A stretch of 64,000 nt of DNA from positions 45,606 to 109,605 of IMG/VR virus record IMGVR_UViG_3300003322_000327. The stretch is one strand, 5' to 3'. This DNA comes from a virus. The notes under the pieces are model-generated. The model saw only the letters and a list, made by a program, of their open reading frames with translations, searched no databases and was not told the origin of the DNA. This document shows positions 1-64,000 of the stretch, piece by piece. A program made the position numbers and the translations under genes. How positions within the stretch are numbered: the stretch's first letter is position 1; each line of letters opens with the position of its first letter.

Positions 1-100
1 CCGACAGGCCGACACCGGGCTCGAAGTAGCCGATGAGTTGCATGAGCGGGATCTGCGGGTCCGGCGCACGCACTTGTTCACTTTGGGTTTGGTCGGTCAT
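1..100 (-). CDS. Partial unknown protein, N-terminal 33 residues
   Basis: A leftward gene runs off the left edge. Its ATG (98-100) is preceded on the minus strand by a good ribosome binding site (AGGAGATAGTG, 7 bases away). The visible 33 residues start MTDQTQSEQVRAPD and are polar, then become more hydrophobic; no domain can be assigned. It is the last visible gene of the leftward operon and follows NADAR by 26 bases. A promoter-like CTGTAAAGA box lies in that gap, so it may also have its own transcript. Confidence 0.6.
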   Translation of the reverse strand, partial: MTDQTQSEQVRAPDPQIPLMQLIGYFEPGVGLS

Positions 101-122
101 CACTATCTCCTGGATGTATGGT

Positions 123-132
123 CTCTTTACAG
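123..132 (-). promoter_or_regulatory. Promoter-like box CTGTAAAGAG (T4 late-like)
   Basis: On the minus strand the box CTGTAAAGAG sits about 25 bases upstream of the partial gene's ATG and overlaps the NADAR stop codon. The same CNGTAAAGA/CNGTAAATA core recurs upstream of other genes at 4884, 5199, 9187, 16624, 21033, 36643 and 43334. Known: T4 late promoters use a single TATAAATA box at -10. The assignment here is inferred from recurrence and position. Confidence 0.45.
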
Positions 133-567
133 TTTCAACTTTAGGCGAAGTCGGGCCCTGACTTGCATGAGGATCGTACCGAGGTGATTCAGGCCCTGAC
201 CGTCGACTGTACCCCAGAAAGTATCACCGTGGTTGTTGCCTTCGATCAGCTCTGCGTTGCGAGTGCTGAGAAGCAGCTGCCCGATCTCAGGACCAGAAGT
301 GAACTTCGAAAGCACGATGTTGTGCATGAAGTGCAACTTCACGGTCTCCCAATCGGGTCGTCTCTCGATTGAGCGACCGACTCGCTTTGCCAAGTATGGA
401 GTCACTTGCGCTCGAACGAGTTCGCGGTCGTGCGCTGTCTTGGCCTTCATGGCCTGAAAGGCGTGCTCGCTCGTCTTCCACGTCTGGTGCCGGTACGTGA
501 ATTCGTGCGCGTAGAAGTTGGACAAGAACTCGTACTCGCCTTCGAACCTGTCGATGACGGAGGGCAT
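127..567 (-). CDS. NADAR-family protein (YbiA-like N-glycosidase)
   Basis: 146 residues, a full-length single-domain NADAR protein. Recognisable motifs are FEGEYEFLSNFY (8-19), WKTSEHAFQA (30-39) and a C-terminal block around GNNHGDTFWG followed by GLNHLGTILM. NADAR proteins hydrolyse N-glycosidic bonds: YbiA acts on riboflavin-pathway intermediates, and other members remove ADP-ribose from guanine in DNA. In a phage the second activity would counter DarT-type DNA ADP-ribosylating defences. That role is inferred; NAD-metabolite salvage is the alternative. It lies 10 bases after the Dda-like helicase in the leftward operon. Confidence 0.85.
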   Translation of the reverse strand: MPSVIDRFEGEYEFLSNFYAHEFTYRHQTWKTSEHAFQAMKAKTAHDRELVRAQVTPYLAKRVGRSIERRPDWETVKLHFMHNIVLSKFTSGPEIGQLLLSTRNAELIEGNNHGDTFWGTVDGQGLNHLGTILMQVRARLRLKLKL

Positions 568-577
568 GATCAGTCCT

Positions 578-2095
578 TCAGTAGGTGGTGAGCTTGAAGC
601 GTGGTCGAGTCGCTGCCACGTACAGAGACCGGAACGACTCGCGCTTGTTCGGGTTCGCCAGGATGTCGGCTTGGTCGACGTACACTTCGTCGAGGGTCGA
701 GCCCTGGAGTCGGTGCGTCGTCATTGCGTAGCCGTGTCGGATGTCGGTGAACTTGTTCTTCAGCGACCAGAAGTCGGCCCACAGTTCCTTGCGTTTGCGG
801 CTGTCCTTTTCACGCTGTGCCTTCGAAGCGCGCTTGTTCAGCATCGAACTCAGCTCACCCGGGTCTTCTGCCTTGAAGAGCGTGAGGTGCGAGTTGTGGA
901 GGCTGTACGCCGTGGCTTCGAGCTTGCCTTCCGGGTACTCGAAGACACGCTCGTGCACTTCCTTGATCTGGAACTCTTCGTCGGTGAAGGCCAGGATCTG
1001 ACCCATCGAGTCGACCAATGGTTCAGCCAGCAGAATCATGTCGTCAGGCTCGAACCCATCCTTGATCTTGAAGCCAAGCGCCTCGCGGATGATTCGGTTG
1101 TAGACGTTGACGGTCTTGTTTCGCCAGCACGCGACCTTGGTCGTTCGCCAGTCTTCGAGACCACGGCCCCGGATCGAGTCCAGCATCTGGTCCTTGCTGA
1201 CTACGAAGATGCCTTCGCGTCCGTCGTTGTCGTCAACAATCGGCGACTTGTAGACCTTGCCTTTCAAGCAGTTGCGGATCGCAACCGAGAGACCGAGCAG
1301 CTGATTGTCGAAGCGCTTGACTTCGGTCAGCAGCGCCTTGAACTCCGGCTTCGCCATGCCCCAGACCAGAGACCTGGACTCACCGACTGGGTTGAGCTGC
1401 GCTGGATCACCGACGAAGATCGCACGCCACCCGAGCTCTTCGCACAGGTTGCGCAGAATCTCCGCCAGGAACTCCGGGATCATGCCGGCTTCATCGATGA
1501 CGAGCACCGGCCTGGCTCCGAGTTCGGGAGTGCGACCCGTCTGCTTCAGCACCTTCTCGCCGTCCTCGGCTACCATGCGGAGTCCGAGCAGCGAGTACGT
1601 GGTCTTGCACGTCTCACCGACGAAATCGGACAGCACCTTGGTCGCCTTGTTGGTAGGTGCCGAGAAGTAGAAGTTGTGGCCCTTGATCTGTCGCACCTTG
1701 TCCATGAGGAACGACTTGCCGGTGCCTGCGTAGCCCTTGATCACGCAGTACGGCTCATCGCTGGCAAGCCAACGGTTGATCATCGCCCACGCCTTGGCTT
1801 GACCCTGCGTCATCTCCTTGCCGCCAGCGAGTTCTGAACTCACAGGGACTGAGACGAACGGCAGGTCGGTGCGCCCAGGAATGGCAATAGGCGAGGCGAC
1901 CGGTGTGATGCGCCTCGCCATCATGGCGTCGAGGGTCTTCGTGTTCGCGTTCGGTGGTGCGGGCTTGAACCCTTGCCTCGCATCACGCTCGTACATCAGC
2001 GCACTAAGGATAAGCTCGATGCGGCCGGTCGCGCCTTCGCGGTGTGAGTCGACCAACAAGTCGACAAGAGCCTTGGGATCTCGGAGGTCAGACAT
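578..2095 (-). CDS. Dda/RecD2-like SF1B DNA helicase
   Basis: 505 residues. Helicase motifs in order: Walker A GYAGTGKS (121-128), motif Ia SAPTNKA (about 145-151), Walker B VIDEAGMI (199-206), motif III GDPAQLNPVGE, and a C-terminal SH3/UvrD-like end with GYAMTTHRLQGSTLDEVYV and YVAATRPR. This is the pattern of T4 Dda and RecD2, 5'-3' helicases that restart replication and strip proteins from DNA. The first 90 residues are a poorly conserved extension. The start overlaps the upstream gene's end by 8 bases (translational coupling). The enzyme is probably cytoplasmic and acts at phage forks. Confident about the family; role by analogy with T4. Confidence 0.9.
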   Translation of the reverse strand: MSDLRDPKALVDLLVDSHREGATGRIELILSALMYERDARQGFKPAPPNANTKTLDAMMARRITPVASPIAIPGRTDLPFVSVPVSSELAGGKEMTQGQAKAWAMINRWLASDEPYCVIKGYAGTGKSFLMDKVRQIKGHNFYFSAPTNKATKVLSDFVGETCKTTYSLLGLRMVAEDGEKVLKQTGRTPELGARPVLVIDEAGMIPEFLAEILRNLCEELGWRAIFVGDPAQLNPVGESRSLVWGMAKPEFKALLTEVKRFDNQLLGLSVAIRNCLKGKVYKSPIVDDNDGREGIFVVSKDQMLDSIRGRGLEDWRTTKVACWRNKTVNVYNRIIREALGFKIKDGFEPDDMILLAEPLVDSMGQILAFTDEEFQIKEVHERVFEYPEGKLEATAYSLHNSHLTLFKAEDPGELSSMLNKRASKAQREKDSRKRKELWADFWSLKNKFTDIRHGYAMTTHRLQGSTLDEVYVDQADILANPNKRESFRSLYVAATRPRFKLTTY

Positions 2096-2654
2096 TCACG
2101 TCCTCACGATACGGGTTGATGTGTACTGCTCGATGGGCCGGCACCATGAGGTAGTGCGCGAACTGGATCGGGTCGATGTCGCGACCGTGGCCGGTGAAGA
2201 TGACGGGCACCTGCGGCCAACGTGCGACTACGTCTCTGGCTTTCTCGACTTGGACGTTCGTTGACTTCTGATCCAGGCCCGAGATGACGAGAAGCGTCGG
2301 CTCGGACTCTCGCTGCTTCTGATCCAGCGCGTCACGAAAGTGACCGGTGTGCTCGGCAAGCGTTGAGTCGTAGATCGGAGTCCACAGGACTTGCGCATGT
2401 CGGTCAGCTTTCAGGTGGATCTCGACCAGTCGGGCTGCGAAGTAGTTCGCCTTCAACTCCGAGTACGAGGTGACGATGAAGTGCTGACTTGCTCGACTGT
2501 TCTTGATCCAGTCGTGGATGCTCTGCGTCTGCTGATCAGCGGTCAGGCCGTTGACGTCGCGCGGCTGCCAGCTGAACTCTGCTTGGCGCCAGACGTGGCC
2601 CGGCACTTGATGCCGGACGAACTTCTGATCGACAGAGACACGGATGGTGCTCAT
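2088..2654 (-). CDS. Unknown protein with Walker B-like strand
   Basis: 188 residues, not recognised. A segment around residues 120-128 (TLLVISGLD) looks like a hydrophobic Walker B strand, and the C-terminal half alternates hydrophobic strands and helices (VVARWPQVPVIFTG), as in a P-loop or Rossmann domain. No Walker A is visible, so ATPase activity is not claimed. It overlaps both neighbours by a few bases, which ties it to the SF2 ATPase upstream and the Dda-like helicase downstream. It could be an accessory or loader of either helicase (inference). Confidence 0.7.
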   Translation of the reverse strand: MSTIRVSVDQKFVRHQVPGHVWRQAEFSWQPRDVNGLTADQQTQSIHDWIKNSRASQHFIVTSYSELKANYFAARLVEIHLKADRHAQVLWTPIYDSTLAEHTGHFRDALDQKQRESEPTLLVISGLDQKSTNVQVEKARDVVARWPQVPVIFTGHGRDIDPIQFAHYLMVPAHRAVHINPYREDVNV

Positions 2655-4864
2655 TTCTTGTCCTTCTTCAATGCGGCTCGCGCCTGAAGCTCCTTCAGTT
2701 CCTTCTCCCAGCGCGCCACGTTCTCTCGACGCTTCTGACTGTCTGGTGCCTTCTTGAACGCAGACCGGGCGGCGGAGAGACGACGCCGAGCAGCTGTGAG
2801 ATCAGCATCGAACGTCCTACTGTATTTACGATTTACCTCCTGTGTCCGCTGGCGCTGCTTGACCTTCGACGCTTCGGACATGACCTTGAAGTGATGCAGC
2901 ACAGTCAGCGGTGGCTCGTTGACGAGCTTGAAGCCTTCGACTCCGATCTTGCGCGCCAACAAAATCGCGGACGCAACGTAGGGCACGATCATCAGCACCG
3001 GACCCTTGGCGCCTGGGTCGCGTAGATTCGTCCGGTACAAGGTCTGCACCAAGTTCTCGATCGAATGATCCTGATCGATGTCGTAGTCCGGAATCAGCAA
3101 CTTGTAGAAGCGTGTCTGAGTCGGGTTCGGATTCAACGCTGCCAGATGAGTGAAGGCAATCATCGACGAATAGAGGTTGATGCCGTGCAGCGTCGGGGTG
3201 TCTGGCACCGTGAAGGTAGATGAGTCGAGTCGGTCATAGAGAACGGTCCTCAGTCGCTTGTCCCAGTGAGGTGGAACCAGGATTGCGTCGCGCCTGTGCT
3301 TGCGGTCGTAGACCGTTGACCCGGACCTTCCTGGCTTGCGAGTCAGTGAGCCGTGAGCGATCGTGAACTTGACGGTGCGCAGATAGCGCGTGCCGTTCGG
3401 ATACCAGACCCGCTTGTCATTCGCGTTCAAGGCCAGTAGCGATCGATTCCCAGAGTTCGGGTAGTGGGTCTGCACCCAGGTCTCGAAGATCCGAGCGGCC
3501 GCAGAGAGCAGAGGCCAGAGCGGAGGCACCGCAAATCGCTTCAGCTGCGCTTCGAGCTCCGTGCTCTTGCACACGCTCTTGCCTTCGGGATTTGCCAGCT
3601 CGGAAATGAGCTCGTCGTGACTACGATCGAGGTCAAGCTCACCTGCTACCTCGGTAGCCAGCTTGACAGGCACAACCATACCCTTGGTCAGCAGATACGA
3701 GCTGAGGTTCTCCCAGAAGACTTGCTTCGAGCCGAAGTACTCCGACCTGAGCAGTGTCGCCACGTGAAGGCGTCGGGTTGCTGCCCTGCGCAGGCGCTCG
3801 GACCGGGCCTTAATGTTCTTCAAGGCAGGGCTCAGCTGCTGACCTTCGAGCAGCGGCACCAGGGTGTGGCCATCGCGCTTCAGAAAGTGGTACATCTGGC
3901 TGTCGGTGAAGAAGGCGCTGGTCAGGATCACGTGCTTGTAGTTGTTGAACAGCGCGGTCGGCCGCATCACAACCTGAACGCTGATCTTTTCCCCGCCCGG
4001 GTTCGCATCGTAGAGCTCGGAGATTTCCAGGTTCGACAGAATGAAAATCGAGCCGCGACCGGAACCTGAGTACTCCTTGTACATAGAGAGCAGGTCGCGC
4101 ACGTCTTCGGGCAGCAGGCTTCGAGTCGAGACGCCGAACTGCTCCTTGATCTTCTCAAGCGGAGCAACCGAGCGAATGACGTACAGGTTCTGAGGTCGGT
4201 CGCCCTTCTCAAGTGGAATCGGATCGAGCTTGAAGCGCTTGCGCCATGCGGGCGACTCGGACTCTACCGCGTCGACCGTGATCGAGCGCCAAAGCTTCAT
4301 CCACTGGTCGCGCGGAATCTTGAAATCGCGCGGTTGCATCACGCACTTGCGTGCCTCATCGAAGATGACGACCATGCGCTTCAGGAGCTGGTAGTCACGC
4401 TCGGTTGTGTCGAATCGATTGACACGAACGAACGACTCGTGGGTCGTCATGATGATCTGGCCCAACTGTGCTTCAGACTCGAGATCGTGCTTGCGCCCTG
4501 CACGGTACTTCGTGTCCAGGTAGCGCTCACGGGTGATGAGCCCGAACAGGTAGTTGAGTGCAGTCGTCGGCTGATCACCGATCACCTTGTACTTGGTGCC
4601 GAGAAAAGCCTCAGCGACCCGGTTCGGTTCAGCCACGACCTGCACTCGACTCATCACTGATTTGTCGTCGAGTTTCGCGCGCACGCGCTGGTATGTCTCG
4701 TGCAACAGGTCAGCGGTGGGTGCTACGTAGACCAGAATGTAGTTCGCGTCCTGGCGCTGCAGCAACGTCACTGCCTGATTCACGAAATACTCGGTCTTGC
4801 CCGCACCCGGCATCGCATCGATGTAGCGGAACTCTCGAGTCTCGAAGTCTTTGTCGTCGTTCAT
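2651..4864 (-). CDS. SF2-type helicase/ATPase with DEAR box
   Basis: 737 residues from the chosen ATG at 4864, which has GGAGAAG upstream. A longer reading from GTG 4987 is possible but would cross the promoter-like box. Motifs: Walker A AMPGAGKTE (17-25), motif Ia VYVAPTADLL, MTTHESF (139-145), Walker B VVIFDEAR (165-172) and motif III ILTSAFF. A second RecA-like domain probably follows. The C-terminus, after about residue 650, is highly charged and helical (coiled-coil-like, rich in K, R and E). DNA unwinding or translocation is likely, but substrate and partner are unknown. It is the first gene of the leftward operon. Confidence 0.75.
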   Translation of the reverse strand: MNDDKDFETREFRYIDAMPGAGKTEYFVNQAVTLLQRQDANYILVYVAPTADLLHETYQRVRAKLDDKSVMSRVQVVAEPNRVAEAFLGTKYKVIGDQPTTALNYLFGLITRERYLDTKYRAGRKHDLESEAQLGQIIMTTHESFVRVNRFDTTERDYQLLKRMVVIFDEARKCVMQPRDFKIPRDQWMKLWRSITVDAVESESPAWRKRFKLDPIPLEKGDRPQNLYVIRSVAPLEKIKEQFGVSTRSLLPEDVRDLLSMYKEYSGSGRGSIFILSNLEISELYDANPGGEKISVQVVMRPTALFNNYKHVILTSAFFTDSQMYHFLKRDGHTLVPLLEGQQLSPALKNIKARSERLRRAATRRLHVATLLRSEYFGSKQVFWENLSSYLLTKGMVVPVKLATEVAGELDLDRSHDELISELANPEGKSVCKSTELEAQLKRFAVPPLWPLLSAAARIFETWVQTHYPNSGNRSLLALNANDKRVWYPNGTRYLRTVKFTIAHGSLTRKPGRSGSTVYDRKHRRDAILVPPHWDKRLRTVLYDRLDSSTFTVPDTPTLHGINLYSSMIAFTHLAALNPNPTQTRFYKLLIPDYDIDQDHSIENLVQTLYRTNLRDPGAKGPVLMIVPYVASAILLARKIGVEGFKLVNEPPLTVLHHFKVMSEASKVKQRQRTQEVNRKYSRTFDADLTAARRRLSAARSAFKKAPDSQKRRENVARWEKELKELQARAALKKDKK

Positions 4865-4883
4865 CGTCTTCTCCGTTTCTGAC

Positions 4884-4895
4884 CCATCTTTACAG
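4884..4895 (-). promoter_or_regulatory. Promoter-like box CTGTAAAGATGG
   Basis: The minus-strand box lies 20 bases upstream of the ATG of the SF2 ATPase and matches the recurring CNGTAAAGA core. Its position immediately ahead of the first gene of the leftward operon supports a promoter role. Confidence 0.5.
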
Positions 4896-5198
4896 TCTGG
4901 GAAGAAGTCTATGCCCTTCGGGCAGCTTAGACCTCTGCACGAATAGTTTGTATCTCCTTCATATCCCTTAAAGAACGAAGTAAGCACAAACTTTTGCTCC
5001 GCAATACGTGTGCGAATGTGCTTCTGAGTGCGCGTAGCGCAATGGTTCCCGAGACCGTAGGTCGAAGGGAACTTACGAACCGGACCACGAGTTCCAGACC
5101 TCTGGTCTACGGAAGAGTGAAGTTGGAGTGGTCTGGTGCGAGCAGCTTTGATTGCCGGAAGTCTAGGTACTACTTCGATCTAGAGACGAATTCCGAAA

Positions 5199-5210
5199 CC
5201 GTAAAGAATG
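5199..5210 (+). promoter_or_regulatory. Promoter-like box CCGTAAAGAATG
   Basis: This plus-strand copy of the recurring box lies 36 bases upstream of the ATG at 5246, the first gene of the rightward series. It mirrors the box at 4884-4895 across the divergent region. Confidence 0.5.
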
Positions 5211-5245
5211 GGCATCCCCCATCCACGACCCCGAGGTCCAGTTCC

Positions 5246-5974
5246 ATGTCCGCATCTGAAGCCACTCTCATCGACGCCCTGCAAGCACACAACACCCCGG
5301 TCGACGCCAACGACTTCGACATCGAGATCAACGTCCTCGACGAGGACGGCAACGCGGTTCGACAGCTCATCGAGTTCTCGAAGACGGTCGTGAACTGGAG
5401 CTACGAACTCGCACCCGACGACGGTCCCGACTCCGACGACGAGGACGACATCTACTTCGACGACCTGACGGAAGCCGAGCCGGTGGCATCCAAGGGCAAG
5501 GTCGAAGCCCAGCCTGAGATCGTCGGCGGCCGTGTCGTCCGTCCCGGTCTGCTCCGAACCGATGACGACGAAGACGATGACCAGGACGACGATGACGAAG
5601 AGCAGGTCAGCTACGACCCCGAGCGTCGCGAACTCGTGCTCATGCACCAGGTGACAGGTGCTGCCTTCCGCGAACTCAACAAGTACGTGTTCGAGCCGAA
5701 GGACAGGCCGGAGGTCTCGGTCGAGATCACGTACTACGCGACGGTCGAGCAAGGCGGAAAGCTGCTCAAGGCGCCGATCTTCGTCCACACCTTCTACGGC
5801 ATCTTCTACGTCACCGATGACCTGTCGGGCAATCGGCTGATCGGCGGTCAACGCCAAGGCCCGCTGCTGCTGACGATGCGACTCGAGACCCTGGCTGCCA
5901 AGACCTTCGGCGATCCGGCCGACCAGCACCGCCTGGCGTCGCTGATCCAGGAAACCAGCATCGAGGAGCACTGA
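5246..5974 (+). CDS. Acidic unknown protein
   Basis: 242 residues from ATG 5246. The longer open frame upstream runs through the promoter region and has unphage-like composition, so it is excluded. Two acidic linkers (around residues 60-75 and 110-125, long D/E runs) separate what look like folded parts. The C-terminal part (about 135-235) is beta-rich with VEITYYATV and PIFVHTFYG. No family is recognised. It is followed by the gp47-like gene after one base, so a role in replication or recombination is plausible by context only. Confidence 0.7.
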   Translation: MSASEATLIDALQAHNTPVDANDFDIEINVLDEDGNAVRQLIEFSKTVVNWSYELAPDDGPDSDDEDDIYFDDLTEAEPVASKGKVEAQPEIVGGRVVRPGLLRTDDDEDDDQDDDDEEQVSYDPERRELVLMHQVTGAAFRELNKYVFEPKDRPEVSVEITYYATVEQGGKLLKAPIFVHTFYGIFYVTDDLSGNRLIGGQRQGPLLLTMRLETLAAKTFGDPADQHRLASLIQETSIEEH

Positions 5975-5975
5975 C

Positions 5976-6992
5976 ATGTTCGTCTTCGTCGGCGACCTCC
6001 ACCTCACCGACTCGGTCGGCCGTGGTGGACTCTCGAAGCTGATCGAGAACGCAGACAAGTTTGTGGCTGACCTCGTCATCGATCAACCCATGCGCTACGC
6101 AGTCAAGCACGGCATCAAGCACATGGTGTTCGGTGGCGATATCTGCGAGGGGACTCGACTCTCGTACTCTGGTCAGCTCGCACTGGCCCGAATCTTCCGG
6201 GCCGCAAAGAAGAAGGGCATCAAGTGCTGGCTCTACCTAGGCAACCACGATGTGTTCGACACGGACCCAACGGTCGGCCACAGCCTGGAGGTCGTGCAGC
6301 TCTGGGGCTTCGACAACGTGGAGATCATCACCGAGATGCGTGACGTTACCATCGGTGACATCGAGTGTCGAGTCCTGCCCTGGCCACATCAGACATTCTC
6401 GAAGTCGAGGCTCAACCTCGCTCACATCGACGTCCAGGGTTCGCGAACGGACTCGGGTCGACTCAACGACAAGGACGAACTGAACAAGAGCGAAGCCTGG
6501 GCGCTGATCGGCCACATCCACACGAGTCAGCGCGTGCGCAACTCCGTGTATCCGGGTACCCTGTACCAGACCAACTTCGGTGAGAAGCCGGAGAAGTTCT
6601 TCGCTGTCGTCAGATACGACGAGGGCTTCGACATCGAGCTCATTCCGGTCAAGAACGTGTACACCCTGCATTCGGTGAAGGTCGAGACCAAGGCCGATCT
6701 CAAGGGCCTTGAAGCTGGCGACCAGCACCTGTACAAGCTGGTGGTCGAAGGTCAGAAGGTCGGAGCCGCCGACTGGGCACACCTCAAGGTCGTCAAGGTC
6801 GTGACTGGCAAGGACGAAGCACAGGAGCTGGCTGTCGCCAAGCACTGGGAGAAGCTGACGAAGGGCGCCTCGATCCAGATCAGCTCTGAGGAATTTTTCG
6901 AGGCATGGCTCGACAGCCAGCCGAGGCCTGACGCATTCAAGGAGCAAGTGCGTCAGGTCCGCAAGCGTGTGCTCGCAGGAGTTTCCAAGTGA
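5976..6992 (+). CDS. SbcD/Mre11-like nuclease subunit (T4 gp47-like)
   Basis: 338 residues with the calcineurin-type metallophosphoesterase signature in order: GDLHLTD (6-12), GGDICEG (53-59), GNHDVFD (88-94) and GHIHTS (about 178-183). The D, H and N residues form the di-metal site. T4 gp47 pairs with the ATPase gp46 to resect DNA ends for recombination-dependent replication. The gp46 partner is not visible in this window. The length matches gp47. The C-terminal 100 residues would hold the capping and partner-binding parts. Confidence 0.88.
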   Translation: MFVFVGDLHLTDSVGRGGLSKLIENADKFVADLVIDQPMRYAVKHGIKHMVFGGDICEGTRLSYSGQLALARIFRAAKKKGIKCWLYLGNHDVFDTDPTVGHSLEVVQLWGFDNVEIITEMRDVTIGDIECRVLPWPHQTFSKSRLNLAHIDVQGSRTDSGRLNDKDELNKSEAWALIGHIHTSQRVRNSVYPGTLYQTNFGEKPEKFFAVVRYDEGFDIELIPVKNVYTLHSVKVETKADLKGLEAGDQHLYKLVVEGQKVGAADWAHLKVVKVVTGKDEAQELAVAKHWEKLTKGASIQISSEEFFEAWLDSQPRPDAFKEQVRQVRKRVLAGVSK

Positions 6993-7444
6993 CTGTCATG
7001 AATTTCATCAGCCCCGTGATCGTCGATGGTCGCGGATACTCGATCGGTCAGCGTGGTACTCTGATCTGCCTCGTCTACGACCTGTGGTCGAACAAGCTGC
7101 TGACCCACGATGCCGAGTATCGCATAAGCTGCGGATCTGGCACGGACCCGAGCCACGTGGTGTGGAAGCCGGCAGGTCACGAGACCAAGGCGATGAGTAT
7201 CAAGGCCCTCGGTCAGTACATCCTCAAGCAGGTGCGGACTTCGCGACCCGTTCGCCAAGGGCAGGACCCCGAGTACAGGTTCTACGCCATCATGTACACG
7301 ACGGCCGAACTTTACCCGGCGCACCTTGCACGCTTCTGGAAGCAGATCGCGCGTCACAACCTTAGGGTGCTGGAGCAAGAGCGCCGTCAGGGTCAGAGCG
7401 TCCGGCGTCGGCCCTACCCGCCGGCACAACCACTCATCGTCTAG
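6989..7444 (+). CDS. Unknown protein
   Basis: 151 residues, not recognised. I chose GTG 6989 because GGAG sits 8 bases upstream and the start overlaps the preceding stop as GTGA; ATG 6998 is the alternative. The N-terminal half is beta-rich and the C-terminus is basic and proline-rich (RRQGQSVRRRPYPP). It is coupled to the gp47-like gene and begins a chain of overlapping small genes running to the DNA polymerase. Confidence 0.7.
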   Translation: MTVMNFISPVIVDGRGYSIGQRGTLICLVYDLWSNKLLTHDAEYRISCGSGTDPSHVVWKPAGHETKAMSIKALGQYILKQVRTSRPVRQGQDPEYRFYAIMYTTAELYPAHLARFWKQIARHNLRVLEQERRQGQSVRRRPYPPAQPLIV

Positions 7445-7453
7445 GAGACAAGC

Positions 7454-7834
7454 ATGGCAACGTATGATGAAGCGACAAGGACCACGATCTTCACGGCCGA
7501 AGAGAAAGCGGCGTTCGCCAAGAGCGCAGCAGAAAGCCTGAAAGCCAAGATGGACAAGAACAGGGCCGAGTGCCCGAGGCCCGATGACGACAAGTGGATG
7601 TGGGAGCGAGGTATGCACTACGTCTGCACTGTCCTCGAGTTCAGGTCCAAGTACGCCTACGTTGACGACGCGATCGCCAACGCCCTGAAGTGGGACACCG
7701 AGCGTGAAGCCTACGAGTGGCTGGTGCCGCAGCTCGACAGGGCAGTGACTGCGGCGATCGACCACGCGCACAACATCAGCTTGCGCCACATCAGGGCCGA
7801 GCTCCGACTCAAGCAACTTCGGGAGCCCGTATGA
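7454..7834 (+). CDS. Unknown helical protein
   Basis: 126 residues. A ribosome site (AGGAGA) lies 7 bases before the ATG. The protein is mostly charged and predicted helical with no membrane segment or known motif. It overlaps the next gene by 4 bases (ATGA). Confidence 0.7.
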   Translation: MATYDEATRTTIFTAEEKAAFAKSAAESLKAKMDKNRAECPRPDDDKWMWERGMHYVCTVLEFRSKYAYVDDAIANALKWDTEREAYEWLVPQLDRAVTAAIDHAHNISLRHIRAELRLKQLREPV

Positions 7835-8253
7835 GCCTCATCAGCCCACCCTTCGATCCAGACCTACCCCGTGCCTGGACCACGATCACGGGCGAACTCT
7901 GCACCTGTCAATGCCACCGCACCCATGGTGTCTTTCACTGCATTCCGTGCTGCGGTCCGACCCGTGAGAGCGATCTGGCAATCATCGACATGCTCACCGA
8001 CAAGGACAAGGTGAGGTTCACAGTCGATGATCCCTCGAACGGCAATGCTGCTGCCTCGATCACCAACATCGAGTTCAAGGAGAATGGTGCCGTTACGTGC
8101 ATGGTGCGCATCGAATCGACAGGCGGCACCAAGGTCTCGATCAGTGACCTGGAGCCCGGCACCACCTACGGCTACAAGGCTGAGGCCACCAAGAAGTCCG
8201 ATGGCACGATCGAGAACGTGCAGCTCATCTCTGTCTCCAAGGTGAGTCCATGA
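7831..8253 (+). CDS. Unknown protein with N-terminal Cys/His cluster
   Basis: 140 residues from ATG 7831, chosen because it overlaps the previous stop as ATGA; an upstream start would run through the preceding gene. Residues 23-41 contain C-x-C-x2-H-x-H and C-x3-CC (CTCQCHRTHG, CIPCCG), a plausible zinc site. The rest is beta-rich with a segment resembling an Ig/FN3 fold (SDLEPGTTYGYKAEA). Function unknown. Confidence 0.65.
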   Translation: MSLISPPFDPDLPRAWTTITGELCTCQCHRTHGVFHCIPCCGPTRESDLAIIDMLTDKDKVRFTVDDPSNGNAAASITNIEFKENGAVTCMVRIESTGGTKVSISDLEPGTTYGYKAEATKKSDGTIENVQLISVSKVSP

Positions 8254-8696
8254 GCAAGTGGAAGATCAGCAAGGGTACCGGCCTCAAGTTCGATCCCAAG
8301 TTCGAGCGCGACCAGCACTTGGCGTACGTGTATGGGCTCAAGGCCGACTTCGCGTTCTATCAGCCACACTCGGCGCTCTTGCACTACAACTCGAGCCCGA
8401 ACATGTTCAGGGCAGACGGCAACATGTACTACCGTCTACCGACCGACAGGCCGGGCCCGATCACGCTTCTGTCTCCGGAGCAGCGACAGAAGCAGCTCAT
8501 GGAGCAAGAGCTCATGAACTTCGTGGCCCAGAAGTGGGGCTCGGAGTCGAGTGCGATCCGTACTCTGAACGGTACGGTGATGCTCAAGTACGGTGATCGA
8601 GTCATCGAGATGAGCGCCAACGTCTACGACAATCTTGTCCTTCACACCAGTGCCAAGGACGTCAAGACCAAACTCCAGTCAGGAGAGAAGCCATGA
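8250..8696 (+). CDS. Unknown protein
   Basis: 148 residues, starting with an ATGA overlap. It has a basic N-terminus (MSKWKISKG) and mixed secondary structure, with no membrane segment and no recognised domain. It belongs to the run of co-transcribed small genes upstream of DNA polymerase. Confidence 0.7.
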   Translation: MSKWKISKGTGLKFDPKFERDQHLAYVYGLKADFAFYQPHSALLHYNSSPNMFRADGNMYYRLPTDRPGPITLLSPEQRQKQLMEQELMNFVAQKWGSESSAIRTLNGTVMLKYGDRVIEMSANVYDNLVLHTSAKDVKTKLQSGEKP

Positions 8697-8980
8697 TCGA
8701 GATCAAGAAAGGCGGCAAGTACTACCTGCACGGCGCTTACCCTGCCGAAGAGGTCATCGTCATTCAAGCACCTGACGCGCCAGGCGCCGATGTGCTGGTC
8801 AAGCATCCGACAGGTCCCACGTATCAGAGTCCGGCCCGCATGCACCTGACTCGCCGACAGGCCGACGAGGCGACGCTGAGCGAGAAGATGACGCAGCTCG
8901 CGAACTTCAGAGCCAAGGTGACCGAACTTGGACTCGAGGTCGAGAGCATCGAGGTTCGCATGAAGGAGGACCAGACATGA
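8693..8980 (+). CDS. Unknown small protein
   Basis: 95 residues with ATGA overlap. The N-terminal half (KKGGKYYLHGAYPAEEVIVI) looks like a small beta barrel, and the C-terminal half (from about 55) is a charged helix that could form a coiled coil. No family recognised. Confidence 0.65.
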   Translation: MIEIKKGGKYYLHGAYPAEEVIVIQAPDAPGADVLVKHPTGPTYQSPARMHLTRRQADEATLSEKMTQLANFRAKVTELGLEVESIEVRMKEDQT

Positions 8981-9192
8981 CTGTCTGCATTGCCGTCGGC
9001 AAGGAACTCACGGTCGCCAAGTGTCCTCTGAACAAGGGCAGCTGCTACTGGCAGCATCGGGAGACGCACGAATGCAAGGCTACGACTCAAGAACTGACAG
9101 TGCAGGAGTTCTGCGCTCACGTCGGTCTGAGGGGGAGCCCGAGCGAGGAACAGATCGGTCGATTCCAGATCAAGCTCCGACAGATGCTGTAA
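8977..9192 (+). CDS. Small cysteine-rich unknown protein
   Basis: 71 residues with ATGA overlap. Cysteines lie at 4, 15, 22, 32 and 45, with histidines at 26, 30 and 47 (CPLNKGSCYWQHRETHEC), suggesting a small metal-binding or zinc-finger-like fold. The stop codon lies inside the promoter-like box ahead of the DNA polymerase gene. Confidence 0.6.
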   Translation: MTVCIAVGKELTVAKCPLNKGSCYWQHRETHECKATTQELTVQEFCAHVGLRGSPSEEQIGRFQIKLRQML

Positions 9193-9197
9193 ATAAG
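9187..9197 (+). promoter_or_regulatory. Promoter-like box CTGTAAATAAG
   Basis: Located 26 bases upstream of the DNA polymerase ATG and overlapping the previous stop. It differs from the T4 late box TATAAATA mainly at the first two positions. It is one of the three boxes with AAATA rather than AAAGA. Confidence 0.5.
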
Positions 9198-9222
9198 AGG
9201 CATCCCCTGCACAGGAAGAACG

Positions 9223-12200
9223 ATGCTCGAGAAGACCATCACCTATAAGGACGGGTCGAACAGTCACGACTGGAATCTGACCCTTCCGATCGATCCCAAC
9301 TACGCGAACCAGAAGAAGCGACTGCTGGTCATCCTTCAAACGATCGACAGTCGCGACCTCAAGGCCGAAGGTGTGCTCGCCGACAAGCGAGTCAGGACTG
9401 CCTTCGTCGAAGCCATCAAGCTCGGGCGCAAGTTCGCCCGCCAACGCAAGCCCGATCTCGGTGAGTTCGGGCTTGCTGTCGTTAACTACAACGCTCGGCG
9501 CCATCTCCACCTGAAAGAGCAGGCACGGATCGAAGCCGAAGCCGAGTTCAAGGCTCGAGTTCAGAAGATCATCAAGAAGCTGAACCCTACGCACATCCTG
9601 TTCTCCGGCGACCTGTCTGTCCTGTATCCGGTGAAGGACGCCCCGTTGAAGAACGGCTGGGTGCACGAGTTCGAAGGTCGCAAGGTCACGTCCACCGTCG
9701 ACTTCGCCAAGCTGCTGGACAAGGAAGGCCTGTATGCCAACCTGCTCGGCTTCTGGTGTCGTCACCTGGCCAACCTGCTTGTAGGCTCGCTACCTTACAG
9801 CCTCGCAGGTCTGGAACCGAAGCCGATGCTCGTCGACACCGTGGCCAAGTTTGACCACATGATGGCCGAGTGGGACAAGGTCGAAGCCAAGGGTGGGTTC
9901 ACTGGTCTCGACACCGAGACGAAAAACCTCACGGTCAACAACAATCGCATCTTCACGATGCAGATGACGTTCGACCACGACCCACTGGTCGGCTACGTGC
10001 TGCCTATCGACCACCCGCACAAGGACAACCCGTTCACGGTCGACGAACGCAAGTACATCAAGCGTCAACTCAAGGCTCGGTTCGGTGCACCTGACCGCAA
10101 GTCCAAGGTCATCACCTTCAACGGCATCTTCGACATCCGAGTCATCCGCAAGGCGCTGCACCTCGACATCATCTACATGGGCATCTGGGAGTGCATGGCC
10201 GGTGAGCACTTGCTGGACGAGAACGCATCGAGCTTGCGCTACGTTGGTGTCAGCTCCGACGACGGCCAGATCAGTGCCAACGGCTTGGCCGGTGTCCTCT
10301 GCTCCTACGGCAACGACTTTTATCTCCGGGACATGTCCTTCGGTAAGAAGGATCGTGCCACGGTCGCGAACGTGAGTCCGAGAGACAAGGGCTTCCTCAA
10401 GTACGCGGCGATGGACACAGTCTCGATGATAGGGATTCGCAAGTCGCAGATCGAGCGAGCTGATGCTCACTTCCCCGTCGCGGGTAAGGGCTACAAGTCT
10501 CCGTTCATCCGCCACATGATGCACCAGATGTCGGACACGGTGCATCAACTGTCCCACCTCAAGGAGGCAGGGTCGCTGGTGAACAAGAAGTACCTGCGAT
10601 CGCTGATGCAGCCCGACTCCGTCCTCGCCAAGGCGATCAAGGAACTGGGCGAAGAATTCAAGACCTTCCCTGAGGTCATCAAGGCCAACAAGGCACTGCT
10701 CGCCGACTCCGGCTTCAAGGCCGGAGGTCTCTTCGGATCGAAGAAGGGTGGCGGCGCCTGGACCTTCAGCTTCACCAAGGCGGCTCACAAGGCGAAGCTG
10801 TTTCTAGAAGTCATGGGCATGGAGGCAGTCAACAAGACGAAGCAGGGCGCGCCTTCGATTGACAAGGACTTCATCGAGACTTACAAGGACCGGAACTTCC
10901 TGGTTGCCAAGTTCGGCGAGTGGACAGCAGCGAACAAGATGCTGGGCACCAACGTCAAGGGCTGGCTCAAGATCCTGACCCGGACGTTCGACGGCACGTT
11001 CGACGATCACCTCCGGTCCGAGATCATCTTCTTCGACGTTGATACGGGTCGCCTCGCAAGCCGCAACCCGAACCTCCAGAACATCCCGAACCGCGGGAAG
11101 CTGGCGAAGATCATCAAGGAGATGTTCATCACGGTCGACGGCCACCTCATGGTCCGGTACGACTACTCAGCGCACGAAGTCCGTGGCTGGTCGATCGTTG
11201 CCCTCGACAAGATCCTGGCGTCGGCCTTCAAGGTCGGTCAGTCTCTGCGGCAGAAGTGGATCAAGGTCCACCCGCCGATGGTGCTCGTCAACTCCGAAGG
11301 TCAGCCGATCAAGCTGCCGATGGCGAAGGACATCCGCGCCACCTACGAGGCTGAACTCAAGACCTCGAAGGACAAGGAACGCATCTCGTTGCTCAAGCGC
11401 GTCATCGAGACCGACGATCTGGCTGCGCGCTTGAAGAAGGAAGGCGACATTCACATCCAGAACGTGTTCCGGTTCTTCAACAAGTGGGTTGAGAAGTCTG
11501 ATCCGTTGCGTGACGCCATCAAGGCCGTGGTCTTCGGTACCATCTACGGCAAGTCGGCGGCCACTCTAGGCAACGATACGAAGAAGGCGGAGTTCGACGC
11601 GATCAAGGAGAAGATGAGCGTCGCCCACAAGGCCGGTGACCAGAAGACTCTGGACGAACTGATCGAGAAGTACAACGCACTACAGGAAGACGATCGCGAA
11701 GACTACGCACAGAACATCATCGACAAGATGTTCTCTCAGTTCAAGGCCGGCCACAAGTGGCTGCTGACCATGAGCGAGAAGGCAGAGCAAGAGCAGCACG
11801 TGTACAGCCCGATCTTCCGCGTCCGTCACCTGTGGGCGACGATCACGAAGGATCGAGCGATCATCAGCCGCCAGGTTCGCCGTGGCATGAACGCGCCGAT
11901 CCAGGGTTTCGCGTCCGAGGTCGCGGTCAAGGCTAGTCGTCTGGTCATGCTCGACTACTACAAGAACCAGGACAAGCTCAAGACCAAGATCGGTCTCGAC
12001 CCCAAGGCCAAGTTCCCGATCCGATTCAACCGCATGGTGCACGACGCATCGTACTTCACGGTGCCGTACTCGATGGTGTTGCCCTTCATGCACATCCTTC
12101 AGTACGATGCGACCTACGGCGTGACCAAGGCCTACAAGGACGAGTTCGATCTCGAGTTCACGGTCGAGCCTGAGATCGAAATGGAAGTCGGCGTCCAGGA

Positions 12201-12483
12201 TACGAAGAGCAACAAGTGGGGCTGGGCGATCCCGGAACTGCTGCAGCATCTCTCGACCTCTGTCGACGACGGCATCAAGGCCGGCTTCCTCACCGAGTCG
12301 AAGGCTGACATCATGGCGCAGCTCCTGGCGCCGTGGAAGTCGGAACAGAGCCTCAAGTTCCTGAACGAGAAGTTCCCGATGCTCGGCGTCGACCTGACCG
12401 AAGAGATCAAGATCGCGGTCAAGCACTTCGAGGCCCAACAACGCAAGGCTGCGAAAGCGGCGAAGGAAAAGGTGGCAGCGTGA
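9223..12483 (+). CDS. Family A DNA polymerase with 3'-5' exonuclease
   Basis: 1086 residues. The exonuclease domain has ExoI GLDTET (about 228-233), ExoII FNGIFD and ExoIII YAAMD, all acidic residues kept, so proofreading is expected. The polymerase domain has GRLASRNPNLQNIPNRG, motif A RYDYSAHEVRG (about 645-655), motif B KAVVFGTIYGKS (about 767-778) and motif C VHDAS (about 938). Motif A has A-H in place of the usual Q-I of DYSQIELR. Roughly 90 extra residues separate motif A from motif B, and a charged helical insert follows motif B. The first 200 residues are not a recognised 5'-nuclease. It is probably the phage replicase. Confidence 0.93.
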   Translation: MLEKTITYKDGSNSHDWNLTLPIDPNYANQKKRLLVILQTIDSRDLKAEGVLADKRVRTAFVEAIKLGRKFARQRKPDLGEFGLAVVNYNARRHLHLKEQARIEAEAEFKARVQKIIKKLNPTHILFSGDLSVLYPVKDAPLKNGWVHEFEGRKVTSTVDFAKLLDKEGLYANLLGFWCRHLANLLVGSLPYSLAGLEPKPMLVDTVAKFDHMMAEWDKVEAKGGFTGLDTETKNLTVNNNRIFTMQMTFDHDPLVGYVLPIDHPHKDNPFTVDERKYIKRQLKARFGAPDRKSKVITFNGIFDIRVIRKALHLDIIYMGIWECMAGEHLLDENASSLRYVGVSSDDGQISANGLAGVLCSYGNDFYLRDMSFGKKDRATVANVSPRDKGFLKYAAMDTVSMIGIRKSQIERADAHFPVAGKGYKSPFIRHMMHQMSDTVHQLSHLKEAGSLVNKKYLRSLMQPDSVLAKAIKELGEEFKTFPEVIKANKALLADSGFKAGGLFGSKKGGGAWTFSFTKAAHKAKLFLEVMGMEAVNKTKQGAPSIDKDFIETYKDRNFLVAKFGEWTAANKMLGTNVKGWLKILTRTFDGTFDDHLRSEIIFFDVDTGRLASRNPNLQNIPNRGKLAKIIKEMFITVDGHLMVRYDYSAHEVRGWSIVALDKILASAFKVGQSLRQKWIKVHPPMVLVNSEGQPIKLPMAKDIRATYEAELKTSKDKERISLLKRVIETDDLAARLKKEGDIHIQNVFRFFNKWVEKSDPLRDAIKAVVFGTIYGKSAATLGNDTKKAEFDAIKEKMSVAHKAGDQKTLDELIEKYNALQEDDREDYAQNIIDKMFSQFKAGHKWLLTMSEKAEQEQHVYSPIFRVRHLWATITKDRAIISRQVRRGMNAPIQGFASEVAVKASRLVMLDYYKNQDKLKTKIGLDPKAKFPIRFNRMVHDASYFTVPYSMVLPFMHILQYDATYGVTKAYKDEFDLEFTVEPEIEMEVGVQDTKSNKWGWAIPELLQHLSTSVDDGIKAGFLTESKADIMAQLLAPWKSEQSLKFLNEKFPMLGVDLTEEIKIAVKHFEAQQRKAAKAAKEKVAA

Positions 12484-12638
12484 AACTCCGTCGCATCAAG
12501 TGCAGGCTCGATGCCTGTAATCGCTTCACCCATCGGCGCGCCATTCGAAAGTGGCGTGTCAGTCGAGGAAAGGTTTTCAGTCAGTTCGGAATCGGAGTGG
12601 CCACGGAGATCGGTCGTACATTAGGGGCGACAGCATGA
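12480..12638 (+). CDS. Small basic unknown protein
   Basis: 52 residues from a GTG start that overlaps the polymerase stop as GTGA, with an AAGG-type ribosome site 8-12 bases upstream. It is strongly basic (VKLRRIKCRLDACNRFTHRR). The frame ends in an ATGA overlap with the next gene, so it fills the gap between two tightly packed genes exactly. That spacing is the main evidence. A nucleic-acid-binding role is possible. Confidence 0.5.
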   Translation: MKLRRIKCRLDACNRFTHRRAIRKWRVSRGKVFSQFGIGVATEIGRTLGATA

Positions 12639-12955
12639 AGTTCGAACACAACGCTCTCAGACTTGAGACCAGCAACGTCGACTCGACGCTGCCCATGATG
12701 TGGGCCGTCCATGATCGACCGGCCATGGGTCTGAGCTTCAACCCTCCGACGAACCCATACGAGGTCATGTACCTGGGTGAGAATCCGAGTCACTGGCTAC
12801 TTGTCGTCAGGCGCGAAGGTCAGCTCGGACCCAATGCCGTACTCGTCCACGCACCGAAGAGCGAGTACAAGCTGTACGGGTCGAGGGAACTGGCTCTGTC
12901 TCGGAAGATGGAGTACCTGGGTTCGATCGCAGGCATCAAGGTCACGGCATCATGA
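12635..12955 (+). CDS. Unknown protein
   Basis: 106 residues from ATG 12635 (ATGA overlap). The longer frame upstream would overlap the small basic gene and is not used. Beta strands dominate (YEVMYLGENPSHWLLVVRR). No recognised domain. The stop overlaps the next start. Confidence 0.65.
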   Translation: MKFEHNALRLETSNVDSTLPMMWAVHDRPAMGLSFNPPTNPYEVMYLGENPSHWLLVVRREGQLGPNAVLVHAPKSEYKLYGSRELALSRKMEYLGSIAGIKVTAS

Positions 12956-13581
12956 ACATCAGCGGCTACATGGCTCTCGGTGGAGGGCCGGAGTTCGTGT
13001 TCACCGGCTTCGATCAGTACGAGGGCGAAGGGATCGGCCCTCAGCGCGGTCGATGGCGAATGAACGCCGACTTGAAGACGACGGTCCTGTCGATCCCGTC
13101 CAGGGACAAGCAGGTCCAACTCTTCTACTCGTCGAGCATCGAGTCGTTCGCTGGATCGATGGCCAGCATCGATTCGGAGCAAGGCAAGAACTACCGCGAG
13201 AAGCTCCGGTCTGTTCTCGAGTGTCTCGATTCCGGCTTCGTCGGTGCTGTAAATAATATCAGCCTGGCAGCGCATCGGTCGTTGGCGATCCTTACCAACC
13301 AATGTCCGGTGCACTTCTACGGGCTCTACGATGTGCAGCAGCGCGGAGCCTACCTTTTCTGGACGACCGAGCCCTTGGTCGTTCAACGAGTGATGGATCA
13401 GAACCCTCTCCGGTTCCTGCTCTATCGCTTTCCTGTCCTCTTCGAGGACGTCGTGTTCCTGCCCCAAGAGCGCATCTGTGCTCTCTGGTGGACGTGGATT
13501 AAGCGGTCCGAGTTTTCGGCCCTTCAACCTTTCAACGCGTTGGAGCGTCGACTCTTCGGTCAGCCGTTGCTAACGGAGTGA
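12952..13581 (+). CDS. Unknown protein
   Basis: 209 residues, coupled to the previous gene by ATGA overlap and 3 bases before the primase gene. The C-terminal half is rich in aromatic and hydrophobic residues (FLLYRFPVLFEDVVFL) but shows no clear transmembrane helix. No family recognised. Confidence 0.65.
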   Translation: MNISGYMALGGGPEFVFTGFDQYEGEGIGPQRGRWRMNADLKTTVLSIPSRDKQVQLFYSSSIESFAGSMASIDSEQGKNYREKLRSVLECLDSGFVGAVNNISLAAHRSLAILTNQCPVHFYGLYDVQQRGAYLFWTTEPLVVQRVMDQNPLRFLLYRFPVLFEDVVFLPQERICALWWTWIKRSEFSALQPFNALERRLFGQPLLTE

Positions 13582-13584
13582 TCT

Positions 13585-14562
13585 ATGGATCAACGCAAGC
13601 TCGATCATGTGATGCGCGAGCTGAGTCACTACTCAGGCAAGAAGAAGCCGGGCCCTGGCTCGACCTTCGTGACCTGTCCTTACCACTCGGAGAACACACC
13701 TAGTGGTCGCATCTTCCACTCTCCCGACACCCGTAGTCCTGGCTTCTTCCGATGCTACGGCTGCGGCAAGAAGGCGCAGTGGGATGAACTCGCACCCAAG
13801 CTCGGCCTCAAGCCCTACCAGTGGACACCGCCTGTCGATCAGTACGCCTACGCGCTGCGGCAGCGGGACGACGAGCAGAAGGCGCGCAAGCTCGTCTTCT
13901 ATCCGTTGCCAGGTGGCAAGGTCTGGCGGCAGATCCGAACTGACTTCCTGCTCACCATCGGCGCTCGCATGTGCCGCGTCATCTACCCCGATGGTGTCAG
14001 GTCGCAGAAGATGCTCTACTTTCCAGTCATGGTCAAGGGAGAGCTCAGAGGCTACATCCGGGCCCGGACACGCAAGGTCGCGGACAAGCCATCGTACCTA
14101 AATGCGCCGGGTGACTGGTCGCACGACTATGGTCTGTTCCTCTACGATCAAGCCGTGGCCTTGATGCACAAGCTGGGACTCAAGACCGTGGTGCTGTGTG
14201 AAGGCCCTCGTGATGCTCTCCGGCTTCAGACCTTGAACATCCCAGCGATCGCGATCCTGGGCACGCAGTCGTGGTCGAAGCGCAAGAGTCAGATGATCGA
14301 GCTGACTGGTGCGACTCGTGTTGTCCTCGCCATGGACGGCGACGACGCGGGGCTGGCTGCGATCGAACTCATCAAGCCCTTGCTCCATCAAATGGTGCAG
14401 CAGGTGCGAGTGCTGAACCTGACCGGACGAGACAGCCCATACTGGCGCTTCCGATCCGAAGAAGAACCGTCAAAGGCCGCTAAGGCCGCGGGTGTTGACC
14501 TGTGGGACCCGGGTAACATGCCGATCGAGAAAGTGGAAGAGCTGAGGTCCCTATGCAACTGA
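13585..14562 (+). CDS. DnaG-type DNA primase
   Basis: 325 residues. The N-terminal zinc-binding domain has C31, H34, C57 and C60 (CPYH...CYGC), used for template recognition. A Toprim catalytic core follows, with VVLCEGPRD (about 203-211, catalytic Glu) and AMDGDDAG (about 249-256, metal-binding DxD). The protein is shorter than bacterial DnaG and lacks the C-terminal helicase-binding domain, so it resembles T7-type and other phage primases without a fused helicase. No hexameric DnaB-type helicase is visible in this window. Confidence 0.9.
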   Translation: MDQRKLDHVMRELSHYSGKKKPGPGSTFVTCPYHSENTPSGRIFHSPDTRSPGFFRCYGCGKKAQWDELAPKLGLKPYQWTPPVDQYAYALRQRDDEQKARKLVFYPLPGGKVWRQIRTDFLLTIGARMCRVIYPDGVRSQKMLYFPVMVKGELRGYIRARTRKVADKPSYLNAPGDWSHDYGLFLYDQAVALMHKLGLKTVVLCEGPRDALRLQTLNIPAIAILGTQSWSKRKSQMIELTGATRVVLAMDGDDAGLAAIELIKPLLHQMVQQVRVLNLTGRDSPYWRFRSEEEPSKAAKAAGVDLWDPGNMPIEKVEELRSLCN

Positions 14563-14891
14563 TCAAGATTCCGTGCCCGACCTGCGGTCAGACCCTGAAC
14601 ACGAAGCACACACGTGGCCGTGCGCGCAAGCGGGAGTGTCCGGAAGGTCACGTGCACTACACGTTCGACAACACGCTGGTCGAGAAGCGGGTCTACCACA
14701 TGGCTGAGTATCATGCGAAGGTCAAGCGTCAGACCCTGAACCTCGAAGACTTTCAGCTCAAGGCCATCGTTCCTCCCACTGAGGAAGAACTCGAAGCCGA
14801 GGCTGAGAAGACCGAGACACGACCGAAGACCAAGACCGGTCACTACATTACCGAGACACCAACTGGGACACGGTATGAGATGAGGTGGTGA
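14553..14891 (+). CDS. Zinc-ribbon protein of unknown function
   Basis: 112 residues overlapping the primase end by 10 bases. The N-terminus holds CPTC (8-11) and CPEGH (29-33), a plausible four-ligand zinc ribbon. The C-terminal half is charged with an acidic stretch (EEELEAEAEKTE). Possible nucleic-acid binding; function not known. Confidence 0.65.
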   Translation: MQLIKIPCPTCGQTLNTKHTRGRARKRECPEGHVHYTFDNTLVEKRVYHMAEYHAKVKRQTLNLEDFQLKAIVPPTEEELEAEAEKTETRPKTKTGHYITETPTGTRYEMRW

Positions 14892-14892
14892 G

Positions 14893-15294
14893 ATGAGTCT
14901 CGAAGTTGAACCTATGGCTCCAGGGCAGAAGACGGCTCTGGTAGTCAGAACTGGAGTTGATCGTCGCACTCAGCTGGCGAAGCTCAGGACCTTCTATCTG
15001 CTTTGGATCAGTAGTTCACTGACGATCGAAGAGCTGACTCGAGTGCAGGAGACGATCGACAGTTTTATCGATGCCCAAGTCACTCCGAGTTGGACACTGA
15101 TCCGCTTCGACCGCGAGACCTTCGTCTCTCAGGTCAGACGGGCCCTCGACCCGAAGCACAAGTACATCCTGCAACTGGACCCGAGCGCCAAGGTCCTGAG
15201 CTGTAACTTCAACCTCGAACCTGAGCAAGCGCAGATGATGCGCGAGTTCCTGCACGGCGCATTCGAGAAGCCGAAGCTCGACAACAACATTTGA
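14893..15294 (+). CDS. Unknown protein
   Basis: 133 residues, 1 base after the zinc-ribbon gene. It has a mixed alpha/beta pattern and no recognisable motif. It is the last gene before the DNA-modification cluster; membership of that cluster is not shown. Confidence 0.65.
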   Translation: MSLEVEPMAPGQKTALVVRTGVDRRTQLAKLRTFYLLWISSSLTIEELTRVQETIDSFIDAQVTPSWTLIRFDRETFVSQVRRALDPKHKYILQLDPSAKVLSCNFNLEPEQAQMMREFLHGAFEKPKLDNNI

Positions 15295-15303
15295 AGGTCA
15301 CCG

Positions 15304-16629
15304 ATGAGAGAACTACCAGCCCCAGGCTACTACTGGGCACCAGCTGCAATGGAGCAACTCTACAACCAGTCGCTGGTGAAGAAACCCTTCGACGGTCCCT
15401 ACGAGCCCCACATGTACCGCAAGGAGTTCGAGGGCAAGGCCGCAGGCGTCCGCATCATGGAAGGCTTCGGATCGAAGATGGCGCACTCGGCGCGCATCAA
15501 GCTCAAGGATGCCTGGCATCCCGGTCGCGAACTCCTGAAGCGCACGCACTTTGGCCTCTACAACGCCCAGGACAAGGTGATGAAGCCTTCGCACCTGGAG
15601 CAGGCCGAGGCGCTGGGCAAGCTGTGCTATCGCATTCAAGACTCGGGTGGCTTCCAGCTCTTCTCTGGCGTCCAGGACTTCATCGACCCAGTCGAGCTGG
15701 CGAAGATCCACAACGTCTTCGCAGACTCCGGAGTTGGCCTCGACTTGCCGATGAGTCTGGTCGAGGACAAGCAACTCGTGATCGCTGGCGCACGCATGAT
15801 GGCTGCGAACTCCGTGGTGCTGCAGCGTGAACGCACGACCAAGTGGGCGCTGATGAACGTGAGCCACGGGCTGACCCCTCAACTCCGCGCCACGTGGCAG
15901 AAGGTGGCCCTGGCCGATCCTCTCGACAGCCTGTGCATCGCCGGCCTTCGCGGATCGATCCTCGACACCGCAGTCGGTGCCAACCCGGTTGCGATCGCAG
16001 CGCACCTGCTGGTCGGCATGCTGTACCCTGCCAAGTACAAGCACTACCACCTGTTGGGACTCAGCTCCGTCATCGGCATGAGTCTCGCGGCCCTGATTGC
16101 CAACCTGCACCAGAAGGTCGTGACCTCCGACTCGACAACGTACCTGAACGGGCAGCAGTTCAAGAACTTCATCAACGGCACGATCCCACCGAAGGAAGGC
16201 AACTACGGACGGATCAAGTGCAGCTGTCCAATCTGCAACTTCATCGAGTTCGAGTACTGGATGGATGGCTTCCCGACGCTGATGCTGCTCCACAACGCCG
16301 AGCAGATCAACAAGGGTTGCGAGACGCTGAACGGCCTCGCCAAGGTCGTGATTGCTAAGAAGCTCAAGGGCTTCGAGGCTGCCCGCTTCTTCTTCAAGGC
16401 CGGGGTCGGAATCGACAAGCGTATGATCCAGCCACTGGGTCGTGCCTTCGACATGATCCTGAACACGAAGAAGTACAGCGAGGCATGCGCCATCGACTAC
16501 TCGGTGAAGAAGGTGCAGATGGGATCACTCTTCGGCACCAAGCCCGTCACCAAGGCAGACAACTCGAGGTTCGAGGGCATCATCAAGCGGTACGAGAAGT
16601 ACCACAAGCAGAAGTTCCTCAAACCGTAA
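15304..16629 (+). CDS. dpdA: DpdA-like 7-deazaguanine DNA transglycosylase
   Basis: 441 residues with tRNA-guanine transglycosylase features: DSGGFQ (113-118, matching the TGT active-site aspartate block), SDSTT with Asp276 as candidate nucleophile, and a zinc site CSCPIC (306-311) plus a downstream His (LLHN, about 331), as in C-x-C-x2-C...H of TGTs. The presence of preQ0-synthesis genes next door, in a phage, points to DpdA, which exchanges guanine in DNA for a 7-deazaguanine base and so blocks restriction. A tRNA-modifying TGT is the alternative, but the length and divergence fit DpdA. Confidence 0.85.
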   Translation: MRELPAPGYYWAPAAMEQLYNQSLVKKPFDGPYEPHMYRKEFEGKAAGVRIMEGFGSKMAHSARIKLKDAWHPGRELLKRTHFGLYNAQDKVMKPSHLEQAEALGKLCYRIQDSGGFQLFSGVQDFIDPVELAKIHNVFADSGVGLDLPMSLVEDKQLVIAGARMMAANSVVLQRERTTKWALMNVSHGLTPQLRATWQKVALADPLDSLCIAGLRGSILDTAVGANPVAIAAHLLVGMLYPAKYKHYHLLGLSSVIGMSLAALIANLHQKVVTSDSTTYLNGQQFKNFINGTIPPKEGNYGRIKCSCPICNFIEFEYWMDGFPTLMLLHNAEQINKGCETLNGLAKVVIAKKLKGFEAARFFFKAGVGIDKRMIQPLGRAFDMILNTKKYSEACAIDYSVKKVQMGSLFGTKPVTKADNSRFEGIIKRYEKYHKQKFLKP

Positions 16630-16633
16630 ATAG
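16624..16633 (+). promoter_or_regulatory. Promoter-like box CCGTAAATAG
   Basis: Overlaps the dpdA stop codon and lies 28 bases upstream of the ATG of the aminotransferase-like gene. It would let the downstream genes (aminotransferase-like, queC, queE, folE) be transcribed separately from dpdA. Confidence 0.5.
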
Positions 16634-16660
16634 AAGCATCGCACCTAAGAAGGACCAATC

Positions 16661-17605
16661 ATGAATCCCAACGTCGTACCGTTCTACAGCCATCGCAGCC
16701 GCAGGTTCGAAGACCTGTTCGTCGAGACCCAAGAGCGTCTGCTTGACCTCGCCGGTCTCGATTCCAAGAAGGACATGGCGCTACTCGTCACCGGCTCGGG
16801 CACCCTGGCCAACGAGATCGTCATGAGCTCGATGTCGCGCCGTCCCCACATCGCGACCCACGGAGAGTTCAGCACGCGGCTGCAAGAGACCGCCGACTGC
16901 TACTGGGGTGGCGAGTCGGCGGATCGTGACTACAAGTTCGGCGTCCAGTTCGAGACCGCCGAGGCGACTCTGAACTACACCGACTCGTACTTCGCAGTCG
17001 ACTGCGTGTCGGCCTTTCCGTTCTATCCGCTGCCGGAGAAGGCACGGATCATGACCACGGTCAGCTCGAAGCAGCTGGGCGCCGATACGGGCCTCAGCAT
17101 CATCTTCATTCGCGACTACCGCGAACTGCTGACCCAGGGCATCATCGACGGCTCCAAGCGCTCGTACCTGAGCCTGAATCGCTACATCCAGTACGCGCTC
17201 AAGAACCAGACGCCGAACACACCGGGCATCGGACTGATCGAGAGCTTGAACGAGCGCCTGAAGGTCTTCGACCCCGAAGCCGAGCGCGAGCGCATCACCG
17301 GCTACTGGCAGCGCATCACCGATGCCATCAAGGCCAAGAAGCTGTTTGCGACCTTCACCGGCGTCAAGCCGACTCCGGTCATCACCTTCAAGGGCATCGG
17401 CGAGCAGCTCTCCGACCTCGGCCTGTACTCGAACTCGGGCAACCCGCAGCTCTTCCTCTGGTCGGCGACCGACGATCAAGTCGATCTCGTGGTCCAGCGC
17501 ATCATGGACTACGAGATGCCAGAAGTCAAGTCGGTGCTGGGCACCGTGGGCACCGCTGTTCCCTTCGCAGCAGGGGTCGGCCTCTCCATCGGAGAATCGA
17601 AGTGA
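16661..17605 (+). CDS. Class V PLP-dependent aminotransferase-like enzyme
   Basis: 314 residues. The layout matches the class V fold (phosphonate-pyruvate and serine-pyruvate aminotransferases): SHRSRRFEDLF near residues 10-20, a cofactor phosphate-binding TGSGTLANE (about 44-52), VDCVSAFPF with the Asp that would contact the pyridine nitrogen (about 113-121), and SSKQLGADTGLSI with Lys137 as candidate Schiff-base lysine. It is shorter than typical members (about 360-400), with fewer residues between the SGT loop and the lysine. It sits inside the 7-deazaguanine cluster and overlaps queC as GTGA. It may add an amine to a precursor or modified base; the reaction is unknown. Confidence 0.7.
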   Translation: MNPNVVPFYSHRSRRFEDLFVETQERLLDLAGLDSKKDMALLVTGSGTLANEIVMSSMSRRPHIATHGEFSTRLQETADCYWGGESADRDYKFGVQFETAEATLNYTDSYFAVDCVSAFPFYPLPEKARIMTTVSSKQLGADTGLSIIFIRDYRELLTQGIIDGSKRSYLSLNRYIQYALKNQTPNTPGIGLIESLNERLKVFDPEAERERITGYWQRITDAIKAKKLFATFTGVKPTPVITFKGIGEQLSDLGLYSNSGNPQLFLWSATDDQVDLVVQRIMDYEMPEVKSVLGTVGTAVPFAAGVGLSIGESK

Positions 17606-18267
17606 GCATCCTCGCACATCTCAGCGGCGGCTTCGACTCCGCTGCCTCGACCCTCAAGGTCGCGAACACGGGCGTCACGTTCAGGACCCTGCTCATCAAT
17701 CTGGGTCAGCCATATCTGCTGCAAGAGCGCAAGGCGGCTGAAACCTTCGCCGGCTGGCTGTCGGAGAAGTATCCGAACTACCTCGGTCATCATGAACTGA
17801 AGGTCGACATGGCGCTCTCACAACAGGGCCAGGTCAGCGCCTATATTCCGGTGCGCAACCTCGTGATCGGTGCCATGAGCGCCAACTTCGCACTCGCCAC
17901 CGGATGCGACACCATCGCGGTCGGCAACAAGACGCTCGAACTCAGGCCCGAGGACCCGTACTGCTTCAACGACTGCAGCCTCGAGTTCTACACGGAGCTG
18001 GGCAAGCTCGCGACTTTCGCGTCGCAAGGGCAGAGCGTCCAGTTCATCATGCCACTGCTCGATCTCGTTCACGACAAGTGGGTCGAGGGTGTCGAGATCA
18101 AGAAGCGAGTGCCGATGTCGAAGCGCGAGGTCGTGCTCTATGTCCAGGAGCAAGGGTACGACGTGCGCCGGCTGTGGAGCTGCTACGAATCGTCGATCCG
18201 TCCGTGCGGCAAGTGCCATCACTGCGCCGAACTCATCAACGCTGGCGTCTGGGACCTCGTATCATGA
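17602..18267 (+). CDS. queC: QueC, 7-cyano-7-deazaguanine synthase
   Basis: 221 residues. PP-loop ATP pyrophosphatase motif SGGFDS (8-13, with F where L is usual), YIPVRN, and four C-terminal zinc cysteines C194, C202, C205 and C208 (CYES...CGKCHHC). QueC converts 7-carboxy-7-deazaguanine to preQ0 using ATP and ammonia. The start is GTG 17602 with GGAG upstream and overlaps the previous stop. No fused glutamine-amidotransferase domain is present, so conversion to archaeosine-type G+ is not predicted from this gene. Confidence 0.92.
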   Translation: MSILAHLSGGFDSAASTLKVANTGVTFRTLLINLGQPYLLQERKAAETFAGWLSEKYPNYLGHHELKVDMALSQQGQVSAYIPVRNLVIGAMSANFALATGCDTIAVGNKTLELRPEDPYCFNDCSLEFYTELGKLATFASQGQSVQFIMPLLDLVHDKWVEGVEIKKRVPMSKREVVLYVQEQGYDVRRLWSCYESSIRPCGKCHHCAELINAGVWDLVS

Positions 18268-19121
18268 CCATCATCCCCATCAAGCCGGATCGTGTGATCC
18301 AGAACGTCGATCGCGTCGTCACTGCGCGCGAGTTCGAAGGTCAGGACGACCTGTTCGTCACCGGCCATCCATTCCTCACGATCCAAGGTGAAGGCCCCCG
18401 TGCGGGTCAGGTCGCCTGGTTCGTTCGTCTCGCGGGCTGCAACTTCGGCGACAAGACCACATCGGACAAGAGCCCCGGCATGTGCGCCTTCTGCGACACG
18501 AGCTTCCAACTCGACCAGGCCAACCAGATCAGTCCCGAGCGACTGCTCGACAACATCATCAAGGACCCGAGGTGGAAGCCGAACCATCTCCTGGTCGTCA
18601 CTGGTGGTGAGCCGACGCTGCAAGCACGAGCCCTGGCTCGCTTCCTAACCCTGGCGGCTGTGCCTTTCGACGACGTGCAGATCGAGACCAACGGCTCGCA
18701 GGCCGCGTTCTTCAAGCTCATCGATCATCCCGACACCAGGGACATGGTCGACAAGCTGATCGTGGTCGTGAGTCCGAAGGCAACGGAGATCACGGGCAAG
18801 TACACCCAGACTTCCAGGTCTGTGCTCTACGGCCCGCAGTCACTGACGGCACTCAAGTTCCTGCTCAGCGCCGACGATCCGTGCTACAAGGAAGTGCCGC
18901 TCTGGGGTCGTGAGCACATGTCGAACGACAACGGTCCGGTCTACGTGTCTCCGATCGCGGTCTACAAGAAGCCGTACCAGGGCGAGATCAGCAGCGCCTG
19001 GGATCACGAACTGATCGACGCCGAGGCCACGAGTCGCAACTACAGCTACGCAGCTGCCTACGCAATCGAGCACGGTCTCAACCTCTCGATCCAGCAGCAT
19101 CTCTTCTGCACCATCCCATGA
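18264..19121 (+). CDS. queE: QueE, 7-carboxy-7-deazaguanine synthase (radical SAM)
   Basis: 285 residues from ATG 18264 (ATGA overlap with queC). Radical SAM cysteines are C59, C74 and C77, spaced C-x14-C-x2-C, the expanded form found in many QueE enzymes. TIQGEG precedes the cluster and TGGEPTLQ follows near 118. QueE makes 7-carboxy-7-deazaguanine from 6-carboxytetrahydropterin. It is longer than many QueE enzymes (about 220), with extra sequence in the C-terminal half. Confidence 0.92.
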   Translation: MTIIPIKPDRVIQNVDRVVTAREFEGQDDLFVTGHPFLTIQGEGPRAGQVAWFVRLAGCNFGDKTTSDKSPGMCAFCDTSFQLDQANQISPERLLDNIIKDPRWKPNHLLVVTGGEPTLQARALARFLTLAAVPFDDVQIETNGSQAAFFKLIDHPDTRDMVDKLIVVVSPKATEITGKYTQTSRSVLYGPQSLTALKFLLSADDPCYKEVPLWGREHMSNDNGPVYVSPIAVYKKPYQGEISSAWDHELIDAEATSRNYSYAAAYAIEHGLNLSIQQHLFCTIP

Positions 19122-19130
19122 AGGATCACG

Positions 19131-19805
19131 ATGAGCAAGACTGACCACCAACTCGGACTGCAGGTTCGAGATCACCTGATCGCTGCGGGCGTCGAAACTC
19201 CGATGATCCCGCTGAGTCACGCGCGTCCGCTCTACACTCCAGTCGGGCAGAAGGAGAAGATCGCGGAACACTTCGCGGCGATCATGCAGATTCTCGGCCT
19301 CGACCTCAACGACGACAGCCTGGTCGAAACTCCGAAGCGTGTCGCCAAGATGTACGTGGACGAAATCTTCTACGGCCTCGACTACTCGAAGTTCCCGAAG
19401 TGCACGACGGTCGAGAACAAGATGCGCTACAGCGACATGGTCATGGAACGCAACGTCAGCGTCCAGTCCAACTGTGAGCATCACTTCGTCGTCATCGCCG
19501 GCAAGGCCCAGGTCGCCTACATCCCGAAGGACAAGGTACTCGGTCTCTCGAAGATCAACCGTGTCGTCGAGTTCTTCTCGAAACGGCCGCAGATCCAGGA
19601 GCGTCTGAGCGCGCAGATCTACCACGCGCTGCAGTACATCCTCGGCACCGACGACGTAGCAGTCGTCATCGAGGCCGAGCACTACTGCGTCAAGAGTCGC
19701 GGCGTCCGTGACGAAGGCTCATCGACCGTGAGCTCTCACATGGGTGGCAAGTTCATGGACCCGGCACTCAGGGCCGAGTTCATGTCATTCGTCGAACGAG
19801 CCTGA
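19131..19805 (+). CDS. folE: FolE, GTP cyclohydrolase I
   Basis: 224 residues with the FolE core: ETPKRVAKMY, SNCEHHF (113-119, zinc ligands Cys and His), GLSKINRVVEFFSKRPQIQE, and AEHYCVKSRG containing the second zinc Cys. It converts GTP to 7,8-dihydroneopterin triphosphate, the first step toward preQ0. The ribosome site is AAGGATCACG before ATG. Full length, no missing residues seen. Confidence 0.95.
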   Translation: MSKTDHQLGLQVRDHLIAAGVETPMIPLSHARPLYTPVGQKEKIAEHFAAIMQILGLDLNDDSLVETPKRVAKMYVDEIFYGLDYSKFPKCTTVENKMRYSDMVMERNVSVQSNCEHHFVVIAGKAQVAYIPKDKVLGLSKINRVVEFFSKRPQIQERLSAQIYHALQYILGTDDVAVVIEAEHYCVKSRGVRDEGSSTVSSHMGGKFMDPALRAEFMSFVERA

Positions 19806-19839
19806 TCCAACAACCTCACCACACCACATAGGAAGCAAC

Positions 19840-20718
19840 ATGAGCACCGAACAAGTCAACGAACAGAGCCAGAACGAGCCCGTCGAAGCCGACCAAGGAC
19901 TGGCGCCGCCGAAGTCGTACCCGCTTCTCAGCGCAGCCGAGCTGCAGCGCGTGCTGAGCCGCACCAGCGAGCACAGCTTCGCCTTCAACATCCAGCGCAT
20001 GAACCAGATGTACAAGCTGCCGATCCTGACGGCGCCGACTCTGGAAGGTCTGACCAAGCCGAACGGCACGTCCGAGTCGGCCTCGAACCGCATCAAGGGC
20101 TTCCTCCGCACCCTGCACGACGAGGTGCTGGAAGGCAACGAGATCCTGGTCAAGCTGTGCCTCATCGAGTCGAGCCGTCTCGACACCGTGCCGGTGACGC
20201 TGGTCGAATGGGTGAAGACCATCGAAGAACGCCTCGGCATCATCCTCAGCTCCGAGTCGGCCACGAAGTGCCTCGAGTTCGCCGATCTGGTGCAGCGCGA
20301 CTACGACGAAGCCGTCAAGGACGTGTTGGTCGACATCGCCGACTGGACGGGCGACATCATGGTCTACTGCCGGTCCGAGGCCATGAAGTTCGGCCTGCCC
20401 TCCGAGAACGTGCTCGAAGCCATCATGGGCTCCAACTTCACGAAGCTGCCCTCCGACGGCATCCCGGTCCACGACGCGAACGGCAAGTTCCTGAAAGACA
20501 TGACCAACTTCGTGCCGCCCGAGCCGGCGATCAAGACCATGCTGTTCGGCCTCAAGCCCGAACCCACGGTCGACGCCGACGGCAACGTCAAGGCCACGGT
20601 CAGCCCGGCCACCCAGTCCTGGTTCGGCATCCCCGACTCGGACCCGACGGTCAAGATGAGCAACAACGTGTACTCTCCGGCCGAAGCCGGAACCAAGGAC
20701 ACGGGCTTCGTCGACTGA
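19840..20718 (+). CDS. MazG/PRA-PH-like nucleotide pyrophosphohydrolase
   Basis: 292 residues from ATG 19840 (AGGAAGC upstream). The middle holds an all-alpha NTP-PPase pattern: LHDEVLEGNE (about 91-100), then DIADWTGDIMVY, then GLPSENVLEAIMGSNFTKL and a D-x-NGKFLKD tail typical of phage MazG-like proteins. These enzymes hydrolyse (d)NTPs to monophosphates. In a 7-deazaguanine cluster it might lower dGTP or salvage a by-product (inference). The first 80 residues and the disordered C-terminal tail are extra. Confidence 0.75.
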   Translation: MSTEQVNEQSQNEPVEADQGLAPPKSYPLLSAAELQRVLSRTSEHSFAFNIQRMNQMYKLPILTAPTLEGLTKPNGTSESASNRIKGFLRTLHDEVLEGNEILVKLCLIESSRLDTVPVTLVEWVKTIEERLGIILSSESATKCLEFADLVQRDYDEAVKDVLVDIADWTGDIMVYCRSEAMKFGLPSENVLEAIMGSNFTKLPSDGIPVHDANGKFLKDMTNFVPPEPAIKTMLFGLKPEPTVDADGNVKATVSPATQSWFGIPDSDPTVKMSNNVYSPAEAGTKDTGFVD

Positions 20719-20728
20719 GGACTGACCA

Positions 20729-21052
20729 ATGACTGCAGACCTGAAGCCCTTGGGTTGGGGCATCATCGCCAACAACGCGAAGGACAAGAAGTTGAGGTCC
20801 GGGGCCAAGGTCTGGATCATCGGTGTCAACGGAGGTGGAGAACGCTGCCAAGTCAGAGGCCTGAATGTCCAAGGCCGCATGATCGAGAAGTACGTGGCGT
20901 TCTCCAATCTCAGCAACTATCGACCAAGCGCGATCATGCCGACCCACACGAAGCACGAGGTGTGGCCGTTCGGTGGTCCGGATGATCGCGCTGTGGTGCA
21001 GGGCTACTGCGATTCGCTGAACAAGCGGACAGACAGTAAAGAAGAGTCGTAA
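20729..21052 (+). CDS. Unknown small protein
   Basis: 107 residues with a beta-rich N-terminal half (AKVWIIGVNGGGERCQVRG), possibly an SH3/KOW-like barrel, and a polar C-terminus. The 3' end contains the promoter-like box ahead of queD. No family recognised. Confidence 0.6.
   Translation: MTADLKPLGWGIIANNAKDKKLRSGAKVWIIGVNGGGERCQVRGLNVQGRMIEKYVAFSNLSNYRPSAIMPTHTKHEVWPFGGPDDRAVVQGYCDSLNKRTDSKEES
21033..21044 (+). promoter_or_regulatory. Promoter-like box ACAGTAAAGAAG
   Basis: Lies at the end of the preceding reading frame and 20 bases before the queD ATG. It matches the recurring GTAAAGA core. Confidence 0.4.
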
Positions 21053-21063
21053 AGGAGCAGAGC

Positions 21064-21696
21064 ATGGAATTCAAGTACAAGTCAACGAAGACCTTTCACC
21101 AGGCCTTTCCGGTCGCGTACAGGCAGTGGCGTGCGGACTCGCATTGCAACGTCGTGCATGGCTACGCGCTGTCGATCCACCTCGAGTTCGGCGCCTTCGA
21201 CCTCGACGCTCGTAACTGGGTCGTCGACTTCGGATCGCTGAAGCCCCTCAAGGCGCAGCTCGAAGACTGGTTCGATCACACGATGCTGGTCGCCGAAGAC
21301 GATCCGCATCGGGAAGCGCTGCTCGCTCTCCACAAGCTGGGTGTCGCCAAGGTCACCGAAGTCGAGCGCACGGGCTGCGAAGGTCTGGCCGACTTCGTCT
21401 TCGAGCACCTCAACGATCGTGACGCCGGCTGGCTCAAACTCTACGGCTACGGCGGTCGCGTCATCTGCACCAAGGTCGAAGTCCGTGAGACGGATGCCAA
21501 CATGGCGATGCGGACCCTGACCGTCAGCGACTGGGTCCGGTTCACGATGCCGACCGAGCAGAAGCACGTCCACCAAGGTGCTGTCGCGGCAGGCAGCACC
21601 AAACCAGTCGGCACCATCGAAGACTTCGAGGTCGTCTGTGACAAGAACGGACTGACGGCCGATGAACGACTGGCTCAACAAGCGGAGCGAGCATGA
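21064..21696 (+). CDS. queD: QueD, 6-carboxytetrahydropterin synthase
   Basis: 210 residues of the PTPS/QueD fold. His12 (TFHQAF) and the SHCNVVHGY block (26-34) give zinc ligands and a candidate catalytic Cys28. VVDFGSLKPLK and WFDHTMLV follow in the usual order. It converts FolE product to 6-carboxytetrahydropterin for QueE. It is longer than bacterial QueD (about 120-150): an insert lies after the DHT block and a tail follows residue 170. Preceded by AAAGGAGCAG. Confidence 0.88.
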   Translation: MEFKYKSTKTFHQAFPVAYRQWRADSHCNVVHGYALSIHLEFGAFDLDARNWVVDFGSLKPLKAQLEDWFDHTMLVAEDDPHREALLALHKLGVAKVTEVERTGCEGLADFVFEHLNDRDAGWLKLYGYGGRVICTKVEVRETDANMAMRTLTVSDWVRFTMPTEQKHVHQGAVAAGSTKPVGTIEDFEVVCDKNGLTADERLAQQAERA

Positions 21697-22145
21697 GACC
21701 AGTACATATCCACACCCACGTCGAGGCACCACGGACTCCGAGCCGTATCGACGTCCACGAGCATCGGGCTCCGACCGTCGAGTCGGCGAAGTTTCTGTCC
21801 GAGCTCGAAGCCGAGGCCATGAAGAAGATCGAGGCATCGATCAAGCTCGACCACTCTCTGTTCGACTGCCGTGTATTCGTCATGCGAGAGTCCGGCATCA
21901 ACAACGACATCAAGTTCGTGATGTTCTATCGGCTGGGTCCGAATCCGACGCCCGGTCGTGAACTGGACTACGCGAAGATGACTCGTGTTGAACACGAGGT
22001 ACAGCTCTGGAGCAATCCGCCACTCGACCAGATCGTGGCCGGCATCATCAAGGCTCTGTCCGAGTCGATCGCCAGAACCATGCTGAGCTCGTGCGGCGAG
22101 AGCCTGCTGCGCTCGATGCGTGAGATGGGCATGGGCTGGTCATGA
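21693..22145 (+). CDS. Unknown protein
   Basis: 150 residues, coupled to queD by ATGA overlap. The N-terminus is His-rich (HIHTHVEAP...DVHEHRAP). No domain recognised. It could bind metal, but there is no supporting context. Confidence 0.6.
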   Translation: MRPVHIHTHVEAPRTPSRIDVHEHRAPTVESAKFLSELEAEAMKKIEASIKLDHSLFDCRVFVMRESGINNDIKFVMFYRLGPNPTPGRELDYAKMTRVEHEVQLWSNPPLDQIVAGIIKALSESIARTMLSSCGESLLRSMREMGMGWS

Positions 22146-22441
22146 CTACCAGAGAAGAACGCGAAGCTCATCACGCATTCGTGCTCGGAGTTAAGACCGA
22201 GATGGAAGGCAAGTTCGACTCGTTGTCGCCAGCCGATCGCGAACTCGTGCTCGGCATGAGTGCCAACTTCCATTACAGGGACGGAACGAAGAACCCTGAG
22301 CCACCGATGGGTACGATCAGCATCCGTCCAGGTCAGCTGAATAATCTGCTGGCCCTGGCTCTGCTTCTCGGACGTCAGTCCGAAGCCACCGTCGGCATCT
22401 ACATCAAGTCGCCGATCCCTCCGGCACCACCACGCACGTAA
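22142..22441 (+). CDS. Unknown small protein
   Basis: 99 residues, ATGA overlap with the previous gene and 9 bases before thyA. It is mostly helical, with a proline-rich end (IPPAPPRT). No domain recognised. Confidence 0.6.
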   Translation: MTTREEREAHHAFVLGVKTEMEGKFDSLSPADRELVLGMSANFHYRDGTKNPEPPMGTISIRPGQLNNLLALALLLGRQSEATVGIYIKSPIPPAPPRT

Positions 22442-22450
22442 GGAATCAAC

Positions 22451-23509
22451 ATGAACGAAACTCAAGTCCGCCCCGTCCAGACCCAGTACGAAGACATGAT
22501 GCGCTTCATCCGTGACCACGGCCGCTACAAGGGCGACCGGACGGGCACCGGTACCAAGTCGATCTTCGGCTACCAGCTGCGCTACAACCTGCAGCACGGC
22601 TTCCCGCTCATCACCACCAAGAAGGTGGCGACCAAGCCGATGGTGACCGAACTGCTGTGGTTCTTGAAGGGCGACACCAACATCGGCTACCTGCACGAGC
22701 ACGGCTGCCACATCTGGGACGAGTGGGCAGACAAGGACGGCAATCTCGGCCCCGTCTACGGTGCGCAGTGGCGTGCGTGGCCGGGCAAGTTCGCCGTCAT
22801 GCAGACGGCCTCGATGGCGAGTCCGGAACGTCAACTCCCGGACGGCGCCCGTGACGTCGTCAACATCGTAGGCCAGACCGGCGACCTCCACACCATCTAT
22901 CAGGAGCCGATCGACCAGATCGAGTGGGTCGTGAATCGGCTGAAGACGAACCCGGACTGCCGGCGCATCATCGTCAGCGCCTGGAACGTGGCCGAGCTGC
23001 CGAAGATGGCGCTCATGCCCTGCCACGCGCTCTTCCAGTTCTACACGCACGAGCTGACCCTGAAAGAGCGGCAGGACCTGTACCTGACCGACGAGCCGCA
23101 GCCCGACTACGCAGCCGAGACCGACGAGGCGGTGATGCAGCACCTGCACAAGTTCCTGGACGAGCAGGGCGTGCCGCGTCGAGCCCTCAGCTGCCAGCTG
23201 TACCAGCGCAGCTGCGACACCTTCCTCGGCGTCCCGTTCAACATCGCGAGTTACGCGCTGCTGACCCACATGATCGCCCAGCAGGTCGGTATGGCCGTCG
23301 GCGACTTCATCTGGACGGGAGGCGATGTCCACCTCTACTCCAACCACGGGGAGCAAGTGGACCTGCAGCTGAGTCGAGTGTCCGAAGCCTATCCGTTCCC
23401 GACTCTGAAGCTTCGGAAAGCGAACTCGATCTTCGAGTACACCCACGACGACATCGAGTTCGTGAACTACCAGCACCATCCGGCCATCAAGGCCCCGGTC
23501 GCGGTCTGA
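22451..23509 (+). CDS. thyA: ThyA, thymidylate synthase
   Basis: 352 residues. Conserved ThyA blocks include [34 protein letters not shown], catalytic Cys191 ([11 protein letters not shown]), [23 protein letters not shown] and GDVHLYSNH. It methylates dUMP to dTMP. The length exceeds the bacterial 264 because of inserts after QWR and after the catalytic Cys (the QDLYLTDE region). Nothing suggests a hydroxymethylase rather than a thymidylate synthase: the Asn of FNIASY is present. Confidence 0.95.
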
Positions 23510-23520
23510 CGGAGAAGGCG

Positions 23521-24456
23521 ATGCTCACCATCGGTAAGCCCATCATCCGACAGACGTGGCACAAGTACGGCGGCATCGGCGGACAGGCGAGGCTGGCCGG
23601 CATCAACGACCTGAATCCGATGAGGGTCGACCCCAACTCGGCTCTCTTCGTCTTCACGATCGGTTGGGACGTCGGTAAGCTGAACTTGCCCACTTGCAGC
23701 GGTGGTGACGTCGTGCCCATCAAGCTTCACGACACGAACGTTGCAGCGATCAATCATCGAGCTCTGACGATGCACATGTGTCAGTGTCTGCACGATGGTG
23801 GCCTAGTCACAATCCAGATGCCGTTCATCGATGGTTCGGTGGACTCGGAACTCTGTGCCTACGTGCTCGAAGTTCCGGGTCTGAGTGGCTTCAAGGTCGC
23901 TGACATCAGCATTCAAGATCGACTGGGTGCGGTTGACAAGGCATGGTCGATCCAGTCAGGGCACAGTGTAGAAGCTGATGACCTGATGTTCGTGATGTCG
24001 GCTCACACAGCGTCTCTGCCTTCCAAGGTCACGGAACTGAATCTCGATTCGGACTGGAAGCTGCTTGCTCGACACGAGGACGGCGCGCAGCTGATGCCGA
24101 ATCAGGTCGGCTATCGCTTCGCCAATCACGGCGGTCGAAACATGGCAGTCTTCGCTACCAGCGACACGAGCAAGAACGGAGACTTCACGATCATGACCAC
24201 GATGCGCAAGGAACTCGAGTCCGATGATGTAGTTCATGACGAGGCCGCTGACGACGGAATCGATCAAGAAATGCCAGTGGATCCGGTGAAGACCAGGACC
24301 TTCTTGCACGTCAAGGTCGGCACCGACGACTGGCATCCGACCGATGCTTACATCGATGCGGTCAAGAAGAAGTTCGAGGACGCCAAGGTCGTTGACGTGG
24401 TGATCGCGACCGACAGCCGAGTTTCGATCGAGGTCCACACCATCTACAAGGATTGA
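23521..24456 (+). CDS. Unknown protein
   Basis: 311 residues from ATG 23521 (GGAGAAGG upstream). The open frame extends further left but overlaps thyA. Mixed beta-rich sequence; an acidic linker (about 235-260, VHDEAADDGIDQE) separates a small C-terminal alpha/beta domain. No recognised family. Confidence 0.65.
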   Translation: MLTIGKPIIRQTWHKYGGIGGQARLAGINDLNPMRVDPNSALFVFTIGWDVGKLNLPTCSGGDVVPIKLHDTNVAAINHRALTMHMCQCLHDGGLVTIQMPFIDGSVDSELCAYVLEVPGLSGFKVADISIQDRLGAVDKAWSIQSGHSVEADDLMFVMSAHTASLPSKVTELNLDSDWKLLARHEDGAQLMPNQVGYRFANHGGRNMAVFATSDTSKNGDFTIMTTMRKELESDDVVHDEAADDGIDQEMPVDPVKTRTFLHVKVGTDDWHPTDAYIDAVKKKFEDAKVVDVVIATDSRVSIEVHTIYKD

Positions 24457-24458
24457 CC

Positions 24459-24668
24459 ATGGCCCAGGCCCCAAAAATTCCGGTGCAGGTCAGCTTCGTT
24501 GAAGTCGGCCACAAGTCAGAAGTCGTCATACTGACTCGGGTTCCATCACTCGGTGAACACGTGTGCGTCGGTGAGCGGGTCTACCTCGTTCTTTCAGTCA
24601 TCCACAATCCTCTGACTCACGCCACCAGCGGCGAGGCCGCTGCTCTGATCCGAGTCAATGGAACCTGA
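24459..24668 (+). CDS. Unknown small protein
   Basis: 69 residues from ATG 24459; TTG 24453 overlapping the previous stop is an alternative start. Beta-rich (VQVSFVEVGHKSEVVIL), resembling short phage proteins with a single small barrel. No family recognised. Confidence 0.5.
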   Translation: MAQAPKIPVQVSFVEVGHKSEVVILTRVPSLGEHVCVGERVYLVLSVIHNPLTHATSGEAAALIRVNGT

Positions 24669-24676
24669 GGTCGAAC

Positions 24677-24907
24677 ATGAGTCAACTTCGTCACGTAGTT
24701 GCCATTCCGGCATTCGACACCAACGTCGCGGCCAATGGCACGTATCCGGGCTGGCAGTCAGGCAACCTCTGCGTCTTCGACGCCAAGGACTTGACAGGCC
24801 GATCCCAGTCCTACCAGTTCGATACCAAGGTCGGTGTTCGCGATCTCAGATGCAAGGTCAGCGTCACTGTCTACAACGGTGTCGCGACCTCCAGTTCTGA
24901 TACTTGA
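24677..24907 (+). CDS. Unknown small protein
   Basis: 76 residues with a GAGGTC ribosome site. Beta-rich, no hydrophobic helix. Function unknown. Confidence 0.5.
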   Translation: MSQLRHVVAIPAFDTNVAANGTYPGWQSGNLCVFDAKDLTGRSQSYQFDTKVGVRDLRCKVSVTVYNGVATSSSDT

Positions 24908-24915
24908 AGGTGATC

Positions 24916-25164
24916 ATGAACACGAAAGCAACGAAGCTTGCACCCGACATTGTCCGCAGTCGGGAAGTCAGCACCAAGGCCGGTCACAGCATCGAGGTCG
25001 TGGTGCACCTGAAGCCCGGACAACACCTGCTCGTCGTCGAGGCCGACAAGATGTACCAGTTCAACGGCGACCCGTTGGATGACGTGCTATCGGGTGACGC
25101 ACTGCTCGGACTCGGGCGCGTGACCTGGGACAACCTCGAGCAAGAGTGGTTGAGTGTCGACTGA
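24916..25164 (+). CDS. Unknown small protein
   Basis: 82 residues from ATG 24916, preceded by GAAGGTG; TTG 24904 is an alternative. The C-terminal half is acidic. It is the last gene before a strong terminator. Confidence 0.55.
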   Translation: MNTKATKLAPDIVRSREVSTKAGHSIEVVVHLKPGQHLLVVEADKMYQFNGDPLDDVLSGDALLGLGRVTWDNLEQEWLSVD

Positions 25165-25168
25165 GTAA

Positions 25169-25210
25169 AGGGCGCATGGGCACCAAGTCCATGCGCCCTC
25201 TTTCGTTTCT
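25169..25210 (+). terminator. Rho-independent terminator
   Basis: An 11-base-pair stem (AGGGCGCATGG at 25169-25179 pairing with CCATGCGCCCT at 25189-25199) with a 9-base loop is followed by CTTTCGTTT. It begins 5 bases after the stop of the preceding gene and ends the 23521-25164 group. Confidence 0.85.
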
Positions 25211-25216
25211 GGACCC

Positions 25217-25226
25217 TAATTTTATG
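25217..25226 (+). promoter_or_regulatory. AT-rich element TAATTTTATG
   Basis: An AT-rich block in a GC-rich genome, located just after a terminator and 46 bases before the topoisomerase start. An identical 10-mer occurs at 56580-56589, also after terminators. Candidate promoter element; the type is unknown. Confidence 0.35.
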
Positions 25227-25272
25227 CCTACATGATCTAGACATCCCACCAATCCACAAGAGGAACCCGGGC

Positions 25273-26892
25273 ATGGAAGTCTTCAAGCTCACCGCCTCGC
25301 AGCTGACGAACCTGCTGCAAATTCTCGGCGCCCTGGTTGCCGACTACATCTCCAATCCGAAGGGTCCGATGGCTCAGAACCTTCGGCCCTACGTCAAGTC
25401 GAAGCTCGAGTGGCGCGACCTGCCATCGTTGCCTCAAGCGATTCAGACCGCGATCAAGGGTGGCGACAAGCTCAGCGCCCTGTTCGAGGTCGGCACCGAA
25501 CTCCGGCATGCGCTGCCTGACTTCAAGCAGAACCGCGAGTACACGACGCCCGAACTCAAGATGCTGAACGCGCTTCGCGCTTACCTCAGCTCGGACTCGG
25601 AGTCGGCGCTCAACTACATCCGCACCAATGCGTCGGTGTTCGGCAGTCCTGAACTCGCCTCCATCTTCGTGCCTCCGATTCCCAAGGCCGACAACGTGGC
25701 GCTCAAGCGCGTCGTCAAGTCGCTGGTCGGTCGCGACGGCACGCACCTGACGCGGCAAGAAGCCGAGATGCTGAAGGAGACGAACCCGAAGGACTACGCG
25801 CTGTATGTCGAGCACCGGAAGGCGCACAACGCGGAGTTCAAGGCCACGTTGTCGAACTTCGTTCGCAAGCAAGGCGCGAAGGCCGACTATGCGAAGGCCT
25901 ACAAGTACATCGTGGGTCAAGGCTTCACGCACTCGATGGTGCCGGGCTTCGATGGCCTGATCGACGACAAGGGTGCCTGGTACACGAAGGAAGGCGAACT
26001 CATCAACGGCGTGCCGAACCTCAGCACCTACACGCACGTGGTGATGAACGATGGCCGAGACCCGGAAGCCAGCTGGATCTTCAAGGCCTACAAACTGGAC
26101 GGCGAAGTCGCCTACGGCTACACGGCCAACTTCCGTCGTTCGCAGTCGAGCGCCAAGTACGAGCACGTGGCCGACCTGATGCGTAACATCGGTGAGATCC
26201 AGGCCAAGTGGCAGCAGAAGATCAAGAAGTTCAATCCGGCTGACAAGCTCAGCGTCTGCGCCGTCGTGCTCGAGATCCTCTACTCGTACGCTGCGCGCAT
26301 TGGTTCGGCTCCGGGCCGCGGTGCCGGCACGCTGCTGGTCAAGAACGCGTCGATCACCCAAAACGGCGTCAACCTCGCCTACATCGGCAAGGACTCGATC
26401 CCGACCAAGCACATCATCCGCTCGGCTGACAGTCCGGCGCACGCCTATCTGGTCAAGGCGCTGAAGATCCTGATGGAAGGCAAGAAGCCTTCGATGTGGC
26501 TCTACACCGCAGAGATCAACGGACGCCTGGTCCGAGTCAGCCCTGCCGACGTCAATAAGGCGTTCCATCTCTTCGGTGCTCCCGAGTCGGTGACGGTTCA
26601 CAAGCTGCGGACGTGCCGTGGTACCACGCTTTTCAAGCACCTGATGGACAAGGATGCAGAGCGCAAGCCGCCGATGACACCGAAGGATGCGCTCGAGCGC
26701 TACAAGGACATGACGACCAAGGTCGGTCTGCTGCTGAATCACAAGCGTGGTGTCGGTACCGAGAAGGAGTCGGTGACGGGCACGACCGCGGCTCTGTCCT
26801 ACATCGACGGCGATCTCCAGGCCGAACTGTGGAGCCGCTGGGGCTTCCGCCCGCCTTCTTTCCTGGAGAAGCTTCTCCGCGACGACTCGTGA
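25273..26892 (+). CDS. Type IB topoisomerase-like protein
   Basis: 539 residues. The C-terminal half carries the R-K-R-H-Y catalytic pattern of type IB topoisomerases and tyrosine recombinases: Arg343 in ARIGSAPGRGAG, HKLRTCRGT (443-451) with the second Arg, LLNHKRG (about 487-493), and SYID with candidate nucleophile Tyr510. The fold and the RIGS block favour topoisomerase IB over an integrase. The first 220 residues are a helical extension not seen in small bacterial enzymes. It would relax supercoils during phage replication. The gene starts a new transcription unit behind a terminator. Confidence 0.68.
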   Translation: MEVFKLTASQLTNLLQILGALVADYISNPKGPMAQNLRPYVKSKLEWRDLPSLPQAIQTAIKGGDKLSALFEVGTELRHALPDFKQNREYTTPELKMLNALRAYLSSDSESALNYIRTNASVFGSPELASIFVPPIPKADNVALKRVVKSLVGRDGTHLTRQEAEMLKETNPKDYALYVEHRKAHNAEFKATLSNFVRKQGAKADYAKAYKYIVGQGFTHSMVPGFDGLIDDKGAWYTKEGELINGVPNLSTYTHVVMNDGRDPEASWIFKAYKLDGEVAYGYTANFRRSQSSAKYEHVADLMRNIGEIQAKWQQKIKKFNPADKLSVCAVVLEILYSYAARIGSAPGRGAGTLLVKNASITQNGVNLAYIGKDSIPTKHIIRSADSPAHAYLVKALKILMEGKKPSMWLYTAEINGRLVRVSPADVNKAFHLFGAPESVTVHKLRTCRGTTLFKHLMDKDAERKPPMTPKDALERYKDMTTKVGLLLNHKRGVGTEKESVTGTTAALSYIDGDLQAELWSRWGFRPPSFLEKLLRDDS

Positions 26893-26899
26893 GGTCATG

Positions 26900-27199
26900 A
26901 TGCAACTGCAGGCAAAAGCACGACTCCAGGCTAGCGCGAACCAAGAGGACGTACTCGAGGTCGCGCTTCAACGCCAGGGTCTTTCATACACCAAGGTCGA
27001 TGACAGGACCTTCAAGATCAAGCGTGTGGATCAAGCCAGTGCACTCGCCTCACTTTTGAGGCGCATCGTCGAGCACTTCGACAAGGATGAAGGTGCGTAC
27101 CTGGACCATGGGCCCGAAGGCTATCGGATCTTCAATCCCAAGTCGGACTGGCGCCTGACGACCGACAACGGTGAGCTTCTTGTCAAGCGGGTGAAGTGA
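26900..27199 (+). CDS. Shared-peptide (CTS-like) unknown protein
   Basis: 99 residues from ATG 26900, chosen over the adjacent ATG 26897 by alignment with sister proteins. The N-terminus MQLQAKARLQA is a copy of the recurring peptide. The remainder is a small alpha/beta domain (LEVALQRQGLSYTKVDD). Probably packaged in the head if the peptide is a capsid-targeting sequence. Overlaps the next gene by one base. Confidence 0.7.
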   Translation: MQLQAKARLQASANQEDVLEVALQRQGLSYTKVDDRTFKIKRVDQASALASLLRRIVEHFDKDEGAYLDHGPEGYRIFNPKSDWRLTTDNGELLVKRVK

Positions 27200-27627
27200 T
27201 GCCAACACCGTACATCAAGAAGCTCTCGAAAGAGGGCAAGGGTTCGGTCCCAAGTCTCGAAAAGAAATGGGATCGAGCCAAGGACGCTGCGGCAAAGCAA
27301 GGTCACAGCAAGGACTACGGGTACGTCACCAACATCTTCAAGAGCATGTCACACGCAAGTCTCAAACTCCAGGCCAAGTCGAGGCTGCAAGCGACCGAGT
27401 ACATCCCCGACACGAAGAAGCTCGCGGAGTGTCACATCGAACGCTGGTACGATCGTTCGATCCGCAGCTGGACGGTTGTCCTCAAGGACAAGGACGACAA
27501 CCAGGTCGGTGACAGCATCGTCGTCGGCACACAGGGCGAAGCCAAGAAGATCACGAAGGACAACCCGGCGTTCAACGTCCGGGACTTCGATGCCGAAAAC
27601 GCACTCCGCTACAGGAAGAAGTCATGA
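27199..27627 (+). CDS. Unknown protein with internal CTS-like peptide
   Basis: 142 residues. Residues 1-50 form a charged helical module (YIKKLSKEGKGSVPSLEKKW ... DYGYVTNIFKSM) of a kind I associate with T4-like phage proteins. The shared peptide LKLQAKSRLQA follows at 54-64, and then a C-terminal domain of about 75 residues. Either the module and tagged protein are fused, or translation can also begin at the internal ATG (27346, MSHASLKLQAKSR). No strong ribosome site is seen before 27199. Function unknown. Confidence 0.65.
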   Translation: MPTPYIKKLSKEGKGSVPSLEKKWDRAKDAAAKQGHSKDYGYVTNIFKSMSHASLKLQAKSRLQATEYIPDTKKLAECHIERWYDRSIRSWTVVLKDKDDNQVGDSIVVGTQGEAKKITKDNPAFNVRDFDAENALRYRKKS

Positions 27628-28592
27628 AACTCCAAGCCAAGAGCCGCCTGTTGGCGATGACGCTGACCGGCCCGCAACGCGACCGCATCATCCAGTCACT
27701 GATCGACAGCGAAGAGCTGTCGCCGAACGACGATCCGCACTCGATGTCGGACGACGAGCTGGTTCGCGAGTACAAGCGCATCCACCACGTCCCGGACAAC
27801 TGGGAGCCGTCCATGCTACTCGCATCCGCAGGTCGTGACAGCTTCAATGTCAAGGTCAGCTATGACGATCCGACCGGCAAAGGCATCGCCTCGACCTCGG
27901 TTCTGATCAGAGACTGCACCGATGCTGAACAAGCGCGTCGACTCTTCAACGAGCGCTACAAGCATCACTACAAGAACCCCAAGATCACGAGCGTGATCAA
28001 GGTCAAAAACCTTCAGGCCGATGCCGGTCTCGAGCGCTGGCTCCACGAGATGGCCGATATGCACGGCGCTCAAGGCAATGACGAGGACGGCCGTGCCACG
28101 GTCATGGATGCGCTGCGCAAGAGTCGCGATCGCAATCCGGTGATCATCGTCGTCGGCGATGGGACCCCGAAGCACGTGTTCACGCTCGGCCCGTCGAACC
28201 AGATCGCGACCGACAGCCTGCACGGCCTGTACGACGACGCGCGCACCTACAAGTGCGAGTACGGCGGCAAGCGCTGCGAGTTCAGGACCCTGGCGGTCAT
28301 CGATGTAGATGACTTCATGGACCACTACTCATCGGTGCATGCGTCGAAGACGCAGCCGGGTCACAAGCCCATGGAAGCCGCATCAGCCATCGGCGCCGAC
28401 TTGAAGAATGCGATCACGAGCGTGGTCGTCCGAACTCTGAAGGTCCCAACCCCGAAGGACAAGGTGATCACCAAGGTGCTGGCCGACCCGACGGTCAAGA
28501 ACTACATGAAGGCAACCGGCGCTGGCGAAGAGCTCGTCAAGACCTACGCTGCGCGCGTCTGGGACGAGTTCGAAGCTGCCGTCGACCACTGA
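27624..28592 (+). CDS. Shared-peptide (CTS-like) unknown protein
   Basis: 322 residues starting MKLQAKSRLLA, overlapping the previous stop (ATGA). The rest is mixed alpha/beta with a possible zinc site (CEYGGKRCEF followed by HYSSVH, about 211-239), resembling a C2H2 finger. The C-terminal 75 residues are helical. No family assigned. Likely virion-internal by its N-terminus. Confidence 0.7.
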   Translation: MKLQAKSRLLAMTLTGPQRDRIIQSLIDSEELSPNDDPHSMSDDELVREYKRIHHVPDNWEPSMLLASAGRDSFNVKVSYDDPTGKGIASTSVLIRDCTDAEQARRLFNERYKHHYKNPKITSVIKVKNLQADAGLERWLHEMADMHGAQGNDEDGRATVMDALRKSRDRNPVIIVVGDGTPKHVFTLGPSNQIATDSLHGLYDDARTYKCEYGGKRCEFRTLAVIDVDDFMDHYSSVHASKTQPGHKPMEAASAIGADLKNAITSVVVRTLKVPTPKDKVITKVLADPTVKNYMKATGAGEELVKTYAARVWDEFEAAVDH

Positions 28593-28603
28593 AGGAGAAT
28601 CAC

Positions 28604-29860
28604 GTGCCCATCATCGATAAGCGCTCCACTCTGACGCCAGCAAACGCGCGCGCGTCCGACGTCGCCAAGGCGATGACGGAGCACGTGGCACCGATGCAGC
28701 AGCAGCGTATGCTCGCTGCGTTCCGCGTCCAAGGCTTCGAGTGCATTCACTACTCGCGTCTCCAGTCCGGCATCAAGTGCAGCTGCAAGTCAGGAACCAA
28801 GGTCGTCCAGGCCAAGCTGGGCGACGACGGTCAAGTCGATGTCGGCACCATCAACAAGGTGCTGACCGGCGAAGCCCGATTCGGCATCGGTGCCTACAAT
28901 CCGATGTCGCCTGATGCAGAGTTCGACGACGTGGACAACTTCCACGACGCGGAGACGAGTCCTCACAACGCAATGAACCAATGGCTGGGTGACCTGCGCA
29001 AGGCCGGCCCGGACAATGGTGAGAACAACCTGATCACCGACCAGCCGTTGTCGACCGAGACGGGTGAGTTCAGTCCCGACATGGACGAGCTCTTCCGCTC
29101 CATCGACTTCGACGCCATCGGTCTGACTGACGTGAGCTGCCCATTGTGCTTCGGATCGGGGTACATCGGCGGCTTTTCGCCTTTCCGTGGCTGGCGGCAA
29201 GTGGTCGGTGCTCAGGATTTCTCGACCTCATCGACTCTCGACCTGACGACGAATCCGATCTCGATGCGGCCGGGTACGCACCAGTTCATGATGACGCTGC
29301 CGAGTGGTGCCATCGTCCTCGATGTCTTTCGAGCCATGAACGCCGACGAGGTGATCCCGGCGCAGATCACGATCGATGGCACGTCTATCAACGGTCAGCG
29401 AATGCTCAGCTTCTTCGATGGTCAACCGCATCTGATCCAGGTGCAGACCGATCATCCGATGACGCACTTCGAAGCGCAAGCAGGCCTCAGCACCGAGCCG
29501 GTCTACTTCGAGTTTCCGAAGCGCGGCAAGACTCAGGACATCTCGTTGCTCGAACGATCGGAACCATTCCAGATCATGATGAGCCCGGACTGCCCGCAAG
29601 TCGAGACCCTGGACATCATCGCCGAGACGCAGTCAGGCAAGTTCCTGGTCGTCGGTGCAGTCGATCCCTGGCAGACGCGCAACCGTCAGTTCCTCGGTCA
29701 GAACGTGCAAGTCCGCGTCGCGCAGCCGCAAGAGCTGTGGCGCATCCTGCCACAGCGTGTCCAGACCTGGAGCAAGAACCAGACGGCGAATCTGCCGGCA
29801 CCTTCCAAGTCGCAAACCCTGTCTGGTCTCGGGCCTGGCATGGGTGGCTTCAGCTTCTGA
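28604..29860 (+). CDS. Probable virion protein, unknown role
   Basis: 418 residues from GTG 28604 with AAGGAG 7 bases upstream. Cysteine pairs KCSCKS (about 58-63) and CPLCFGSGYIGG (about 181-192) may bind zinc. The C-terminal 200 residues are beta-rich and end in a Gly-rich tail (GLGPGMGGFSF). Large beta-rich proteins with the CPLCFGSGYIGG pattern look to me like tail or baseplate components of big phages, but this is impression rather than proof. Confidence 0.6.
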   Translation: MPIIDKRSTLTPANARASDVAKAMTEHVAPMQQQRMLAAFRVQGFECIHYSRLQSGIKCSCKSGTKVVQAKLGDDGQVDVGTINKVLTGEARFGIGAYNPMSPDAEFDDVDNFHDAETSPHNAMNQWLGDLRKAGPDNGENNLITDQPLSTETGEFSPDMDELFRSIDFDAIGLTDVSCPLCFGSGYIGGFSPFRGWRQVVGAQDFSTSSTLDLTTNPISMRPGTHQFMMTLPSGAIVLDVFRAMNADEVIPAQITIDGTSINGQRMLSFFDGQPHLIQVQTDHPMTHFEAQAGLSTEPVYFEFPKRGKTQDISLLERSEPFQIMMSPDCPQVETLDIIAETQSGKFLVVGAVDPWQTRNRQFLGQNVQVRVAQPQELWRILPQRVQTWSKNQTANLPAPSKSQTLSGLGPGMGGFSF

Positions 29861-29868
29861 GGTCTCTT

Positions 29869-30321
29869 ATGGAGCTACAAGCAAAACAAAGGTTGATGGC
29901 AACGAAGCTACCGTCGTGGGCTGAAAGGAAAGCTCAGTCCACGATTTGGTCTCTAGTTCAAGGCGGCAAGTTGACCGGTCGGCACACAGTCAGTCTCACT
30001 TCAGATCGTGAGCCGACCTGGAAGGTTGAACCCGACGGTGTCATCGATGTCCGCATTCCTCGCCAGTACTTCGATGCGTGCAAGCGTCTTAACGCTGGTT
30101 GGGCTCTTCTGCATTCTGTGCAGCATGAGCTATGGGAAGCGAAGGTCGCGATCAACCTGGCGCGCAAGCAGTATCCGTCGATGAGTCCTTACGTTGCAGC
30201 TGAGAACAAGCAGCACCTCGGTGGTGAAGCTCATGCTCTGACTTGTGAAGAACTCGACGGCTTGACCTCAGACGAATACGACAAGCAACTCCAGCTCGAG
30301 TATTCATACCTTGGACTCTGA
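29869..30321 (+). CDS. Shared-peptide (CTS-like) unknown protein
   Basis: 150 residues from ATG 29869, starting MELQAKQRLMA. The open frame extends left over the previous gene and is ignored there. The central part is alpha-helical and contains SVQHELWEAKVAINLARK. No family recognised. Confidence 0.68.
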   Translation: MELQAKQRLMATKLPSWAERKAQSTIWSLVQGGKLTGRHTVSLTSDREPTWKVEPDGVIDVRIPRQYFDACKRLNAGWALLHSVQHELWEAKVAINLARKQYPSMSPYVAAENKQHLGGEAHALTCEELDGLTSDEYDKQLQLEYSYLGL

Positions 30322-30322
30322 C

Positions 30323-30922
30323 ATGGAACTCAAAGCTGCACAGAGGCTTCAAGCCTCGACATTCATGCCCGATCGACTGGTCATGATCGACTGCGAGATG
30401 ACCGGCCTCGATCCGAAGGCCGATGACCTGATCCAGATCGCGGCCATCAAGCTGGAGCTGCAGGGCGATCAGTACATCGAGACCGGACCGGATCTCAACT
30501 TCTTCATCCACACCGACAAGCAGCCTGCGTCCGAGTTCGCGCGCAAGTACATGAGCGACGTCTACAAGCAAGCAAACGAGTCGACCGTCGACTACGTGCA
30601 AGCGAAGGCAATCCTCGACTCGTGGCTCGGAGACTGGAAGGGCGAGGTCAGCCCATGCGGCGACTGCGTGCCCACCGACGTGCTCTTCATGTACATGAAG
30701 GGCGTCATCGGTCTCTCCAGGTACGAGGGCGATACTCCAGTCAAGGGCACCTTCCACTACGAGTACTTCGATATGAACGCCATCAAGGCGCTGGCCCGTC
30801 AGAAGAAGGGCTACAAGTTCGACAAGGAACTCGAGCGCCTACCTGGTGATCACGATGCGCTGGTCGACTGCCGCAACCAGCTCGTGGAAATGAACGCCAT
30901 CATCAAGGTCCTGCTCTCATGA
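30323..30922 (+). CDS. DEDDh exonuclease (oligoribonuclease-like) with CTS-like peptide
   Basis: 199 residues. After MELKAAQRLQA the sequence enters a DEDDh exonuclease: Asp23 and Glu25 in MIDCEMTGLDP, a middle Asp, and His177/Asp182 in GDHDALVDC. This is the layout of oligoribonuclease, which degrades 2-5-base RNA and some DNA. The N-terminal peptide is absent from ordinary oligoribonuclease and matches the shared peptide, which suggests packaging in the head and injection with the DNA. The alternative start is ATG 30311, four residues earlier. Confidence 0.82.
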   Translation: MELKAAQRLQASTFMPDRLVMIDCEMTGLDPKADDLIQIAAIKLELQGDQYIETGPDLNFFIHTDKQPASEFARKYMSDVYKQANESTVDYVQAKAILDSWLGDWKGEVSPCGDCVPTDVLFMYMKGVIGLSRYEGDTPVKGTFHYEYFDMNAIKALARQKKGYKFDKELERLPGDHDALVDCRNQLVEMNAIIKVLLS

Positions 30923-30956
30923 GCGACCATCCATCCAGATTCCAAGTGAGGACCCA

Positions 30957-32159
30957 ATGACCGATCCCGTCAAGAAGTTTCGCAGTCTCGAAGAAGTCAA
31001 GCGCTTCCTGCTCGATGAAACCAAGGAGTTCGAACTCGATCGACAGCTGGTCGAGCGCGGGCTCTCTCAACTCGCTCGCGTCATCAAGGCCGGCCAGCGC
31101 AAACTCGAAGCCGCCGGACCCGAGGGCATGCAGATCCTCGACATCAGCGGCAAGGGCGAGAACGGCAAGCGCCGTCGTACCCTCAACATCGACTTCCCAG
31201 TCGTGCACGTTCCCAACGCGGAGCAGCTCAAGGAGCACTACGCAATGGCGGAGAAGCTGAGCGAGCAGTACAAGTACATCGTGAACGTCGAGAACGAGTT
31301 CAAGATGAACATGAAGGGCGAGGGCGGCAAGCAGTACCAGGACACCCTCGGCCAGTTCCAGAAGCTCAAGTCGCATATCGAAGAGACGCTGCGCCAGCTG
31401 TTCCAAGCCCTGGCCGAAGTCGCCGAAGGTCACGCACCGCGCCAGTACAAGAACTTCATCAAGGCCCTGGCCGAAGAGATCGAGAACAACAAGCACATCG
31501 AGTGCGACTCGCTAAAGACCATGAGCTACGTGGCTCTGGGCAAGGCTGGCGAGCTCATCTTCTGCGGCTACATCATCCTCCAGAACGCGGTGAACGACGA
31601 GGGCAAGATCATCGATCACCTCTACATCGCGATCAAGTGGACGGTGGGCGCCGACGTCGAACTCTTCATCGATCACGATTTCGTGGCTCCGACGTTGCTC
31701 GACAACGGCACGGTGATCACGAGCTTGCGCACCGCCGCGCAGGCCATCGCCCAGCAGATGAGCCTCGAAGGCTTCAGCTCGCAGATTGGCAACCTCCCGA
31801 TCTCGATGCAGATTCGCGAGCCGGCCGGTGGCCTGAGCCGCGAAGCCTTCTCGGCGGCTGACGTCATCGAGAAGATCGACGCCAAGCGCGACGAGCTGAT
31901 CTTCGTCCTCAACACCTCGGACCCGGCCAAGCGCGACGAGGCGCAAAAGCAGATCTTCCTCGAACTCCGGGCCATCGTCAGGAATAAGAAGGGTACCCAG
32001 ATTCGTGTCCGACCGCAGGGCAACGTCCTGACGTTCACGTTCACGAACATGGACCACACGAGTGGCATCCACCCGATCGACCTCGAGTTCCTCGAAGAGA
32101 AGTACAAGCTGAACCCGACGCAGCTTCGGAAAATCTGCAACACCATCAACGGGAACTAG
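30957..32159 (+). CDS. Unknown protein
   Basis: 400 residues, with a GAGGACCC ribosome site. The N-terminal half is a long charged helical region (about 85-175, coiled-coil-like: AEKLSEQYKYIVNVENEF, FQKLKSHIEETLRQLF). The C-terminal half is alpha/beta. No family recognised. It lies between two shared-peptide groups and could be structural. Confidence 0.65.
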   Translation: MTDPVKKFRSLEEVKRFLLDETKEFELDRQLVERGLSQLARVIKAGQRKLEAAGPEGMQILDISGKGENGKRRRTLNIDFPVVHVPNAEQLKEHYAMAEKLSEQYKYIVNVENEFKMNMKGEGGKQYQDTLGQFQKLKSHIEETLRQLFQALAEVAEGHAPRQYKNFIKALAEEIENNKHIECDSLKTMSYVALGKAGELIFCGYIILQNAVNDEGKIIDHLYIAIKWTVGADVELFIDHDFVAPTLLDNGTVITSLRTAAQAIAQQMSLEGFSSQIGNLPISMQIREPAGGLSREAFSAADVIEKIDAKRDELIFVLNTSDPAKRDEAQKQIFLELRAIVRNKKGTQIRVRPQGNVLTFTFTNMDHTSGIHPIDLEFLEEKYKLNPTQLRKICNTINGN

Positions 32160-32160
32160 C

Positions 32161-32703
32161 ATGCTGCTCGTCGCCGAAACTCTGACTCAGTATCTGACGC
32201 GCCTCAGCCAGGACTTGAAGATCAAGATGGCTGGCCGTGGAGCGTACTCTGTGGTCTTCGACTACCCGCCTGATCGGGACATCGTGGTCAAGGTCAGCGC
32301 CGGCGATCGATCGTATCTGCAGTTCATCCAGTTCTGTAGGCTCAACGAAGGCAACCGTTGGCTCCCTCAGGTCCTCGATGTCCACAAGCTGGAAGTCGAG
32401 GATCAGGACGAGGTGTGGGCGGTCTTCCTCCAGCGCCTGACGCCTGCGTCTGCGATCCAGGTCAACAACGCATTCAAGACCGAGATCGCACCATGGGTCA
32501 CGGACTTCACGGTCTACTCAGACAGGGCTCGACTCTCGTTCCCCGAGTGGAAGAATGTGATGCGCATGGCCTCGGACCCGCAGACCCGCAAACTCGCGCT
32601 CTTCCTCATCACCCACTTCAATCGGTTGGACCTGCTGACGCAGAATTTCATGATGCGTGGCTCCCAGCTCGTGTTCAACGACCCTCTGAGTCCGATCACA
32701 TGA
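32161..32703 (+). CDS. Compact protein-kinase-fold protein
   Basis: 180 residues. A glycine loop GRGAYSVVF (25-33), a VAIK-like Lys44 (IVVKV), a hinge-like AVFLQRL (87-93) and a catalytic-loop-like RLDLLTQN with Asp157 and Asn162 (spacing of five, as in kinases) are visible. NDPLS follows with Asp174 in the place of the DFG Asp. All key polar residues are kept although the protein is far smaller than a normal kinase. It may phosphorylate a protein or small molecule, or be a pseudokinase. It overlaps the next, shared-peptide gene as ATGA. Confidence 0.65.
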   Translation: MLLVAETLTQYLTRLSQDLKIKMAGRGAYSVVFDYPPDRDIVVKVSAGDRSYLQFIQFCRLNEGNRWLPQVLDVHKLEVEDQDEVWAVFLQRLTPASAIQVNNAFKTEIAPWVTDFTVYSDRARLSFPEWKNVMRMASDPQTRKLALFLITHFNRLDLLTQNFMMRGSQLVFNDPLSPIT

Positions 32704-33200
32704 AACTCCAAGCCAAGCAGCGACTGATCGCGAGGCAGGATGCGACCTCGGCCTTCGATCCTGGTCTCATAGAGCGCATGACGCCGGTTGACTACAAGTC
32801 GAGGTACAAGCTCGTGAACATGAGCATCCGCGACTTCCTCAAGATGGCGCGTCCTGGTCACGACAAGGTCAAGGAGCGCGACGTCAAGGATCTGGTGAAG
32901 AAAGGCGTCAAGTTCAACTCGGTGCCTTTCCTCACCTTCGATGCCAACGGTGACGATGATGCACGAGTCACTGGCCACGAAGGTCGCCATCGTGCGCGCG
33001 AACTCCAGGCTCAAGGCTACACGCACATGCCGGTCGAACTCCGTGGTCCGATTCGCTGGTCGGAGCAGGCTGATCCGAAGCGCTTCGACTACCGTGAGTC
33101 GTGGCCTGAAGTCCTAGTCTCGGAAGACGGTACCGACTACATCCCATTCCCTGTTCCACGGGAAGAGGCCACCCATCCATACAAGCCGGTGACATCATGA
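32700..33200 (+). CDS. ParB/sulfiredoxin-like domain protein with CTS-like peptide
   Basis: 166 residues beginning MKLQAKQRLIA. Residues about 77-115 contain PFLTFDANGDDDARVTGHEG and RHRARELQAQGYTHMPVEL, which resemble the GHEGRHRA block of ParB/Srx-like domains in phage proteins. ParB-type domains bind or cut nucleic acids or hydrolyse nucleotides, but activity here is unproven. Translationally coupled to the kinase-fold gene. Confidence 0.6.
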   Translation: MKLQAKQRLIARQDATSAFDPGLIERMTPVDYKSRYKLVNMSIRDFLKMARPGHDKVKERDVKDLVKKGVKFNSVPFLTFDANGDDDARVTGHEGRHRARELQAQGYTHMPVELRGPIRWSEQADPKRFDYRESWPEVLVSEDGTDYIPFPVPREEATHPYKPVTS

Positions 33201-33397
33201 CGAGCGAAGAAGCATTGACCAAGATTCAGGATGACTTGCAGATCCTGCTGTGTTCGGCGATCCCTCTGGTGCGTGGTGAAGATGAGATCGTTGGCTACCA
33301 GATCAAGACCGGCGCTCTGCATCGAATCATCGGCACCATGCAGGAAGCCGGCCACTCGGTGACGGTTCCACTCCACAGTCAACAGATCAAGGTCTGA
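33197..33397 (+). CDS. Unknown small protein
   Basis: 66 residues with ATGA overlap to the preceding gene. Alpha/beta, no motif recognised. It is 2 bases before the Nudix gene. Confidence 0.55.
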   Translation: MTSEEALTKIQDDLQILLCSAIPLVRGEDEIVGYQIKTGALHRIIGTMQEAGHSVTVPLHSQQIKV

Positions 33398-33399
33398 CC

Positions 33400-34140
33400 A
33401 TGACGCACAAAGAACTCAGGGCCGCGATGCGCCTCACTCTCTTCGCTGAATTCAATGCGGTCGATCCGAACCGTGTGGTTCCGAATCACGACGGCTCTGA
33501 CCATCAGTTGCGCGTCGCTCTCGACAAGCTCGATCGGATGAACGATCGCAGGGCCAACTTCCCGGAAGAAGGTGCCGACGTCGGCTCCATGACCAGGCCT
33601 GAAGGCGAGCTCTTTCCGTACTCGGTGAACGTGGCTGCAGGCATGAACCCGGACGGCACGATCAAGGTCAAGACCATGGAAGTCAAAGCTGCATCGATCG
33701 AAGACGCAATGCGCATCGCGACCCAGATGAATGCGGGCCGTGAGACAGGCTACGGCGCTGGTGTCCTGCTCTTCAGTCGCAAGACCGGCCGGTTCCTGTT
33801 CGTCAAGCGCGGTCCGAACGGCGACGAGCCTGGCACCTGGTGTACGGGTGGCGGTGGCGTCGAACCTGACGAGACCATCGAGCAGGCCGTGCGGCGTGAG
33901 AACCAGGAAGAGCTGGGATTCGACGGCGAATACGAGCTGATCCACATGGATCGTCAGGCGAGCCCAGGCTTCGTCTTTCACAACCACATGGCTGTCATCG
34001 ATGACGAGTTCGAGCCCGTGCTCAACGACGAGCACACCGAGTACAGGTGGTGTGAGCCGGACCAGATTCCGGAGCCACTCCATCCCGGCCTCAGGCTTGC
34101 TCTCTCCAACTGGATGAAGCGGCAAGGAGTAAGCGAATGA
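33400..34140 (+). CDS. Nudix hydrolase with N-terminal extension
   Basis: 246 residues. The Nudix box GGVEPDETIEQAVRRENQEE plus LG (about 151-172) fits G-x5-E-x7-R-E-x2-E-E-x-G, so hydrolysis of a nucleoside diphosphate-linked substrate is expected; the substrate cannot be read. About 115 residues precede the Nudix domain. The start MTHKELRAAMRLTLFA resembles a degenerate copy of the shared peptide (compare MELKAAQRLQA), so it may also be a head cargo. Confidence 0.85.
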   Translation: MTHKELRAAMRLTLFAEFNAVDPNRVVPNHDGSDHQLRVALDKLDRMNDRRANFPEEGADVGSMTRPEGELFPYSVNVAAGMNPDGTIKVKTMEVKAASIEDAMRIATQMNAGRETGYGAGVLLFSRKTGRFLFVKRGPNGDEPGTWCTGGGGVEPDETIEQAVRRENQEELGFDGEYELIHMDRQASPGFVFHNHMAVIDDEFEPVLNDEHTEYRWCEPDQIPEPLHPGLRLALSNWMKRQGVSE

Positions 34141-35153
34141 CGCTGACTGAAGTCAAGGGTCTGCTGACCCGTCTCGGCTTCACCGAGCTGAGCCTCGTCA
34201 AGTCCGACGAAGCAGCCCGCACCTACACCTTCCAGTTCAAGCAGTTCAATCCCAAGCTCATGAAGTCGAAGCCGACGATGGCTGCGAAGGGCTCGGTCGC
34301 TATCTGGGAACTGGAAGACGTCGGCAAGATCGGCGTCAGCCCATCGAACCAGGTGGTCCGGTTCATCGATGCAGGCAAGCGCACGCAGGTCCCGAAGGCC
34401 GATGACTCGCACCTGTCACGAGCAACAGCTGTGCCGGAAGAGCTGGAGCAGCAGTTCCAGAAGGCGGTCATCAACCCAGGCAAGCGCGTCCAGTTCATGA
34501 AGAACCTGTGGACGTTCTACAACCGCGAGAAGTTCGGCGGTCGCATGGAGATGCCGGCCCTGAAAACTTCGAACACGGGCGCTCCGAAAGGCACTCGCAT
34601 GTTCCATCGTGGAGGTCCGCACTTCACGACTGGTATGATCTGGGTCGCCGAGTACATGTGGAATGCACGGCTGCCGTTCTTTCTCGAACTCTTTCTTCAC
34701 GAGATGTGCCACCAAGCGGTGTGGGACCTGGACCGGATTCTCGATCGAACGGAGCAAGGGCACGGCAAGGACTGGCAGCGCCGGATGACCCACGTCGGCC
34801 TCGATCCCCGCCGCTTCGATCCGACCGACAACCAGGAGTACACGACTGGCCTGTCCAAGGCTCAGGAAGAAGAGAAGCGAACCGACCTGTACGGTCCATC
34901 CGCTGACCCAGCAAGCCTGAAGCACCTGCGACGCATGACCCAGTTCGAGCCCGGTGACTGCTTCATGCTCATCTACGGTCGTCTGGTCAAGGGCTATCTG
35001 CGGACCAGCGGTCGCAGCTTCACCTTCACGTTCCGACGCCACGACTCAGGCAACCTGACGGGTCTCGCGTACCCGAGCCTCAAGTCGTTCGAAGAGGAAG
35101 CGTTGCCGAACCTCTACCACTACCCAAAGGGACGCACAGTCCCGAAGGACTGA
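34137..35153 (+). CDS. SprT-like zinc metalloprotease
   Basis: 338 residues. The zinc site HEMCH (about 187-191, with Glu as general base) and the downstream GHGKDWQRRM (third ligand) match SprT/Spartan-type proteases; SprT-like proteins are linked to DNA-protein crosslink repair. About 115 residues precede the domain and about 80 beta-rich residues follow (FTFTFRRHDSGNLTG). It overlaps the Nudix gene as ATGA. The role may be to remove host proteins from phage DNA (inference). Confidence 0.78.
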   Translation: MTLTEVKGLLTRLGFTELSLVKSDEAARTYTFQFKQFNPKLMKSKPTMAAKGSVAIWELEDVGKIGVSPSNQVVRFIDAGKRTQVPKADDSHLSRATAVPEELEQQFQKAVINPGKRVQFMKNLWTFYNREKFGGRMEMPALKTSNTGAPKGTRMFHRGGPHFTTGMIWVAEYMWNARLPFFLELFLHEMCHQAVWDLDRILDRTEQGHGKDWQRRMTHVGLDPRRFDPTDNQEYTTGLSKAQEEEKRTDLYGPSADPASLKHLRRMTQFEPGDCFMLIYGRLVKGYLRTSGRSFTFTFRRHDSGNLTGLAYPSLKSFEEEALPNLYHYPKGRTVPKD

Positions 35154-35154
35154 G

Positions 35155-36636
35155 ATGAAAAAGCTCTACGTCTTCACCAAGACCGGCGCCGACATCACGA
35201 ACCAGTTCAGTCCTGAGCTGAACACGGGCGAGACCGTCACGTCGATCACCGTCGGCGCCGTGACTCCGGCTTCGGCCTCCGCACCGAGCCTCACGATCTC
35301 GAGTGGCAACAGCGTGCCGGTCCTGTTCACCATCACCGGTGGAGCCACGGGCTTCACTTTCGGCTGGCCCCTGACCTTCGTGACGAACCAGCGCACGTTC
35401 GTCCTCACCGTCGCTTGCAACGTCCTGTCCGACTCGTTCGACCCGTATCCGAATGCAGACCCGGGCTCGTACCAGGACATGGTCGGCCCCATCGAGGCCG
35501 GCAAGACTGCGGTCTCCACTGCCTTCTTCCCTCTCCCGACCTCGATCAACCCGCAAGGCGGCTACGTGATCTGGGAGCTGCTGGACACGCAAGGCACCGT
35601 CTGGTCGGCGGGTAACGCCTTCGAACTCAAGATCATCGCCAACGGTGTGTCGAACACTGTGATGGCAAAGTCGCTGGTCAACGTTCCGGCTCAGATTCCT
35701 CCCAGCCCTGACGCCCCGTACCAGCTGCGGACGACCCTGATCCTGCCTTCGGGTCAGCGCGTGCCGCAGTTCGAAGCCATCACGGTCACGGGCTTCCCTA
35801 CCATCCAGCTTGGCGCCCAGGACTCGATCGAGATGCAGGGCGATCCTGCGACCGTCAGCCTCGTCACCGAGAAGCTGTACCAGAACTACGTGATCGAGAT
35901 CCGTCAAGGCGGTCAAGTGTTGGCGACCATGCCAGTCTCGGGCGCCGAGAAGATCGCCAACGGCTACTTCGTGGCTGCGACGATCGACACGACGAACATG
36001 CCAGCCACGTTCATCCCATACCAGATCAACTGGAAGTTCTGGGACGTGCCAGCGCAGACGTTCCGCATCACAGCCGACCTGTGGATCGCCACCGACTCGA
36101 TGCTCCAGGCCTGTGAAGATGTCAAGTCGAAGGTCAACAAGGCGCGCACCACCCTGTACGGTACGGAGGACTCGCAGTTCCCGTCGACCGAGATCATGAA
36201 GTGGCTGCGTCGCGGCATGGACTACTTCAACGGCTTTCAGGGTCAGTTCTCGTCTTTCACGATGACAAACGCCCTGGGTCCGGTCCGTGAGTACTGGCTG
36301 CTGTGCGCCGAGAAGGCCGCACTCGAGGCCCAGTACCTGATGGAAGGTGAAAAGGCCTTCAACTTCGCGGGTGCCGGCATCAGTCTCGACGTCGATCGCA
36401 CTTCCTACCTCGACAACATGGCATCGAAGATCCAGTCCGTCCTGGACTCGGACCTCAAGCCCTTGAAGGTGAATTTGATCATCAAGGGCAACACCAACGG
36501 AGACGGGTCGGGTCCGAACAAGGATGGTAACTTCGGTGCCCTCCAGCGTGGAGCAATGGGTGCAGTCGGTATCACCATCAGTCCCGCCTCCCTCTACGGC
36601 GGTGTCATCGGTGGTTACGGTCTGCCATACATCTAA
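35155..36636 (+). CDS. Probable virion structural protein
   Basis: 493 residues, dominated by beta strands with Ser/Thr-rich segments, then a helical region (about 325-440: MLQACEDVKSKVNKARTTLY, EYWLLCAEKAALEAQYLMEG) and a Gly-rich tail (YGGVIGGYGLPYI). This mix is usual for tail, neck or fibre-type virion proteins. No specific family is claimed. It ends a transcription block: a promoter-like box and terminator hairpin follow. Confidence 0.65.
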   Translation: MKKLYVFTKTGADITNQFSPELNTGETVTSITVGAVTPASASAPSLTISSGNSVPVLFTITGGATGFTFGWPLTFVTNQRTFVLTVACNVLSDSFDPYPNADPGSYQDMVGPIEAGKTAVSTAFFPLPTSINPQGGYVIWELLDTQGTVWSAGNAFELKIIANGVSNTVMAKSLVNVPAQIPPSPDAPYQLRTTLILPSGQRVPQFEAITVTGFPTIQLGAQDSIEMQGDPATVSLVTEKLYQNYVIEIRQGGQVLATMPVSGAEKIANGYFVAATIDTTNMPATFIPYQINWKFWDVPAQTFRITADLWIATDSMLQACEDVKSKVNKARTTLYGTEDSQFPSTEIMKWLRRGMDYFNGFQGQFSSFTMTNALGPVREYWLLCAEKAALEAQYLMEGEKAFNFAGAGISLDVDRTSYLDNMASKIQSVLDSDLKPLKVNLIIKGNTNGDGSGPNKDGNFGALQRGAMGAVGITISPASLYGGVIGGYGLPYI

Positions 36637-36642
36637 CCAAAA

Positions 36643-36652
36643 CGATAAATAG
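36643..36652 (+). promoter_or_regulatory. Promoter-like box CGATAAATAG
   Basis: The closest match in the window to the T4 late box TATAAATA (GATAAATA). It lies after the preceding stop codon and 65 bases before the glycosyltransferase GTG. If transcription starts about 10 bases downstream, the hairpin at 36662 would form at the very 5' end of the RNA. Confidence 0.55.
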
Positions 36653-36661
36653 ATGTCCAAT

Positions 36662-36682
36662 AAGGTCCCTCGCGGACCTTTT
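36662..36682 (+). terminator. Rho-independent terminator or 5' leader hairpin
   Basis: Stem AAGGTCC (36662-36668) and GGACCTT (36674-36680), 5-base loop CTCGC, followed by TT. By form it is a short intrinsic terminator for the preceding virion gene. Its position just downstream of the CGATAAATAG box is unusual. Confidence 0.65.
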
Positions 36683-36716
36683 GGCGCCTCTTCAACCCTT
36701 TCGTCTAGGAACCAAA

Positions 36717-37835
36717 GTGACCAATCACCACAAGCGGAAGCCCCGCGTCCTCTTTGTCCTCAAGACCCGACCGTCGGGTCCCTACGGCTCCTGGGGTTAC
36801 AGCGCCAACGGCGGCCTGCTCGACTCCGGCATGAGCGTCTCGGTCCGTCAGATGGTCATCGCCCTCGAACGTCTCGGCTTCGAAGCCAAGCTGGTCCAGG
36901 TGCAGGACAACAACTTCATACACCAGGAGGTCGTCAGCTACGAACCGACTCACGTCATCATCGAAGGCTTCTGGGTCGTCCCTGCCAAGTTCAAGATCCT
37001 GGCGGCGATGAACCCCGAGATCGAGTGGATGGTTCGTTGCCATTCCAACACCGAGTTCCTGGCCCACGAAGGCACGGTCTTCGGCTGGGCGCTCGACTAC
37101 CTGGAAGGCGGCATCACCGTCGGCTTTAACAGCCCCGAAGCCGAACGTGAAGTGCGCGAGCTCGTGCGCGATGCAGAGGTCGAGCGTCCGGGCCGCATCG
37201 TCTACGTGCCCAACTACTACGACTTCGAGGCCAACCTCTGCTGGCACATGGAGCTCATGCGCAAGCTCCGCATCAAGCACTCGAAGCCGAAGAAGATGGG
37301 CGAGTTTCACGTCGGCTGCTTCGGCGCCGTCCGTCCGCTGAAGAATCACATGAACCAGGCTCTGGCTGCCCTCAAGGTCGCGGCCCGGATGGGTCTCCAG
37401 CTCCGGTTCTACATCAACGCCAACCGCGTCGAGAATCAGGGCGATGCGCTGCTCCGCAGCCTCCGATCCCTGTTCGAGCGCATGAAACCGCACGAGCTGG
37501 TGGAGGTCCCGTGGCAAGAGCACGCCGACTTCATGAAGACCCTGAACTCTATGGACATGGTCAGCCAGGTCTCGATGTCCGAGACCTTCAACATCGTGCT
37601 GGCCGACTCCGTTGCGTCCGGCATCCCTGTCGTCGGCGCCAACATCCCCTGGCTCGATCGTGAGTACCTGGTGAAGGACCCGACTGACGTGACTGAGATC
37701 GCGCGCGTCATGCATCACACCTGGCTCAAGTCGGGCAACAACTCGGTGCAGGATCGTCAGCGTCGCACGCTCTCGAACTACGTGACGAAGAGCCTGGTCC
37801 TCTGGGCGAACTATCTCGAAGGCCGCCCGGCCTGA
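36717..37835 (+). CDS. GT4-type glycosyltransferase
   Basis: 372 residues from GTG 36717 (AGGAACC upstream); a longer TTG reading would pass through the terminator hairpin and is rejected. Two Rossmann-like halves: an N-terminal RVLFVLKTRPSGPYGSWGYS donor/acceptor loop, then HVGCFGAVRPLKNH, and a C-terminal SMSETFNIVLADSVASGIPV block equivalent to the E-x7-E/D donor-sugar site. The acceptor is unknown; candidates are modified DNA bases, a virion protein or host surface sugars. It precedes nrdA by 20 bases. Confidence 0.78.
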   Translation: MTNHHKRKPRVLFVLKTRPSGPYGSWGYSANGGLLDSGMSVSVRQMVIALERLGFEAKLVQVQDNNFIHQEVVSYEPTHVIIEGFWVVPAKFKILAAMNPEIEWMVRCHSNTEFLAHEGTVFGWALDYLEGGITVGFNSPEAEREVRELVRDAEVERPGRIVYVPNYYDFEANLCWHMELMRKLRIKHSKPKKMGEFHVGCFGAVRPLKNHMNQALAALKVAARMGLQLRFYINANRVENQGDALLRSLRSLFERMKPHELVEVPWQEHADFMKTLNSMDMVSQVSMSETFNIVLADSVASGIPVVGANIPWLDREYLVKDPTDVTEIARVMHHTWLKSGNNSVQDRQRRTLSNYVTKSLVLWANYLEGRPA

Positions 37836-37855
37836 CCCGATCATCTCCAACTGAC

Positions 37856-40228
37856 ATGGAAAACCCACACATGGACAAGACCGAAAACTCCGCTGCAGCC
37901 GTGATCGCTGACGCCGCCTCGAGTGCGGCCTCGGCGCCCAAGCCTGTGAGTAAGGATCGCGTGACCAAGCGCGACGGAAGCTTGCAAGAGAGGGACATCA
38001 ACAAGATCCACGCGGTGATCGAGTGGGCAGTCAACGGCGACGAGAACATGCCCCCGATCAAGGGCGTGTCGGTCGCCGATATCGAGGCCAACGCAGAGCT
38101 GCAGTTCTTCGACAAGATGAAGACCAGCCAGATCCACGATGCGCTCATCGCATCGGCGCGCGACCTCATCTCCGAGGACAACCCGAACTACGACCACGTG
38201 GCAGCCCGCCTCGTCTGGTTCAAGGTCCGCAAGGAAGCGTTCGGACAGAACCATCCGCCGCACCTGAGCTACGTGATCGCCAAGAACATCCAGAAGAAGT
38301 TCTACGATCCGGCCATCCTGGAGCTCTACAGCGAAGACGAGATCGACCAGCTGAACCGCATGATCGATCACCGGCGTGACGACCTGTTCCGCTACGCCGG
38401 CGCGGAGCAGATGCGACTCAAGTACCTGTGCCAGAACCGCAAGACTCGCAAGCCGACCGAGAGCTTCCAGTTCCCCTATCTCATGGTCGCTGCCACGCTG
38501 TGCGCTCTGGAGCCGCGCGAGACTCGCATGAAGGCGGTCAAGGACTACTACGACGCGATCTCGACGCACAGCCTGTCAGAGCCGACTCCGGTCATGGCCG
38601 GTGTTCGTACCCTGATCAAGCAGTTCAGCTCGTGCGTCGTCATCTCGGCCGGCGACAGCCTCGACTCAATCGAACGCGCGGGCACTGCGATCCTGAAGTA
38701 TGCGAGCCGCAAGGCCGGCATCGGCATCGACGGTGGGCGCATCCGTGGCGTCGGCCAACCGATCCGTGGTGGCGAGGCCATCAGCACCGGCCAGATCCCG
38801 TTCATCAAGAAGTTCAACGGTGACCTGAAGTCCAGTGCCCAAGGCGGCGTCCGCGGCGCCAGTGCCACCTACAACTACATGTTCTGGCACATCGAGTGGG
38901 AATCCCTCATCGAGCTCAAGAACGAGAAGGGCACCGACGAGACCCGTGTCCGCACTCTGGACTACGTGCCGGCCTTCAACAAGCTGTTCTTCGATCGCTG
39001 GATCGCCGACCAGGACATCACGCTCTTCAGTCCCGAGGAAGTGCCCGACCTCTACACCGCCTTCTACAGCCCGGACATCGACAAGTTTATCCGGCTGTAC
39101 GAGAAGTACGAGGCCGACCCGAAGATCACGAAGCGCCGCATCGCCGCATCCGAGATGGCGCAGAAGTTCATCCTCGAGCGCTTCGAGACCGGTCGCGTCT
39201 ACTGCATGTTCGCCGACACGGTCAACACGCAGACGCCGTTCCTGGAGGCGGTGACCAGCACCAATCTGTGCGTCGAGATCTGCCTCGCAACCGTCCCGGT
39301 CAGCGCCGAAGATCACAGCATCGGCCGCATCGCCCTCTGCACACTGGGCGCCATCAACCTGGGCAAGGTCGATCTCTCGACCCAGGAAGGCAAGGACGAA
39401 CTGCGTCGTGTCTGCCGCATCGCAGTCAGGACCAAGGACAACCTCCTGTCGTACCAGGACTATCCGCTCGAAGAAGCCAGGCTCGCGGTCGAGGAGTACC
39501 GGCCGCTCGGCATCGGCGTCATCGGCTTCGCGCACTGGCTGGTCAAGAACAACCTACGCTGGGGCGAGGCCAATACGATCGCCAAGGTCAACGAGCTGTA
39601 CGAGCACATCAGCTACTACCTGATCGAAGCCTCGGTCGAGCTGGCCGAAGAGCGTGGTCCGTGCAAGAAGCGCACGAAGTACAGCGACGGCTGGTTCCCG
39701 TGGGAAGACTCGAAGATCGTTCTTCCGAAGACCCTCGACTGGGAAGCGCTGCGCAAGCGCATGAAAGCTGCGGGTGGTACGCGCAATGCGACCCTCATGG
39801 CCGGCATGCCTTCGGAGACGAGCTCGCAGCTGGCGAACGAGACCAACGGGGCCGAGCCGCCGAAGAGCTTGGTGACGACGAAGGACTCGAAGGACGGATC
39901 TCTGCCACAAGTGGTCCCGGACTTCGCGAAGTACAACCACCTGTACGAGACGCAGTGGCAAGTCGATCCGATCGCGTACTTGAAGACACTGGCGCCGCAA
40001 CAGCACTATTACGATCAAGCGATCTCGATCAACAACAGCTTCGATCCGCAGCTGATGAAGCGGGACGAGAAGAGTGACAAGGTGCTGCTGTCGAACTTCG
40101 CACACATCTTCAATCTCATGTACAACCTGGGCTTCAAGACCGCGTACTACTCGAACGTGCGCAAGCCCGAGTCGATGGACGCCGAGACCGAGGACGACGG
40201 CTGCGAATCCGGCGCCTGCAAGATTTGA
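37856..40228 (+). CDS. nrdA: NrdA, class Ia ribonucleotide reductase large subunit
   Basis: 790 residues. An N-terminal ATP-cone (VTKRDGSLQERDINKIH onward, about 38-125) indicates dATP/ATP overall-activity control. Catalytic features: FSSCVVISAGDS and ALCTLGAIN (redox cysteine pair), NLCVEI (thiyl radical Cys), the radical-transfer tyrosines in KTAYYSNVRKP, and C-terminal CESGAC for re-reduction by thioredoxin/glutaredoxin. It reduces NDPs to dNDPs for phage DNA synthesis and pairs with NrdB directly downstream. ATG 37871 is an alternative start. Confidence 0.96.
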   Translation: MENPHMDKTENSAAAVIADAASSAASAPKPVSKDRVTKRDGSLQERDINKIHAVIEWAVNGDENMPPIKGVSVADIEANAELQFFDKMKTSQIHDALIASARDLISEDNPNYDHVAARLVWFKVRKEAFGQNHPPHLSYVIAKNIQKKFYDPAILELYSEDEIDQLNRMIDHRRDDLFRYAGAEQMRLKYLCQNRKTRKPTESFQFPYLMVAATLCALEPRETRMKAVKDYYDAISTHSLSEPTPVMAGVRTLIKQFSSCVVISAGDSLDSIERAGTAILKYASRKAGIGIDGGRIRGVGQPIRGGEAISTGQIPFIKKFNGDLKSSAQGGVRGASATYNYMFWHIEWESLIELKNEKGTDETRVRTLDYVPAFNKLFFDRWIADQDITLFSPEEVPDLYTAFYSPDIDKFIRLYEKYEADPKITKRRIAASEMAQKFILERFETGRVYCMFADTVNTQTPFLEAVTSTNLCVEICLATVPVSAEDHSIGRIALCTLGAINLGKVDLSTQEGKDELRRVCRIAVRTKDNLLSYQDYPLEEARLAVEEYRPLGIGVIGFAHWLVKNNLRWGEANTIAKVNELYEHISYYLIEASVELAEERGPCKKRTKYSDGWFPWEDSKIVLPKTLDWEALRKRMKAAGGTRNATLMAGMPSETSSQLANETNGAEPPKSLVTTKDSKDGSLPQVVPDFAKYNHLYETQWQVDPIAYLKTLAPQQHYYDQAISINNSFDPQLMKRDEKSDKVLLSNFAHIFNLMYNLGFKTAYYSNVRKPESMDAETEDDGCESGACKI

Positions 40229-40238
40229 AGGAACAACG

Positions 40239-41306
40239 ATGCAACCTCTTCACACTACCCCAACGCGACTCTTCTTCGACCCGGCCGGCAAGTCGATCGC
40301 GCGCTATGACAAGCCGCTGTTCCCGATCTTCGACAAGCTGAACAAGCGTATGCGGAGCTTCAACTGGGAGCCCGAAGTCGTGCCCATGGCCGGCGAGCGT
40401 CGATCGTTCAACGCCATGACCGATGCAGAGCAGTTCATCTTCACGTCTGGCCTTCAGCGTGCGATCATGCTGGACACGAAGCAGGGCGAGGAGCCGGTGC
40501 AGGTCTTCGGCGCCCATTGCACGGACCCGAGCCTGAGCAACTGCATCACGACCTGGCAGCTGTTCGAGGGCATCCACAGCGAGTCCTACACGCACATCCT
40601 GCAGAACGTGTACCCGGACGGCGGCCAGGCCGTGGTCGATCAGATCCCGAGCATCCGTGCCATCACGGAATGCGCGGAAGCGATCTCCGACGCCTACGAT
40701 CGCATGAAGGCGAACCCGACGAAGGAGAACCTGTACCTGGCGCTGATCGAAGCCAACGCGCTGGAGGCCCTGCGTTTCTTCAACTTCTTCGCCACGGTCT
40801 TCAACTTCAAGAAGCGCATGCTGGTGCCGGGCTCGGGTGACGTCGTGAAGCTGATCGCTCGTGACGAGAACATCCACCTGAGCCTGGTGATGCACATCCT
40901 CAGGTGCCTGCCTCGCAACGATCCGGAGTTCGTCGAGATCATCGGCGACAACCGCGAGCGCGCGCTGCAGATCTACCGCAAAGCCAGCGAGCAAGAGAAG
41001 CAGTGGGCTGCCTACCTGTTCTCGCAAGGTCCGATCATGGGCCTGAACGAAGGCATCCTCTGCGAGCACATCGACTACCGCGAGATCAAGGCCACGAATG
41101 GCGCCGGTCTGACGACCAAGAAGCTGCCGAAGCTGAACATCAGCTACATGGCCGAGTACGTGGACAACAGCGACAAGGTGCAGGGTGCTCCGCAGGAAGA
41201 CGGCGCGCTCGAGTACCTGAGCGCGGCTTCTCTGTTCAACGACATGAGCACGTGGAAGCCGAAGCTGACCGGCAAGCTGTCGCTCGAAGACCTGGTGGCA
41301 GCATGA
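40239..41306 (+). CDS. nrdB: NrdB, class Ia ribonucleotide reductase small subunit
   Basis: 355 residues from ATG 40239 with AAGGAACAACG upstream; the frame extends into nrdA and is ignored there. Iron and radical residues appear in EGIHSESYTHIL (Glu, His and the candidate radical Tyr), EALRFFNFF and RDENIHLSL. It generates the tyrosyl radical for NrdA. No intron, intein or homing gene interrupts either subunit. Confidence 0.95.
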   Translation: MQPLHTTPTRLFFDPAGKSIARYDKPLFPIFDKLNKRMRSFNWEPEVVPMAGERRSFNAMTDAEQFIFTSGLQRAIMLDTKQGEEPVQVFGAHCTDPSLSNCITTWQLFEGIHSESYTHILQNVYPDGGQAVVDQIPSIRAITECAEAISDAYDRMKANPTKENLYLALIEANALEALRFFNFFATVFNFKKRMLVPGSGDVVKLIARDENIHLSLVMHILRCLPRNDPEFVEIIGDNRERALQIYRKASEQEKQWAAYLFSQGPIMGLNEGILCEHIDYREIKATNGAGLTTKKLPKLNISYMAEYVDNSDKVQGAPQEDGALEYLSAASLFNDMSTWKPKLTGKLSLEDLVAA

Positions 41307-41596
41307 ACGCGCCATGGATGCCCGATGATTCGAAGCGGCGCATCGTCTGTGCCGCTGTGAAGTTCAAGGACGGCCTGATCGTGGGCCCCAGGCACTACGA
41401 CGATGTCATGCGCGCTCAGTACCACGCGTTCGGCTTCACCGCAACCGAGGACGATGGAGTACAGGGTTTCATCGATCAGTTCGGTACCTTTCACGATCGC
41501 AAGGCCGCGTTCGTGATCGCTCAGCGCCAGGATCAGATCCGTCATAAAAGCGGACACCCTGACTCGAAGGAACTTTTCTCAGAGGACCTCTACTAG
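41303..41596 (+). CDS. Conserved-type phage protein of unknown function
   Basis: 97 residues overlapping nrdB by 4 bases (ATGA). The pattern RIVCAAVKFKDGLIVGPRHY, then FGTFHDRKAAFVIAQR and a terminal ELFSEDLY is one I associate with small phage-encoded proteins of unknown function in many myophages. No catalytic motif is known. Confidence 0.65.
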   Translation: MNAPWMPDDSKRRIVCAAVKFKDGLIVGPRHYDDVMRAQYHAFGFTATEDDGVQGFIDQFGTFHDRKAAFVIAQRQDQIRHKSGHPDSKELFSEDLY

Positions 41597-41613
41597 AGGC
41601 GAAGGAGTTCAAG

Positions 41614-41961
41614 ATGACCGACGATACCCAACCCGAAGCTTCGTCCGTGACGACGCGCACGGTGTCGAAGACCGAGACCGTGGTCGAGCCACCCCACCAC
41701 GTGAGTCTCGCCCTGGCAACCATGACCGCGCTGTGGGACTGGTTCGACAAGCGCGATGTCGAGAAGCACCTGGTGGCATTCCTGACACTGGTCGTCAGCT
41801 ACCAGGTGATCTGCTGGTCGATGGGCTACGCCGATCGCAACCACGAGCGCACGGGCACCGACATCAGTCTGGTGCTGGCTGCCATCAACGTTCCGATCAC
41901 TGCCTTCCAGGCCGCGATCGTCAAGTGGTACTTCTCGGCACGGACCGGCACCTCGGAGTGA
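41614..41961 (+). CDS. Small membrane protein, two predicted TM helices
   Basis: 115 residues with GAAGGAG upstream. A polar N-terminus (1-45) is followed by hydrophobic helices at about 53-72 (HLVAFLTLVVSYQVICWSMG) and 85-105 (ISLVLAAINVPITAFQAAIV). It could be a holin-like or inner-membrane protein. No endolysin lies beside it, so the lysis role is only a possibility. Confidence 0.6.
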   Translation: MTDDTQPEASSVTTRTVSKTETVVEPPHHVSLALATMTALWDWFDKRDVEKHLVAFLTLVVSYQVICWSMGYADRNHERTGTDISLVLAAINVPITAFQAAIVKWYFSARTGTSE

Positions 41962-41965
41962 GATC

Positions 41966-42304
41966 ATGAAGTTCAGAATTGCAGAAAGTCGTGAAGAGCT
42001 CGTGGCTGCAGTCGGAGGTGCTGACGTGCTGAACAGCATCAAGACCAGCAATCGGTACAGCGCCGAGCGCGGTCATTCGATCACAGTCAAGGGCAAGCAG
42101 GTGCTGTTCGATCCGAAGCCCGAGATTCCGGATCGGCAGCCGCTGCTGGTGTGGAATGCAGATCGCGGGCCAGTCTTGCTATGTGCCGACGAGTACGACA
42201 CGCTGACTCGCATCACGCCGCTCGAAGCCCTGCTTTACCGAGCTGGTCATCTCTCCCTGGACCAGTTGAACAAGCAGTACAACTGCAGCGACTGTCAGGG
42301 TTGA
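41966..42304 (+). CDS. Unknown protein
   Basis: 112 residues, 4 bases after the membrane-protein gene. Alpha/beta, with a C-terminal C-x2-C (NCSDCQG). No domain recognised. Confidence 0.6.
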   Translation: MKFRIAESREELVAAVGGADVLNSIKTSNRYSAERGHSITVKGKQVLFDPKPEIPDRQPLLVWNADRGPVLLCADEYDTLTRITPLEALLYRAGHLSLDQLNKQYNCSDCQG

Positions 42305-42317
42305 ACAGGTCAATTTT

Positions 42318-42617
42318 ATGGCTACGCGACGCCCCACCTTCACTCGCCGCCGTGCCAACGGCACTGCCCGCATCAAGCGCGACTCATACTCGAACTCGAC
42401 GACAAGCTGGTGGGACATTCGCAAGGAAGTCTTCGAGCGTGACGACAAGAAGTGTCAGTCTCGAATCGGTGGTCGTCCTTGCCTCAAGCCCGGAGTCGAT
42501 GTGCATCACATCATTCCGTTGTCGAGAGGCGGTACGACCACCAAAGGTAACCTCATCACGGTGTGCGAAGCCTGCCATCAAGCACGGCATCGTCACCAGC
42601 TGAAAGGACGACCATGA
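42318..42617 (+). CDS. HNH endonuclease
   Basis: 99 residues. The HNH core is DVHHIIPLSRGGTTTKGNLI (about 62-81) followed by CEACHQARH, with C-x-n-C pairs (CQSRIGGRPC) giving the zinc site. The N-terminus is basic. It may be a free-standing homing endonuclease or a terminase-associated nuclease; the terminase is not nearby. The start lies in an unusual AATTTTATG context with no clear ribosome site. Confidence 0.88.
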   Translation: MATRRPTFTRRRANGTARIKRDSYSNSTTSWWDIRKEVFERDDKKCQSRIGGRPCLKPGVDVHHIIPLSRGGTTTKGNLITVCEACHQARHRHQLKGRP

Positions 42618-42721
42618 AACTCCAAGCCAAGACCAGGCTCCAGGCCACCATCGGGCACATCGACAAGATGGCCAACTTCGCCGAGCAAGCCAAGGGCTGG
42701 AATCACAAGGGCACGAAATGA
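42614..42721 (+). CDS. 35-residue CTS-like mini-protein
   Basis: A reading frame of 35 residues starting MKLQAKTRLQA, with ATGA overlaps on both sides (HNH stop at its start, next gene's ATG at its end) and AAAGGACGACC as ribosome site. The shared peptide is a third of the protein; the rest (TIGHIDKMANFAEQAKGWNH plus KGTK) is a short helix. Exact overlaps and the conserved DNA start make translation likely. Possibly a packaged peptide. Confidence 0.6.
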   Translation: MKLQAKTRLQATIGHIDKMANFAEQAKGWNHKGTK

Positions 42722-43332
42722 ATCTCCAAGCGAAGCAACGCCTGCTGGCGTCCTCAACCATCGACCCGGATGCGCAACCGCGTCAGGCCGACAACGCACT
42801 GCCGGTTTCCGTCGGCGCCGGAGTCGATGACGATTCGAAGACCGTGATCGAAACCGAACTCGGTGACGCGCGTCGAGGTCTCGAACGTGCCAAGGCTCAG
42901 GGCCACACCGACTCGGTGACCGCCTACGAGAACCTGATCACCGAACTCGAGAAGGCGAACAGTCCGGTCATCGCCAATGACACGTCAGACATGGGCTCGC
43001 TGCCGATGTCGAATCCCGCGGATTCGCCGCTCGGTGATCCCGACACGGATGCCGAGCGTGTGGACAACATGATCGTTGGCGAAGAGCAGCCGTGTCTGAT
43101 CCAGCCGGAGCCGGGACCCGAAGATGTGCTCAAGCTCGACACGACGGCCAGCACCGAAGACCCGATCTCCGATGGCGCCGCCTACGACATGCTGATCGAC
43201 GGCGAGTCGGAAGAGGAAGCCGGTGAGCCCGTGGTGCAGGAGGTGACGAACAACGACGGTTCGATCGAACCCGATCCGACGCAGCCACTGCTGATCGACG
43301 ACGTTTCCGCCGGCCCACCCGTCATCAAGTAG
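42718..43332 (+). CDS. Acidic CTS-like unknown protein
   Basis: 204 residues starting MNLQAKQRLLA, then a very acidic, low-complexity body (many D, E, P, S; few aromatics), probably disordered apart from a helix at about 55-85 (DARRGLERAKAQGHTDSVTA). Acidic internal proteins are common in phage prohead cores. The nearby ATGA overlap couples it to the 35-residue gene. Confidence 0.7.
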   Translation: MNLQAKQRLLASSTIDPDAQPRQADNALPVSVGAGVDDDSKTVIETELGDARRGLERAKAQGHTDSVTAYENLITELEKANSPVIANDTSDMGSLPMSNPADSPLGDPDTDAERVDNMIVGEEQPCLIQPEPGPEDVLKLDTTASTEDPISDGAAYDMLIDGESEEEAGEPVVQEVTNNDGSIEPDPTQPLLIDDVSAGPPVIK

Positions 43333-43333
43333 A

Positions 43334-43345
43334 ACAGTAAAGAAC
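43334..43345 (+). promoter_or_regulatory. Promoter-like box ACAGTAAAGAAC
   Basis: Located right after the preceding stop codon and 15 bases before the ATG at 43360. It matches the recurring GTAAAGA core. Confidence 0.45.
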
Positions 43346-43359
43346 GGTTGGAGGTAGCG

Positions 43360-44046
43360 ATGGGTCCGTATCCAAAGGCACTCCAGCACCCACCGGGTCC
43401 GCTGGACTTCCCACACAACTTCAATCCGCACGCGGTCGGCATCTGGTTCCAGTCAGTTCGGAACCTGCCGGCCGATCCGAGGTCCGCATGGGTTGCAGCT
43501 CTCAGGCTCTACAAGGCCGGCTGCAAGTCGGCGGGCCTTTCGCCGTTTGCGGAGTCGAAGCAGGATACGAACATCGCGATTCGCAACTACCTCTGGCACC
43601 AGAGGCGGCACCTGGTCCGATTCATGAACGTGACCCGTTTCATGGTAGGAATCAAGCCGATCCGAAACCTGGTGCGTGAGGCTCGACTCGAGACCTACGG
43701 CTTCAGCATCGTCATCAAGGCGCCGGTTGAGATTCCGGACCCGACCTGGGTGCAGACGCTGTTCAGGCTCGGAGCCGGCTACAGATTCAATCACCAGCGC
43801 GATCAGTTGCGCAGGTACGTGCTGGAGCTCGACCCTGGGCTCATCGTCTTCGTCTACAACCAGGGTACGGTGCAAGCCAGGCGCTGGTTCATCGGCTACG
43901 AGGTTAAGGTCCCGCTGCTTCCGCTCTACCCAGCGGACTCGAACATGGACCTCAGAGCCAAAGAACAGTTCATCCTCGATCAGCTGTGGCGTCCATTGCA
44001 GAACAGCTATCGAGCCCTGAATCAAGACCGAGGACGACACCTATGA
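43360..44046 (+). CDS. Unknown protein
   Basis: 228 residues from ATG 43360 (GGAGG 5 bases upstream; TTG 43348 is less likely). Basic and aromatic-rich, mixed alpha/beta; no membrane segment. No family recognised. ATGA overlap with the next gene. Confidence 0.65.
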   Translation: MGPYPKALQHPPGPLDFPHNFNPHAVGIWFQSVRNLPADPRSAWVAALRLYKAGCKSAGLSPFAESKQDTNIAIRNYLWHQRRHLVRFMNVTRFMVGIKPIRNLVREARLETYGFSIVIKAPVEIPDPTWVQTLFRLGAGYRFNHQRDQLRRYVLELDPGLIVFVYNQGTVQARRWFIGYEVKVPLLPLYPADSNMDLRAKEQFILDQLWRPLQNSYRALNQDRGRHL

Positions 44047-44375
44047 GTACCGAAGTCGGTTTCGAGTACAGCTATAACGGACGTCAGGGCTTCGTCCGAG
44101 CCACGAGTTTCAGGCAAGCCCTCGACCACGCCAAGGTCAACTACCTGGTGCAGATTGGCTATGGCCCTCGGCACCCCAAGTTCAGGCTCAAGAAGTCGGA
44201 GTTGAGTGACGCACCGTTCAAACTCAAGTTCTCCGATCTCTCGTTCCAGCGCTACAAGGAACTCTACCTAGGGTTCCGCGAAGATCAACTGAGCGAAAGC
44301 GGCAAGGCAACGCTGTCGGACTTTCAGACCATCATCAAAGACAAGGAAAAGTTCAATGAGCTCCATCACCTCTGA
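44043..44375 (+). CDS. Unknown protein
   Basis: 110 residues from ATG 44043 (ATGA overlap). It has a beta-rich N-terminus and a charged helical C-terminus. It overlaps the large SNF2-type gene by 20 bases, suggesting coupling. Confidence 0.6.
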   Translation: MSTEVGFEYSYNGRQGFVRATSFRQALDHAKVNYLVQIGYGPRHPKFRLKKSELSDAPFKLKFSDLSFQRYKELYLGFREDQLSESGKATLSDFQTIIKDKEKFNELHHL

Positions 44376-47300
44376 AGCCGCGGCACCGCTGATGAAGCTG
44401 CCGCCCAACCCACTGCGCGCAGCAGTCCTCAAGCGTCCTCGCACGAACCTGGTGCCGAATCAGGACTACGCGCTGACCAAGGACCAGATGCAGTCGGGCT
44501 TCATGGCCGTCTTCAACTGGGCCTACTCCGGCGACCCGCGCAAGACCATGCTGAAGCTGGCGTTCAGCCCGCTGATGAACATGGCTTCGCTCTCGACTGG
44601 CAAGATGCCGGCCGCGAAGACGCCGGAGCAACGCAAGGAGCGCAAGAACCTCAACCAGTCGATCGCCGAGTGGGAGAAGAAGCGCCAGGACTTCAACCTC
44701 GCGCAGTACACGACCCTCAAGAAGGTCAACGCTGGCAACGAGAGCCACTTCTTGCTCGGTCTTCCGATCGTCAAGGTGTCGAGCCCTGACTCGGCCAACG
44801 CCGTGCTGATGATGTTCGGCGCCGAACCGCTGACCGACGAAGCGCGTGAGACCTTCAACGCGCCTCGTGACAAGCAGGTCACCGAAGACGGCACGCAAGC
44901 CGGTCCTCAAGTCGTGGCTTACGCGGCCTCTAAGTGCCTGGCCAAGGCTGGCCTCAACGGTGACACGACGGTCATGTTCGCCAAGTGCCTGCAAGCCGTT
45001 CGGTACTACTACACCGAGCACGATGTCGTCATCTTCCTCGAGTTCAAGATCCTGCCGCACGAAGCGCAGTATCTGGTCTCGGAAGACTGGGCGCAGATTC
45101 GTCCGGTCGACCTGTACCCGCTGTTCACGATGTGGGTCGAGGCCGAGTACGTGTCGAAGAAGTACGGCAAGAGCGCGACCTCGATGTCGAAGATCGCGCA
45201 GACGCTGCCGAAGCACCTGCCCGGCGACGAGCGTGTTGATCAGTTCAACATCTCGATCAACATGAAGGGTGAGCCACTCTGGATTCCGAAGGAGTGCGAC
45301 AACACCGTCAAGTACGAGACCATGTTCTCTGACGCAGGTCAGCAGGGCTCGGGCGAGTTCGCCCTTCGAAAGCCCGGCGCCTACAAGCAGCTGCAGCTGC
45401 CGGTCAACATTCCGATCCTGACCGACTGGGTGAACAACAAGTTCACGTACTCGAATGCGACGGGCAAGCCGCAGGTGATTGACCTCGCTCACTTCCGCAA
45501 GTGCAACGCCGCGATGGCGATGAACTTGATGAAGAAGTCGATGAAGAACAAGTACTTCACGACACTGCAGTACTACGGCGAAGCGGCTGGCCTGTCCGTC
45601 GTCGCCAAGGACTACGGTGCCGACACGAGTCACTGGCCGAACGCCAGCGACGACATGTCGATCGAGGACTATGCCAACTTCGCCCTCGCGCAGTTCTTCC
45701 AGCTCACCAACTCGGGCGCTCTCACGTTCTACGAACTGATGGACTCGCTGGCTCAGGCCAACCTGGATCGCGGCGACAAGGGTGCGCTCGATCCCAACGA
45801 TCCGGCAATGCTGCTGGCCCCGCTGGCGCGCTTCGTCGTCGCTCTCGGCCCGGCCATGATCCGCAACATCGACTCCATGTACAGCAAGTATGCGGTGATT
45901 ACGATGACGGAAGCGCTAGGCATGATCCAGCTGCTGGCCAGCTACGGGTCCGATCTCACTGGCACGCAGATCGCGGCTGACACGATCAACAAGCCGGCCA
46001 TCAACCAGGGCATCGACAAGAACTGGCAACCGGGCGCCATGCCGCTCGTCACCAAGAAGTTCAGCGAGCCTGACCAAGGTCTGCTGCCCCACCAGTACAA
46101 GGTGCGGAACATGCTGCGTCATCGTCCCGACCTGGCGGCTCTGCCGGTTGATGCTGGCGGTGGCAAGTCGATGCTGGCCATCACGGACGTGCTCGAAGAG
46201 ATCAAGCATGGCGAGTCGGAGCCGTACCTCATCATGTGCCCGTCGCACCTGGTGGCGAACTACGTGTCCGAGATCGTCGAGTTCACTGACGGCAAGGTCA
46301 ACGTGATCCCGGTTACGAGCTACAACATCCGTACCACGGGTATCGCTCGCTTCACCGAGATCCTGGAGGCGGCGCCGATCAACACCATCCTGATCGTCGA
46401 CTACGACGCTCTCAAGTTCCGGTCTCGCGCCACGGTTTATGGCACGACGACCATCACCGTGTACCCTGTCATCGAGCTGATCCGTCAGTTCCAGCCAGGC
46501 TACGTGTTCATGGACGAGTCGCACTTCCTGCGCAACGTCAACTCGGCGCGCATGAAGTCGGTGATGACCCTGGTCGCCGACATCAAGAAGAAGCGCCTGG
46601 CTTCCGGCACCATGAACCCCGACTCTCCGTCCGACCTGCCCGGTCAGATGGCGATCCTGGACCCGACGGTGTTCGGCACCCGTTCCGAGTTCAACGAGCA
46701 GTACGGTGAAGTCGTCAAGGGTCAGCGCGTCATCAGCTGGAAGCGCCACGGGCCGAACGCCGTCTCCACGGTGCTGACGAAGCTGCGTGGTTCCGTCGTC
46801 TGGGCCGGCGCCAAGCGCAAGGAATGGGCTTGCGCCCTGCCCGAGCGTCATGACCACTTCATCAAGGTCAACCTGACTCCACGTCAGAAGGAGATGTACG
46901 ACGCGATCTTCGACGACATGGTGGCGTCGATCCGCAAGGCTGCCGAGTCGGACAAGAATGCCAAGGCTCTGTTGGAGAAGCTGACGGGCAAGAAGGCAAG
47001 TGCCGAAGACGAAGAGAAGTTCGGCGACCTCGGTGACGTTCAGCCCGAGGACGAGGAAGACGATTCGGAAGATGACGTCGATGACGTGGGACCGGCTCTC
47101 CAGCCGTACCTGGCCGATATCGAGCGTTTCGTCACCAACCCAGGCTTCCACCCGTACGCTCGCAACGGCTTCATCAACGCTGAAGGCCAGAAGATCCCGC
47201 CGCTGACCGGCGACGACCTGAAGAGCCCGAAGGCGATCGCCCTCGAGTATCGACTGCGTGAGTACCTGAACACGCATGAGTCGAAGGCCATCATCTTCAC

Positions 47301-49233
47301 GAACTACAACGAGTCGACGGACAGCCTCTTCAACGCGATGCCGGACGACCTCAAGGCTTGCGGTCTGCTCTACAAGACCAGCAGCAAGACCGAGATGGTC
47401 AACGCGTTCAAGAAGAACCCGAAGATCCGCTGGATGATCGGTATCCGCAAGAGCCTGGAAGTCGGCCTGAACCTGCAGCAAGCCGGCTACCTGTGCCGCA
47501 TGGAAGGTGTGTGGACGCCGGGCGAACAGGAGCAAGGTGACGCCCGTATCGAGCGCCCGAACTTCGGGCCCAACGGCGACAAGCGCACGGCTCTCCAGTT
47601 CGACACCATCGTGGCGAACCGGACGATCGACGTGACGAAGGCTGCCCGCCTCCGCGCCAAGATCGTGGCTCTGGCGAAGTTCGACAACAACCTCGACCCT
47701 GCGTATCAAGCGATCCCGGACATTCCTGTCATTCCGATGACGCTGGAAACGATCCAGACCATGAATGACTTCGACGACAACCTGGCGGCATACCAGGAGT
47801 CGATGAACATGCTGTCTGAGCACATCAAGTCCGAGTACGCCGAGTACAAGAAGCAGATCCTGGCTGCGGGCGGCTTCAAGTTCACGCAGGTGGCACAGGC
47901 TCCGACGCCTCCGGGTGCAGCGCTGTTGGCACGCGTGCCCTATGCCCAGGGTACCGAGCTCTACAACGCCTCCGAGATGGGCCTCGTCCGGGTCGACAAC
48001 TACCTGGGCATGGAACTGACCGGTGAAGACGATGACGACGACGCGCCGCCGATCGAGGATGATGACGAGTCGAAGGACAGCGCGGTCATCAAGGCTCAAC
48101 GAGCCAAGGTGATGGGCATGCGCTGCCACTGCGAGTTCGGCGATGGTGTCATCTTCGGCGCCGCCGCTCTCGGCAAGGGCAACTTCATCTCGCGCGTTCA
48201 CGTCGCACTCGACGACGGCACGAAGGCACGTGGTCTCAAGGCCACGAACGTCTTCGTCATGACCAGGACCGAGACCAACTCGATCGACATGCGAAACAAG
48301 ATCGCCCAGGCCGCAGGTCTGGACATCACCGCACCGATCACGGTTCCGGGTCTCGTCGTCAAGCAGTCGAAGGTGACGCAGAAGCAGCAGCGTGAACAAG
48401 AGAAGCAGCGCCAGCTCGAGATCCGTAAGGAGCAACTCGAGAAGCACAGCCTGGACAAGAAGGCGAAGCTCGCCATCGGCCTCCAGCTCTCGTTCATGAA
48501 CGGCTACATGCGTCTGCACTACGACATTGGCACCAACCAGGCCGCTGTAAAGGCGCTGCAGGCTGTCGGCTTCCAGCACGACCTGCCGTACTATCAGACG
48601 CGAATCAAGAGCTACAAGCAGCTGATCACTCAGGTCGAGAACTGGCTCGGGTCCGGCAAGTTCGAACTCAGCTCCAAGGTCGACCAGGATGCGTTCGAGG
48701 CCCTGGCACAAGAACTGGCGAACGGTACCATCGCGACTCGTGCGCGCTACATGCGCATGATGAGCGGCGGCAACTTCCGCAACTACCTGCGTCAAGCCTT
48801 CAAGCCGAGTCCGGATCGGACTCGCCTGTGTCTGTTCTCCATCGTCACTGACGGTGGCGATCGTGATCCGGGCGCTCTCAAGGAAGCGGAACGCAAGGGC
48901 GTGAACCCGAACTTCGGGGTCGCATACTTGTGTCTGCCTTCGGGTGGTGGCTTCCCTGGATCGAAGCTCGCGGTTGCTGACAAGTACAAGGCGCCCGGTA
49001 CGCGCTGGACCCTGTCCGACTCGTCGATGAGCCTGTTCGTCAACAACCTGCGGGGCGCGGCTGCCGTGCTCAACGAGTTGGGTCGTGCAGGCGTCAAGAT
49101 CGAGAATGGCGATGAGATCCGTCACCAAGCTGCGAACATGAAGAAGCTGACGCCGAAGGACGACGACACGATCGACCGTCGTGTCGCCGATGACGAAGCC
49201 GCGGGTGCTGCACCCGATCGCGGAGCCAAGTAA
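44356..49233 (+). CDS. Giant SNF2-type ATPase/helicase
   Basis: 1625 residues, the longest gene here. Helicase motifs lie in the middle: Walker A PVDAGGGKS (about 596-604), Ia LIMCPSHLV, DESH box FMDESHFLRN (about 717-726), III LASGTM, IV AIIFTNYNES and V-VI GIRKSLEVGLNLQQAG with EQEQGDARIERP (about 1055). An acidic insert (about 890-915) separates the two RecA lobes. The first 560 residues and the last 350 (with an alanine/lysine/glutamate-rich coiled coil near 1335-1375) are unassigned. Large SNF2 proteins in phages include anti-restriction proteins such as P1 DarB, but no methyltransferase motif is seen here. Confidence 0.85.
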   Translation: MSSITSEAAAPLMKLPPNPLRAAVLKRPRTNLVPNQDYALTKDQMQSGFMAVFNWAYSGDPRKTMLKLAFSPLMNMASLSTGKMPAAKTPEQRKERKNLNQSIAEWEKKRQDFNLAQYTTLKKVNAGNESHFLLGLPIVKVSSPDSANAVLMMFGAEPLTDEARETFNAPRDKQVTEDGTQAGPQVVAYAASKCLAKAGLNGDTTVMFAKCLQAVRYYYTEHDVVIFLEFKILPHEAQYLVSEDWAQIRPVDLYPLFTMWVEAEYVSKKYGKSATSMSKIAQTLPKHLPGDERVDQFNISINMKGEPLWIPKECDNTVKYETMFSDAGQQGSGEFALRKPGAYKQLQLPVNIPILTDWVNNKFTYSNATGKPQVIDLAHFRKCNAAMAMNLMKKSMKNKYFTTLQYYGEAAGLSVVAKDYGADTSHWPNASDDMSIEDYANFALAQFFQLTNSGALTFYELMDSLAQANLDRGDKGALDPNDPAMLLAPLARFVVALGPAMIRNIDSMYSKYAVITMTEALGMIQLLASYGSDLTGTQIAADTINKPAINQGIDKNWQPGAMPLVTKKFSEPDQGLLPHQYKVRNMLRHRPDLAALPVDAGGGKSMLAITDVLEEIKHGESEPYLIMCPSHLVANYVSEIVEFTDGKVNVIPVTSYNIRTTGIARFTEILEAAPINTILIVDYDALKFRSRATVYGTTTITVYPVIELIRQFQPGYVFMDESHFLRNVNSARMKSVMTLVADIKKKRLASGTMNPDSPSDLPGQMAILDPTVFGTRSEFNEQYGEVVKGQRVISWKRHGPNAVSTVLTKLRGSVVWAGAKRKEWACALPERHDHFIKVNLTPRQKEMYDAIFDDMVASIRKAAESDKNAKALLEKLTGKKASAEDEEKFGDLGDVQPEDEEDDSEDDVDDVGPALQPYLADIERFVTNPGFHPYARNGFINAEGQKIPPLTGDDLKSPKAIALEYRLREYLNTHESKAIIFTNYNESTDSLFNAMPDDLKACGLLYKTSSKTEMVNAFKKNPKIRWMIGIRKSLEVGLNLQQAGYLCRMEGVWTPGEQEQGDARIERPNFGPNGDKRTALQFDTIVANRTIDVTKAARLRAKIVALAKFDNNLDPAYQAIPDIPVIPMTLETIQTMNDFDDNLAAYQESMNMLSEHIKSEYAEYKKQILAAGGFKFTQVAQAPTPPGAALLARVPYAQGTELYNASEMGLVRVDNYLGMELTGEDDDDDAPPIEDDDESKDSAVIKAQRAKVMGMRCHCEFGDGVIFGAAALGKGNFISRVHVALDDGTKARGLKATNVFVMTRTETNSIDMRNKIAQAAGLDITAPITVPGLVVKQSKVTQKQQREQEKQRQLEIRKEQLEKHSLDKKAKLAIGLQLSFMNGYMRLHYDIGTNQAAVKALQAVGFQHDLPYYQTRIKSYKQLITQVENWLGSGKFELSSKVDQDAFEALAQELANGTIATRARYMRMMSGGNFRNYLRQAFKPSPDRTRLCLFSIVTDGGDRDPGALKEAERKGVNPNFGVAYLCLPSGGGFPGSKLAVADKYKAPGTRWTLSDSSMSLFVNNLRGAAAVLNELGRAGVKIENGDEIRHQAANMKKLTPKDDDTIDRRVADDEAAGAAPDRGAK

Positions 49234-49252
49234 GCTCCAATTTCATCAACAT

Positions 49253-49280
49253 GGACGGTCCTTCAAAGGCCGTCCCCTTT
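49253..49280 (+). terminator. Rho-independent terminator
   Basis: Stem GGACGGTC (49253-49260) pairs with GGCCGTCC (49268-49275), 8 pairs with one G-T, 7-base loop, then CCTTT. It lies 20 bases after the SNF2 gene and separates it from the head module. Confidence 0.75.
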
Positions 49281-49301
49281 CCACCACCTGAAGGAATCAT
49301 C

Positions 49302-49850
49302 ATGACGTTTTCCATGAACCCGCTGAAGAAGGCGATGCAAGCCGCCGGTCACGTGCTGTCCGAAGGCGAAGGCTTCCTGGTGCACGAACTCCAGACCGCG
49401 CGCGACTGGCTGCACTCGATCGGCATGGGCCACATCGGCGACGACTTCCACATGTTCGAGACCGAGATCGCCAAGCCGGCGTTCCACGGCATCGCCAAGG
49501 CCATCGGCTGGGTCAAGGACGAAGTCGTGGCCGAAGCCGAGAAGCTGAAGGCGGAGCAGGAGGCCAAGGAAGCTGCAGAAGCGGCCGCGAAGGCCCAAGC
49601 GGAAGCCGACGCCAAGGCTCAGGCCGAAGCTGCAGCTGCCGCGCAAGCCGCTGCTGAAGCCAAAGCCAAGGCCGATGCGGAGGCCGCCGCAGCTGCACAA
49701 GCAGCCGCCGATGCGAAGGCTGCGCAAGATGCGGTCGACGCAGCCAAGGCTGCCACGCAACAATCGGAAGCGGCTGACGCCGACGCCGGTTCGAGCGAGC
49801 AATCCGAGCAAGCCGCTGCTCCGGCCCCGGCTCCCGCCACCAAGGAGTAA
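49302..49850 (+). CDS. Alanine-rich coiled-coil protein
   Basis: 182 residues from ATG 49302 (GAAGGAATC upstream). Residues 1-80 form a mixed helical domain (GEGFLVHELQTARDWLHSIG). Residues 85-160 are a long Ala/Glu/Lys/Gln helix of repeated AEAKA-type units, and the tail is PAPAPATKE. The body resembles TolA-like or scaffold-like rods. It sits immediately upstream of head genes, so a head-core or accessory role is possible. Low-complexity composition limits family calls. Confidence 0.7.
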   Translation: MTFSMNPLKKAMQAAGHVLSEGEGFLVHELQTARDWLHSIGMGHIGDDFHMFETEIAKPAFHGIAKAIGWVKDEVVAEAEKLKAEQEAKEAAEAAAKAQAEADAKAQAEAAAAAQAAAEAKAKADAEAAAAAQAAADAKAAQDAVDAAKAATQQSEAADADAGSSEQSEQAAAPAPAPATKE

Positions 49851-49856
49851 TCGCAC

Positions 49857-50276
49857 ATGGCCCGTATCATTGGCAACACCGGTCCTGGGATGGAACCAAC
49901 CGGAACGGGCTCCGGAGTTGGCAAGTTCCGGGCCCCGTTCGGTCGTGTCACCATCATAGCTGACGCGGATGGTGACGTCTTCCGACTCCCAGTCTCAGCG
50001 CTGTTCGGCAAAGCCGGTCAGGTCTACCAGGGCATCTTCGCTCAGACCACGGCCGTGGCTACCGGTACCGTGCAGATCGACACGACGTTGATCGAGCCCG
50101 ACCTGGCATGCAACCCTGCGCAAGACGCAGTGGCTTCGGGTCAGCAGTCGCACTGGCACCCGGACACGACCGTGGCCGTCGGCACCGGCATCTCGAAGCT
50201 CAGCATCCCGTGCCCGACCGCGCTGCGCATCACCTTCGCAAAGAAGGGCACGATCCTCTACCTCACAGGAGTCTGA
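49857..50276 (+). CDS. Probable small virion protein
   Basis: 139 residues, beta-rich (FGRVTIIADADGDVFRLPVS, LRITFAKKGTILYLTGV) with Gly-rich N-terminus. It directly precedes the prohead protease. A head decoration or head-to-tail role is plausible by position, not by sequence. Confidence 0.55.
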   Translation: MARIIGNTGPGMEPTGTGSGVGKFRAPFGRVTIIADADGDVFRLPVSALFGKAGQVYQGIFAQTTAVATGTVQIDTTLIEPDLACNPAQDAVASGQQSHWHPDTTVAVGTGISKLSIPCPTALRITFAKKGTILYLTGV

Positions 50277-50277
50277 C

Positions 50278-51078
50278 ATGACTGGTCCGCGCTTTCCGCG
50301 TCAATACTTCTCGCAGGTGGAGCGCAAGGTCCAAGCTGAAGCCGAGCCTCAAGCCGAGGCTCCGGCTCAGCCGCTGATCCAAGGTCTCGGCCGTTCGGAC
50401 GAGCGTGCTGTCGATGGCGAGAAGGAACCCTCAGTCATCGAGCGCGTCGACTTCGAGTCGTGGCTGCCCTTCGCTGCGAAGACGTACCACATCAGTCCCC
50501 GTATCGAGGACTATGTTTTCAAGAACATGCCGATCTGTCCTTCGGACTTCCCGAATCGGAACGGCATCGCATTCCCGCTGCAGGAGCTCGTGCAGTTCCT
50601 GCCGCCTCCGATGAATCGCCAGGTCTTCAAGGCCTGGCAAGGCTGCCCAGTTCACCTCGAGCACGACAACGAAGACTGCACCAAGGCGTACGGTGTTGTC
50701 TTCGACACGAGCCTAAGCAAGATCCATGGCTACGGTCAAGGCAAGCACTGGAAGGTCATGGGCCTCATCGGAGTCGACAAGACCAAGTACCCGGAGATCG
50801 CGCAGGAAGTCCTGGACGGCAAGATCATCACGGGCTCGATGGGCGCCTTGGCAGACAGGTTCACGTGCTCGGTCTGCGGCCGCGAAGCCACCGAGAACAA
50901 GTTCATGAACTGCAACCACGTTGGCTCCACGAAGGAAGTCAATTGGAAACTCGTGGACTACATGGGCCAGCAACACATCGCGTACCTGAATGCGCACGGC
51001 CTCAGCCCGATCGAGTACAGCCTGGTGCGCGACCCTGCCTGGGTTGCTGCTCTCTCCGATCACATCATGGCATGGTGA
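50278..51078 (+). CDS. Prohead maturation protease
   Basis: 266 residues. His126/His129 in CPVHLEHDN and Ser187 in KIITGSMGALAD fit the His-Ser layout of herpesvirus/T4 gp21/HK97-type prohead serine proteases, and gene order (protease, scaffold, capsid) agrees. A C-x2-C at 197-200 (CSVC) plus CNH at 212-214 forms a probable zinc finger just after the catalytic Ser, an unusual insert. Residues 1-50 are a Pro/Ala/Glu-rich leader that may be self-cleaved. It probably trims the scaffold, capsid and tagged internal proteins. Confidence 0.75.
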   Translation: MTGPRFPRQYFSQVERKVQAEAEPQAEAPAQPLIQGLGRSDERAVDGEKEPSVIERVDFESWLPFAAKTYHISPRIEDYVFKNMPICPSDFPNRNGIAFPLQELVQFLPPPMNRQVFKAWQGCPVHLEHDNEDCTKAYGVVFDTSLSKIHGYGQGKHWKVMGLIGVDKTKYPEIAQEVLDGKIITGSMGALADRFTCSVCGREATENKFMNCNHVGSTKEVNWKLVDYMGQQHIAYLNAHGLSPIEYSLVRDPAWVAALSDHIMAW

Positions 51079-51083
51079 ACATC

Positions 51084-51434
51084 ATGAACAAGTTGCAAGC
51101 GAAGGCCCGTCTGCTGGCCGACAAGGTCGTTCAAGCTTCCAAAGTGGTGTGGGACTCCACGTTCCACAAGCTTTGGACGGATACCAATGGTGTTTACAAC
51201 ATCAAGACCAAGGAAGCTGGGCAAGCTCAAGTCCGCATCATGGGCAACCAAGGCGACGAAGACGAAGAGCTGCTCAATCAACTGAGCAAGAAGTACAAGA
51301 CCGGCAATCTCCAGTCCGGTGTTCCCAACATCGAGATGGAGATCGGCGGCGAAAACGTGCTTCTGACTTGGGACGAAGCGTACAACCTCGGCTATGCGCT
51401 GATGCGTAGCGCAGAGATAGCCTACTACGGCTAG
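51084..51434 (+). CDS. Shared-peptide (CTS-like) unknown protein
   Basis: 116 residues from ATG 51084 starting MNKLQAKARLLA, 5 bases after the protease gene; GTG 51075 is an alternative start. A compact alpha/beta body ends in an acidic helix (LTWDEAYNLGYALMRSAEIA). Its place between protease and scaffold supports a prohead-internal role for the tagged family. Confidence 0.7.
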   Translation: MNKLQAKARLLADKVVQASKVVWDSTFHKLWTDTNGVYNIKTKEAGQAQVRIMGNQGDEDEELLNQLSKKYKTGNLQSGVPNIEMEIGGENVLLTWDEAYNLGYALMRSAEIAYYG

Positions 51435-51506
51435 ACTGACTCCGCGAAAATGACATCGTTGGGACGAGCCGGTGACGGAGGGTCAACGGTTCGCAGAGGA
51501 GTCCGA

Positions 51507-51920
51507 ATGAAAGCGCATATTGAGGCTCTAGATCAGTCTCAACGTGCGTACCTCGGAGCTCTGCTCGCAGCAACGCGACCAGGTTCCGAACCGCACTTGA
51601 CTGCGGGTGATAGCCGGCTACCGACCGCGCGTTACCTTGCTGCCAATCGCGACCGGTTGATGGATGCTGACCTCGTTCTGGTCGGCTACAGCTACAGCGA
51701 TCCATTACCCGTTCACTGCTTTGTACAGGCTAAGACAGGCCAGCGCCTCTTTGACTCGAACCGTGTGTGCAAGCTCACTGATCGTAGTTACGAGTGGCCA
51801 ACCTGGCTCGGCATGACCATCAAAGGCGTAGTACTGGCGCGCATCAGCGTCAGGCACCTGCTCGGGGATTTCGTTCTACTCACGGCGCTCGAGGAAAGAA
51901 AGAGGCGTCGAACCGATTAG
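51507..51920 (+). CDS. Unknown protein, possible moron
   Basis: 137 residues from ATG 51507 (AGAGGAG upstream). Codon third positions look less G/C-biased than neighbours, judged by eye. No domain recognised; the C-terminus is basic (EERKRRRTD). Together with the next gene it interrupts the expected protease-scaffold adjacency, so late acquisition is possible. Confidence 0.55.
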   Translation: MKAHIEALDQSQRAYLGALLAATRPGSEPHLTAGDSRLPTARYLAANRDRLMDADLVLVGYSYSDPLPVHCFVQAKTGQRLFDSNRVCKLTDRSYEWPTWLGMTIKGVVLARISVRHLLGDFVLLTALEERKRRRTD

Positions 51921-51929
51921 TGGAGTGGT

Positions 51930-52406
51930 ATGTTCAAGTCAGTCATCAACTTCGGCCTTGCATTCGGTGTGCCGCTCATGGCGGCAGTCTTCACCGCAGT
52001 GATCTGTCAGTTCATCCCAGAACTTCCGTTGCCACCCGGCTCGAAGTTCTACGCGGATGTCGGCCTAGAGTGGATCACGGCCATACGAGTCCTCGGGTTC
52101 ATATGGCTCAGCCTGTGCCTACTTGTCGTCACCGCCGTGCATCAGCGCGACGTGGCGAACCGCAGGTCATTGGCGCTGAAGCGCAGGTGCACAGCACTCG
52201 CAAACTTCTTCGCCACGTTCGCTTCGTGGTCGCTGACTTTTCCAGGCATCATTCTTTTCGGTGGCGACTGGAACATTGCTTCCTGGGTCTTCGGTTTCTT
52301 CACATCGGCAAGTGCGGTATACACCTGCTACGTGATGATCACCACGGAGTCATTGGTCAAGTCGCTGATTGGCGACATCAGAGAAACAAGTCAGACCCCG
52401 ATCTGA
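51930..52406 (+). CDS. Four-helix membrane protein
   Basis: 158 residues. Hydrophobic segments at about 8-28, 47-68, 88-110 and 113-135 suggest four transmembrane helices, joined by a basic cytoplasmic loop (HQRDVANRRSLALKRR). It ends at a terminator. No family recognised. A membrane-acting role such as superinfection exclusion or lysis control is a guess from topology. Confidence 0.6.
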   Translation: MFKSVINFGLAFGVPLMAAVFTAVICQFIPELPLPPGSKFYADVGLEWITAIRVLGFIWLSLCLLVVTAVHQRDVANRRSLALKRRCTALANFFATFASWSLTFPGIILFGGDWNIASWVFGFFTSASAVYTCYVMITTESLVKSLIGDIRETSQTPI

Positions 52407-52410
52407 GCAC

Positions 52411-52442
52411 AAGGGCCGGTCACGCAAGTGGCGCGGCCCTTT
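52411..52442 (+). terminator. Rho-independent terminator
   Basis: Stem AAGGGCCG (52411-52418) with CGGCCCTT (52434-52441), closed by an inner CAC-GCAA-GTG hairpin, then TTA. It lies 4 bases after the membrane protein stop and isolates the head genes that follow. Confidence 0.75.
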
Positions 52443-52510
52443 ACTTCGCCCTCACGATCCGGTGACCACCCCGTTTTGGACTAAAAGTTGCACCCACCAT
52501 TTTTATTTTG

Positions 52511-52526
52511 CGGGCCGAAAGGTCCG
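52511..52526 (+). other. GNRA-capped hairpin in scaffold leader
   Basis: CGGGCC, tetraloop GAAA and GGTCCG form a 6-pair stem. It lies 79 bases upstream of the scaffold ATG, in a leader without a gene, next to a larger stem-loop at 52540. Confidence 0.5.
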
Positions 52527-52539
52527 GAAACGCCGAGTA

Positions 52540-52575
52540 GGTTAGACTTTGTGGACTAGTACACAGTGTCTAGCC
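52540..52575 (+). promoter_or_regulatory. Long stem-loop upstream of scaffold gene
   Basis: The arms 52540-52553 (GGTTAGACTTTGTG) and 52562-52575 (CACAGTGTCTAGCC) pair at 13 of 14 positions with two G-T pairs; the loop is GACTAGTA. No U tract follows, so it is not a normal terminator. It lies 30 bases before the scaffold ATG and may control stability or translation of the abundant head mRNA. Confidence 0.55.
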
Positions 52576-52604
52576 AACTCATTACCTTAACGAAGGAGTG
52601 CTCA

Positions 52605-54092
52605 ATGACCAAGCAACTGCGAGCCGCTGCTTCGACCACGATGACTCACGACGGCAACGATCTGAATCTCAAGGTCGAACAGGGTGACGCCGGTCTCGAA
52701 AACTCGCAGGAACCGATGGGCCTCATCGATCCCGCGAGCCTCGATTCCGGTTTCACGCACTCGGACGAAAAGCCGACGATGCCCGGCATGAAGGCCAAGG
52801 CGCCGACGACCGCGGGCACCAAGGCCGACAAGCCGAAGGTGGAAGCCAACGGCGCGATGTCGGAACCGCTCAAGGATGAAGAGATTCCTCCGGGCGGCAA
52901 GATCGCCGAGATGGACAACGAACAAGACCCGGCCGTGGGCTACCTGAACAAGGAAGCCGACATGCCCGTCATCAACAACGCCAGCGTGGAAGACGACGCG
53001 CCGCCTCCGGGTTCGGAGATGGACGACGACGCCGAACCGGAAGCCGACCTCGAAGCCACGACCGACGACAACGGCGCCGGCGAGTTCGACGACCTGCCCG
53101 GCATCGAAGCGTCGGACGAAGGCGATGACGACTCGGAGTTCGAGGACCTGGAACCGGAAGCGCCGATGCCCGAAGCGTCGTCCGCCATGGAACCCAACGC
53201 GAGCCCGACCGAGGAAGTCGCCGAGTTCGAAGCAGCTCCGCCGTCCGACGAAGAGCAGCCTCTCGTCGACGTCGACGAAGTGCCCGACAACGAAGGCTCC
53301 GAAGACCTGGTCTTCGCCGCCCTGGGCAACAGCGTCCACGTGATCCGCAGCAACCGCATCATCGCCTCGATGGGTCCGGCCTCCGCGCGCAAGCTCGGCG
53401 TCCAGGACGTGTTCCAAGGCGAACAGTACGAAGCCGTGGTCGCGCACGCGATCGACACCAAGGGCCTGCGCAAGGGTCTGGTGCAGCAAGGTTTCGTCCT
53501 GGCCAAGGTCAAGATGACGGCCTCCAAGGCCACGTCGAAGATCGTGAAGGCCAAGGTCGAAGCCGGCATGAAGGACAAGCTCGAAGCCATCGCCAAGCAG
53601 AACAAGGCGATGGAACAGAGCCTGGCCATCGCAGCCGTCGGCATCAACAAGCAGTACTGGAAGGACGTCCCGAACGAGCTGAAGGCCAGCCTCATCACCG
53701 AGCTGGAACAAGCCGGCGTTCGCGGTGCCAAGCGCCTGGTGTCCTCCGTGTTCGCGTCGCATGGCGTGAGCTACGCGCGTCAGATCCTGGCCCTGGCTCA
53801 GCGCATCGCGGCCATGCCCGAAGAAGTCCGTGACAACCACGCCGAGAGCCTCGACATGACCAGCGATGGTGATTTCGATGACGACGACATGGTCGAATCG
53901 GGCGCCGAGTGCATGGACGGCGAGCCGGTCAACGAGTTCGAGGAGTTCGAGACGGAAGTTCCCGCTTCCGTGACGGCCGCCCTCGCGAACCCGATGCACC
54001 GTCGCGTGAGCCAGACCAAGATGATCGCCGGCGTGAAGGACATGCAAGGCGTCAACAGCTTCCTGTACGGCGGTCGGTCGCTCATCGGCTGA
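52605..54092 (+). CDS. Prohead scaffold (core) protein
   Basis: 495 residues from ATG 52605 (GAAGGAG 8 bases upstream). Residues 1-230 are very acidic and low-complexity. Residues 235-400 form an ordered, helical, lysine-containing part (KATSKIVKAKVEAGMKDKLE). The acidic C-terminus ends in a small Gly-rich stretch. Acidic helical protein directly between protease and capsid is the scaffold (T4 gp22) position. The start MTKQLRAAAS has an L-R-A that could be a cleavage site. Confidence 0.72.
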   Translation: MTKQLRAAASTTMTHDGNDLNLKVEQGDAGLENSQEPMGLIDPASLDSGFTHSDEKPTMPGMKAKAPTTAGTKADKPKVEANGAMSEPLKDEEIPPGGKIAEMDNEQDPAVGYLNKEADMPVINNASVEDDAPPPGSEMDDDAEPEADLEATTDDNGAGEFDDLPGIEASDEGDDDSEFEDLEPEAPMPEASSAMEPNASPTEEVAEFEAAPPSDEEQPLVDVDEVPDNEGSEDLVFAALGNSVHVIRSNRIIASMGPASARKLGVQDVFQGEQYEAVVAHAIDTKGLRKGLVQQGFVLAKVKMTASKATSKIVKAKVEAGMKDKLEAIAKQNKAMEQSLAIAAVGINKQYWKDVPNELKASLITELEQAGVRGAKRLVSSVFASHGVSYARQILALAQRIAAMPEEVRDNHAESLDMTSDGDFDDDDMVESGAECMDGEPVNEFEEFETEVPASVTAALANPMHRRVSQTKMIAGVKDMQGVNSFLYGGRSLIG

Positions 54093-54129
54093 TCAGTCCG
54101 GAATTTCCCAACCTCATCACGGAGTCAAC

Positions 54130-54816
54130 ATGCTCTACCTGCCTCTCTCGAAGTTCCCGGACAGCGCCGAAACCATCGTCGCGACCGGCGCCTCCATCAC
54201 CGCCGAAGGTGCCGCCCTGGTGCGCGCCGCCGGTGCCACCGCCTCGGGCGTGACCATGTCGCAAGGCACGAGCGGCGAAATCTTCGCCGGCTTCTCGATC
54301 GCCGCGACGTCGGCCGCCGCCTTCCAGGCCGCGTACCAGACCAAGGTCGAGAAGTTCGTCGTGCCCTCGTCGGGCTCGGTGCAACTGGCGCAGACCCCGG
54401 TCAGCGGCCAGGTCTTCATCTACGACCAGACCGCGGGCGCCGCGGTGGCGATCTCCGGTGGCGTCAGCGTCACCGGCAACGTGGTCGCGGGCCTCACCGC
54501 CGGCAACACGGTCCTGATCACCTACAAGTATGCCCTGTCGGTCCAGCAAGCCCGCACCATCCAAGGTGACGTGCAGCCCGGCGGCTACATCGGCGACTAC
54601 ATCGGCCAAGTCGGCCTGATCAAGCGCGGCCTCATCTTCACCGACATGTACGACGCGTCGAAGGACTGGTCGAACGTCGGTGCGAACGGCATCCTCCTGG
54701 GCGCCGGCGGCATCCTGACGACCAGCGGTTCGGGCTCGGCCCTGACCGGTGCCTACGTCGTGTCGCTGCCGAGCCAGGAAGTCCCCTTCCTCGGTCTCGA
54801 GTTCAGCGCCGCCTGA
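54130..54816 (+). CDS. Probable capsid accessory or decoration protein
   Basis: 228 residues with CGGAGTC before the ATG. Ala/Gly/Thr/Ser-rich and beta-rich, with no signal peptide. It sits between scaffold and major capsid genes and has highly biased codons like the capsid gene, suggesting high expression. A head decoration or vertex-associated protein is likely; the family is not recognised. Confidence 0.6.
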   Translation: MLYLPLSKFPDSAETIVATGASITAEGAALVRAAGATASGVTMSQGTSGEIFAGFSIAATSAAAFQAAYQTKVEKFVVPSSGSVQLAQTPVSGQVFIYDQTAGAAVAISGGVSVTGNVVAGLTAGNTVLITYKYALSVQQARTIQGDVQPGGYIGDYIGQVGLIKRGLIFTDMYDASKDWSNVGANGILLGAGGILTTSGSGSALTGAYVVSLPSQEVPFLGLEFSAA

Positions 54817-54860
54817 TCGGTCGTCGACTGAAGCCAACCACCTTTCAGGAGAAACTCAAC

Positions 54861-55922
54861 ATGCAACGCATCACCGCCAACGTCCGCCCGGCCAAGTCGC
54901 CCGTGCTGGCCACCGAGCTGAAGCTCGCCGGTTCCAACGAGCTGGCCGTCGGCCGCAACGGCGAACTGAACGCCTCGTCCAAGCGCGACCTGCTCGAACA
55001 GCAGCGCAAGTTCCTGACCGCGGCCTCGCAAGGCAACATGCTGGCCATCAGCCGTCAGGAATCGCGTGACCTGGTCCAGGCCGCCTTCAACAGCCCGGAA
55101 GCGCACCGCGTCCTGGGCGAGAAGATCAGCGAGAGCCTGTACATCACGGCGAACCGTCAGGGCTTCATGCGCAAGTACCTGGCCCGGATCGACGTGGAGA
55201 TCGGCAGCGTGCCGCGCTTCCCGCTGCGCAACAAGAACGTGACGGCCGTGTGGTCGACCAGCCCGACCAAGGTCGAGTCGCAGATCACGCGCGACAAGTG
55301 GTTCACGCCGCCGGAACTGACGGTCGTGGCCCGCCCGTTCATCCCGCAGGTCGAACTGAACCAATCCAGCGGCGACGTGCTGCAGGAGAAGTACATCGAG
55401 GCCGTGGAAGCCACGATGGTCGCCGAGGACCGCCTGTACTACAACCAGCTGCAGAAGCTGGTCGGCGTCGACAACAACCTGACCATCGTGTCGGGCCAGC
55501 TGACGCCGTACAGCCTCATGACCGTCGTGACCAACGTCACGCGCTGGGGCCTCAAGGGCGCCCACCTGCTGATGGCGACGGACCTGTGGCAAGACGTGGT
55601 CGGCAACTCCGACTTCTTCCAAGCCATCGATCCGGTCGCGCGTCACGAGCTGCTGCTCACCGGCGAGCTGGGCACGATGTACGGCATGACCGTGACGTCG
55701 GACGCGTTCCGTCACCCGGAACACAAGGTCCTGGGCCAGGGCGAGTTCTACGTGATCTCGGACGCGCTGAACCACGGCGCGTACTCGGATCGCGGCGGCA
55801 TCCAGTCGACCCCGATCGACATCTCGATCGAGAAGATCCCCGGCCGCGGCTTCGTCCTGCACGAAGCCCTGGCGGTGTCGGTCGCGAACAGCCGTTCGTT
55901 CGCCAAGGGCTATCGCCTGTAA
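54861..55922 (+). CDS. Major capsid protein
   Basis: 353 residues with CAGGAGAAACTC before the ATG. It sits downstream of protease and scaffold and has the strongest codon bias seen, as expected for a highly expressed gene. The first 55 residues are polar/helical, like a removable delta domain, with L-N-A (36-38) and L-T-A (52-54) as candidate cleavage points. The body has PELTVVARPFIPQVEL and a C-terminal YGMTVTSDAFRHPEHKVL typical of HK97-fold capsid A-domains. No vertex paralogue is seen in the window. Confidence 0.78.
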   Translation: MQRITANVRPAKSPVLATELKLAGSNELAVGRNGELNASSKRDLLEQQRKFLTAASQGNMLAISRQESRDLVQAAFNSPEAHRVLGEKISESLYITANRQGFMRKYLARIDVEIGSVPRFPLRNKNVTAVWSTSPTKVESQITRDKWFTPPELTVVARPFIPQVELNQSSGDVLQEKYIEAVEATMVAEDRLYYNQLQKLVGVDNNLTIVSGQLTPYSLMTVVTNVTRWGLKGAHLLMATDLWQDVVGNSDFFQAIDPVARHELLLTGELGTMYGMTVTSDAFRHPEHKVLGQGEFYVISDALNHGAYSDRGGIQSTPIDISIEKIPGRGFVLHEALAVSVANSRSFAKGYRL

Positions 55923-55935
55923 TCGGCTTCGGCTG

Positions 55936-55972
55936 GGGAGAGATGTCTAGCCGTCTAAACTAGCTCTCTCCC
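55936..55972 (+). other. Hairpin after capsid gene
   Basis: GGGAGAGA (55936-55943) pairs with TCTCTCCC (55965-55972), extended by CTAG/CTAG across a small internal loop. It has no U tract and begins 14 bases after the capsid stop. It may act as an RNase-blocking 3' end or an inefficient terminator. Confidence 0.5.
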
Positions 55973-56014
55973 TAGTCGGTCCCGTACCACAGGTCACAAC
56001 CCAAGGAGTTCGAG

Positions 56015-56479
56015 ATGACCAAGCCGATGAAGTACAACCGCACGCTCGACTGTGTCGCGCTGGCCATTCAAGCGTTCACGCGTGACGGGGACGAAGTCCT
56101 GGCCGCGCGACTGTTCGCCAAGGCGATGGCCCAGCCCGACGTGCAGGCCGCGATGGACACCATCGAAGCCAGCAACCGCTACGCGTTCTCGCAGCTGCAA
56201 GCCTCACGGGCCGCGGCCACGAAGACCGAAGCGGGCGACAAGTCGACGCCCAAGGCCCGCGTCAAGGCTTCCGAAGAGGAAGCCGAGATGCCGACCGAGA
56301 AGCCCGCCGAAGAGAAGGAAGCCGAGATGCCGGTCGAGGCCGACGCATTCGACGGCGACCCGCTCGACGACGTGGTCGAGGAAGAGGAAGAAGTCGTGGA
56401 ACCTGCCGAGCCCGTCGTGGCCGGCAAGCGCATGGCCGAAGTCCTGTCCTCGATGAAGAAGGCACGCGACGGCAAGTGA
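56015..56479 (+). CDS. Unknown protein with acidic C-terminus
   Basis: 154 residues with AAGGAGTTCGAG before the ATG. A helical N-terminal 70 residues (RLFAKAMAQPDVQAAMDTIE) is followed by a disordered acidic region with repeated EEAEMPTEKP/EKEAEMPVEA units. Located right after the capsid gene, so a head-internal or head-completion part is likely. Confidence 0.6.
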   Translation: MTKPMKYNRTLDCVALAIQAFTRDGDEVLAARLFAKAMAQPDVQAAMDTIEASNRYAFSQLQASRAAATKTEAGDKSTPKARVKASEEEAEMPTEKPAEEKEAEMPVEADAFDGDPLDDVVEEEEEVVEPAEPVVAGKRMAEVLSSMKKARDGK

Positions 56480-56486
56480 GCCATCG

Positions 56487-56507
56487 CGGTAGCACCCTAC
56501 CGGTGCT
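56487..56507 (+). promoter_or_regulatory. Two mutually exclusive hairpins
   Basis: CGGTAG/CTACCG (56487-56492 with 56497-56502, loop CACC) and AGCACC/GGTGCT (56491-56496 with 56502-56507, loop CTACC) share bases and cannot form together. They sit 3 bases ahead of a terminator, an arrangement like an attenuator switch. Function is inferred. Confidence 0.4.
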
Positions 56508-56510
56508 TGA

Positions 56511-56534
56511 AAGGGGAGCCGAGTGCTCCCTTTT
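56511..56534 (+). terminator. Rho-independent terminator
   Basis: AAGGGGAGC (56511-56519) pairs with GCTCCCTTT (56525-56533), 9 pairs including one G-T, 5-base loop, with TTTT at the end. It ends the capsid transcription group. Confidence 0.85.
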
Positions 56535-56549
56535 CTCATATTGGTGGCA

Positions 56550-56576
56550 CTCAGACTCGTCTCATGCGAGTCTGAG
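56550..56576 (+). terminator. Second terminator-like hairpin
   Basis: Perfect 10-pair stem CTCAGACTCG (56550-56559) with CGAGTCTGAG (56567-56576) and 7-base loop, followed by GCCTAATTTTATG. It forms a tandem with the terminator at 56511, a strong break between head and tail genes. Confidence 0.7.
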
Positions 56577-56579
56577 GCC

Positions 56580-56589
56580 TAATTTTATG
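56580..56589 (+). promoter_or_regulatory. AT-rich element TAATTTTATG
   Basis: Identical to the 10-mer at 25217-25226, again directly after terminators and here 13 bases before the next ATG. Candidate promoter for the tail genes. Confidence 0.35.
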
Positions 56590-56602
56590 GGAAGTTGACA
56601 AC

Positions 56603-57244
56603 ATGGACCCGAAGCCACAGACGGTGATTGAACCAGTCCACAAGTTCGTGCGCGCTGGCTTCGTGCAGCGAATGCAGAGTCAGTTCCGTGCACCGGGTGT
56701 TTGGATCACAAGCCCAGACGCGATGGCTGCGCTGAAGCAGATGCAGGGTGAGAAGGGTCCATCCTACCCGTACCTGTTCTTCTATCCGCAGTCGGATGGC
56801 CCGAACACGGAAGCGTACACAACGAACCGACTGGCGCGCTTCGGCATTCCGGTCACGATCAACAACGACGGCAAGCAGTTCCAGACTGCGCGTCTGTTGC
56901 CGATGAACTTCGAGACCGAGGTCACGTTCATCACCAACGACTACGAGCAAGTCGAGGCCTACAGGAATCGATGGATGTTCACGCGGCGCAACGGCGCCCT
57001 GAACTTCAACATCAAGTACGGCCAGACCACGTTGACGATCGGTACGACTCTGGCAGACACGATCTCGGTGCCGAAGCGGGAGAACCCAGCGGACCAAGAG
57101 TCGGTCTATCAGGTCGTTGCCAACATCACCATCAAGGGCTACATCTCCGAGCCAGCGCTCGGCAGCAGGGGCCGCATCGTACAAGTCGTTCTCGGAGATG
57201 CCCCGGCGCTGAAGGCGGGTCAATCGTTCTTCCCATTCAACTGA
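56603..57244 (+). CDS. Probable head-tail or tail structural protein
   Basis: 213 residues from ATG 56603; no clear ribosome site. The first 60 residues are helical, then a beta-rich domain (RLLPMNFETEVTFITNDYEQ, GALNFNIKYGQTTLTIGTTL) follows. It lies between capsid and sheath genes where head-completion or tail-terminator proteins are found. The specific role is not determined. Confidence 0.6.
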   Translation: MDPKPQTVIEPVHKFVRAGFVQRMQSQFRAPGVWITSPDAMAALKQMQGEKGPSYPYLFFYPQSDGPNTEAYTTNRLARFGIPVTINNDGKQFQTARLLPMNFETEVTFITNDYEQVEAYRNRWMFTRRNGALNFNIKYGQTTLTIGTTLADTISVPKRENPADQESVYQVVANITIKGYISEPALGSRGRIVQVVLGDAPALKAGQSFFPFN

Positions 57245-57253
57245 GGTCACAAA

Positions 57254-57553
57254 ATGGACGTTCAAAACCTGAACCGGCACGCGATCCCCGCGAAGCTCGT
57301 GGCTCCCGACGGCAGCGCCGACTACGTCACCGTGCAGGCTGGCCGTCGCGTCACGCTTCCCGACGGCTACACGGTCGACAGCAACTGGCTGGCCCTGACC
57401 CCGAAGGTCCGAGCCTACACCGACGCGAGCTCGAAGACGCCGATCAGTCTCAAGGGTGCTCAGCCCCAGATCGATCTGGCTCAGGTCGCGAAGATCACGG
57501 TCGGCGCTGCACCAGCCCCGGCTCAGACCAACCCCGACGTGAAGGCTGACTGA
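57254..57553 (+). CDS. Small probable virion protein
   Basis: 99 residues, 1 base before the sheath gene. Beta-rich N-terminal 60 residues and a Pro/Ala-rich tail (VGAAPAPAQTNPD). Unknown; the position suggests a neck or tail component. Confidence 0.55.
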   Translation: MDVQNLNRHAIPAKLVAPDGSADYVTVQAGRRVTLPDGYTVDSNWLALTPKVRAYTDASSKTPISLKGAQPQIDLAQVAKITVGAAPAPAQTNPDVKAD

Positions 57554-57554
57554 C

Positions 57555-59498
57555 ATGGTCCAAATCGTTTCGCGCGCCAGTGACGTCCGCGTCACCGAAA
57601 TCAACCTCAGCTCGGTGATCACCAGCACCAGCGTGACTATCGGTGCGCAGCCGGTGGTCTCGAAGCAAGGTGTGATCGTCCCGAAGCTGTTCACCAACGG
57701 CCCATCGTGGATCGACGAGTACGGCAACCCCGACCCGTCCATCTCCATGACGATCCAGGCCGGCCTGAACTACTTCACGGAAGGCAACCAGCTGTGGGGC
57801 CTGCGTGTCTGTGGCACCGGCTACATGTACGCTGGCGTTCTGCTCAAGAACAACACGAGCGACGTCTCCGTCCTGATCGGTCAAGCCCTGTCCGATCCGG
57901 TCAACACCGACCTGACGAACTTCGAGTCGCCGGGTGAGACGGCGATCGCCTACTTCTACCCGAGCCGCGGCCCGGGTTCCTACGGCGACAACATCAGCAT
58001 CGAGATCAAGACCGCGACCGTCAACTCTCCGGGCAACTTCACGGGCACGGGCACGAACAGCGGCGGCTCGCTGACCGGCGGTACCTACAAGTACCAGATC
58101 AGCGCCCTGTCGCAGCTGGGTGAGAGCCTGGTCTCGAACCAGATCACGGTCATCCTGTCCGGCCTGTCGCTGCCTGCGGGTTCCGTCACCCTCGACTGGG
58201 ACCCGGTGCCCGGTGCCATCGGCTATCGGATCTACGGTCGTGCGACCGGCGGTTCCTACGGCCTGATCACCACGGTCGGCGCTGCCGTGACCGAGTTCCT
58301 GGACACGGGCGACGTGGTTCCGGACAACACGAAGCTGCCGATCACGAACCCAGCGAACGTGGTCGGGACGAACGAGTTCATCGTCAACGTCTACGACAAC
58401 ACGAAGCCGCTGCAGAACGCTCTCGAGTCGTTCACGGTCACGCTGTTCAACAATGTCGACGCGTCGGGCACCCAGACGGAGATCGAGAACCGGATCAACC
58501 CGTTCTCGAACTACATCCAGGTGGTGGCGAATCCAGCGGTCATCAACAACAGCCCGTACCCGACGGTCACGGCCGTTGCCAAGACTGCGATGACGGGTGG
58601 TGATTCGGGCGCGGCTCCGACCAGTTCCCAGATCGCTCTGGCGATGCAGGTCTTCGGCAACAAGAGTCTGTACAACCCGAACACGTTCATCGGCGCCGGC
58701 CTGGCCGACCCGACCTACCAGCTGTCTCTCGACACCCTGGTGCAAGGTCGCGGCGATGCCGTCAGCCTGATCGACGTTCCGGCCATCAGCCAGAAGTTCC
58801 AGGACTCGATCGACTACCGCAACCTGAGCCTGAACCTGAACTCGACGTACAGCGCGCTCTTCGGTCCGGACGTGTTGCAGGCTGACCTCATCAACGGCAT
58901 GCAGGTCTACAACCCGCCTTCGGGCTGGGCTGGTGCCCTGTGCGCGCGTACCGATCGCGTGGCCAACCCGGCCTACTCGATCGCCGGCCTGAACCGCGGC
59001 CTGCTGAACGTGCTGAAGCAGCGCTACGCCTACGACGACGGTCAAGCCACGGCTCTCTTCAACGCGCAGGTGAACTACACCCGCACGTTCGTCGGTCAAG
59101 GCATCGCCCTCTGGGAGCAGCAGACCCTGGCTGGCCAGTACAGCGCCCTGTCCTGGCTGTCGGTTCGCCGCATCACCAACGTCATCAAGGTCTCGCTCTA
59201 CAAGTTCCTGCTGTACTCGCTGCAAGAGATGGACACGGACGCGATCCGTCGCCAGATCATCAACAGCTGCAGCGCCTACCTCCAAGCGGTCAAGGATGCC
59301 TCCGGCCTCTACGACTTCACGGTGGAGTGCGACAACGGGAACAACAACGCGACGACCGCGAACGCGGGCATCCTGGTCGTCACCGTGGTCCTGGTGCCCA
59401 ACATCCCGATCCACGAGATCCAACTGCAAGTCGTGATCTCGAAGCAGGGTGTGACGTTCCAAGAGACCCTGAATCAGGTCAACGGCAACACGCAGTAA
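57555..59498 (+). CDS. Contractile tail sheath protein
   Basis: 647 residues. The order before gp19-like tube and the C-terminal features (SYSALSWLSVRRITNVI-type helix block, TFVGQGIALWEQQTL, then VTVVLVPNIPIHEIQLQVVI) fit T4 gp18-type sheaths, whose C-terminus forms the conserved inner layer. Residues about 163-267 form a fibronectin III-like insert (VTLDWDPVPGAIGYRIYGR, TEFLDTGDVVP) that would face outward. The sheath contracts to drive the tube through the host envelope. Confidence 0.88.
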   Translation: MVQIVSRASDVRVTEINLSSVITSTSVTIGAQPVVSKQGVIVPKLFTNGPSWIDEYGNPDPSISMTIQAGLNYFTEGNQLWGLRVCGTGYMYAGVLLKNNTSDVSVLIGQALSDPVNTDLTNFESPGETAIAYFYPSRGPGSYGDNISIEIKTATVNSPGNFTGTGTNSGGSLTGGTYKYQISALSQLGESLVSNQITVILSGLSLPAGSVTLDWDPVPGAIGYRIYGRATGGSYGLITTVGAAVTEFLDTGDVVPDNTKLPITNPANVVGTNEFIVNVYDNTKPLQNALESFTVTLFNNVDASGTQTEIENRINPFSNYIQVVANPAVINNSPYPTVTAVAKTAMTGGDSGAAPTSSQIALAMQVFGNKSLYNPNTFIGAGLADPTYQLSLDTLVQGRGDAVSLIDVPAISQKFQDSIDYRNLSLNLNSTYSALFGPDVLQADLINGMQVYNPPSGWAGALCARTDRVANPAYSIAGLNRGLLNVLKQRYAYDDGQATALFNAQVNYTRTFVGQGIALWEQQTLAGQYSALSWLSVRRITNVIKVSLYKFLLYSLQEMDTDAIRRQIINSCSAYLQAVKDASGLYDFTVECDNGNNNATTANAGILVVTVVLVPNIPIHEIQLQVVISKQGVTFQETLNQVNGNTQ

Positions 59499-59511
59499 AG
59501 GAGCAACAGCC

Positions 59512-59757
59512 ATGGCAAACAAGCACTTCAAGCGCCTGGGCACCTGGCTGGTGCGCATCCTCGTCGGTCTCGATCGGATGGTGAATGCCATCATCGGCGG
59601 CAATCCGGCCGAGACCCTCTCGTCAGTGGCGTACAGGAAGCACCGTGATGGCGGTCGCTTCGGGTTCATGATGCACGTGGTCAACACGTTGTTCATGAGC
59701 AAGACCCACTGCGAGGATGCCTACAAGTCCGACCGCAGCCAGATCCTCCCGAACTGA
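59512..59757 (+). CDS. Small protein of unknown function
   Basis: 81 residues between sheath and tube genes (AAGGAGCAACAGCC upstream). The amphipathic or hydrophobic N-terminal helix (LVRILVGLDRMVNAIIGG) is followed by NPAETLSSVAYRK and a C-terminal Cys-containing part. The GG-x-P-x-E-T-L-S-S-x-A-Y-R pattern recurs, as I recall, in small phage proteins without known function. Possible membrane association. Confidence 0.6.
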   Translation: MANKHFKRLGTWLVRILVGLDRMVNAIIGGNPAETLSSVAYRKHRDGGRFGFMMHVVNTLFMSKTHCEDAYKSDRSQILPN

Positions 59758-59768
59758 AAGGAACCAAG

Positions 59769-60287
59769 ATGGCTCGTACCAGTCTGGCGAACGTCCTGGC
59801 GCTGCCCGATGCAGCGCAGCAGTGGAACTTCGACCTCTTCTTCCCATCGATTCCGGGTAGCACCGGAGTCGCCCGCAGCCTGACCTTCAAGTGCAAGACC
59901 ACGGCGCTGCCCAGCTCCGCGATCGAGCCGGTGCCGATCGAACTCCACGGCGTCAAGAAGCAGGAAGCCGGCCGTGCGACCTACCAGCACACGTTCAATG
60001 CCACGTTCATGGAGACCGTGGACTATTCGACGTACATGGCGTTCCGCGCCTGGCGCGACTACATGCGCAGTTGGAGGAACAACACCGGCTCTGACAGCGC
60101 GGCCTACAAGGTCAACCTCGAACTCGACGTCTACGACAACCAGGGCAACATCAGTCAGACGATCATCCTCGCCGGCTGCTTCCTGACCGACATCGCAGAC
60201 ATCACGTTCGACGGCGCGGCTTCGACGGTCGTCGACCTGAGCCTGACGTTCAGCTTCGACTACGTCAACGACGGCAACACGTTCTAA
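59769..60287 (+). CDS. Tail tube protein (gp19-like)
   Basis: 172 residues, the usual size of gp19. Typical features: WNFDLFFPSIPG near the start, KCKTTALPSS, then MAFRAWRDYMRSW and a closing ITFDGAASTVVDLSLTFSFD strand set. It polymerises into the inner tube inside the sheath. Preceded by AAAGGAACCAAG. Confidence 0.9.
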   Translation: MARTSLANVLALPDAAQQWNFDLFFPSIPGSTGVARSLTFKCKTTALPSSAIEPVPIELHGVKKQEAGRATYQHTFNATFMETVDYSTYMAFRAWRDYMRSWRNNTGSDSAAYKVNLELDVYDNQGNISQTIILAGCFLTDIADITFDGAASTVVDLSLTFSFDYVNDGNTF

Positions 60288-60301
60288 GTCCAGCGGAGAA
60301 G

Positions 60302-60655
60302 ATGATGGTTCTCGAATCCTGCGTTCTGGGTCTTCATCTTCTCACCTACCACTTCGCTCCACCAGCGAGTGGCGGGACCTACCACTGGATGACGCCTGGC
60401 GTCTACGCTCATTGCGACAACGGGCTGGTCGCCGGATACGTCAAGAACAGCTTCGGTCATCCCAGCGAATACGTCGGCGTCGAGCACCAGCTCCCCTTCG
60501 GATTCAGTGCCGACATCGGTCTGGTTCACGGCTATAGAGCAGCACCTGTGTTGCCCATCGTCGCCCTGAACTGGCAACAAGGTCGGATGCGCTGGACGTT
60601 GCTGCCGGACCAACATCTGAAGCCTCTGGCCCTGAGCCTCGGTTTTCAGTTCTGA
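60302..60655 (+). CDS. Unknown beta-rich protein
   Basis: 117 residues with GCGGAGAAG before the ATG. A hydrophobic start (LESCVLGLHLLTYHFAPP) is followed by alternating strands (YAHCDNGLVAGYVKNSFGHP, FGFSADIGLVHGYRAAPVLP). The pattern looks like a small outer-membrane beta-barrel of PagP-like type, but no signal peptide is convincing. Function uncertain. Confidence 0.5.
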   Translation: MMVLESCVLGLHLLTYHFAPPASGGTYHWMTPGVYAHCDNGLVAGYVKNSFGHPSEYVGVEHQLPFGFSADIGLVHGYRAAPVLPIVALNWQQGRMRWTLLPDQHLKPLALSLGFQF

Positions 60656-60668
60656 CCAAAGGATTGAC

Positions 60669-60911
60669 ATGAAGCTCGAAGCCAAAGCCCGGCTTCTAGC
60701 CGCTGATCAGAATGTCATGTTGCACGTCAAGTACGTGTTCCAGGCCATTCATCAGGCGGAAGCACAACTGAACTCGATCAAGCCCCTGGTCGAATCGGAG
60801 CCGAGCAAGCTCACGGTCCTGGCCAAGCTCAACCTCGAGTTGTCGAAGCTGCGTGAGCTCTTCGATGCCGAGATGCCTCAACTCTACGAAGACAAGGAAC
60901 AGCAGCCATGA
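60669..60911 (+). CDS. Shared-peptide (CTS-like) small helical protein
   Basis: 80 residues beginning MKLEAKARLLA, with AAAGGA upstream. The rest is a helical hairpin (AIHQAEAQLNSIKPLVESE, LNLELSKLRELFDAEM), coiled-coil prone. Overlaps the next gene by ATGA. Confidence 0.7.
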   Translation: MKLEAKARLLAADQNVMLHVKYVFQAIHQAEAQLNSIKPLVESEPSKLTVLAKLNLELSKLRELFDAEMPQLYEDKEQQP

Positions 60912-61237
60912 AGCTCCTTGCCAAGAGCCGCCTGCTCGCCCTTCAAGACATGAAGACTCTGGGGCACAAGGTGCTTGACGTCCTGGTCGACACCTTTCCG
61001 ACCGAAGGCTTCGAGCTCACGCGTCACAGTCCACAAGAGATCCGAAGCAGCGGACACCTCACGGACGGCATGTTCAAGATCGCAGGTCGCGACCTCAACA
61101 AGCTGGTGTTCTCGCACCTGGGCTACAAGGTCGAGGACAAGGGCAAGTCCATCAAGTGGACGAAGCACGGCGAACCGATCTGGTTCATGGTCCACGTCGG
61201 TGGCAAGGTTCACGTCTACGAGCAAGGCGAGGACTGA
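60908..61237 (+). CDS. Shared-peptide (CTS-like) unknown protein
   Basis: 109 residues beginning MKLLAKSRLLA. Alpha/beta body (VLVDTFPTEGFELTRHSPQE ... HVGGKVHVYEQ). ATGA overlap with the preceding gene; the next tagged gene starts one base after its stop. Confidence 0.7.
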   Translation: MKLLAKSRLLALQDMKTLGHKVLDVLVDTFPTEGFELTRHSPQEIRSSGHLTDGMFKIAGRDLNKLVFSHLGYKVEDKGKSIKWTKHGEPIWFMVHVGGKVHVYEQGED

Positions 61238-61238
61238 G

Positions 61239-61463
61239 ATGAAGCTCCAAGCTCGATCAAGACTCAAGGCGGACGAGGTCAACACCAAAGACCGTCCGCC
61301 TTCGACCTACCTGGACGAGGCCGAAATGGATCATGCGATGCCGGACGGAAGTGCGGCGCCTGGTCCGATCGGAATGGGTGTTGGGCTTGGAGCCGCACAA
61401 CGGCTGCTGAGCACCAGCCCCATGTTCGGTAGTCCTGGCATGGAAGCGTACGAAACCCTGTGA
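61239..61463 (+). CDS. Shared-peptide (CTS-like) small protein
   Basis: 74 residues from ATG 61239, beginning MKLQARSRLKA. The remainder is Gly/Met/Pro-rich and probably disordered (GPIGMGVGLGAAQRLLSTSP). It is little more than the peptide plus a flexible tail. Confidence 0.65.
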   Translation: MKLQARSRLKADEVNTKDRPPSTYLDEAEMDHAMPDGSAAPGPIGMGVGLGAAQRLLSTSPMFGSPGMEAYETL

Positions 61464-61474
61464 AGGAGATGGCG

Positions 61475-62164
61475 ATGAGCGCCCCGGTTCAGACCTTTCT
61501 GCTCGAAGTCGAAGCGCGTGAAAGCAATTACGTGGTTGCAGCCTTCAAGTCGAAGATCAACGGCATGGAGCGCAACAACGCATGCCCGAAGACCCCTGGT
61601 CGACTTCACAGGTGTGAGGTCGCGGTCCCGTCAGGCATGAGCATGAGCGACGTCTTCACGGGCGCCGACGACACGTTCTACATCCAGCTGCCGGACCGTC
61701 GTGTCCAGATGTGCTGCGAGGGCTGTGGCATTCCTTTCAAGGCCGACGAGTCGGAGACCTGGAGCTCTCACGCGAAGTGGTGGTACAGGAATCCGAAGAC
61801 CGGCCGAGAAGGCAACATGGCGTACGGTGTGGGATCGCCCGGCGCTGTCTACGAGTCTCCGTGGTACCTGCACGATGACGACAAGCCTTCGTCGCTGCTG
61901 TCCGACTTCTACATCCAGAACTGGCTGGGCAAGCGTCCGCCGCTGACGGTGGTGCTGCCTGACGGATCGCACTGGTGTATCGATCTCAAGTCGAGCCTGC
62001 CGAACGGACAGACGGGCTGGGGTCCGGGGTGGACCATCACGGGCGACAGTCTGCACCTGACGGCGAGCCCCAGCATCAACTGTCCTCGCTACCACGGCTT
62101 CCTTCAGAACGGCGTGCTGACGCCTGACCTCGAAGGGCGTACCTATCCCGAACAGGAAATCTGA
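61475..62164 (+). CDS. Unknown protein with Cys motif and DUF6527-like ending
   Basis: 229 residues from ATG 61475 (GAAGGAG 8 bases upstream; a GTG at 61460 lies before that site). CCEGCGIPF (about 74-82) suggests a metal site. The end has SHWCIDLKSS, WTITGDSLHLTASPSI and YHGFLQNGV, a pattern similar in my judgement to phage DUF6527-type proteins. No shared peptide at the N-terminus, although its neighbours have it. Function unknown. Confidence 0.55.
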   Translation: MSAPVQTFLLEVEARESNYVVAAFKSKINGMERNNACPKTPGRLHRCEVAVPSGMSMSDVFTGADDTFYIQLPDRRVQMCCEGCGIPFKADESETWSSHAKWWYRNPKTGREGNMAYGVGSPGAVYESPWYLHDDDKPSSLLSDFYIQNWLGKRPPLTVVLPDGSHWCIDLKSSLPNGQTGWGPGWTITGDSLHLTASPSINCPRYHGFLQNGVLTPDLEGRTYPEQEI

Positions 62165-62165
62165 C

Positions 62166-63131
62166 ATGCAGCTTCAAGCACGTATGCGCCTCCTGGCCAC
62201 GGAGGCCGAGGATGTGACCTACGAGCAGTACGCAGCAGTCGTTGCTTCCCTGGCGCACGACCCGCACAAGCTGCAAGCCTTCGACTTTCAAGTGCCTGGT
62301 GCGCTGAAGAAGCTGTGGTCAGAGCTGAAGGAAGTCGGCCAACTCCTCAAGGACTCGGCGGGAATCGGCTGGGACGCGATCGTCCAGGCCTTCAAAGAGA
62401 AGTCGGTGTTCACGTTGCTCAAGGGTGTCGGCTTCTCGCTCTCCAAGCTCATGACCGCAGTGCGCAAGGCCATGGCGCTGCCTGCAGCTGCCGTGTTCCA
62501 GGCCTTCGATGATCTGGTTGACACCTTCGGGTCCGCTCAGATGCTGCAGAAGCTGGACGTACACGAGCGGATCAAGAAGCTGGACGAAGTGATCCATCGC
62601 CATCCGGTCCTGACCAAGGTGACGGGCATCGCAGTCGCAGGCTTTCTCGTCTGGGCCTTCCTCCACGGTTCGACCGTGGGAGACATGGACTACGATCTAG
62701 GCGTCGTCGAGGCAGTCATCAGCTGCATCAAGGGCGACTTCGATCTGGCAGACATGTTTGCCTCCAAGAAGGGCCTGCGCGACATCTCGGTGCTGCTCTT
62801 CGGACTCGCAACCGGCGGCATCGGCATCACAGCCTACGGAGCCTCGCACGTCGAGCCGATGCTGAAGTTCCTGGGCTCTCACGCGGGTCAAGCCAGTTCG
62901 ATGATGATCGCTCTCTTCTACGCAGCAGCGAAGAAGCTCGGCCTCCACATCGACTACTCCGGGATGCCGAGGCCAATGACCGCATCTCTGGTGACGGACC
63001 CGAAGGCGCCACACGGTCGAAGCCACAAGTGGTTCCACGCGCTGCCGTACAAGGAGCGCAAGGCCTACATCAAGCGCTACCCTGGCACCAAGTTCGGGTC
63101 CGAACATAGCATCATCCTTCCGAAAGCCTGA
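62166..63131 (+). CDS. Shared-peptide (CTS-like) membrane-prone protein
   Basis: 321 residues beginning MQLQARMRLLA. The body is helical with hydrophobic helices near 153-170 (VTGIAVAGFLVWAFLHG) and 210-225 (DISVLLFGLATGGIGITAYG). The C-terminus is basic (SHKWFHALPYKERKAYIKRY). If it is injected with the DNA, such helices could help DNA cross the inner membrane (inference). Confidence 0.7.
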   Translation: MQLQARMRLLATEAEDVTYEQYAAVVASLAHDPHKLQAFDFQVPGALKKLWSELKEVGQLLKDSAGIGWDAIVQAFKEKSVFTLLKGVGFSLSKLMTAVRKAMALPAAAVFQAFDDLVDTFGSAQMLQKLDVHERIKKLDEVIHRHPVLTKVTGIAVAGFLVWAFLHGSTVGDMDYDLGVVEAVISCIKGDFDLADMFASKKGLRDISVLLFGLATGGIGITAYGASHVEPMLKFLGSHAGQASSMMIALFYAAAKKLGLHIDYSGMPRPMTASLVTDPKAPHGRSHKWFHALPYKERKAYIKRYPGTKFGSEHSIILPKA

Positions 63132-63133
63132 TC

Positions 63134-63487
63134 ATGAAACTCCAAGCCAAGTCACGTCTGCTCGCTGCCGGTCCCGGGGAAGCGATGGAGGCGCTGGTGC
63201 GCGACGCCTACAACTACGTTCAGAGTCTCGGACTGAAGACAAGCAATCGATCGCCCGATGCCCTCACATACCGTATTGCATTCAAGGTCAACATGACTCT
63301 CGAAGCTGCGGAACAAGTGTTGGAACGTCACTTTGGCAAACCCGAACGAGTGTACGAGGACCCCATCAAGCACTACATCAGTCGCACTTGGGACACGGAT
63401 CGTGCGCAGGGTCGAAGCATCACTCTCAAAAAGGTACGTGGGAACCTGCAGGTAGTCCTGTTGCAGTTGAGTGCCCGCAAGACCTGA
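63134..63487 (+). CDS. Shared-peptide (CTS-like) unknown protein
   Basis: 117 residues beginning MKLQAKSRLLA, 2 bases after the previous gene. Small alpha/beta domain (MTLEAAEQVLERHFGKPERV), reminiscent of the tagged protein at 26900 in size and layout. Function unknown. Confidence 0.7.
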   Translation: MKLQAKSRLLAAGPGEAMEALVRDAYNYVQSLGLKTSNRSPDALTYRIAFKVNMTLEAAEQVLERHFGKPERVYEDPIKHYISRTWDTDRAQGRSITLKKVRGNLQVVLLQLSARKT

Positions 63488-63566
63488 GCCCCACATTTTC
63501 ATTCCTCTAGCGACTCCTGTATCGGATAGCTCTCATTCTGTTTCAACAGTCACAACGGAGATCACC

Positions 63567-64000
63567 ATGCAGTTCCAAACCAACACCATCGCCATCACCG
63601 ACTACGAGATGAAGAATCCGAGCCTGGCGAAGGTCATCATCAGCTACACCGGCAACTTCGGTCGCGACTTCGTGCACTCCGAGCTCTGCAAGATGCTCGA
63701 CGGTGCGGCGCAGCCGATCAAGGCCAGCTTCAAGAAGATCAAGGAGGGCGTCGCCGTCGGCTTCATCAAGGCCAATCGTGCGGTCCGCGTCCCGACCGAC
63801 AAGGAGCTGAAGGCCATGCGCGTCCTGGGCTCGAACATGCTCATGGACGAGTCGGACAAGTCCCTGTGGGAAGTGAAGTCCGGCGCGACCGGCAAGTACC
63901 TGGCCCGCCACGGCCAGGAAGACCTGTCGGAACTGGTGCAAGCCAGCCGCCACACCCGTCCGGAAGTTCCGAAGCTGCGCCAGATCACGATCGCCCGTGC
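63567..64000 (+). CDS. Partial unknown protein
   Basis: The gene starts at ATG 63567 (ACGGAGATC upstream) and runs off the right edge; 144 residues are visible (MQFQTNTIAITDYEMKNPSL onward). Alpha/beta, strongly biased codons, no shared peptide. It begins a new unit after a 79-base gap holding an AT-rich ACATTTTCATT stretch (63493-63503). Family not recognised. Confidence 0.65.
   Translation, partial: MQFQTNTIAITDYEMKNPSLAKVIISYTGNFGRDFVHSELCKMLDGAAQPIKASFKKIKEGVAVGFIKANRAVRVPTDKELKAMRVLGSNMLMDESDKSLWEVKSGATGKYLARHGQEDLSELVQASRHTRPEVPKLRQITIAR

Follow-up and report, generated by a model that had tools for sequence, protein, structure and literature searches.

A short N-terminal peptide shared by unrelated late proteins of a jumbo myovirus clade, a putative bipartite capsid-targeting sequence

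The internal proteins IPI-III and Alt of phage T4 carry a capsid-targeting sequence (CTS) that, as is proposed for the peptide described here, comprises about ten N-terminal residues with a docking and a processing part on small proteins of divergent sequence, and that is cleaved during head maturation (PMC9026906, PMC5694885). DarA of phage P1 belongs to the internal head proteins, is processed at its N-terminus and is delivered with the DNA (PMC12810830, PMC5512222), and the N-terminus of P1 DarB is a sufficient CTS (PMC9024508, PMC12810830). A targeting sequence common to the P1 proteins has been sought and was not found (PMC9024508). In phage SPN3US, two paralogues have an identical N-terminus (PMC5694885).

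We analyzed a window of 64,000 nucleotides (bases 45,606-109,605 of a 109,605-base viral record; GC 60%), for which an earlier note had proposed that about 13 unrelated proteins begin with the same peptide and are loaded into the head by it. Each of the 13 starts listed there indeed encodes M-x(1,2)-L-x-A-x-x-R-L-x-A (13/13), and the shared N-terminal peptide, hereafter the tag, is confirmed as real (Table 1). When the window is read in six frames, the strict pattern L.A..RL.A has 15 matches. Of these, 14 fall on the claimed open reading frames (ORFs), each on the plus strand, and the sole extra match is out of frame, at 26291; base-shuffled sequence gives 0-2 matches. The tag is N-terminal in 13 of the 14 proteins. 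The remaining copy, which had been noted as internal to a protein at 27199, belongs to the ORF starting at 27196 and follows just behind an internal ATG: this in-frame codon at 27346 (MSHASLKLQAKSRLQA) lies seven codons upstream of the tag core and would make the tag N-terminal, and the layout with a conserved upstream segment of about 50 residues is also kept in one relative. The 14 bodies fall into 14 separate BLAST families, in agreement with the claim that they are unrelated. The additional claim that similarity stops exactly at the last Ala has to be corrected by one position, as the next residue is A, S or T in 62% of the clade tags; after that residue the signal is indeed over. As in a T4-type CTS defined by function, a short N-terminal peptide is here common to proteins with unrelated mature parts. 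Over the contig's first 45.6 kb, which precede the window, the tag did not exceed control level.

Table 1. Tagged genes and head and tail genes of the window (window coordinates; tag positions in parentheses)
Feature	Position	Strand	Tag	Remarks
Tagged protein, 99 aa	26900..27199	+	MQLQAKARLQA (26900-26932)	no family match
ORF with internal tag	27196..27627	+	KLQAKSRLQA (core 27367-27393)	pattern scan, relative's layout
Tagged protein, 322 aa	27624..28592	+	MKLQAKSRLLA (27624-27656)	homologues in clade only
Tagged protein, 150 aa	29869..30321	+	MELQAKQRLMA (29869-29901)	pattern
Tagged DEDD-type 3'-5' exonuclease (RNase_T, PF00929), 199 aa	30323..30922	+	MELKAAQRLQA (30323-30355)	
Tagged protein, 166 aa	32700..33200	+	MKLQAKQRLIA (32700-32732)	pattern
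Head-tail connector	35155			window head/tail cluster
Tagged mini-protein, 35 aa	42614..42721	+	MKLQAKTRLQA (42614-42646)	longer tagged homologues (67-72 aa) in relatives
Tagged protein, 204 aa	42718..43332	+	MNLQAKQRLLA (42718-42750)	pattern, BLAST family
DarB-like giant helicase (phrog_62)	44356..49233	+		untagged
Head maturation protease (phrog_18299)	50278..51078	+		H129 and S187 invariant in 30 homologues
Tagged protein, 116 aa	51084..51434	+	MNKLQAKARLLA (51084-51119)	directly 3' of protease gene
Acidic scaffold/core-like protein	52605..54092	+		between protease and capsid genes
Virion structural protein	54130			window head/tail cluster
Major capsid protein (phrog_2522)	54861..55922	+		N-terminal MQRITANVRPAKSPVLA (54861-54911), putative propeptide
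Tail sheath	57555			window head/tail cluster
Tail tube	59769			window head/tail cluster
Tagged protein, 80 aa	60669..60911	+	MKLEAKARLLA (60669-60701)	pattern
Tagged protein, 109 aa	60908..61237	+	MKLLAKSRLLA (60908-60940)	pattern, BLAST family
Tagged protein, 74 aa	61239..61463	+	MKLQARSRLKA (61239-61271)	pattern, BLAST family
Tagged protein, 321 aa	62166..63131	+	MQLQARMRLLA (62166-62198)	C-terminal W-x-x-L...P-x-[ST]-K-[FY] module
Tagged protein, 117 aa	63134..63487	+	MKLQAKSRLLA (63134-63166)	pattern

Clustered in this region are the head and tail genes of a jumbo myovirus. Its capsid protein is 68% identical to those of the Burkholderia phages BcepSauron and BcepSaruman and 55% identical to that of the Achromobacter phage Motura, the layout of the cluster is also found in these relatives, and the order of protease, scaffold-like and capsid genes is that of the T4 genes 21-22-23. 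In sequences of 100-220 kb, such as Motura and the clade sequences G002, G006, G010 and G011, hardly any tag is farther than about 40 kb from the capsid gene. The protease encoded at 50278, a head maturation protease by its PHROG annotation, is likely the processing enzyme of the tag. It gave a probability of 0.3% in an hhalign comparison with T4 gp21 (a single T4 sequence), no convincing Pfam match, and no PDB fold match with a model of mean pLDDT 68; as neither profile nor fold ties it to gp21, we infer both the identity of the enzyme and the cut after Ala.

The tag runs through the jumbo myovirus clade that includes Motura and BcepSauron. We collected 66 viral loci with a related capsid protein; in 990 kb, the tag pattern has 123 matches at N-termini and 39 in other places. 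Over all sequences analyzed, the distinct tagged proteins number 169 and form about 100 body families, of which 77 are singletons. A position-weight scan of larger sequences found 16 tags in Motura, about 17 in G002, 12-13 in G006, G010 and G011, and 4-5 in BcepSauron, with PaBG at control level, and the reversed-pattern control was zero in all 16 genomes. De novo motif discovery recovered the tag independently in Motura and G002 and gave nothing of comparable strength in PaBG. In the head-region N-termini of PaBG, Lu11, Y3, Peetri, PhiXhv-12 and GR11A, the tag was not found. When two specific DNA forms of the tag were run against the viral collection, 18 stretches matched, of which 15 also encode relatives of window proteins; three (L165, L166 and L169) have no match to window proteins, and L165 is a short piece of a known clade contig. 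The range of the peptide, which the earlier note had suggested mapping across phage genomes, is clade-wide on about 100 body families, and the tag is absent or at control level in the more distant relatives PaBG, Lu11, Y3 and Peetri. A candidate for a different shared N-terminus, M-[LK]-[IV]-x-[IL]-S in phage NCTB, did not rise above noise.

At its end, the tag resembles a cleavage site. The final Ala is present in 129 of 166 tags, and the residue right after it, which lay outside the profile used for finding the tags, is A, S or T in 80 of these 129 (62%; background about 20%) and never Pro (0/129); from the second residue past the Ala onwards, the composition is ordinary background. In the 37 tags without the final Ala, the first half M-x-[LI]-x-A-x-x-R-L is kept, and within the following 14 residues 26 of them have a [LIVM]-x-A (background 21%) and 19 have a phi-(x)-A-A (background 5%), as exemplified by MKLQAATRLQVTAA and MKIQLNAAARLMETTEVVAA. 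Within the family of the 62166 protein, M1, L3, A5, R8 and L9 are invariant and the site shifts. The p-values for these signatures, about 1e-25 in one draw with one protein per family (A, S or T after the last Ala in 55/77) and about 1e-8 to 1e-10 at family level for the displaced sites, are indicative only, given the kinship among the sequences and the selection of tags by likeness to the motif. The pattern is what a targeting part with a movable protease site would look like, and it agrees with the T4 CTS, whose targeting and processing residues can be separated (PMC9026906). Judged by these residues, the tag is probably cleaved C-terminal to Ala.

Related N-termini are found on the head proteins themselves. 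The capsid proteins of the clade begin with [VIL]-x-A-x-[KR]-x-P-x-[VL]-A, followed mostly by A, S or T, as in MSKIKVQAARTPTVA↓SEYRF and MRTHVSLRASKSPVLA↓TEFKF (arrows mark the proposed cleavage point), and the capsid N-termini of tagless relatives are unlike this pattern. When scored with the tag profile with one gap allowed, clade capsid N-termini had a mean of 3.0, whereas shuffles gave -2.7 and tagless relatives -6.1. Of the clade N-termini, 27% lie above the 95% shuffle level, the capsid protein of the window not being among them. The tag likeness is therefore real for the clade, yet loose. The scaffold-like proteins of the clade often have the N-terminus K-[VI]-x-A-[AS].

As to the tagged bodies, the window encodes one DEDD 3'-5' exonuclease (30323) and 13 proteins without assigned function. 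An orthologue of the 62166 protein (L017:6384-7730) has a C-terminal DarA_C domain (E 6e-14), and in another relative (L016:7423) DarA_C (residues 13-74, E 2e-10) directly adjoins the tag in one fusion protein, so that DarA_C follows the tag in two architectures among the relatives; on the window protein searched, DarA_C was not detected. The predicted model of the 62166 protein has a mean pLDDT of 50. Other tagged bodies of relatives are homospermidine-synthase-type saccharopine-dehydrogenase enzymes and two NUDIX proteins. Many tagged proteins have in common a small module, W-x-x-L-x(3-5)-[KR]-x-x-Y-x-x-[HY]-P-x-[ST]-K-[FY]. We do not claim ADP-ribosyltransferases for two candidates resembling them, for which PDB sequences gave no match and Pfam gave a sub-threshold Arr match for one, and we set aside a metallopeptidase-fold Pfam match of one relative's tagged protein, which was weak and below the cut-off.

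The T4-like capsid-targeting function that the earlier note had proposed for the tag from sequence alone is supported at the sequence level by its spread, the clustering with head genes, the cleavage-site-like signature, the N-termini of capsid and scaffold-like proteins, and tagged bodies with DarA_C, a domain of the P1 internal head protein DarA. We consider it quite likely that the tag is a bipartite capsid-targeting propeptide, an analogue of the T4 CTS, and that the cargo is cleaved, kept in the head and injected. M-x-[LI]-x-A-x-x-R-L would be the docking signal that draws unrelated late proteins into the assembling prohead core, and phi-x-A followed by A, S or T would be the processing site, at which the head maturation protease would cut the peptide off C-terminal to the Ala; for BcepSauron gp077, the expected mature N-terminus past the last Ala would be TSTIPGDTIAPGR. 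The freed proteins would remain in the head beside the DNA and enter the host at infection, where they would counter host defences and aid take-over. Packaging, cleavage, the role of the protease and injection are steps that we infer. The small number of tags in BcepSauron (4-5), the missing tag on some obvious packaging candidates such as the DarB-like helicase, the loose fit of the window capsid protein to the tag and the failure to match the protease to T4 gp21 by profile or to a PDB fold count against such a loading of cargo.

It is improbable that the tag is a propeptide for processing alone, which would permit a protease-timed activation of proteins held inactive or assembly-competent, with packaging driven by the bodies. 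The cleavage-like signature is the strongest single signal that we have, and targeting and processing residues of the T4 CTS are separable (PMC9026906), both of which would fit such a propeptide. However, the bodies have no common element that could drive packaging, and K-[LI]-x-A-x-x-R-L persists in tags that have lost the final Ala and carry the site further downstream. As the first half is conserved despite the moved site, it is kept for something besides processing. To a targeting of the tag elsewhere, either to the membrane via an amphipathic helix or to a phage nucleus, with no role in the head, we likewise assign little probability. The tag is short, basic and plausibly helical (a low-confidence helix of residues 2-15 in the predicted model), but the A, S or T after the Ala and the displaced sites point to a removal of the peptide, and related N-termini are found on the capsid protein. 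Targeting to a phage nucleus was rejected, as the shell protein (phiKZ gp54, chimallin) was detected in 0/14 clade genomes, several of them incomplete, with a positive phiKZ control, and a secretion signal was rejected, as the tag has no hydrophobic core.

Still less probable is a translation or recombination element, in which conserved DNA would boost initiation or let genes shuffle by homologous recombination. Two tag starts of the window do share one 34-base match with 85% identity, and CTC is preferred at the first Leu (10/14 copies). Among the 14 tag copies, however, the pairwise DNA identity at codon positions 1, 2 and 3 is 0.70, 0.81 and 0.375, so that third positions are nearly free; the copies use every one of the four Ala and six Arg codons, the flanking DNA has an identity of 0.28 upstream and 0.30 downstream (0.26 expected by composition), and the tag at 27367 is located away from the longest ORF start. 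Since third codon positions vary and the flanking DNA is random, selection acts on the peptide, not on a DNA repeat. Short motifs can recur, but chance or a common descent of the proteins is ruled out, as neither shuffled sequence (0-2 matches vs. 14) nor the reversed pattern reproduces the tag, and the bodies belong to unrelated BLAST families.

Returning to the capsid-targeting propeptide, we can extend it, with slightly more belief than doubt, to a single bipartite label read by an Ala-specific head protease, by which any late gene that gains 11 codons would become injected cargo, resulting in an open-ended and fast-changing set. If this is true, most small head contents would be addressed by this label, of which the capsid and scaffold-like proteins would carry related forms, and the delivered set would include a homospermidine-synthase-like dehydrogenase, NUDIX hydrolases and a DEDD exonuclease. 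The injected proteins of large phages are difficult to identify, since recognisable domains are absent from most of them. A label that can be read would turn about 100 families, most of them unannotated, into candidate anti-defence or take-over proteins, so that a large hidden set of injected proteins could be read straight from sequence, and it would provide a short peptide with which selected proteins could be packed into very large heads.

Among the described systems, the P1 Dar system (DarA, DarB, Hdf, DdrA, DdrB, Ulx) shares DarA_C, found in tagged relatives, and a DarB-like helicase, found in the same late cluster. The P1 Dar proteins, however, have no consensus N-terminus (PMC9024508), whereas the consensus is explicit here, and the DarB-like helicase is untagged, unlike P1 DarB with its own CTS (PMC9024508, PMC12810830). 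If the tag functions as proposed, it answers for one lineage the question, left open for P1, of a targeting sequence shared by internal proteins. In phiKZ and SPN3US, much as proposed here, a phage protease cuts inner head proteins at a motif of three residues (PMC5694885), but there the propeptides are mostly long (>100 residues), the motif is A-x-E, few proteins are concerned, and no single short tag is common to them. Polyvalent and other injected phage effectors have overlapping cargo domains (DarA family) and are predicted to be packaged and injected; the accessible part of that work names no packaging signal (PMC5512222), whereas small, mostly single-domain cargos share one here. In the open literature, with subscription journals outside the scope of our search, we found no description of this tag. 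As CTS peptides of T4 have been described, together with related CTS-like sequences on a range of internal proteins (PMC9026906), the principle is not new. The tag is not the T4 peptide, as it ends in Ala, whereas the T4 CTS has Glu at P1, another sequence and another phage lineage, and the window protease has no detectable similarity to T4 gp21 in profile comparison. The tag is unusual for its scale, which is far above that of the T4 CTS: a genome can have as many as about 17 cargo genes, and the clade as a whole has about 100 body families.

A module of about 25 residues, W-x-x-L-x(3-5)-[KR]-x-x-Y-x-x-[HY]-P-x-[ST]-K-[FY], was met repeatedly, mostly in tagged proteins and often directly behind the tag, and it matched no Pfam family. 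Carriers are the C-terminus of the tagged protein at window 62166-63131 and proteins of the related viral stretches L022, L035, L051, L057, L072, L130 and others; the module also lies close to the N-terminus of proteins in the tagless relatives NCTB and PhiXhv-12. Several NCTB proteins (L173, L174) start with M-[LK]-[IV]-x-[IL]-S, which could be a separate lineage-specific tag, with a signal at noise level.

The segment 5' of the internal tag is present in L147 too, and the gene at window 27196 is possibly one gene with two starts. Four genes lack the tag despite lying among tagged genes (see table). For the tagged protein L044:6736-7383, a Pfam model of metallopeptidase fold scored below its cut-off.

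Features in the window and in related viral stretches
Feature	Location	Remark
Topoisomerase IB	25273-26892	untagged
SprT-like protein	34137-35153	untagged
Glycosyltransferase, weak match	36681-37835	untagged
Ribonucleotide reductase large subunit	37856-40228	untagged
Conserved segment of ~50 residues, KKLSKEGKGS...LEKKWDRAK...YGYVTNIFKSM	27196-27363	5' of internal tag
Saccharopine-dehydrogenase/homospermidine-synthase-like enzyme	L119:8461-9897	tagged
Saccharopine-dehydrogenase/homospermidine-synthase-like enzyme	L130, protein start 15892, minus strand	tagged

The tagged homospermidine-synthase-like polyamine enzymes of L119 and L130 may be located in the head interior; homospermidine synthases were already known from Motura and phiRSL1 (PMC9992855).

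Follow-up and report, generated by a model that had tools for sequence, protein, structure and literature searches.

The gene at position 50278 raises the question of where the head-maturation protease that it appears to encode would cut its substrates, and which proteins these might be. The sequence analysed here, referred to as the window, is a 64,000-nt stretch of IMG/VR record IMGVR_UViG_3300003322_000327 (positions 45,606 to 109,605). The initial annotation proposed that the enzyme cuts after L-x-A, a motif read in a family of N-terminal tags, in the scaffold and in the capsid protein. One rule ending in alanine is indeed well supported by comparison with relatives, but P3 is aliphatic rather than leucine alone and P1' belongs to the signal. 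The literal L-x-A rule was rejected because its counts in the scaffold and capsid are at chance; judged from the aligned sequences, the better rule is aliphatic-x-Ala↓Ala/Ser/Thr (the arrow marks the predicted cut). The best explanation, and one we hold to be likely, is that the 50278 product is a head-maturation protease with predicted cuts at aliphatic-x-Ala in the scaffold, the capsid, a small core protein and the tags (Table 1).

The protease encoded at 50278

In an alignment of 27 protease sequences, His126, His129 and Ser187 are invariant (as sequence positions only) and a C-C-C-H zinc-finger-like insert follows Ser187. By VIA-align, the AF2 model has the gp21/assemblin fold, with a Z score of 9.3 against T4 gp21 (5jbl_B) and of 5-6.4 against herpesvirus proteases, compared to 4.8 or less for unrelated rows. 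A plain Foldseek search of the PDB with the model gave zero matches below E 0.001, and a PDB-sequence profile search with the alignment gave only weak coronavirus nsp3 rows, which we judged to be unrelated. Prohead and herpesvirus-type maturation proteases make up clan SH. The protease would be that of a jumbo-phage relative, for which the nearest named phages are BcepSauron, BcepSaruman and Motura. Pfam assigned no family to any of the ten window head proteins submitted to it. Our interpretation, based on sequence and model, is that the gene probably encodes a T4-like head-maturation protease, but with alanine at P1, in a genome with putative internal-protein tags.

Table 1. Positions in the window of the protease, the tags and the predicted cut sites
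Feature	Positions	Strand	Basis
Tag MQLQAKARLQA↓S	26900..26932	+	pattern search
Tag MKLQAKSRLLA↓M	27624..27656	+	pattern search
Tag MELQAKQRLMA↓T	29869..29901	+	pattern search
Tag MELKAAQRLQA↓S, on RNase_T-type exonuclease	30323..30355	+	pattern search, Pfam
Tag MKLQAKQRLIA↓R	32700..32732	+	pattern search
Nudix protein start MTHKELRA↓AM, tag-like (LRAAMRL), usual end without Ala	33400..33423	+	
Tag MNLQAKQRLLA↓S	42718..42750	+	pattern search
Head-maturation (prohead) protease, predicted, 266 aa	50278..51078	+	phrog_18299 E 1.3e-76; AF2 model; 27-sequence alignment
Tag MNKLQAKARLLA↓D, gene immediately 3' of protease	51084..51119	+	pattern search
Scaffold-like acidic protein, 495 aa, many predicted cut sites	52605..54092	+	
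Predicted cut LRA↓AA, scaffold N-terminus, residues 5-7	52617..52625	+	
Predicted cut VEA↓N, scaffold linker, residues 79-81	52839..52847	+	
Predicted cut VTA↓A, residues 456-458, 37 residues from scaffold C-terminal end	53970..53978	+	
Major capsid protein, 353 aa, N-terminal propeptide	54861..55922	+	phrog_2522 E 4.5e-88; 66 IMG/VR relatives
Possible propeptide cut VLA↓T, residues 15-17	54903..54911	+	[VILMF]xA in 94% of 35
Possible cut LNA↓S, residues 36-38	54966..54974	+	Ala invariant in 35; P3 I/L/V
Preferred maturation cut LTA↓A (predicted), residues 52-54	55014..55022	+	Ala invariant in 35
Alternative maturation cut VQA↓A (predicted), residues 72-74	55074..55082	+	kept in 97% of 35
Small charged protein 3' of capsid, candidate prohead-core substrate	56015..56479	+	second of 120 ORFs
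Tag MKLEAKARLLA↓A	60669..60701	+	pattern search
Tag MKLLAKSRLLA↓L	60908..60940	+	pattern search
Tag MKLQARSRLKA↓D	61239..61271	+	pattern search
Tag MQLQARMRLLA↓T	62166..62198	+	pattern search
Tag MKLQAKSRLLA↓A	63134..63166	+	pattern search

Predicted sites in the scaffold, capsid and core protein

The acidic protein downstream of the protease is probably the scaffold, given its position and composition. Its ATG at 52605 opens the MTKQLRA-AA string reported initially, and its frame begins earlier, at a GTG at 52566. The L-x-A strings attributed to the scaffold and to the capsid (LNA and LTA) are all real, but literal L-x-A occurs only as often as shuffling predicts in the scaffold (4 versus 3.9 expected) and in the capsid (3 versus 3.1), making this part of the original evidence weak. 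The refined motif behaves differently: [LIVMF]-x-A-[AS] occurs 10 times in the scaffold versus 2.9 expected, a count reached in 0/1000 shuffles, and aliphatic-x-A↓S is the top motif of an unbiased scan of this protein, with no motif ending in glutamate among the top five. At the VEA↓N and VTA↓A positions, aliphatic-x-Ala is found in 82% of 33 scaffolds, where local identity is 0.24 and 0.41, respectively, and C-terminal sites are also present in the scaffolds of relatives. Neither [LIVMF]-x-A-[AS] nor [LIVM]-x-A-[AST] is in excess in the window's sheath, helicase and ribonucleotide reductase, which served as controls. In a motif ranking of 120 ORFs, the scaffold came first, ahead of the small protein beside the capsid gene; 36 different ORFs downstream of the capsid, a few of them not homologues, hold 128 motifs versus 53.5 expected. 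This whole-ORF ranking covers a set without the scaffolds of Lu11 (which straddles a stretch boundary) and of PaBG, BcepSauron and Motura (probably lost to the overlap filter), and values for these four come from separate motif scans.

In capsid residues 1-60, [LIVM]-x-A-[AST] occurs three times versus 0.4 expected (P 0.003), and alanine occupies positions 38 and 54 in all 35 relatives. The P2 residue Asn37 is invariant as well, such that LNA↓S may be kept for another reason. Around Ala54, P3 is L, I, V or M, P2 takes six different residues and P1' is A or S in 34/35; on this alignment, LTA↓A is the capsid site with the expected substrate profile. A cut at VQA↓A would instead take off 20.5% of the mass. 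For the PaBG capsid, a loss of about 20% on maturation is given in the accessible text of its description (PMC7412058). The capsid gene of Phage G is without a propeptide and starts near residue 60 of the window protein. Conservation of capsid alanines was rejected as proof by itself, since four aliphatic-x-Ala triples of the folded core are also conserved among the 35, and the AF2 model of the capsid (pLDDT 69) is too poor for placing the cut.

The alanines of the scaffold and capsid propeptide could have a structural role, in helix packing, with the real cuts falling elsewhere, for example after glutamate. The adjacency of the invariant Asn37 to Ala38 is in keeping with this, as is the cleavage after glutamate by all T4-like head proteases in the accessible parts of the literature. 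We nonetheless think it quite improbable, because the unbiased scaffold scan was led by aliphatic-x-A↓S rather than by any x-E motif, because Ala54 is kept while its P2 is free and its P3 conservative, and because the scaffold sites are kept within a poorly conserved linker. Taken as sequence patterns only, the T4-type L/I-x-E with glutamate at P1 is not what these proteins show, whereas the assemblin-type aliphatic P3, alanine P1 and small P1' is.

N-terminal tags in the window and its relatives

The pattern M-x-(x)-L-x-A-x-x-R-L-x-A starts 12 window ORFs, each 74 aa or longer, and a thirteenth tag lies on a 35-aa ORF at 42614. Tag ends seen in the window are LLA, LQA, LMA, LIA and LKA. These are short shared N-terminal peptides ending in the predicted protease motif, as in a T4-like capsid-targeting sequence, and Pfam gave no family above its cut-off for eight of ten window proteins checked. 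Tag codons vary freely at synonymous sites (11 window tags compared), so it is the peptide that is kept; an RNA or promoter element of the start region was rejected on this ground. The statement that all tagged proteins keep L-x-A holds for the 12 window ORFs, partly because the search pattern demands it, but softens among relatives, where alanine occupies P1 in 84/127 tags from ten related records when P1 was left free in the search. Strict tags start 93 ORFs in 13 records, with one such tag at most in each of G011, G012 and G013. Besides leucine, Val and Ile are common at P3 in relatives, R-I-x-A being the form in record G014, and P1' is Ala, Ser or Thr in 53/93 tags versus a 21% background. 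Related sequences are not independent, and these counts over relatives are to be read accordingly.

Where the usual alanine is missing, aliphatic-x-Ala is regained within 16 residues in 31/43 tags (28/39 once near-copies are removed), compared to 99/385 control windows (26%); a second aliphatic-x-Ala is present in 22/84 tags that have the usual alanine. The motif is absent in 12/43, and some of these shifted tags without a site are probably not real tags. A second comparison comes from the distant Lu11 group, in which Lu11 itself has a tag of its own type, ending in A-x-A. A motif scan of the Lu11, PaBG and HRDY3 scaffolds showed enrichment for AxA[SG] and not for the window motif, the Lu11 group having A-x-A↓S in place of aliphatic-x-A↓S. 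Tag end and scaffold motif therefore differ together between the two clades. The Lu11 capsid, contrary to this A-x-A rule, retains FNA↓S, N-terminal LA-x-A is not in excess in PaBG, and the motif is weakly shown in the BcepSauron scaffold. The Alexandra, Yen9-02 and NCTB scaffolds are enriched for S-x-S, which may be explained by their Ser-rich acidic repeats; in 69 kb of Alexandra sequence, no S-x-S-ending tag was conspicuous.

These two comparisons favour cleavage over a tag that acts only as a helix for targeting or docking (to the scaffold, the portal or another compartment), never cut and with its final L-x-A on the helix face. The fixed arginine and the six-residue spacing of the two L-x-A units are what a helix might show, and in T4 an Asp at position 10 blocks processing and not targeting, according to the accessible part of PMC9026906, so that the two functions are separable. 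An uncut helix is nevertheless unlikely, as the regained motifs lie at other distances (31/43 versus 26%), breaking the helix register, and as it sits poorly with the P1' bias and with the joint change of tag end and scaffold motif. The tags might also mark proteins for a role away from the head, for instance at a host target or in a replication compartment, with their likeness to the scaffold and capsid sites a coincidence: several tagged genes (26.9-33.4 kb) lie at a distance from the head genes, a cytoplasmic role is conceivable for the tagged exonuclease and for the Nudix protein with its tag-like start, and we found no virion proteome of a tagged phage in the literature. The start of the Nudix protein (Pfam NUDIX, E 3.2e-19) reads MTHKELRA-AM at 33400, as first noted. 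We give a role away from the head little credence, because the end of the tag agrees with the scaffold motif at P3, P1 and P1', and from one clade to the other both differ in step.

What the comparisons show directly is the motifs, conserved and varying together, and the fold match of the protease model; we infer that the motifs are cut, that the 50278 product does the cutting and that the tagged proteins reach the head. The protease would cut after the alanine of aliphatic-x-Ala, with Ala, Ser or Thr favoured at P1'. In the prohead, cuts would fall near the two termini of the scaffold and within its acidic linker, about 54 (or 74) residues would be removed from the capsid N-terminus as a propeptide, and the small core protein encoded beside the capsid gene would be cleaved too. 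As with the T4 capsid-targeting sequence, the front half of the 11-residue tag (L-x-A-x-x-R) would direct the tagged protein to the prohead core, and the final L-x-A would be where the tag is clipped off; some dozen mature proteins would then remain in the head, presumably to be injected. More tentatively, and with the chances somewhat against it, the family may have kept a herpesvirus-like P1 alanine while the P3 preference switched between clades (Ala replacing an aliphatic residue, and perhaps Ser doing so in the Erwinia relatives), with matching changes in the scaffold, in the cargo tags and in some of the capsid. Such a switch would amount to a natural record of a protease co-evolving with its substrates; it would also hint at P1 alanine being older than the glutamate rule of T4 and phiKZ.

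Implications and comparison with known systems

If true, the cleavage reading would provide a one-line rule for these large phages, predicting which of their proteins enter the head and the cut site of each; it would cover the 93 tagged ORFs in 13 records, mostly of unknown function where checked. Alanine would be added to the residues after which T4-like head proteases cut, otherwise glutamate in the accessible literature, so that the maturation link between phages and herpesviruses could be tested in bacteria. The clade switch would supply specificity studies with ready pairs of enzyme and substrate, and the tag could be used for loading proteins into the heads of jumbo phages. We found no alanine cut rule for phages in the openly licensed literature.

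The predicted system resembles T4 in its protease fold by model, its aliphatic P3 and, from the accessible part of PMC9026906, in having several gp21 substrates, scaffold and capsid propeptide among them, and a peptide of about ten residues, with targeting and processing halves, at the N-terminus of IPI, IPII and IPIII. It differs in that gp21 cuts after L/I-x-E, whereas the window rule has P1 alanine with A/S/T preferred at P1', and in its tag, of another sequence and on more proteins (12). In the phage P1 system of Pro and the DarB packaging signal, 30 N-terminal residues suffice to bring cargo into the head (PMC9024508); the capsid is cut after Glu120, and no repeated short tag family is described in the accessible text. 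phiKZ, 201phi2-1 and SPN3US are jumbo myoviruses with many cleaved head and ejected proteins and several sites per propeptide; in the accessible accounts their cuts all fall after glutamate (S/A-x-E in phiKZ), unlike the window rule, and SPN3US propeptides are mostly long (111-254 residues) compared to the 11-residue tags. The herpesvirus assemblins (HCMV, HSV-1, EBV, KSHV) share the fold by model. They cut at (V/L/I)-x-A↓S, a consensus for which we found no statement in the openly licensed literature. Their protease is fused to the scaffold, whereas the window has separate genes (50278-51078 and 52605-54092), as well as a predicted capsid propeptide and putative cargo tags, neither of which herpesviruses are known to have, and a zinc-finger-like insert after the putative catalytic serine, unlike assemblin. 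The herpesvirus scaffold is cut near its C-terminus, according to the accessible text of PMC12474303, like the predicted VTA↓A site. Overall, these sequences suggest a rule that appears to lie nearer to the herpesvirus one than to cleavage after glutamate as in T4.

Head genes and the predicted cleavage motif

The virus record is 109,605 bases long, of which the window covers bases 45606-109605. Its head genes are nearest to those of the jumbo phages BcepSauron and BcepSaruman (capsid identity 68.5%), followed by Motura (55%) and, more remotely, by PhiXhv, GR7B, Peetri, Lu11, PaBG and the Erwinia/Dickeya group; the set of relatives comprised 66 related loci from IMG/VR. The acidic protein that we treat as the scaffold carries the PHROG label 'ATPase', for which Pfam gave no support.

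The initial annotation proposed that the head protease cuts after L-x-A in tagged proteins, scaffold and capsid. The scaffold, Nudix protein and capsid strings that it quoted are all present in their places; the literal L-x-A, however, occurs at the level of shuffled sequence in the scaffold (4 vs 3.9) and in the capsid (3 vs 3.1), so that this evidence is insufficient for these two proteins. The motifs that we scored against shuffles paired a P1 residue with a residue class at P3 and another at P1' (P3 to P1 precede the predicted cut, marked here by a slash, and P1' follows it). The best motif in the window scaffold was aliphatic-x-A/S, and rows 2-5 were the same motif with different P1' classes. 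The form [LIVMF]xA[AS] occurs 10 times for 2.9 expected (0/1000 shuffles), an excess absent from the sheath, helicase and ribonucleotide reductase, and among 120 ORFs of the record the scaffold ranks first for the motif, followed by a small charged protein. Since related sequences are not independent, all probabilities given here are guides only.

Head genes and related features. L numbers are related loci, with positions.
Feature	Location	Basis or remark
Head-maturation protease	window, from 50278	phrog_18299, E 1.3e-76
Acidic, scaffold-like protein	window 52605-54092, between protease and capsid genes	place and make-up
Major capsid protein	window, from 54861	phrog_2522, E 4.5e-88
Small charged protein	window 56015-56479, just after capsid	motif rank 2 of 120 ORFs
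35-aa tagged ORF	window 42614-42721	overlaps start of next tagged gene (42718)
W-F-x-x-L...-like motif	window 62166-63131 (C-terminal part); L155:16845-17780; L212:4623-5030; L116 near 15003	
PaBG 1524-aa ORF	L232:7571-12145	aliphatic-x-A-[AS] 18 vs 6.4 expected
Scaffolds with zinc-ribbon-like CxxC pairs in N-terminal part (PhiXhv-15, GR7B, Peetri)	L007:6195-8186; L008:6662-8128; L009:6609-8129	
S-x-S-rich scaffolds (Alexandra, Yen9-02, NCTB)	L012:6089-8119; L216:549-2630; L217:737-2674	
Intein with LAGLIDADG endonuclease, interrupting the head protease of record G008	L057:1039-3021	LAGLIDADG_3 9.3e-10, Hint_2 3.7e-08, Intein_splicing 3.7e-06

N-terminal tags

The tag was correctly recognized: variants of MKLQAKxRLLA open 12 window ORFs of at least 74 aa and one of 35 aa, with codons that differ synonymously. 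Across 13 records we counted 93 strict tags out of 117 looser matches, compared with 10 loose matches in total in reversed sequence; R-I-x-A stands for R-L-x-A in the tags of one record (G014). Of the 93 strict tags, 53 have A, S or T at P1', compared with a frequency of 21% across the proteins that bear them. Not every member of the wider family carries the tag: three of its records, G011, G012 and G013, have none or one each. By analogy with T4, the tagged proteins would be located inside the head. The 35-aa ORF may consist of little more than the tag itself, with hardly any cargo. Several tagged proteins have in common a motif like W-F-x-x-L-x-x-x-Q-K-x-x-Y-I-x-x-H-P-x-S-K-Y, which may be a common cargo domain; the three checked matched no Pfam family.

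The end of the tag could be read as a cut site or as part of a helix. A search with the last residue unconstrained gave 127 tags in ten records, 84 of them ending in Ala. Among the 43 others, 31 regain aliphatic-x-Ala within 16 residues (28/39 with near-copies removed), as in MKLQAATRLQVTA/A and MKIEAAMRIQSRKVTA/A, compared with 99/385 control windows from the same proteins, while the 84 tags that do end in Ala carry another site at the background rate (22/84). Such shifts would break the register of a helix but not a cut site, and thus speak for the latter. The 43 probably include a few sequences that are not genuine tags, and these weaken the effect. The literature searched yielded no reported mature N-terminus for a phage with these tags.

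Predicted sites in capsid, scaffold and protease

In an alignment of 35 capsids, the final residues of the two motifs pointed out initially, Ala38 and Ala54, are invariant. At residues 52-54, P3 is L (23), I (5), V (4) or M (3), P2 takes six different residues, P1 is Ala in 35/35 and P1' is A (24), S (10) or N (1), a pattern of the substrate type. At 36-38, P2 is Asn in 35/35, and this site is therefore possibly kept for another role. Residues 15-17 (94%) and 72-74 (97%) also fit; as contrary evidence, four triples of the folded core are conserved too. The capsid gene of phage G (known structure 6wkk; match E 1e-11) begins near the position of window residue 60, so that the propeptide is missing entirely. 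A cut after residue 54 is predicted to remove 15.0% of the window capsid mass and one after 74, 20.5%; section 3.2 of PMC7412058 gives a loss of about 20% on maturation for the PaBG capsid. We prefer the cut after 54, with 74 as a possible alternative.

Among 33 different scaffolds, aliphatic-x-Ala is found in 82% both at residues 79-81, within a linker whose mean local identity is 0.24, and at 456-458 (local identity 0.41); the remaining conserved triples fall in regions that are better conserved and probably folded. Many relatives have two extra C-terminal sites, both missing from the window scaffold. Aliphatic-x-Ala is present in 24/25 protease N-terminal extensions versus 18.5 expected (P 0.002), a weak hint that the head protease may cleave itself; the window extension has VQA/E alone.

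The window-type tag is absent from Lu11, of a distant clade, where seven proteins begin with MKIQLAVA/G, MKIQLAIA/T or similar and one more resembles MKVYLAIA/A (N-terminal LA-x-A, 10 vs 1 in the offset control). AxA[SG] is in excess in the scaffolds of Lu11 (12 vs 1.9 expected) and PaBG (12 vs 2.0) and in two HRDY3 scaffold pieces (7 vs 0.7 and 8 vs 1.2), none of which is enriched in the window's motif, whereas the window scaffold shows the reverse (AxA[SG], 1 vs 1.0). ATA/S occurs near the expected mature start of the Lu11 and HRDY3 capsids, and the GR7B scaffold also tends toward A-x-A/S. The P3 preference of the tag and that of the scaffold thus change in step from one clade to the other, which fits one enzyme reading both. 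The Lu11 capsid is an exception, its F-N-A-S retaining an aromatic P3, and PaBG shows no excess of N-terminal LA-x-A tags. Because Lu11, PaBG and HRDY3 are mutually related, this counts as one switch, not three. In the Alexandra, Yen9-02 and NCTB scaffolds, S-x-S followed by S, A or G is enriched, and not Ala motifs; this could be either a third rule or merely Ser-rich repeats.

The protease and known systems

An AF2 model of the protease, built from 27 sequences (pLDDT 80), matched T4 gp21 best (Z 9.3, rmsd 3.1, 130 residues), followed by the HCMV, EBV, HSV-1 and KSHV proteases (Z 5-6.4; unrelated rows up to 4.8). By its modelled fold, the enzyme belongs to the same protease group as T4 gp21. 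His126, His129 and Ser187 are invariant in the 27 sequences, as are three Cys and one His of a zinc-finger-like insert. The G008 intein sits beside the invariant C-P-x-H stretch of the active site.

The herpesvirus assemblin consensus is (V, L or I)-x-A/S, which the predicted alanine rule of the window resembles; the literature searched did not spell out this consensus. Like the cut predicted for the window scaffold, that of the herpesvirus scaffold lies close to the C-terminus, the HSV-1 M site coming after residue 610 of 635 (PMC12474303, section 2.1). Cleavage follows L-x-E or I-x-E for T4 gp21, S-x-E or A-x-E in phiKZ, and likewise Glu in 201phi2-1 and SPN3US (PMC9026906, in part); P1 gp23 is cut at E120/S121 (PMC9024508, in part). 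The predicted window rule is not of the T4 type. The T4 targeting peptide consists of IPIII residues 1-10, with 4 and 7 serving targeting and 8 and 10 processing (PMC9026906, same excerpt), and the two halves of the window tag resemble these two sets of residues. By this analogy, the window system would work like that of T4.
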